Part shown: positions 1 through 24,396 of the stretch, one piece after another
How the letters are laid out: the number at the start of each line of letters is the position of its first letter
Position numbering within the stretch: position 1 is the first letter of the stretch
Source of the DNA: a virus
Reading direction: 5' to 3' (one strand)
DNA length: 24,396 bases
Virus record (IMG/VR): IMGVR_UViG_3300021342_000297
Location: 1 to 24,396 of that record
The notes under the pieces: model-generated
What the model saw: only the letters and a program-made list of their open reading frames with translations
Database searches by the model: none
What the model was told of the DNA's origin: nothing
Program-made: the position numbers and the translations under genes

Positions 1-2
1 CA

Positions 3-827
3 ACCACGACCACGACGGTCACATTCTTTTCTGATTATGCGACAGAGACGGTTGTTGGTAGTCCAGTTATCACATATGATACATCCCAAACTGTAAGTTC
101 ACAAACTGTAGAGGACTTGACGGAAAGAAAGACATATATAAACACGATTCTTCAAGCAAATCAGCCGCCAATTCTTCATATTCAACCGTCATTTATTGAG
201 GGTGAGGGGTCGCACGACCATCTATTGTATGAGGATTGTGAATTAGATACTTCAGGCCAATATGCAGGTAGAATGTGTGAACCTATCACTTTGTCACAGG
301 CGAATGAGTTAATCAATGAGCAAAACGCAAACTATGGAATAATATTCTTTGATTCACCGAACGGAGCCGATAGCCATTATCACGCCTATACAATAAAATT
401 TAATCCATACGCAAATGCTGGTGTAGGCGAATTTGTAGTGGATGGAATAAGCCAATATGATATAATTCCAGGAACTGGAACAACCGTTCATACGTTCTTG
501 TTGAGTGGTGGCTACCACGACCACGATTATTGGATGAGCGTAGCAGAATATGTGTCACTATTAACAGGCACTTATGTAACTACACCACAGAGAGATGATA
601 CCCACGCGGCATCATATACTCACGAATTAGTGCTAGAATGGGACGGTGCTACATATAATATAATTTCACAGTCAAGTGACTATGATAACCATAACTTAAT
701 AAGTTATACGGGCTCTGTACCCCAAGGTGGCGAGTGGCTACAAAGTACAGCGGGTGGAGGCTTAGGTGACCACGAACATTCAGTCGTAATTGACGAAACT
801 GATGTATGGCCGAAAGACCCATCATAA
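3..827 (+). CDS. C-terminal part of a His-rich virion (baseplate/fibre) protein, 5' end outside window
   Basis: The reading frame is open from base 3 to the TAA at 825-827 with no stop, so the gene begins upstream; a TTG at 117 is only the first possible start codon inside the window and has no good ribosome binding site. The visible 274 residues are rich in beta-type sequence and carry paired histidines: GSHDH at about 210-221, SHYH near 373-384, GYHDHDYW at about 510-533, SYTHE near 615-630, and DHEH at about 769-780. These form two copies of a module that recurs in the two large fibres downstream. Its position directly before a gp8-like gene is where T4 has gp7, but I see no sequence basis for calling it gp7. 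Its role is probably a structural protein of the baseplate or fibre. Confidence is high that it is coding and phage structural, low on function. Confidence 0.8.
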   Translation, partial: TTTTTVTFFSDYATETVVGSPVITYDTSQTVSSQTVEDLTERKTYINTILQANQPPILHIQPSFIEGEGSHDHLLYEDCELDTSGQYAGRMCEPITLSQANELINEQNANYGIIFFDSPNGADSHYHAYTIKFNPYANAGVGEFVVDGISQYDIIPGTGTTVHTFLLSGGYHDHDYWMSVAEYVSLLTGTYVTTPQRDDTHAASYTHELVLEWDGATYNIISQSSDYDNHNLISYTGSVPQGGEWLQSTAGGGLGDHEHSVVIDETDVWPKDPS

Positions 828-864
828 CAGGCAATAACTATTGATATGTTTATTTAAAAAAACG

Positions 865-872
865 TATAAATA
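865..872 (+). promoter_or_regulatory. T4-type late promoter (TATAAATA)
   Basis: An exact TATAAATA lies in the 91-base gap before the gp8-like gene, 46 bases upstream of its ATG. This is the consensus of T4-family late promoters read by the gp55/gp33/gp45-dependent RNA polymerase. A good Shine-Dalgarno (AAGGAG, about 904-909) follows. An 8-bp inverted repeat (835-842 with 869-876) overlaps the promoter; its meaning is unclear. Confidence 0.75.
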
Positions 873-918
873 GTTACGATTAATTAATCAAACTAAATAA
901 TTTTAAGGAGTTAGCAAA

Positions 919-1929
919 ATGGGTGCAATTGTAACCAGTAAATTCAGAACACAGAACTTGATGGTTTTCATCGACCAGTTCAAAACTACTGGTTCTGTTG
1001 ACGACAACTTCCTGTATCTAGGTTTTGGGCGGTCTGACGCTTGGCCTGATGATGCTCAAGGAAATGACGAAAGTTCAGGTAACTTTACGCTACCTGACCC
1101 ACTAGATGAACACGAAAGTCAGTATTGGACCGACATTGTTGGTACCAAACGAATTCAGAACGATGATATTTCCCCGGTGCTCCCACGTATTGACTGGGAT
1201 GGTGGAGACACTATCGCATTCGATGGAGATGCCGCGAACGGAATAGTAGCAATCGCTGAACCTGGACGGTCTTTCGTATCTAAAATAGGATATCACTCTA
1301 CAGTAATGAACTCGGAATATCGAGTTTATATGTGTACAGGTGAACCATCAACTGGTAAGTGTTATGTTGGTGGCATATATGACGGTGGAACAGCCGTATC
1401 TCGTGCAACGTGTGAAGCGACTGTCGGTGGCCTTTGGTTACCTACTGGTGCTTCTGAAGAGCCAACAGGCTACACGGGAGATGTTGCTGGTCTAGTATCA
1501 CAACCTATTAGTACGTCTGACAACTATGTATGGACATTCCTCTATAAACTAGAATTGAATGACATTATTAACTCGACTACGAATGACTGGATGCCTGTTA
1601 TTTCAGGTACTGGCGTTCTTGCGGGTTCAGAACAAGCAGACTTTGGAGATATTGATTCTATCTTTACGGCAAAGACTCACCACGGTCTGATTCACGTTAG
1701 ATTGGAAACCTCTGATGGGTTCCCAGAAAACGATGACTTTAGACAGATTGGGTTGCTACGTAATCCAGAACTGGCAGGTGGTGGAACTAAGGCTCAAGCG
1801 GCCGTATATGCTGATGCAGATACAAGTCTGGAAGCAGATAGTGGACAGTTAATCTATCTCGAAAACAGAAGGGCGATTACTCGTGCTTCTGACCAGATTG
1901 AAGATTTGAAACTCGTAGTAGAATTCTAA
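919..1929 (+). CDS. 8: gp8-like baseplate wedge protein
   Basis: This 336-aa protein matches T4 gp8 in length (334 aa) and resembles the gp8 proteins of marine T4-like phages. The N-terminus (TSKFRTQNLMVFIDQF, then LYLGFGRSDAWPDD) is the typical opening of the family, followed by a 'W..I...KR' segment, a central 'VYMC..' strand and the 'VWTFLYKLELNDIINSTT' stretch. gp8 forms part of the six baseplate wedges, together with gp6, gp7, gp10 and gp53. An unusual insertion sits in the middle (about residues 144-180, with C148, C165 and W173), where cyanophage relatives, as I remember them, have only a short loop. The start is supported by AAGGAG upstream and a late promoter at 865. It lies directly before the DUF4815 gene, as in marine T4-like phages. 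The family assignment comes from recalled sequence patterns, not a search. Confidence 0.82.
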   Translation: MGAIVTSKFRTQNLMVFIDQFKTTGSVDDNFLYLGFGRSDAWPDDAQGNDESSGNFTLPDPLDEHESQYWTDIVGTKRIQNDDISPVLPRIDWDGGDTIAFDGDAANGIVAIAEPGRSFVSKIGYHSTVMNSEYRVYMCTGEPSTGKCYVGGIYDGGTAVSRATCEATVGGLWLPTGASEEPTGYTGDVAGLVSQPISTSDNYVWTFLYKLELNDIINSTTNDWMPVISGTGVLAGSEQADFGDIDSIFTAKTHHGLIHVRLETSDGFPENDDFRQIGLLRNPELAGGGTKAQAAVYADADTSLEADSGQLIYLENRRAITRASDQIEDLKLVVEF

Positions 1930-1953
1930 AAACGACTTTTTAGAGTTAAAAGT

Positions 1954-1981
1954 ATATCTCTCCCTTTCGAGGGAGGGATAT
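1954..1981 (+). terminator. TTCG-tetraloop hairpin, possible terminator or RNA-stability element
   Basis: The 5' arm 1954-1965 pairs with 1970-1981 over 12 positions (one T:G wobble) around a TTCG loop at 1966-1969. It starts 24 bases after the gp8 stop codon. The bases after the stem are A-rich with no clear T-run, so it may be a weak terminator or a 3'-end stabiliser/processing hairpin rather than a classical rho-independent terminator. TTCG-loop hairpins are common between genes of T4-like phages. Confidence 0.6.
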
Positions 1982-2016
1982 TAAAAGTACGAATAATATT
2001 TTAGGATAAATAGCGA

Positions 2017-5000
2017 ATGGCATATAACTTTAACACATCTCCATATTATGATGATTACGATACAGAAGATAGATTTTTAAGAATCTTATTCAATCCTGGT
2101 CGTGCAGTACAAGCCAGAGAATTAACACAAATACAATCAATTCTCCAGAATCAGATGTCGGCTTCGGCTAATCATATCTGGAAGAATGGCTCGCCCGTAG
2201 TTGGCGGAGAAGTTAGTGTTGCAAAAAGAGAATGGATGCAACTCGCTACAACCGATACTACTTGGTTGAATCGTATTGTATATGGTGAAACGTCAAATGC
2301 CGTTGCTGTTATTGAGCAACTGCACGATGATGAGACACAGCCAGTTTATTATTATAGAATTCTTTCTGGAACATTTGCTCAAGCCGAAAACTTATTCACT
2401 TACGACACAGTTTGTGACGGTGGTTTCGATATCAATGGAGATTGTATTGACAACTCTTGGTATGACCCCACTAAAATCTATAAAGCAGGTGTCATTGTTG
2501 GCACTGGACAAGCATTAGAGGCAAGAGTCGAAAATGGAATGTATTGGTTAGATGGATTTTTCACTCCAGTCTTAGCACAAACTATTTTTCTAGACCCAGT
2601 CACTGCTACTCCAACCACGAAAGTCGGATTCGACATTTCGGAAGTTATTGTAGCATCTACGACTGACCCTCGTCTACTTGACCCAGCATCTGGTTTCTAT
2701 AATCAGAACGCTCCGGGTGGAGACAGATATCAGAAAACTCTGACACTTATTAAAGAAGCCGATTCTGCTGAAGCAAATAAGTGGATGTGGTTAATGGATG
2801 TTGATGCTGGACTAATCACTACAAAATACGAAGCGACTGACTATTCACTGCTATCTAATGAAATGGCTCAACGAACTTTTGACGAGTCAGGCAACTATAC
2901 ACTTAATCCATTCCCAATTGAATTTAAAGAAGGCCCTACCGCTGATATGTTTGCACTTAAAGTAGACCCAGGCAAAGCATACATCAACGGATATTCACAC
3001 GAACTCCTAGTTCCTATTACAGTTGAAGCAGACCGGGCACGAACTACTAGACACGTAGCAAACGACCATTTCACTCCTGAATTCGGACCATATTTTGAAA
3101 TCGAATCAGTAACCGATATGAATGGTGTTTTTAATGTCGTTAATAAAGAATACATTATATTCGTAACAGATACTGGACATACGGCTGCCAATACGACTCC
3201 AACAACTATTGGTGTCCATAAACGTATTACTCACGTTAATAAAGTCGGCAATATGTACAGAATTTATCTTGAGAACGACATAGGACTTGATGCAATTTCC
3301 CCTGCACAATATATTGTTTCTGAAGCAAATTTAGGAGTATACGCAAAACTTTATCGTCCTACTGGCGTTGCTGTCAAAATGGGAGTTAATTATCCTTGGA
3401 TGTATAAAGTACATTCAAAGACGGCATCACTATCTCTTGGACAGATAACATATTCTACACAAAAAAATTCTACAGCATCATTATCTGGTGCTCTTGCTTC
3501 TGTTCCTGCAGTTTTCAACGATATGCACTGGGAACGAGTTCTTTATATTTGGGATGAATTCACGAATTCAGTTATACCACAATACGGAACTGTAGCCTCT
3601 GGAGATACTTGGACTGCTGACTTATCAGGAAATACAACTGCACTCATTACTATTGTAGACCAAACAACTGGCTCTGTATCTACGAATTTATCTGGTCATA
3701 ATATATCTATTATGGCAGATATGTATATGTCTAACGCCTCGTGGAGAGCAATATCTTACGGAGAATCAAGTGGTTCTATCGTATTGGCTAATGATACTCT
3801 TACTATTCCACACGCTGTTGCTGGAATAGTTTCTATTGTTGCTCCTGATACATCGGATGTAACCCTAAAATTTAATTTAGAACAGAATATAACTGATACG
3901 ACATTTAATGATGGAGTATTAACTTGGAACGATAGCGTGAACCCAAGCCAGCCTGGTACGTATACAGTAACATACAAAGCATACACATTTGGTAATATTA
4001 CGACTGCAAATTATTTTGCTGTCAACTCATATACTGATGCTGGTATTATTTACGATGAGGTTCCAGGATATCGTGATTCAAAAACTGTAAGTCGTAACCT
4101 TGCTGACCACATAGACTTTAGAGCATCTGATGATGATTATGCAGTTGGTACATATTTGCCTCTGCCTGAGTCTAGTATTTCTGTTTCTTATGATTACTAT
4201 CAACCACGAAGAGACCGATTAGTAATTAACGATGATGGGTATATTAAAATCAAACAGGGATTTCCTTCAGATGACCCTAGGCTTCCAACTGAAGAAATGA
4301 ATGAACTGACCCTGTACAATATGTTTGTACCAGCATACACTTATAATCATAAAAATATTAATGTCAGGCACGTAAAGAACAAAAGATTTACGATGCAGGA
4401 CATCCGTAGCATTGAAAATAGACTAGAAAATTTAGAGTATTACACAGCCTTAAATCTCTTGGAGAAGGCTACTGCCGATATGCAAGTTATTGATACCGCA
4501 GGATTAGAGAGATATAAGAATGGTATGTTAATCGACCCATTCGTTGACCACGGTATTGGAGATGTAATAGACTCTGATTATTATTGTGCCATATATCCAG
4601 AAGCAGGAATTTGTACTGTCCCGTATGAAATGTACGGTATGGACTGCGAAGGTGGTGTAAATACCAATATTAAAACAAATAATCTGACATATACACTTGA
4701 TTTCACAGTACAAGAAGCGTGGATTACACAGCCGTATGGTTCACAAGTAATTAACTTGAATCCATTCGCAAGAAAATCTTGGGTTGGATTCTGTACACTT
4801 ACTCCACAATCTGACACGTGGTTTGAAGAACTTTATATGCCTGACGTTATTATTCAAAACGAAAATAACAATGAAGTACGCCAGCAAGTAGAAACTTTTG
4901 GAACACAAACGAGATGGAATGCTTGGCAGACTGAATGGTCTGGATGGGCTAATATCGGCGGAAGAGAAAATGTACGAGGTGGAGAAGAAGTAATCTCCTG

Positions 5001-7455
5001 GGAAAGTAATCTTGGATTTGGTGGAGCGATGGGACAATTCCAGGGAACTATGCAAGATGCGTGGGAAACTGGTACTCACTGGGGCTCTGGCACCATTATG
5101 AACCGACCTACTCGACAAAGAACTGTTTGGAGAACTGTAACAAATGTTGAAACTTGGGACCAACAGCAACAAGAAACCGAGAATCAAGCAAGAAGCGGAA
5201 CAAGGTCTTGGATGGATATCAATGATATTCGCACCCAAGTTGGTGACAGATTCGTAGACTCTTCTGCTATCCCTTGGATGAGGTCCGTTCCTGTTACTAT
5301 TGACGTAGAAAAACTACGACCAAATACTGTAATGCACTTTGAGTTTGATGAAATTAATGTTGATAACTATATCACGCCATCAGGCGGAAGTATGGGCGAC
5401 CCAGTTATGACTAACAGTATTGGACAAATTAATGGTGCTGTACTACAAATTCCATCAGAGGGTCCAGAGGGAGTACGAATCAGAACGGGTATGAAGATAC
5501 TTGCTATGAAAGATAATTTCATTCAACCAGAATTAATGACTACTCAAGCAGTAGGTGTATTTACGTCTGCTGGTACTCTTGATAGACGCCAGAGAGACAT
5601 TCTATCTACTTTAGAAAGTTATAGAGTTGATGAATCGATTAGAGATGAACGGGCTATTTTAGGTGGGACAAGAACTATACAGGAATCTAGAAACGGACTC
5701 ACAAACGGAAGAGAATCAAGACAGATTACAGAGTATTATGACCCAGTAGCAGAATCCTTTCTTGTTGCTAATTCAGAAGGCGGAGCATTCATAGATTCAA
5801 TTGACCTGTTTTTCTGGTCAAAAGATGATGAATCAACTCCAGTCCGAGTAGAAATCAGAACAATGATAAATGGTTTCCCAACACCAACACAAATTCCACT
5901 CGCATCTAAGATGCTTTATCCAGACCAAGTTGCTACTTCTACGGATGGAGCCGTTAGCACGAGATTCCAATTCGATGACCCGATTTATCTAATGAATGAT
6001 ACAGAATATTGCTTTGTTGTAATATCAGATTCATTAAAATATAATATGTGGATTTCTGAATTAGGAGAAGTTGACTTATTGTCTGGAAACTATATTAGTG
6101 AACAACCATATCTTGGTTCGATGTTTACTTCACAGAATAACTCTACTTGGACTCCAGAACAATTAAAAGATATTAAATTTGATATGAATAGATGTCAGTT
6201 TAGTCCTACTGGTGACTTACAGATTAATATGAAGCCTTTCAATGGAATTAAAGAAGCGGCCTCATTTATGCCTAATTTTCAGCCACTTGTTCTTTCAGGA
6301 ACAACTTTGGGAATCGAGGCTATTATTAATGGCGACACAAATGACATTATTGGTGGTGTCCTAGATAATGAAGATGTAGTCCTAGATGATGTAGTTGCTC
6401 TTGATGGCTCTCATACTATCGCATCTGGTTATCAATATACTCCATTATCATATAATACGACTTTTTCAACAGAAAATCCAAATGTTTCTCCTGTTATTAA
6501 TAAAGAGAGACTATCGACCGTTCTTGTTAATAATATGATATGGGACACTTCACCGATACCAAAGAATGAATATGGAATTTATCAGTCTAAAGATGTTAAG
6601 TTGAGAACTTTTGCTAACGACTTACAAATGTGGTTAAGTGTTCAATCAGTTCCTAATACATACGTAAAATGCTACTATGATACAGGTACAATTATTCCAA
6701 GATATATTACAATACAACCATACGCAAACACAGTCACACACGGTGATTACAACGTAAACGATTTTGAACAAGAATACGCATATATTTATCCAGGAGGCAC
6801 AGATAGTCCTGAAAATCATATTACAAATCAAAATGCAGGCATCGCGGCCTGGAATGGTATAATTCCAGAGAGTGGTGATGAAGCCATCAAATCTACTGCT
6901 TATGTGGATGGTGATGACGACCCAGCAAACGAAACAATGATGCACTTAGTTGATATAAGTAATATGAAAGAGATTATCAGAACGTACTTTATTTGTACTG
7001 AAGATTTAACGGGTGTCACCGCAGACTCAACGAGTGCTGGTATCGGTACCGACCTTGACGAATACGAAGTCGATGATATATGGTTCGGAAGTTGGGATGA
7101 TGACCTTAATAGACATTTCTATAAGAAAATCATTCTTCCAGATGGAACATACGCTAAAGAAGAAGTACCAATTCTAGAGATTGATTCAATCGTAGATGCA
7201 GAACACCCTGATTATCCGATTGGTCTGGCTGTTATAGAAGAAGCGCCATTATCTTGGAGAGAGATGAAAGATAGTGGAAATACTGTAACAAATCCATCCA
7301 TCGTAACGGATATGGAGTTTGTAGAACATACATTCACTCCACTGAAGAAAGTACCTGCTGAATTTGACCATTTTAGAATTAAAATCGAATTACACACGAC
7401 CCATCGATGCTATTTACCAGCAGTTCGAGAGATGCGTGTCCTGGCACTGACATAG
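2017..7455 (+). CDS. Giant DUF4815-type virion structural protein
   Basis: This 1812-aa protein belongs to the DUF4815 structural proteins found next to gp8 in marine T4-like phages. The N-terminus has the family signature: FNTSPYYDDYD, then ILFNPGRAVQARELTQIQSI (about residues 23-43), then an 'N.SPV.GG' turn. Further marks are the segment IRSIENRLENLEYYTAL (about 796-812), GLERYKNGMLIDPFVDH (about 830-846), VDSSAIPWMRS (about 1080-1090) and a C-terminal beta domain with TEYCFVVISDS (from 1329) and ISEQPYLGSMFTSQN. It is probably a baseplate-attached or peripheral tail protein; the exact virion position is not established to my knowledge. The region about 950-1070 is Trp/Gln/Gly-rich and low in complexity. 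A short Cys pair with Trp (C133, C143, W148) resembles the Cys/Trp motif of the neighbouring fibres. Shine-Dalgarno is AGGA at 2003-2006. It overlaps nothing and is followed closely by 7467. Confidence 0.85.
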   Translation: MAYNFNTSPYYDDYDTEDRFLRILFNPGRAVQARELTQIQSILQNQMSASANHIWKNGSPVVGGEVSVAKREWMQLATTDTTWLNRIVYGETSNAVAVIEQLHDDETQPVYYYRILSGTFAQAENLFTYDTVCDGGFDINGDCIDNSWYDPTKIYKAGVIVGTGQALEARVENGMYWLDGFFTPVLAQTIFLDPVTATPTTKVGFDISEVIVASTTDPRLLDPASGFYNQNAPGGDRYQKTLTLIKEADSAEANKWMWLMDVDAGLITTKYEATDYSLLSNEMAQRTFDESGNYTLNPFPIEFKEGPTADMFALKVDPGKAYINGYSHELLVPITVEADRARTTRHVANDHFTPEFGPYFEIESVTDMNGVFNVVNKEYIIFVTDTGHTAANTTPTTIGVHKRITHVNKVGNMYRIYLENDIGLDAISPAQYIVSEANLGVYAKLYRPTGVAVKMGVNYPWMYKVHSKTASLSLGQITYSTQKNSTASLSGALASVPAVFNDMHWERVLYIWDEFTNSVIPQYGTVASGDTWTADLSGNTTALITIVDQTTGSVSTNLSGHNISIMADMYMSNASWRAISYGESSGSIVLANDTLTIPHAVAGIVSIVAPDTSDVTLKFNLEQNITDTTFNDGVLTWNDSVNPSQPGTYTVTYKAYTFGNITTANYFAVNSYTDAGIIYDEVPGYRDSKTVSRNLADHIDFRASDDDYAVGTYLPLPESSISVSYDYYQPRRDRLVINDDGYIKIKQGFPSDDPRLPTEEMNELTLYNMFVPAYTYNHKNINVRHVKNKRFTMQDIRSIENRLENLEYYTALNLLEKATADMQVIDTAGLERYKNGMLIDPFVDHGIGDVIDSDYYCAIYPEAGICTVPYEMYGMDCEGGVNTNIKTNNLTYTLDFTVQEAWITQPYGSQVINLNPFARKSWVGFCTLTPQSDTWFEELYMPDVIIQNENNNEVRQQVETFGTQTRWNAWQTEWSGWANIGGRENVRGGEEVISWESNLGFGGAMGQFQGTMQDAWETGTHWGSGTIMNRPTRQRTVWRTVTNVETWDQQQQETENQARSGTRSWMDINDIRTQVGDRFVDSSAIPWMRSVPVTIDVEKLRPNTVMHFEFDEINVDNYITPSGGSMGDPVMTNSIGQINGAVLQIPSEGPEGVRIRTGMKILAMKDNFIQPELMTTQAVGVFTSAGTLDRRQRDILSTLESYRVDESIRDERAILGGTRTIQESRNGLTNGRESRQITEYYDPVAESFLVANSEGGAFIDSIDLFFWSKDDESTPVRVEIRTMINGFPTPTQIPLASKMLYPDQVATSTDGAVSTRFQFDDPIYLMNDTEYCFVVISDSLKYNMWISELGEVDLLSGNYISEQPYLGSMFTSQNNSTWTPEQLKDIKFDMNRCQFSPTGDLQINMKPFNGIKEAASFMPNFQPLVLSGTTLGIEAIINGDTNDIIGGVLDNEDVVLDDVVALDGSHTIASGYQYTPLSYNTTFSTENPNVSPVINKERLSTVLVNNMIWDTSPIPKNEYGIYQSKDVKLRTFANDLQMWLSVQSVPNTYVKCYYDTGTIIPRYITIQPYANTVTHGDYNVNDFEQEYAYIYPGGTDSPENHITNQNAGIAAWNGIIPESGDEAIKSTAYVDGDDDPANETMMHLVDISNMKEIIRTYFICTEDLTGVTADSTSAGIGTDLDEYEVDDIWFGSWDDDLNRHFYKKIILPDGTYAKEEVPILEIDSIVDAEHPDYPIGLAVIEEAPLSWREMKDSGNTVTNPSIVTDMEFVEHTFTPLKKVPAEFDHFRIKIELHTTHRCYLPAVREMRVLALT

Positions 7456-7466
7456 GAGAAGGAAGA

Positions 7467-7682
7467 ATGGCTAAAAAACCAACCTACACAAAAGACCCCT
7501 ATACTGGTGCTGTAGTATTTACCGATGTTGATGCTTATGCCCAACGTAAAAAGGTGATAGAACGACAGAAGTTATCAGAAAAGACGAAGAAGGATTCAAA
7601 GCGAAGTATAAATAGTATGAAGAACGAAATTAAAAGCCTCAAGAAGTTGGTAAGCGACTTTATTGAGGGAGGCAAGAACTAA
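7467..7682 (+). CDS. Small hypothetical protein with C-terminal coiled coil
   Basis: This 71-aa basic protein starts at ATG 7467, preceded by AGGAGAAGGA; an upstream in-frame start at 7407 would lie inside the DUF4815 gene and lacks a comparable site. The first 30 residues (KKPTYTKDPYTGAVVFTDVDAY) carry a 'DPYTG..VFT..DAY' stretch. The rest is helical and Lys/Glu/Ser-rich with heptad-like hydrophobic spacing (INSMKNEIKSLKKLVSDF), typical of a short coiled coil. It sits 11 bases after the DUF4815 stop and ends one base before the next start, so translation is probably coupled. Its function is unknown; a small virion or assembly factor is plausible from position only. Confidence 0.75.
   Translation: MAKKPTYTKDPYTGAVVFTDVDAYAQRKKVIERQKLSEKTKKDSKRSINSMKNEIKSLKKLVSDFIEGGKN
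7607..7614 (+). promoter_or_regulatory. Late promoter motif inside the 71-aa gene
   Basis: An exact TATAAATA lies inside the coding region of the small gene at 7467, 69 bases upstream of the start at 7684. It could give extra late transcription of the 64-aa gene and the giant fibre at 7898. It may also be chance within an AT-rich Ser-Ile-Asn-Ser codon run, so confidence is moderate. Confidence 0.45.
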
Positions 7683-7683
7683 T

Positions 7684-7878
7684 ATGGCAGGCACAACCGA
7701 AATTCCATACGTAAGAAAGGATGAGACCTTTAAGACGTGGCGAGAACGCACCAACCAGATGATTCAGCAACAGAACAATTTCGTCAGAATGCAAGAATTC
7801 CTGATGCTTGGAGTAAGTGACCCCTATGTCACCACCTCTATGCAATTGAATTATATGAGTGAAGTTTCTTCCGAATAA
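7684..7878 (+). CDS. Small hypothetical protein with a fibre N-terminus-like motif
   Basis: This 64-aa protein starts at ATG 7684, one base after the TAA of the previous gene; GAGGGAGG at about 7666-7673 serves as ribosome binding site inside the preceding gene. The sequence ETFKTWRERTNQMIQQQNN (about residues 14-32) resembles the 'TF..WR..TN.II...N' motif that I know from the N-termini of many marine myovirus tail-fibre and structural proteins, where it probably forms the attachment helix. Here it stands alone without a fibre shaft. That suggests a small adaptor or connector for the fibres encoded just downstream, but this is inference. There are no Cys and no membrane segment. Its function is not established. 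Confidence 0.72.
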   Translation: MAGTTEIPYVRKDETFKTWRERTNQMIQQQNNFVRMQEFLMLGVSDPYVTTSMQLNYMSEVSSE

Positions 7879-7897
7879 AAATATAGGAAATTAATAA

Positions 7898-10800
7898 ATG
7901 GCACACTATACAGGTCACACATTCACTTTAACAGAGTTGAATACAATCGAGCAACAGAAGAGTGCATTTCTAGACTCTTTGAATATTAAGTTGGATGCTC
8001 CCGACCTTCTAGTTAAAGACTTGGCATTAATGCTCAAGTCTCTAGAGGTAATGGAGAATTTAGAGCATCTACCAGAATATAAAGACTTTTTAATTAATGT
8101 AGCAAATCGCTCGGCTGATTTTGTCTCTCCGACGGAATTGATACCAAATGGTGGTCTTGATATTACATATGAAACATCTAATCTAGTACAGAATAGTTCA
8201 TTTGCCGTAGATGCGTTTGAGACAGAATTGCTCAAGAATAGTGGCTTTGATGTACCAGTAGATTTAGCACGACCTTGGTCGAACGGTATAGCATACCAAT
8301 TTGATGTTCTCTTTACTGAAGGTACACAGATTGTTCAAGCATATACTGACGGATTACAAGAAGCCCTTACTTGGTTCGAGACTCCTTTAAAACCAAATAC
8401 ACAATACAAATTCGCATATGACCTATCAGTAGCAGACGTTAACTGGGATTTATCCAGTGGCGCACAGAATATGGTCGATATGCTGGCTCCAGACACAGCA
8501 ACATTTTCAGAAGTTGGTGGTGGACCAGACCCAAGAGTATTCATTTGTTCGGTAGTGGAAGACCCACTTCTTATACGTCCTACTTGTAGTTATTGTACTA
8601 ACAATCCTTCAATCACTGACGAAGCGACTTGTACAGGCGTTTCAGAAACTTGGGTAGTAGATACACCACAATATTTAACGTCAATCACTGCAATGGAAGC
8701 CGCTTGTACAGGCGCAGGCTCACATTGGGATGGTGGCGCAATCAACGACCCGAATACACAAACGCACACTCTCGTACCATATCATATTGAGGCACGTGAG
8801 GGTGACACAATTATATTTAATAACCCTATAACTTCTATATTAGTACACAATGCAGTTTCAGATGACAATATTTCTTTTGCTTCACCTGACTTAGAGCCAG
8901 GAGAAGATTGGAGTTGGGTTGTAGACGGATATCACGACTTATATTTTCACTGTACATTCCACCCTCTTGAAGAAGGGCGAATGACAACGACCACAAATCA
9001 CAGATTTGTTTATTCTATTGACCACGGTTTAAATCCTGGTGATACAATTAAAGTTCCGATTAACTACGGCGCAAATGTTGCCCTACCATCGCTAAGTAAC
9101 TCATACAAAATTAACTTGACGATGCCTCAGCCTTGTACTTCATTAGGTGGAGCGGGTAACCAAAACGTAGTAGAATCACTTTACCACGACTTGAGTCTTA
9201 CAGACTTAGTAGCATTCCAGTCTGGTCCAGTTGAAACTAATCCAAATGCGACAGTCCCAGTTGATGTTATTTTCCAAGGCGGAGATGACCCACAAACGGT
9301 TGACGCAACAGCGGACGTTTCAGTTGTCGGTGGTGTTGTAACTGCACTAACACTATTAACTGGTGGTTCTGGATATCGAGGAATTCCAACGATGTACATT
9401 ACTGGCGGTGATGGCGCAGGTGCTGTCGGTGAAGTAACATTTGATGGTTCACTTGAAACAATTACACTCACAGATATTGGTGCCGGATATACTTCTGCAC
9501 CTACTATAGAAATTTCAGTGCCAGCAACTCCTCTTATTGGAGATGGTGGAACAGCGGTTCGAGCCGAAGCAACCTGTACTATCACTGGCGGTGGAGCAAT
9601 CGATGTAATAACGATAACAGTGGCTGGTTCTGAATATACAGGCCCGCCCGTAATCTCTTTCATAGGTGGTGGGGCAACCGTTCAAGCAATTGCAGAGGGT
9701 GAAATTACAGGTTCTATAACTGCACTAACACTACTGCAAGGTGGTACTGGTTATGGTTCTGGTGACGGGTCAGTCGGCTTAGGCGAAAGACAATGGGAAG
9801 AATATATTATCACCGCAGTTCAAAAAGGTGATGCACGAGTAGACGTATTCTTTGATGACGTTAATGTTATCGGACATATTCATACTGGAGAATTGACAAC
9901 GGCAGAATATGCCACAATTCAGACAGGTGCAAACGTAATTTCAATGTCTTCCACGGACGGTGACGGTTCGGGTGAAAACTCACCTCACGCTCACTCTGTT
10001 ACATTCAATTGGGACCCAGCCCTAAACGCTGGTGCTGGTGGACTGTATGTTGTAGGTATGACAGGTTCACATACTCACGGTATGGAGAACTACTACGATA
10101 TATCTGGTGGAACAAATATTGAATTAACAAACTTCGGACATTATCATCAAATCTTAATTGACTTGGCTGATGAAGCAACGCTTAAAGCAAGTCCTCTTAC
10201 TGGAGTCACACAAGACCAAGACGGAACTTGGAGTGCTACGGGTGGTGCCACATTAATCAGAACTTCTGACTACGGCACTTCAGACCCACAGCATTTCCAT
10301 ACGCTTGAATTAGGTTGTCTTACTCCTGCAGATGATATCTATTTAATTATATCAATTGACCAACATATTCACGATTTTGATAGAGTCTGGTATCCAGGTT
10401 CAAGTCAATTCACAATCGGTCAATACGACTTTTCAATGGGTGGAGATGATAATAATCCTACATCTATTGCAGACCCATTCACAAATATAGTAGGGTATGT
10501 GAAGAAAGAACGTGGAATCGAATGTGATTCTCACGGTCTGGAAGCAGGTCAGAAAATACATTATCAAAATGTTTACAACGGTATCCATCACGGAAATACG
10601 AACTACTTTGTAGATTTCATAGTCGATTGGGACCACTTTGTACTGACAGAAACAGTTATTTATCCTTTAGCGAATGCTCCTGGAACTACACCAACAACAT
10701 TCAATGTTGAAGAAGCATACACAGTTGTTGCAGATATGGCATCGTATAGATTTGAAGTCGAAAGAGACATAACAAATCACTTCGGTGACCCAGGTGCTGG

Positions 10801-13800
10801 AACTGGAGTAGAGATGCTCTGGTCACGACCACGTACTGTCAAATCAGTCAATCACGGATTAAGTGTTGCTGATATTGTTCAGTTACCTTCAGGCCCACAA
10901 CCGTATATGCCATCAGAATTACCTGGTGAAATGAGAAACCATACAGTTGTCGCACTCGGAGATGGTTACGGACCAACTGATAACTTACATATTACAGTAG
11001 ATACACAAACATCATTAACATTCCCAGACCCGAATACAACCACAGTAGAAGGCGCACAAGACTCGCCTTGGTACTGGACTTGGTGGGACCAGAGTGATAT
11101 ATCTTACTTCCCTTATCAAAGAGATGAAGCAGAAGCAGAATCATTTGGTGGTAACCAAGGTATAGTTGGTGGATTCGACTTATTCAGAGGTGGTACTTAC
11201 GAATTTTTAAATAACGCTTGGAACCCATCAGGGCATATCACAATGCCTGACCCATTCACGGGTGCACCTACATCAATGTATATGCACGCCGCTGGTATTA
11301 AAGCAATACCCGGAGCAGGTTGGGATAACTTAGTTCAAGCAGGTATGACAAGAGGTATAGGCGAAGTCGGAGAAGGCTATCACTGTATCTCTAAAAATGC
11401 AAATCACGGATTAACAATTAATTCAGGTGACTATAATGATTTTGTCAATACAGATGAAGACCCCGGAACTTGGATAGCAGACGAGCCATTCCCAGTTTGT
11501 ATGTCTCTCCCTGGTTGGTGCGAAGCAATTGACGTAGATGGTTGGTACTACAACGGTATCGATGACTGGGCAACTTGTGAAGCATTAAATCCAGGTTTTG
11601 ATGACGTTGGACTCCCACAATGGAGAATGTCACAATGGATTGGTAACTTCTCTAAAAACTTTATTTGGAGAATCCCAGAAGATTTCGGCCTAACAGGCGC
11701 TGATGGCGTATCTGGTTTCGGCCCATTTGTTCCACCAGGAGCAGTCAACGGCTACTATGCGGTTGAAGCAGACGGTGGACTTTACAAATTTGACAAAGAA
11801 GGTATGATTGAAGGTACTAACCGAACAATCAACTTATATCGTGGTGGTACATATCGATTCAGAGTTAATGCCGCAGGACATCCGTTCTACGTAACGACTG
11901 ACGATGGTTCTCACTTTACTCCGGGTGCTTACTTCGGTGAGTATCTATTAGGTGTAACGGGAACAAGGGCAGAAGAAGGCCCTGGTGACCAGACATATAC
12001 AGGTTCTTCTAACTTCGGTGCTGATGCCACAGGGGCATTAAAATACGAAATATGCGAATTCACTGTTCCTTCAGTGGCGCCAGATACATTGTATTATCAA
12101 TGTGCGTGGGACGCCTCAATGATTGGAACATTAAATATTATTGACCTACCGACAGTTAATGCTGGCGAAGATATACACGTTTATTATCATCACGGTCAAG
12201 ATAATATGTACACTCCGCTACACATCTTAGATAAGATTGTTGTAGATAACGGAACAGGTCCTGATTACTTTCAAGTACAGCCAGAACCTGAATACGCATT
12301 CCCAGTAGCAGGAACTTCAAACCACACATTACAACTTGGTAATCTAGTAACAGCAACTGGACCAGGTGCTATACCAAAAATTCAAGCAATGAATATCGAA
12401 CTTGGAACGGTACAATATATCGACCCACTTTCGATGATTGTGGGTGTTGGTTCAGAGCAATTCCTTGTTACAAATAACTTTACTGGTAACGCTGTAGTTT
12501 ACTTGAGTGTAGATATTGGCTATAGGTCAGATATTGCTCTAGACAACGTAACTTTCAAAGAAGTTGTTTGGACAGAGACAGGGTCCTGGCAGGTTCAAGG
12601 TGGCACAGCATATACAAGTGATACTACTGCTGGTCATATTGAGCAACTTGTTACTGGCACAGTTCTTGACGGAATTACTTATGAAATTCAATACGATATC
12701 ATAGAAGATTTCAAAGATGACTTTGGTGCACCAAACGGAACAATTAAAGCATCTATCATAGGTGACACAGTTGTTGAGGGTACTGCTAACACGGTAATCG
12801 GACATTATTCTGAAACAGTGGTAGCACCATTAAACTCTACAGTATTCAGACTGACAAGTACGGGAATGGGCAAGATTGACAATGTGTCAATCAGAGAACG
12901 AGTAACTGGTCAGAATGCTTGGTATATGGGTGAAGGTTGGAGTTCAGTGGGTGGTAAAGCATACATTGATGGTTCTATCTCATCCGCATCACAGATTAAT
13001 CAGACTGTTGGCTTTGAGGCAGGGAAACTATACGAAGTTAAATACAACTTATCAGACCTTGACCCAGAAGATAATGGAATGACTGGACGATTAAGAGTCG
13101 GACTTGGTAATAATGTAGACCATCTTATTGCAAACTGGAACTTTGATATTACTGACCCAGTGCTAGTTAACTGGACAACGAGTGGTGTTGATGTACAAAT
13201 CAATAATGAAAAACTAGAATTTAGTTCTTCAGTAAATGGTACTGCAACATATACAGTTCCGAATGCTCTTGTTAAGAATCGTCATTACGAAGTGACTCTA
13301 GCCACACAACTACAGACACACGACATTTTACATTTTCAAGTTGGACCAGGGCCTACGGGTTCTCACTCACATACTTTCCAAATCACTCAGGCTGATGCCG
13401 ATTGGTTACAGGAAGATGACACTCGCACAATGGCTTTCGCACAGACTGATGCGTATCACGCCGAGACTTATACTCACGTATTTACTCTTGGTTGGTCTGC
13501 AGGTGGTGGTTGGACTCTAATCAGTCAAACTATTCCAGAAGGACACGAAGATATAACACATACAGGCACAACTGTTAATACTCCGACTATTGAAATTCTT
13601 ATGGACGGTGTTGTTAAAGCAACAATCACAGAAAGTGGAATTCAGCATTTCGATATGTTAGGTGAATCCGTCACTGACGTAGTAGTTAGAATGAATGGTA
13701 CTGGTTACATTGACCACATTAAATTATTTGAAGAAGAGATTCCGACACTAGATTATGATTCTACTGGCCTTGTTCATCAAGGTGAAGTAGTCCATCACGT

Positions 13801-15589
13801 AAGAGCGGGCTCTCACGATTCTCTCATTCACTTTGTTGCGGATGTTGATAATAATCGTGCAGAAGAGAATCCTCCATATTACTCTCAAACTGGTTTTGAA
13901 GGAGCCATCGATGATGTTTCCGTAAGAGAAATCGAAGAGAAATGGACATTTGCTCCTGAACAAGGTGGAGCCGCGTATGTTGACCAAATAACTCAACAAA
14001 TCTATACATCTGGAGTTGGTTCTTCAGCAAGAGGTATTGCCCATATCAATTTTGAAATAACTGACGAAATGAATTATAAAGTGGCTTTCAGTGTAGACAG
14101 ACCTACTGACTCTATAGTTAAAGTTGGTCCTACACCAGATTCAAATAGTTACGGAGAGATGGTAATAAATGCGAATGATACGCTTAGTGAAAAAGACTTC
14201 ATATTTGTTGCACCTGTAACGGGAGTTGCATACTTAACGATTGCGACTACAGGCAACGGGTTCACTTACTGGGATAATATTTCAGTCAAGACTGTTCCGA
14301 ATCTTTCTTCTGACGAGTATCTACTCTTAGCACGTTCAATGAATGTGTTCGGAGTTCCAATCGGTGGAGAATCTAGATGGAATGCAACTCATCTCGATAT
14401 GGAAAGTGCAGATTATACTGGACAACCAACAGCAGGAATGCGTAACATAGAATCATTCGGTGAATCTATCATTGAAGATTACTATGATGTTAACAAGCGT
14501 TCTAACGAAATCTTGAATCCGCCTGTAATGATTTCTGGTTTAGATATTGAAACTGGTGCAAGAGGCGTTCTAGCAATCAGCCCATCGTGTTCTAATCCAG
14601 CATTTACTGATATAGTATCCTGTCATACTGCTAACGGAGTTTGGACTGACACTGTACCCGCATCTTGCTCAAACGGAATTTATCTAGATGAACCAACTTG
14701 TGTAGAACCTTGGGGAACTTGGACTGCAGGAACTTGTTCGGCTACAAGTATAACCGATGAAGGAGAATGTTTAGCGGAAGGAATTTGTTCTGACCCATCA
14801 TTCAATAATAATGAAACACAATGTCTTGCCGCAGGTACTTGTTCTGTCGGAACTTACTATGACCAAGTATCTTGTGAAAACAATGCAGGAACTTGGACAA
14901 ATGCAGGAAATACTTGGACAAGTGCAAATAATACTTGGACACCAGGCAGTTGTACAGACGTATCATATACTACTGAACAAACTTGTATTGCACCGAGAGG
15001 AACTTGGACTGAAGAAGTGTTCGAGAGTTGTTCAGATGGAATACAATTAACTCAAGTTCTTTGTGAAGCAGACAGAGGAGTTTGGGACCCGACAGTTGTA
15101 AGTGCAATACCGGGACATACAATAATCTTAAATGGTGATGGTATTGACCCACTGTGGACTATAACAGTAGGCGGAGTTGTTCAAGAAACTGGCGCTCTAA
15201 ATCTACCGACACAGGTCAACTTTACATTGGCTGACAGTACTCCACTTGGAGCACAAGAACTAATAATCACTAATACTGACGGTGACACAGCAACAATGGC
15301 CACCACATTTATGGTAACCGACCACTTGAGAATTATAACGGTTACAGATGAAGGTTCTGGAATATTTTCAATAACTGGAGCCAACTTCTGGCCAAGTCCA
15401 AATACAGCAATAACGCTAGAAGTAACTGGAATACCTGGGGTAACAGCAGGCGCTTATACTCCTACATTCATTGATGCCAATAACATCTCTTTTGATGCTA
15501 CTGGTCAGGCGAGTGGTACATATGACGTAATACTCACCCATACAGACGGCCAATCGTTCAGAGAAGTTAGTTGCATAACGATTCCGTAA
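7898..15589 (+). CDS. Giant mosaic tail fibre / adhesin
   Basis: This 2563-aa protein is probably a long tail-fibre subunit. Recognised regions in order: helical head (about 1-60); a beta region with 'N.SF' jelly-roll starts (about 65-190); Cys/Trp motif (about 229-285); cupredoxin-like domain (about 287-365) with H317, C352, H355 and M362; GxGY-type beta repeats (about 460-640); HxH modules (about 655-830); a second cupredoxin-like domain (about 1300-1415) with H1328, C1402 and M1408 but Asp in place of the second His; four or five jelly-roll, CBM-like modules (about 1557-2130), each ending in a 'DNVSIRE'-type strand; a further HxH module inside one of them (about 1820-1890); a C-x10-C-x6-W array (about 2231-2396); and two Ig/TIG-like domains at the C-terminus (about 2399-2563). 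It likely binds host surface sugars or proteins. AGGA (7885-7890 region) precedes the ATG. Domain calls are by motif, not search. Confidence 0.85.
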   Translation: MAHYTGHTFTLTELNTIEQQKSAFLDSLNIKLDAPDLLVKDLALMLKSLEVMENLEHLPEYKDFLINVANRSADFVSPTELIPNGGLDITYETSNLVQNSSFAVDAFETELLKNSGFDVPVDLARPWSNGIAYQFDVLFTEGTQIVQAYTDGLQEALTWFETPLKPNTQYKFAYDLSVADVNWDLSSGAQNMVDMLAPDTATFSEVGGGPDPRVFICSVVEDPLLIRPTCSYCTNNPSITDEATCTGVSETWVVDTPQYLTSITAMEAACTGAGSHWDGGAINDPNTQTHTLVPYHIEAREGDTIIFNNPITSILVHNAVSDDNISFASPDLEPGEDWSWVVDGYHDLYFHCTFHPLEEGRMTTTTNHRFVYSIDHGLNPGDTIKVPINYGANVALPSLSNSYKINLTMPQPCTSLGGAGNQNVVESLYHDLSLTDLVAFQSGPVETNPNATVPVDVIFQGGDDPQTVDATADVSVVGGVVTALTLLTGGSGYRGIPTMYITGGDGAGAVGEVTFDGSLETITLTDIGAGYTSAPTIEISVPATPLIGDGGTAVRAEATCTITGGGAIDVITITVAGSEYTGPPVISFIGGGATVQAIAEGEITGSITALTLLQGGTGYGSGDGSVGLGERQWEEYIITAVQKGDARVDVFFDDVNVIGHIHTGELTTAEYATIQTGANVISMSSTDGDGSGENSPHAHSVTFNWDPALNAGAGGLYVVGMTGSHTHGMENYYDISGGTNIELTNFGHYHQILIDLADEATLKASPLTGVTQDQDGTWSATGGATLIRTSDYGTSDPQHFHTLELGCLTPADDIYLIISIDQHIHDFDRVWYPGSSQFTIGQYDFSMGGDDNNPTSIADPFTNIVGYVKKERGIECDSHGLEAGQKIHYQNVYNGIHHGNTNYFVDFIVDWDHFVLTETVIYPLANAPGTTPTTFNVEEAYTVVADMASYRFEVERDITNHFGDPGAGTGVEMLWSRPRTVKSVNHGLSVADIVQLPSGPQPYMPSELPGEMRNHTVVALGDGYGPTDNLHITVDTQTSLTFPDPNTTTVEGAQDSPWYWTWWDQSDISYFPYQRDEAEAESFGGNQGIVGGFDLFRGGTYEFLNNAWNPSGHITMPDPFTGAPTSMYMHAAGIKAIPGAGWDNLVQAGMTRGIGEVGEGYHCISKNANHGLTINSGDYNDFVNTDEDPGTWIADEPFPVCMSLPGWCEAIDVDGWYYNGIDDWATCEALNPGFDDVGLPQWRMSQWIGNFSKNFIWRIPEDFGLTGADGVSGFGPFVPPGAVNGYYAVEADGGLYKFDKEGMIEGTNRTINLYRGGTYRFRVNAAGHPFYVTTDDGSHFTPGAYFGEYLLGVTGTRAEEGPGDQTYTGSSNFGADATGALKYEICEFTVPSVAPDTLYYQCAWDASMIGTLNIIDLPTVNAGEDIHVYYHHGQDNMYTPLHILDKIVVDNGTGPDYFQVQPEPEYAFPVAGTSNHTLQLGNLVTATGPGAIPKIQAMNIELGTVQYIDPLSMIVGVGSEQFLVTNNFTGNAVVYLSVDIGYRSDIALDNVTFKEVVWTETGSWQVQGGTAYTSDTTAGHIEQLVTGTVLDGITYEIQYDIIEDFKDDFGAPNGTIKASIIGDTVVEGTANTVIGHYSETVVAPLNSTVFRLTSTGMGKIDNVSIRERVTGQNAWYMGEGWSSVGGKAYIDGSISSASQINQTVGFEAGKLYEVKYNLSDLDPEDNGMTGRLRVGLGNNVDHLIANWNFDITDPVLVNWTTSGVDVQINNEKLEFSSSVNGTATYTVPNALVKNRHYEVTLATQLQTHDILHFQVGPGPTGSHSHTFQITQADADWLQEDDTRTMAFAQTDAYHAETYTHVFTLGWSAGGGWTLISQTIPEGHEDITHTGTTVNTPTIEILMDGVVKATITESGIQHFDMLGESVTDVVVRMNGTGYIDHIKLFEEEIPTLDYDSTGLVHQGEVVHHVRAGSHDSLIHFVADVDNNRAEENPPYYSQTGFEGAIDDVSVREIEEKWTFAPEQGGAAYVDQITQQIYTSGVGSSARGIAHINFEITDEMNYKVAFSVDRPTDSIVKVGPTPDSNSYGEMVINANDTLSEKDFIFVAPVTGVAYLTIATTGNGFTYWDNISVKTVPNLSSDEYLLLARSMNVFGVPIGGESRWNATHLDMESADYTGQPTAGMRNIESFGESIIEDYYDVNKRSNEILNPPVMISGLDIETGARGVLAISPSCSNPAFTDIVSCHTANGVWTDTVPASCSNGIYLDEPTCVEPWGTWTAGTCSATSITDEGECLAEGICSDPSFNNNETQCLAAGTCSVGTYYDQVSCENNAGTWTNAGNTWTSANNTWTPGSCTDVSYTTEQTCIAPRGTWTEEVFESCSDGIQLTQVLCEADRGVWDPTVVSAIPGHTIILNGDGIDPLWTITVGGVVQETGALNLPTQVNFTLADSTPLGAQELIITNTDGDTATMATTFMVTDHLRIITVTDEGSGIFSITGANFWPSPNTAITLEVTGIPGVTAGAYTPTFIDANNISFDATGQASGTYDVILTHTDGQSFREVSCITIP
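14588..15085 (+). repeat. Array of C-x10-C-x6-W repeats within the giant fibre
   Basis: This coding array contains at least five units with the exact spacing C-x10-C-x6-W (for example CSNPAFTDIVSC...GVW, CSVGTYYDQVSC...GTW, CTDVSYTTEQTC...GTW, CSDGIQLTQVLC...GVW) plus shorter variants ending in GIC or GTC. The even Cys number per unit suggests disulphide or metal pairing. It sits between the jelly-roll modules and the C-terminal TIG-like domains. Confidence 0.8.
14882..14944 (+). repeat. Three tandem 21-base units encoding a 7-residue repeat
   Basis: Three consecutive in-frame 21-base units encode NAGTWTN, AGNTWTS and ANNTWTP. They expand the Trp end of one Cys/Trp unit. The close DNA similarity suggests recent slippage or unequal recombination within the array. 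Confidence 0.75.
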
Positions 15590-15603
15590 AAAAACGATAT
15601 GCT

Positions 15604-15626
15604 TATAAATAGTTTTATTATAAATA
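15604..15626 (+). promoter_or_regulatory. Two tandem late promoter motifs
   Basis: Exact TATAAATA occurs at 15604-15611 and again at 15619-15626, 15 bases apart, in the 72-base gap before the 1192-aa fibre gene. Both are correctly oriented and lie 58 and 43 bases upstream of its ATG, ahead of a TTGGAGA ribosome binding site. Tandem late promoters would favour high expression of the downstream fibre. Confidence 0.75.
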
Positions 15627-15661
15627 TATCAGAAGAATACAATTTTTGGAGATAAAATACA

Positions 15662-18600
15662 ATGTCCGTAACACTATCAAGCATAACTACTGCGGTTGAC
15701 CCGTTTAATGACATACCAGATATTACATTTGATAGTATCGATGTTTCGGCGTTTACCGAAGAAGTAGAAATATATACAAATACGCCGGCGGTAATGATAC
15801 CGACTAAATTGAACGCTATGGCGACTTCAATGAAGACCTGGCTCAATGATAATATTTCCGCTCCTTTAGAAAATCAACAGAATACCTTCAAAAATGAGGT
15901 GGTTGTCCGTACCAATACGGCAATGAATGCTGTAGAAACCTATATGAACGATGAAGTTCAGGGTTTCGTAAATACTACATTCGTACCTTGGGCTAATGAT
16001 GCAGGAAACGTCCTGTCTAATCACGCTAATACTCTTGAGAACAACGTAACAACTACGATGACTCAATTGCAGGCTGATTATACACTTCACGTCCTGGCAC
16101 AAGATGCAATTATCGCCCAAGCACTAAATGATATACTGGAAAATCTAGCCCAGTATACTTCTGGCGCTGCCAACTCTGGTTATTCTATTCACGCAACAAA
16201 CGAATTACTCGCCGATATCACAATGACTCGGGAGATTGGCTTTACTGATTATATGTACAATTCAGAAGGCAATATTACTTTCGCTGAAGAAGGCTCTAAC
16301 ACTACTCATCACATTAGTTATCATCCATCTACTGGAGCGATTATGTCTTTTGGTGAGACAATGCAAATTGTAGGTGAGCCTCGACCTTTCGTTCAACATT
16401 TGAAATTAGAAAATGAAGCATCTACTGGTTCAACTTCAGTCGCAAAAATTAAAGCATATGATGCCTTTAAGAATACTTCAGGTGGTGGAGTACACTCATT
16501 CAGAGTCAGTGGTCACGAAGTAAATGGCGACCCTGCAGTCGAACTAACTATTTTAAATAATACTTCAGTTCCTGACGTAGACAATCCAGAACTTATACTA
16601 AGACGTGGTGTTGATGCCGCGATTATGTTCGGAAATATTGATGCGGGCGATTATATTAAAATTACTGAAATAGACGGCACTACAATTTATAATGGTGGGG
16701 TTGTCGGTCAATATGCAGAAGATTACGATACAGTTTTATTTAAACCCAATGCAAGTTATTGTCACGATATGACATCCGCAGTAACTGGTTGGGGTGTTCC
16801 TGCAAGTTTTCACGCAAGTGACGTAGACTCATCCGGCGGTGACCACGATACGCCAACTAAATGCGAAGAGTATGTTGACTCTATTGTCGCACTTCTCGAT
16901 GACTTCTCACGTACTTATGAATATGGTATAGCAGGCGAATCTTATGTCGGTTCTCTTTCTGACGGACTGATTTACAAAGTTTATATCAATGATGACTCAG
17001 GTTTCATTGATTCTTACGCATACACAATTGATGCAAATGGCAAGCAAGGCACTGGTGCTATACTTAACGCTATCTATGATGATGGTGTTTCAGATGTAAC
17101 GATTACATCTGGTGGAACCAAGTTCTCTATGAACGCGGCCGCTAGAGCGTTTGATTTGGGTGCTGTAGATGTTACTGGTTCTTCTGAAACGAAGGCAATA
17201 GCGACTCATACTCTTAAAAACGGAATGGTTGATACTATTACTGTTGATATGGGTGCCCCAGGCGCTGGTTATACTGGATATTGGGAAGTTATGGTAGAAG
17301 ATGGCGGAACAGGTCATACGCATACAATTCAATTAACACAAACAGAAGTTAATGTGATTAAAGGTGGTGGTCAAGTTACTTCTACGACTGTAGATGCTGG
17401 CCATACTCACGACCAAGTAGTCGGATGGAATGATTTCAATAACTCATTCTATTATGTTTCTACTTCAGGTGCTCACAATCATCCAATTGGTGTTGCAACG
17501 CACGAAGTTAATCCTTTAATAACCCTTTCAGTTACAACTTCAACTGGTGGACTGGCAGATGGCGATGTCTATCTGACTGAAACTGGCGAACTTGACTATG
17601 TTACTGTTACAAATGGTGGAGCCGACTATGTAGTCGCAGACACAATTGCGATTTCCGGTGGTGCTCCTTCAGTAGTTGGGACAGTAACTATGGACTTAGT
17701 TGACGGTGGAATAGCGGGATTCTCTGTATCAAATGCTGGTACAGGATATACTGATACGACTGCTAAAACAGTTGCAGTTATAATTCAGAATAACGCATTT
17801 AGCCCATCAACGATTTCTGCGAATGTTGGCGATACCGTCACCTTCCAGAATCTTGACATTCAGCCTCATACTGTTACACATACAGATGGTATGTTCGACT
17901 CAGGAGATATTCCTCAGAACGCAACATTCACTTATGTTATTACCAAAGAAACAGAGATTACAGACAAGTACGACCTCTATGATGATAACAATGTAGGCAC
18001 AACCGCTACTCTTTGGGTGCGAGATAATTCTGTCTATGTTGATATGGTAACTACAACGGGTGGTGGAGTTAGAGGGCTTGCGACAGTAGACTCAAACGGA
18101 AATATTCTTAACATTGCTGTAGACAGACCTGGACAAGGTTATGTTTCAGGCGATACTGTAAGAATTATTGATGTATCTGGTCCTGGTGAAGGTGCTTATG
18201 CTGACATAGTTACAGACCGTAGTATTGCGGTAGTTAATGTGACTGCGCCGGGCACTGGCTATTCATCCGACACACAGGTTATAGCAATAGATAACACGGG
18301 CTACCCAATTTGGGATGAGCCACACGCAAACATTATCGGAACTTCATTTGGTTCAGGAGCAATCTTGAGACCAGTACTTACGACTGAAGCAGTTTGTTCA
18401 GACTCACAGTATCTAGACGAGACAACTTGTTTGGCTGCCACTGAAACTTGGACGACTGTCGGTGAAATGACTGGAGTGACTGTAGTTGACGGTGGTTCAA
18501 ATTATACCGATATAACATTCGTTATTAATGACCCAGCGGAAACAGGTAATGGTGCGACTTTAGAAGCAGACCAAAATAATGTAGTTACCGCAGTTAACTT

Positions 18601-19240
18601 TACTGCAAGAGGCGAGAATTATAATGAACCATATCTTCTCGTTCAAGATGGTGGCGGATTACTAGGCTCTAATCTCTACGGCGGACCGACAGTTGGTAAT
18701 GGCTTTGTTGGTACAGTTGGTTTAAACAACGGTATCGGAGCAGTTACGATTGTCGAAGATTGGCAAGACTATGAGCCAGGATATACTAGGGTTATGGTCA
18801 TCGATGAACACGCAGAACCTACTGGTTACGGTGCTGAAGGCACTGCTACGCTAGGTGTTGCGGGTAACATCTCTGATGTTGAGATGACTAATCCAGGTAC
18901 AGCATACAAAACACCAGTTGTGTTAGTTGCTGGACCAGTCATATACACTGGAGCATCAATTAATAATGTTAATACTGATTTAGCACTATATGGCCCAGAG
19001 GGAAATACCAACGGTTCTCCTTTCTCTGCTAATAATGCCGCAGGTACTAACTACAAAAACGGTATAATGATTCAATTTGAGAATCCAAATGGACATACTT
19101 TGAACGACTCTTGGTCATTCAAAACGATGTCTTGGACATTGGGTACTCCTGCGTCATTGCTATATACGTCTAGCCGATATGATGGTAACCTCGAAAATAT
19201 GCGAGGCATCATAACTCTCAAAGATGTTTGGGATGTGTAA
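15662..19240 (+). CDS. Second large tail fibre, 1192 aa
   Basis: Residues 1-160 are largely helical with heptad-like spacing (for example KLNAMATSMKTWLNDN and ALNDILENLAQY), like a fibre head or coiled-coil stalk. The rest is beta-rich: a domain about 190-460; GxGY-type repeats (about 470-550, 650-700, 790-900 and 935-1120; for example VTAPGTGYSS, SNAGTGYTD); one HxH module (about 550-615: GHTHTIQLT, GHTHDQ, AHNHP); a cupredoxin-like domain (about 704-785) that keeps the first His (H739 in IQPHTV) but lacks the C..H..M loop; and one C-x10-C-x6-W unit (about 912-930). It shares its module set with the 2563-aa fibre upstream, so the two probably assemble as proximal and distal fibre parts or as alternative fibres. 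The start follows TTGGAGA and tandem late promoters. Fold assignments are inferred from motifs. Confidence 0.83.
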   Translation: MSVTLSSITTAVDPFNDIPDITFDSIDVSAFTEEVEIYTNTPAVMIPTKLNAMATSMKTWLNDNISAPLENQQNTFKNEVVVRTNTAMNAVETYMNDEVQGFVNTTFVPWANDAGNVLSNHANTLENNVTTTMTQLQADYTLHVLAQDAIIAQALNDILENLAQYTSGAANSGYSIHATNELLADITMTREIGFTDYMYNSEGNITFAEEGSNTTHHISYHPSTGAIMSFGETMQIVGEPRPFVQHLKLENEASTGSTSVAKIKAYDAFKNTSGGGVHSFRVSGHEVNGDPAVELTILNNTSVPDVDNPELILRRGVDAAIMFGNIDAGDYIKITEIDGTTIYNGGVVGQYAEDYDTVLFKPNASYCHDMTSAVTGWGVPASFHASDVDSSGGDHDTPTKCEEYVDSIVALLDDFSRTYEYGIAGESYVGSLSDGLIYKVYINDDSGFIDSYAYTIDANGKQGTGAILNAIYDDGVSDVTITSGGTKFSMNAAARAFDLGAVDVTGSSETKAIATHTLKNGMVDTITVDMGAPGAGYTGYWEVMVEDGGTGHTHTIQLTQTEVNVIKGGGQVTSTTVDAGHTHDQVVGWNDFNNSFYYVSTSGAHNHPIGVATHEVNPLITLSVTTSTGGLADGDVYLTETGELDYVTVTNGGADYVVADTIAISGGAPSVVGTVTMDLVDGGIAGFSVSNAGTGYTDTTAKTVAVIIQNNAFSPSTISANVGDTVTFQNLDIQPHTVTHTDGMFDSGDIPQNATFTYVITKETEITDKYDLYDDNNVGTTATLWVRDNSVYVDMVTTTGGGVRGLATVDSNGNILNIAVDRPGQGYVSGDTVRIIDVSGPGEGAYADIVTDRSIAVVNVTAPGTGYSSDTQVIAIDNTGYPIWDEPHANIIGTSFGSGAILRPVLTTEAVCSDSQYLDETTCLAATETWTTVGEMTGVTVVDGGSNYTDITFVINDPAETGNGATLEADQNNVVTAVNFTARGENYNEPYLLVQDGGGLLGSNLYGGPTVGNGFVGTVGLNNGIGAVTIVEDWQDYEPGYTRVMVIDEHAEPTGYGAEGTATLGVAGNISDVEMTNPGTAYKTPVVLVAGPVIYTGASINNVNTDLALYGPEGNTNGSPFSANNAAGTNYKNGIMIQFENPNGHTLNDSWSFKTMSWTLGTPASLLYTSSRYDGNLENMRGIITLKDVWDV

Positions 19241-19273
19241 GGTTAGATAAATTTATATAAAATAATTCTGTAT

Positions 19274-19281
19274 TATAAATA
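19274..19281 (+). promoter_or_regulatory. T4-type late promoter
   Basis: An exact TATAAATA lies 36 bases upstream of the ATG at 19317, followed by a TGGAGA ribosome binding site. It is flanked by a 6-bp inverted repeat (AATTCT 19264-19269 with AGAATT 19281-19286). No other late promoter is seen before 22822, so this one may serve both adhesin-chaperone cassettes. Confidence 0.7.
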
Positions 19282-19316
19282 GAATTGAATATTAAAGAAC
19301 TGGAGAAAATACAACT

Positions 19317-20231
19317 ATGGATATTTTAACACTTGGTAAGATGAACCAAATGGCGAAAGATGTCGACCAAACCTTGGAATATCTAGCCAATGCGACATTC
19401 TCTGCCCTAAAAGACGTTTGCGATTTCCAAGAAGGAAACATTACAACGATTGAATCGTGTGTTGCCCAAGGAATCCTAGACTTAGAGGCTGCCGGAGGCG
19501 GTGGCGGTAGTGGGCCACAATACGTATTGTATGTTGGTTGTAATCATAACAGCGGACAGACTGGTCAAGAAGGAATAAACTATGGCGGACATCAATGCAA
19601 CTGGACAGTTCCAGCAGATGTAAAAGGAATAAAATTTGAAATGTACGGCGGAGGGGCCTCAGGTTGGGGTGCTTGTTGCTGTATGATGGTTGGAATTCCT
19701 GGTGGTGCAGGTGGTTATATAGTAAAACACTTAAACGAAGAAGATGGCCATTTTACTGCCGGTTCTTCAGTATATTCAATATGTTCAGCAGGAACAGGCT
19801 GTTGCTATCCTGGTAGTAGCATAGGCAGAGGACATACGAGTTACGTTACTGGTCCTGGTCTTTCAAACTTCTGTGCGATTGGCGGGCATCAAGGTCAGCA
19901 TCAATGTAGAAGTTTTAACTGTTACACTTGTTGTCATACTTGTTTCGGTTGTGCCCACGTTTACGGTGGGGATTATGGTCAACCGGGACGTTCATCTTGG
20001 TTACATAGTAACCATTATTGTGCAGGCGGTCTGTGGCAAGTTGCTTCAGGTGCCCCAGGTCCTCTTGGAACTGGCGATGCACATTCCCCAGATGCGTGTA
20101 CTTTTGGTATGCACTCCGGTGGTTCACCTGCCTCACCTGGTGTTGGCGGGTATAGCGGAATGACTTCGGGTAGTTGTTGTTGCTCAAAAGCCGGTGGTGG
20201 TGGCGCAGTAGTTGTCACATATTGGAAATAA
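19317..20231 (+). CDS. Gly/Cys-rich adhesin (candidate receptor-binding tip), copy 1
   Basis: This 304-aa protein opens with MDILTLGKMNQMAK and a helical segment to about residue 60, then a Gly linker (AAGGGGGSG), then a Gly- and Cys-rich body that ends in a beta strand (GGGGAVVVTYWK). I count 22 Cys, many in clusters (ACCC, CYTCCHTCFGC, SCCCS). The core GPGLSNFCAIGGH (about residues 179-191) is shared with copy 2. Gly-rich bodies of this kind occur in distal receptor-binding proteins of T4-like phages (the gp38 adhesins are a comparable Gly-rich class), so a role at the fibre tip is likely but not shown by homology. Translation uses TGGAGA. The following gene is a predicted fibre chaperone, which supports a fibre role. 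There is no signal peptide or membrane segment. Confidence 0.75.
   Translation: MDILTLGKMNQMAKDVDQTLEYLANATFSALKDVCDFQEGNITTIESCVAQGILDLEAAGGGGGSGPQYVLYVGCNHNSGQTGQEGINYGGHQCNWTVPADVKGIKFEMYGGGASGWGACCCMMVGIPGGAGGYIVKHLNEEDGHFTAGSSVYSICSAGTGCCYPGSSIGRGHTSYVTGPGLSNFCAIGGHQGQHQCRSFNCYTCCHTCFGCAHVYGGDYGQPGRSSWLHSNHYCAGGLWQVASGAPGPLGTGDAHSPDACTFGMHSGGSPASPGVGGYSGMTSGSCCCSKAGGGGAVVVTYWK
19863..19885 (+). repeat. Conserved core repeat, copy 1 of 2 (partner at 21571-21593)
   Basis: These 23 bases are identical to 21571-21593 in the second adhesin and encode the SNFCAIGG core. The first ~40 bases of both genes (19317 on and 21019 on) are also nearly identical. Together they flank divergent loops, and could act as homology for swapping tips. 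Confidence 0.7.
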
Positions 20232-20266
20232 GACAAATTAAAAGTTAATTAGGAGATATATTAAAA

Positions 20267-21019
20267 ATGGCTAAATTGAATATTGAAATGACGTATCCAG
20301 TGCCGGATAAGTATCTATCCCAGAGTACGGCGGCCGGTAATACTGCTACGTTGTCTTATCTAGGGCCTGACACAATCTGGGTGCAAGTATACAAAGACGG
20401 AGATAACAAAGGGAAATGGAATACCAATCCCATAAAAACGAATTATCACGATGATGGTGATATCGAAGGCGAGGATGACGATATGACCGCGGCAATCGAA
20501 GCACTTCCAGTGCCTCTTGATTCGGCTCGAATCAAAATCGATTGCAACACGAATCCACATCTTTGTGCCATATGGACTGATTGTCACACTGTAGGCGATG
20601 ACACAGGTTCTTATGAAAATCTTCCCCAAATACAAGATAAACTTCCTGACGGAACTGTTTATTACGAGCGTCCTCGAGACGATAAAATTCCACCTGACCA
20701 CGTATGGAATCCACAAGAATGCACTTGGAATTTCGATACAGAAGAGTGGGACTTAGTATTACGTAAGCCTAAAGACTTCGGTATGCCCGAATCTTGGGAT
20801 GAAATTCGTGCAAATAGAAACAGAGACCTCGAAGATACTGATATCAAAACACTTTTACCAGACGGTGATGAAAAGACTGCTTGGGAAGAGTATCGGCAAC
20901 TATTGAGGGACATTCCTCAGACTTACGCCGGTGCAGAATTGCATACTATACCACGTCCAGAATCTCCCGAAGATGTAAAAAATAATGCGGCGAGAGCGGC
21001 TGAAGAGGAGAACAACTAA
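20267..21019 (+). CDS. Tail-fibre assembly chaperone-like protein, copy 1
   Basis: This 250-aa, strongly acidic protein has the C-terminal signature of phage tail-fibre assembly chaperones (the Phage_tail_APC / Caudo_TAP type): IRANRNRDLEDTD (about residues 181-193) followed by AWEEYRQLLRDIP (about 205-217). The N-terminal part (about 1-100) forms a probable beta domain that differs from copy 2 and may recognise its own client. It ends in a charged Ala/Glu tail. The start at 20267 follows TTAGGAGA. Its stop overlaps the next start by one base (TAATG at 21017-21021), so it is translationally coupled to the second adhesin. Such proteins help fold or trimerise fibre tips and are usually absent from the mature virion. 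The client is probably the adhesin encoded just upstream. Confidence 0.72.
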   Translation: MAKLNIEMTYPVPDKYLSQSTAAGNTATLSYLGPDTIWVQVYKDGDNKGKWNTNPIKTNYHDDGDIEGEDDDMTAAIEALPVPLDSARIKIDCNTNPHLCAIWTDCHTVGDDTGSYENLPQIQDKLPDGTVYYERPRDDKIPPDHVWNPQECTWNFDTEEWDLVLRKPKDFGMPESWDEIRANRNRDLEDTDIKTLLPDGDEKTAWEEYRQLLRDIPQTYAGAELHTIPRPESPEDVKNNAARAAEEENN

Positions 21020-21993
21020 TGGATATCTTAACACTTGGTAAAATGAACCAAATGGCCAAGAACACTAACCAAGCGTTAGAGTTGATGGCAAATCACGTAT
21101 ATGAAACACAGTCTGAAATTGCAGAATTTCAAGCAACCAATGAAACTAATATTGATTCGGCCGTCTCGACGGGATTGTCAGAAATTCAGACTTTGATTGA
21201 TACTGGAGTTTCATCTGAACCCCAAAAACACTTTTATATTTACAACACAAATCATTGGTCAGTGACTAATGGTGGTTGTTGCTTACATTGGACTGTACCT
21301 GCAGGAACTCAAATAATTACATTTGAGATTCTATCTGGTGGCGGCCCAGGTGGCTCTGCCGGACACGATTATGACTCAGGTCACGGTGGTGCTGGTGGTA
21401 ACTATAATGAAAAAACAATCTGTCTAGATGCAGGACATTTTAACTCTGCTCCTGGCAGTGAATCTTCTTATACATTATGTTCCGGTGGTACTTCACAATG
21501 TTCTTGTTGCACAACTTGTAACAGAGCGTGTAGACACGGTTGTACATCTTATGTAAACGGACCTGGCTTATCAAACTTCTGTGCGATTGGCGGTCACGGT
21601 GGTTCAACATCTTGGGATGTTAACTCTTCTTGTTATAACTGTCACATTGGAAATCTTCAGTGCGATAAAGGTAACTACAATGCAGGTTGGGTATCACATA
21701 ACTGTAACGAAGCAACGCAAGGTGGAGATATGTGTTTCAGAGGTATTAATGGCTCACACGATAAACAGTATGACTGTTGTTCAGACACGCACTCATATAG
21801 CGGTGGACCTTCGGGACCATTTGCAGTATCAGGCACTGCTGTTAATAAGCATTGGTGTACTGGTAATCACGCTTGTTGTTCTACTCATTCAGCCTTCCCT
21901 GGTGGGGGTGGTGGTGGTTACGGAACAGGTGCAGGAACTCCTTGTGTAGGTGGTTTTGGCGCAGGTGGCTTAGTTAAAGTGACTTACCAATAA
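21019..21993 (+). CDS. Gly/Cys-rich adhesin (candidate receptor-binding tip), copy 2
   Basis: This 324-aa paralogue of the gene at 19317 shares the first 14 residues, the Trp-Thr-Val-Pro strand near residue 90, the core GPGLSNFCAIGGH (about 181-193) and the Gly-rich C-terminal strand (GAGGLVKVTYQ). The loops between are different in length and sequence. I again count 22 Cys, but at mostly different places; the two Cys in the N-terminal helix of copy 1 are both Ala here. A run of six Cys (SQCSCCTTCNRACRHGC) precedes the core. It is translationally coupled to the preceding chaperone (one-base overlap), with GAGGAG inside that gene as ribosome binding site. A second chaperone follows. It is likely an alternative or partner receptor-binding protein; this is inference from architecture and position. 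Confidence 0.75.
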   Translation: MDILTLGKMNQMAKNTNQALELMANHVYETQSEIAEFQATNETNIDSAVSTGLSEIQTLIDTGVSSEPQKHFYIYNTNHWSVTNGGCCLHWTVPAGTQIITFEILSGGGPGGSAGHDYDSGHGGAGGNYNEKTICLDAGHFNSAPGSESSYTLCSGGTSQCSCCTTCNRACRHGCTSYVNGPGLSNFCAIGGHGGSTSWDVNSSCYNCHIGNLQCDKGNYNAGWVSHNCNEATQGGDMCFRGINGSHDKQYDCCSDTHSYSGGPSGPFAVSGTAVNKHWCTGNHACCSTHSAFPGGGGGGYGTGAGTPCVGGFGAGGLVKVTYQ

Positions 21994-22019
21994 TGAATAA
22001 ATTTAGGAGATAGAATAAA

Positions 22020-22760
22020 ATGGCACACGTACAAAAAATCGTAACTTACGACTTACCAGACGAGTTCGAGATGCTGTCACCGACTAAAGCGATGGGTAAA
22101 ACGTCTACGCAAAGTTATGATGGCCCTTCTACTCTCATCCTATGGATTGACAAAGAGTCGCAAGATATTGAACAGACTTGGGACAAAGACGACTATACAG
22201 ACCGTCCTGTACCATTAAATTTAGAAGTCAAAGAACTTAAAGCAGACACAGACGAGAATACGGTTAAAATCGGAATTCTCTACGGTGGCTTTGCAGAGAG
22301 AAAACTTTATGAAGTTAGAGTCGGACCAGTTGATGAGGACAATATTATCATTGCTGACCCCTCGGACCCACGGCAAATCTTTTCAGAAAATGATATCATA
22401 GATGACTATACTAAACCTCTAGTGTTTAGGTCTGATTATCGCCGAAGAGATGATGACTTCATTCGTAAAGAACGAAACAGTAGACTGAAACAGTCCGATG
22501 CCAGAATCGCAGAAGATATGCCTGAAGAAGTCAAAGCAAAATGGATGGCTTATCGTCAGAAATTACGAGATATCCCTGCAGATTGGTCCGCAGTACCTAA
22601 CCATATGGTTAGATGGCCAACTGACCCAGACGGAGAGTATGATGACCCGTATGCTCGGAACGAAGATGAGAACCACGATATCATTATGGTGGCAGACCGC
22701 ACAGCGGATGATGCCGATGCAATGGCACAATTAACACCTATTGATGGTATTGACGAGTAA
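22020..22760 (+). CDS. Tail-fibre assembly chaperone-like protein, copy 2
   Basis: This 246-aa acidic protein is a paralogue of the one at 20267. The shared signature is in the C-terminal third: FIRKERNSRLKQSDARI (about residues 149-165), then KWMAYRQKLRDIPADW (about 174-189), matching the 'R..RN..L..SD...W..YRQ.LRDIP' pattern of phage tail assembly chaperones. Both copies begin with a short 'TYP/TYD..P' strand, but the N-terminal domains differ, as expected if each serves its own client. The start follows TTAGGAGA 26 bases after the second adhesin. It is the last gene before a strong terminator, so it closes the fibre block. An acidic tail ends the protein. Confidence 0.72.
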   Translation: MAHVQKIVTYDLPDEFEMLSPTKAMGKTSTQSYDGPSTLILWIDKESQDIEQTWDKDDYTDRPVPLNLEVKELKADTDENTVKIGILYGGFAERKLYEVRVGPVDEDNIIIADPSDPRQIFSENDIIDDYTKPLVFRSDYRRRDDDFIRKERNSRLKQSDARIAEDMPEEVKAKWMAYRQKLRDIPADWSAVPNHMVRWPTDPDGEYDDPYARNEDENHDIIMVADRTADDADAMAQLTPIDGIDE

Positions 22761-22787
22761 GAATAAGAAGTTTTAAGTAGTATATTG

Positions 22788-22815
22788 AGGGCTTCCCTAG
22801 TGGGAGCCCTTTTTT
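22788..22815 (+). terminator. Rho-independent terminator
   Basis: AGGGCT-T-CCC (22788-22797) pairs with GGGAGCCCT (22802-22810) around a TAGT loop, with one bulged T at 22794, and is followed by six T (22810-22815). It is a classical intrinsic terminator that closes the fibre/chaperone block. Confidence 0.85.
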
Positions 22816-22821
22816 ATTGCG

Positions 22822-22829
22822 TATAAATA
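22822..22829 (+). promoter_or_regulatory. T4-type late promoter
   Basis: An exact TATAAATA begins 6 bases after the terminator T-run and one base before the -35 box of a sigma70-type promoter. It could give late transcription of the glycosyltransferase/carbamoyltransferase unit, 70 bases upstream of the ATG. Confidence 0.6.
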
Positions 22830-22830
22830 C

Positions 22831-22859
22831 TTGACAAGATGTACTGATTATGTTATAAT
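22831..22859 (+). promoter_or_regulatory. Perfect consensus sigma70-type promoter
   Basis: TTGACA (22831-22836) and TATAAT (22854-22859) are separated by exactly 17 bases, the ideal bacterial housekeeping arrangement. Such strong host-type promoters normally drive early genes in T4-like phages. It lies upstream of the glycosyltransferase gene and just after the terminator, so it starts a separate transcription unit. Confidence 0.85.
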
Positions 22860-22898
22860 AGTCGTAATTTTAGGTAATTAAACAAGTGAGGTGAAGTG

Positions 22899-23978
22899 AT
22901 GAAACCGAGTCGTTCAAAGGCTTTCTTTATAAATGGTGGTGCCGGTCGTGTGCTATCATCAATCCCTGCATTAGAAAAATATCACGAAGAATCAGGTGAC
23001 CCTGACTTTGTTATTGTTTGTGAAGCAGGAATGGATTTCTACAGAGGACATCCAGTTCTCCATAAACACGCATACGAAGTATGGCACAAAGGACTCTTTG
23101 AAACTATCAGAGACAAAGATGCCGTATCTCCTGAGCCCTATCGTGTAAACGAATACTACAACCAACAATGTTCTCTTGCTCAAGCATTTGATATCGAAAT
23201 CAATGGTCTAGAGGACCCACGAGAACTTCCAGTACCAACTGTCACATTAAACAAAATGGAGACTGTTACTGGATATCAAACTATCCAAGAAATTAAAGCG
23301 GGTGTTAATAAAGACAAGGCTATAATTATTCAGCCGTTTGGCCGTACTATCACCAAAATGGGAGAACACCTCGTAGATGGTACATCCCGCTCTTTTGAAC
23401 TTGGAAACATTACTAATATTATTGGTATACTCCGTGAGAAGTATGCAGTAATTATAATGAGTGAAATTCCTTTTAATGTACCTCAAAACGAGAAACATCC
23501 AATAGCATTTCCAAAAGAACCCAATCTCCGACTATGGGCTGCGATGATTAATTCAGCGGACCATTTCTTGGGTTGCGATTCTGTTGGACAACATATTGCT
23601 AAAGCATTAGGCAAAACAGCGACAGTTGTTGTTGGTTCTACTGTACCTATCAATATCACTTATCTTGATGATGACGATTTTGATGTCATAGATTTTGGTC
23701 ACGAGAAGGGAAGAGAATATTCTCCTATCAGACTAACTATGGATGATGAGATAGATAGGGGTAATGATAAGATAATGATGTTGGAAACTATGGAAGAAAA
23801 GAGAGTCGTAGACTCTTGTGTAGAATTCTTAGGAGAATCAAAACCATTCTCTGGCAAATTTGAGCCAAGTCAACCAAACCAATCCTGTGGTACACCAGCA
23901 CCGACAACTACAGAAGAACAAAAACCCAAAGACTTACCGAACTATGATTTCAACACAACGAATTTATTGGAGACATAA
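22899..23978 (+). CDS. GT9-type (heptosyltransferase-like) glycosyltransferase
   Basis: This 359-aa protein resembles the ADP-heptose:LPS heptosyltransferases (glycosyltransferase family 9, GT-B fold). The N-terminal FINGGAGRVLSSIPALEK (residues 10-27) matches the family's 'GGlGDvl..tPal' loop. The C-terminal GCDSVGQHIAKALGK (225-239), followed by VVGSTVP, matches the 'G.DSgp.H.A.Alg.P...lfG.t.P' donor-binding region; H232 fits the family's conserved His. In the family the enzyme adds a sugar from a nucleotide donor, usually to LPS core. Length is typical, with a 40-residue low-complexity Pro/Thr tail. I chose ATG 22899 because GAGGTG lies 5 bases upstream; GTG 22896 is too close. The carbamoyltransferase starts 3 bases after its stop. 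The substrate is unknown; host surface glycan is the likeliest. Confidence 0.65.
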   Translation: MKPSRSKAFFINGGAGRVLSSIPALEKYHEESGDPDFVIVCEAGMDFYRGHPVLHKHAYEVWHKGLFETIRDKDAVSPEPYRVNEYYNQQCSLAQAFDIEINGLEDPRELPVPTVTLNKMETVTGYQTIQEIKAGVNKDKAIIIQPFGRTITKMGEHLVDGTSRSFELGNITNIIGILREKYAVIIMSEIPFNVPQNEKHPIAFPKEPNLRLWAAMINSADHFLGCDSVGQHIAKALGKTATVVVGSTVPINITYLDDDDFDVIDFGHEKGREYSPIRLTMDDEIDRGNDKIMMLETMEEKRVVDSCVEFLGESKPFSGKFEPSQPNQSCGTPAPTTTEEQKPKDLPNYDFNTTNLLET

Positions 23979-23981
23979 GAT

Positions 23982-24396
23982 ATGAGCCAGTGGATAGCAG
24001 GTATAGCCAGAGGCCATAATGGTGGCGTTTGTTTATTGAAAGATGGAGAAATCGTTTTCTCTGTAGAAGAAGAGCGATTGAGTCGATTTAAATACGATGG
24101 CGCCCCATTAGCCTCTATGACTAAAATACTTGACTATACAGACAAGTTGGATTATCTAGTAATTGCTCATACACAACCAGATGAGAGCCGACTAGATTAT
24201 AGTGGAGATACTATTTATGCCGGCTTGGCACGAAAATTAAGGCTGATTGAAAAGCCAGACCAAGTATTAGATATGCACAAATGGCACCATAAGATGCACG
24301 CCTCTTGTTCTTTCTATAGGTCTGGTTTTTCTTCTGCCGTTGCAGTTACTGTAGATGGCGCTGGAACATTTATTCCAATGCAAATGAATAACGAAG
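23982..24396 (+). CDS. NodU/CmcH-family carbamoyltransferase, N-terminal part
   Basis: The frame runs from ATG 23982 to the window end without a stop (138 residues); the gene continues beyond. The N-terminus GIARGHNGGVCLLKDGEIVF followed by SVEEERLSRFKYDG is the typical start of NodU/CmcH-family O-carbamoyltransferases ('H..s..ll.dG.i....eEER..r.K'). HHKMHASCSFYRS (H102, H103, H106) and TVDGAG (from 123) match the family's 'HH..HA.SAfy.S.f....' and 'DG.G' metal/nucleotide-binding elements. The full family protein is usually about 550-600 aa. It transfers carbamoyl from carbamoyl phosphate, via an adenylate, to a hydroxyl, typically of a sugar. It is coupled to the glycosyltransferase (3-base gap; GGAG inside that gene at 23969-23972 as ribosome binding site). 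Such genes are known from other marine T4-like phages. Confidence 0.87.
   Translation, partial: MSQWIAGIARGHNGGVCLLKDGEIVFSVEEERLSRFKYDGAPLASMTKILDYTDKLDYLVIAHTQPDESRLDYSGDTIYAGLARKLRLIEKPDQVLDMHKWHHKMHASCSFYRSGFSSAVAVTVDGAGTFIPMQMNNE

Follow-up and report, generated by a model that had tools for sequence, protein, structure and literature searches.

Absence of Type II-like palindromes from a lineage of T4-like marine phages with a probable SAR11 host

We analyzed a stretch of viral DNA of 24,396 nucleotides, hereafter the window, in which the tetranucleotides GATC, CATG and AGCT do not occur. Together with the pattern of missing words in related contigs, this makes it very likely, in our view, that host restriction led the phage lineage to eliminate Type II sites, with a host that most likely lies within SAR11 (Pelagibacterales).

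Three palindromes missing from the window

An earlier, sequence-only reading of this DNA had reported that GATC is absent and had put the expectation at about 88 sites. The computed count was indeed 0 over the 24,396 bases, against 88.4 sites expected under independence, 83.7 under a maximal-order Markov model and 87.6 under codon shuffling, so the depletion holds against both of the comparisons that the reading had proposed. That reading, however, had caught one third of the main signal, as the absence of CATG and AGCT was overlooked. CATG was also found 0 times (84.1 expected under the Markov model and 84.0 under the codon shuffle), as was AGCT (49.9 and 59.3, respectively). Across 100 shuffles, each of which kept every protein and its codon usage, the lowest counts obtained were 74 for GATC, 66 for CATG and 45 for AGCT. 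The depletion is therefore significant against the composition and codon nulls for all three words throughout positions 1-24396. No other tetranucleotide had a count of zero, and since all three are palindromes, they are absent from both strands.

The signature of this removal is visible in the codons. Every Asp codon that precedes a C is GAC (79/79), versus 163/491 elsewhere in the window, and every His codon that precedes a G is CAC (56/56). ATC was never used for Ile following a G (0/56), nor GCT for Ala following an A (0/140), and none of the 154 Met codons has a preceding C. The junctions that would create a site can be re-coded with no change to the protein, and the codon shuffle, in which proteins and codon usage are preserved, expects the sites to be there; thus, selection has acted on the DNA words themselves. 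In the window, sites are removed by the choice of codons wherever a junction would otherwise form one.

The window is 97% coding, with every long gene on one strand (+). It opens with the 3' end of a long structural gene (3-827), open at the window edge, which by synteny corresponds to the ~2400-aa gene of its relatives. This is followed by genes for a predicted baseplate wedge subunit (919-1929; phrog_977, E 5e-39), an 1812-aa structural protein (2017-7455; phrog_358, E 1e-291), a virion structural protein (7407-7682; phrog_473, E 6e-10), and two further structural proteins of 2563 aa (7898-15589) and 1192 aa (15662-19240), both with homologues in the state A and state B contigs described below. 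Two copies of a tail-fibre-assembly-like protein (20267-21019 and 22020-22760; phrog_9740/phrog_4912) precede a protein of family phrog_8954 (22896-23978; E 2e-132) and the 5' part of a Nol-like carbamoyltransferase gene (23982-24395; phrog_1601, E 5e-28), which is open at the other window edge. The region 19317-22760 holds a gene pair duplicated in tandem, comprising a Cys/Gly-rich protein starting MDILTLGKMNQMAK and then the tail-fibre-assembly-like protein.

The content of the window is thus that of a T4-like baseplate and tail cluster with tail-fibre-assembly genes and a carbamoyltransferase. Homologues of gp17, gp18, gp20 and gp23 are present in a 99-kb relative (G006), the window itself spanning only the baseplate/tail-fibre region. 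By gp23, the closest isolates are Pelagibacter phage HTVC008M (54% identity), the OM43 phages Melnitz (53%) and Pelagibacter phage Mosig (50%), and no phage record matched the window at the DNA level. Its genes mark the window as part of the genome of a T4-like marine phage with kinship to pelagiphages (Kyanoviridae-related).

Avoidance states among related phages

A normal GATC count in the rest of the genome would have argued against the sequence-only reading. As the record consists of these 24,396 bases only, we counted sites in relatives instead, using the 1812-aa protein (phrog_358) both as the query and as the basis of the tree of avoidance states. Relatives with a 70-100% identical homologue of this protein mostly had 0/0/0 for GATC/CATG/AGCT; with the gp23-based finds included, such contigs of 59, 50, 50.6 and 42 kb were recovered. 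In 189 kb of non-redundant coding DNA from relatives, the observed and expected counts were 0/~700 for GATC, 2/~546 for CATG and 3/~533 for AGCT. Longer words were also scarce in the same DNA, namely ATGCAT (0/63), AACGTT (1/53), TTCGAA (2/74), CGWCG (5/167) and WCGCGW (0/47); GCWGC (37/204) and WCCGGW (15/91) were depleted less strictly. By comparison, GANTC (1.14) and GGWCC (0.99) were not reduced in the 189 kb. ATGCAT, AACGTT, TTCGAA, CGWCG and WCGCGW all have the symmetry of Type II restriction sites; the most strongly avoided longer words are palindromic, several with the W centre typical of such sites, and the avoided words as a set are palindromes of 4-6 bases, like orthodox Type II targets. 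Loss of sites in phages is of a known kind; its breadth here is unusual.

Relatives found through gp23 and the 1812-aa protein fall into three states. In state A, GATC, CATG and AGCT are all absent or nearly so; in state B, CATG is absent and GATC and AGCT are present at reduced to near-normal levels; in state C, all three are present. Over 71 A and B loci, some of which share a contig or lie on near-identical ones, CATG sums to 23 versus ~2618 expected. GATC and AGCT were both absent from 37 of these loci and both present in 32; the other two lack GATC and carry a single AGCT, and the reverse was never seen. Their counts are rank-correlated at 0.95 over the 71 loci and at 0.71 inside state B. 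GATC and AGCT avoidance thus switch on and off together, apart from the older CATG avoidance, with few independent switches.

In the tree of the 1812-aa protein, the B lineages branch below A, and one state B pair (L013/L015) is nested within the zero clade with support 100/100, having regained GATC and AGCT and not CATG. In the gp23 tree, state A requires two changes. The simplest reading of these trees would be that CATG was lost first and GATC and AGCT jointly thereafter, with one branch regaining both. We considered whether the regained sites in L013/L015 are mainly synonymous, which is unsupported at 68-70% nucleotide identity, most new sites lying in variable positions. The first ~750 bases of L013 (L013:1-750) carry 7 of its 14 GATC sites, which suggests a segment imported via recombination.

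Sister lineages do not all avoid the same set of words. In a 124-kb B contig, CATG occurs twice versus ~380 times expected. The 99-kb B contig G006 nearly lacks ACTAGT (0/17), TCTAGA (1/33) and CTGCAG (1/23) and has ATGCAT (22/28). Words missing from the window occur in relatives of the B and C lineages, which would be free of the corresponding pressure. Of the 8 CATG in the otherwise nearly CATG-free G006 contig, 7 lie in its final 2 kb (L061, 97285-99104), where GATC is absent; this end segment may be either a recombinant stretch or a chimeric contig end. Another lineage of distant relatives (L022-L041) has a different missing word, CCGG, with 0 in each locus for a summed expectation of ~60.

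The probable host and its restriction genes

The host is probably SAR11, to judge from kinship with the isolates, a permuted tmRNA and the clade of an iron permease. Two related contigs carry a circularly permuted tmRNA (Rfam RF04321, 88 and 79 bits). The genes are located at L044:18175-18567(-) and L070:18419-18861(-), and their tags read VTVDSETYALAA and GNDYNYALAA. Melnitz, which infects OM43, nevertheless carries a tmRNA of alphaproteobacterial type (PMC9004378); host lines of this sort therefore fall short of proof.

Three zero-state contigs encode an FTR1-type iron permease (L044:11384-12040(-), L070:14615-15277(-) and L065:2285-2941(+); Pfam E 1.5e-25). Its best full-length genome matches are in Pelagibacteraceae (47-48%), others reaching at most 39%, and there is a partial match of 53% in a contig binned as an archaeon. 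The phage and Pelagibacteraceae versions form one clade (SH-aLRT 100). Phage records contained no FTR1 match better than ~31% identity, and the phage gene is possibly a new iron-related auxiliary gene. The 1812-aa protein offered no host link, having no relatives in bacterial genomes.

Published work describes restriction-modification in one SAR11 genome in >100 (PMC7029224), and a second study found none in the SAR11 genomes studied and GANTC depleted in about half of pelagiphages (PMC9516812). In contrast to this picture, Type II genes do occur in Pelagibacterales. Among 327 Pelagibacterales genomes, 61 have a cytosine-5 DNA methyltransferase over cut-off (loci L270-L294 among them) and 20 a D12 adenine methyltransferase, some of these matches being weak (loci L295-L304 among them); one D12 group is Dam/DpnM-like, albeit under the NCBIfam cut-off. 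Candidate endonuclease genes lie beside methyltransferases in L275, L276 and L288, among others. Genes adjoining the methyltransferases encode Eco47II-, TdeIII-, HNH_2-, PDDEXK_5- and AlwI-like candidate endonucleases, the PDDEXK_5 and AlwI matches being below the curated cut-off, and a Type II endonuclease called by PADLOC also neighbours a Pelagibacterales methyltransferase.

The sequence-only reading had proposed looking for GATC-specific restriction genes in candidate hosts, and our searches of the likely host order returned no GATC-cutting enzyme: the DpnII family gave none over cut-off in Pelagibacterales, and the MutH/Sau3AI family 0/297 genomes. The ICEA family also gave none over cut-off, in a search run without a positive control. 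Searches of Pelagibacterales for these three families, which cover known GATC and CATG enzymes, gave no endonuclease specific for GATC, CATG or AGCT. On its host side, the restriction model is plausible but unproven.

Restriction, its rivals and known systems

Palindromic targets of 4-6 bases, sets that differ between lineages and the lack of a phage match to four methyltransferase families together form the pattern expected of orthodox Type II avoidance, and orthodox Type II palindromes are the class of sites that phages avoid (PMC6286503). We propose that the phage DNA is unmodified and that host strains carry nucleases cutting the avoided words. Incoming phage DNA with a site would be cut, purging newly arisen sites, and after a change of host the pressure would be lost and sites could come back through mutation or recombination. 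Selection by restriction, which the sequence-only reading had favored, remains the best explanation, although a single MboI/DpnI-like system does not suffice as the whole cause, as CATG, AGCT and several palindromes of 5 and 6 bases have gone as well. The further claim of that reading that the phage DNA is unprotected by modification is consistent with our search for a protective methyltransferase: none of four Pfam families (PF02086, PF05869, PF00145 and PF01555) matched in the related contigs, which are incomplete genomes.

A phage might also lack sites that its own endonucleases cut when destroying host DNA, so as to escape self-cutting. Near-absolute absence over whole lineages would be required if a nuclease were at work in each infection, the early-gene regions are only partly covered by the contigs, and a 1000-aa protein of the 124-kb relative G021 matches HNH_3 weakly, under the cut-off. 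We nevertheless consider this unlikely. No site-specific nuclease was found among the state-tracking genes, the conserved uncharacterized A/B genes or the right-arm genes of G021, the latter pointing to replication and metabolism functions, and about ten avoided words would call for about ten nucleases. Genes specific to the zero state, examined as candidate nucleases, instead encode oxygenase-like proteins, FTR1 and small proteins, while an opposite-strand gene pair next to the neck genes, considered as a restriction cassette, turned out to be a heptose kinase/adenylyltransferase (HldE-like) and a cupin. G021 also encodes DNA gyrase/topoisomerase subunits and a tryptophan-halogenase-family protein (L161:13840-16949 and L160:5279-6976).

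The alternative raised by the sequence-only reading, that GATC avoidance stems from a host process acting through GATC (Dam methylation, MutH repair, SeqA or a regulatory binding protein), gains something from the low GATC of more broadly related isolates (HTVC008M 55/272, Mosig 8/140 and 5/104, Melnitz 15/179). It is very improbable, however: CATG and AGCT are just as absent from the window, which rules out such a process as the whole cause, GATC and AGCT move together, and none of the 297 Pelagibacterales genomes has the MutH family. Least credible, to the point of being negligible, is that the absence stems from base composition, from codon or mutation bias, or from an artefact of the assembly or library. 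The Markov and codon-shuffle nulls contradict it and rule out chance, base composition and codon bias; moreover, contigs from many metagenome datasets agree, and the same collection includes close relatives that do contain the sites.

Restriction avoidance of this kind has precedents. In the survey of Rusinov et al. (2018, PMC6286503), total or near-total loss of sites is reported in roughly a tenth of viral genomes; the avoided class there is likewise orthodox Type II palindromes. The survey pairs phages with known host enzymes, whereas here many words are lost at once and no matching host enzyme was identified. Staphylococcus phage K (Herelleviridae) is described, where PMC6532042 cites O'Flaherty 2004, as having eliminated GATC against Sau3A. 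The likeness is that of a large virulent myovirus with an unmodified-type genome and without GATC (phage K, 0/61 expected in the first 30 kb). In contrast, phage K keeps AGCT (82/100) and CATG (71/84) over those 30 kb, while our T4-like marine phage has lost three tetramers and several longer sites. As with GANTC depletion in some pelagiphage clades (PMC9516812), loss of motifs in these probable SAR11 phages tracks phage phylogeny, but it concerns other palindromes, GANTC being slightly over-represented (1.14).

The T4-like marine Kyanoviridae isolates HTVC008M, Mosig and Melnitz, 50-54% identical in gp23, are also GATC-poor (about 0.05-0.2 of expectation), with CGCG near zero, and Mosig has a tmRNA, as do relatives of the window. 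Unlike the window, they keep CATG; AGCT is normal in Mosig and at about half of expectation in HTVC008M and Melnitz. Isolates have purged palindromes of their own (L152-L155, L189), including ACGT (0/51) and TCTAGA (0/8 and 0/9) in Mosig and TCGA (0/34 and 2/33) in HTVC008M.

What is noteworthy is how broad the loss is, that it went in steps, and that it probably took place in SAR11, the phenomenon itself being of a known kind. Sister lineages still lack CATG yet differ by degrees in GATC and AGCT, a natural series in which to study the action and relaxation of restriction selection. We raise tentatively, as somewhat less than an even prospect, that wild SAR11 possess an extensive, patchily distributed range of Type II enzymes that purged about ten sites lineage-wide, such that a phage's missing words would reveal which enzymes its hosts carry. 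If the host is SAR11, the most abundant marine bacterial group, these phages would be evidence that bacteria described as nearly devoid of restriction in fact restrict strongly and at multiple specificities, and the set of missing words would provide a testable fingerprint linking uncultured phages to their hosts.
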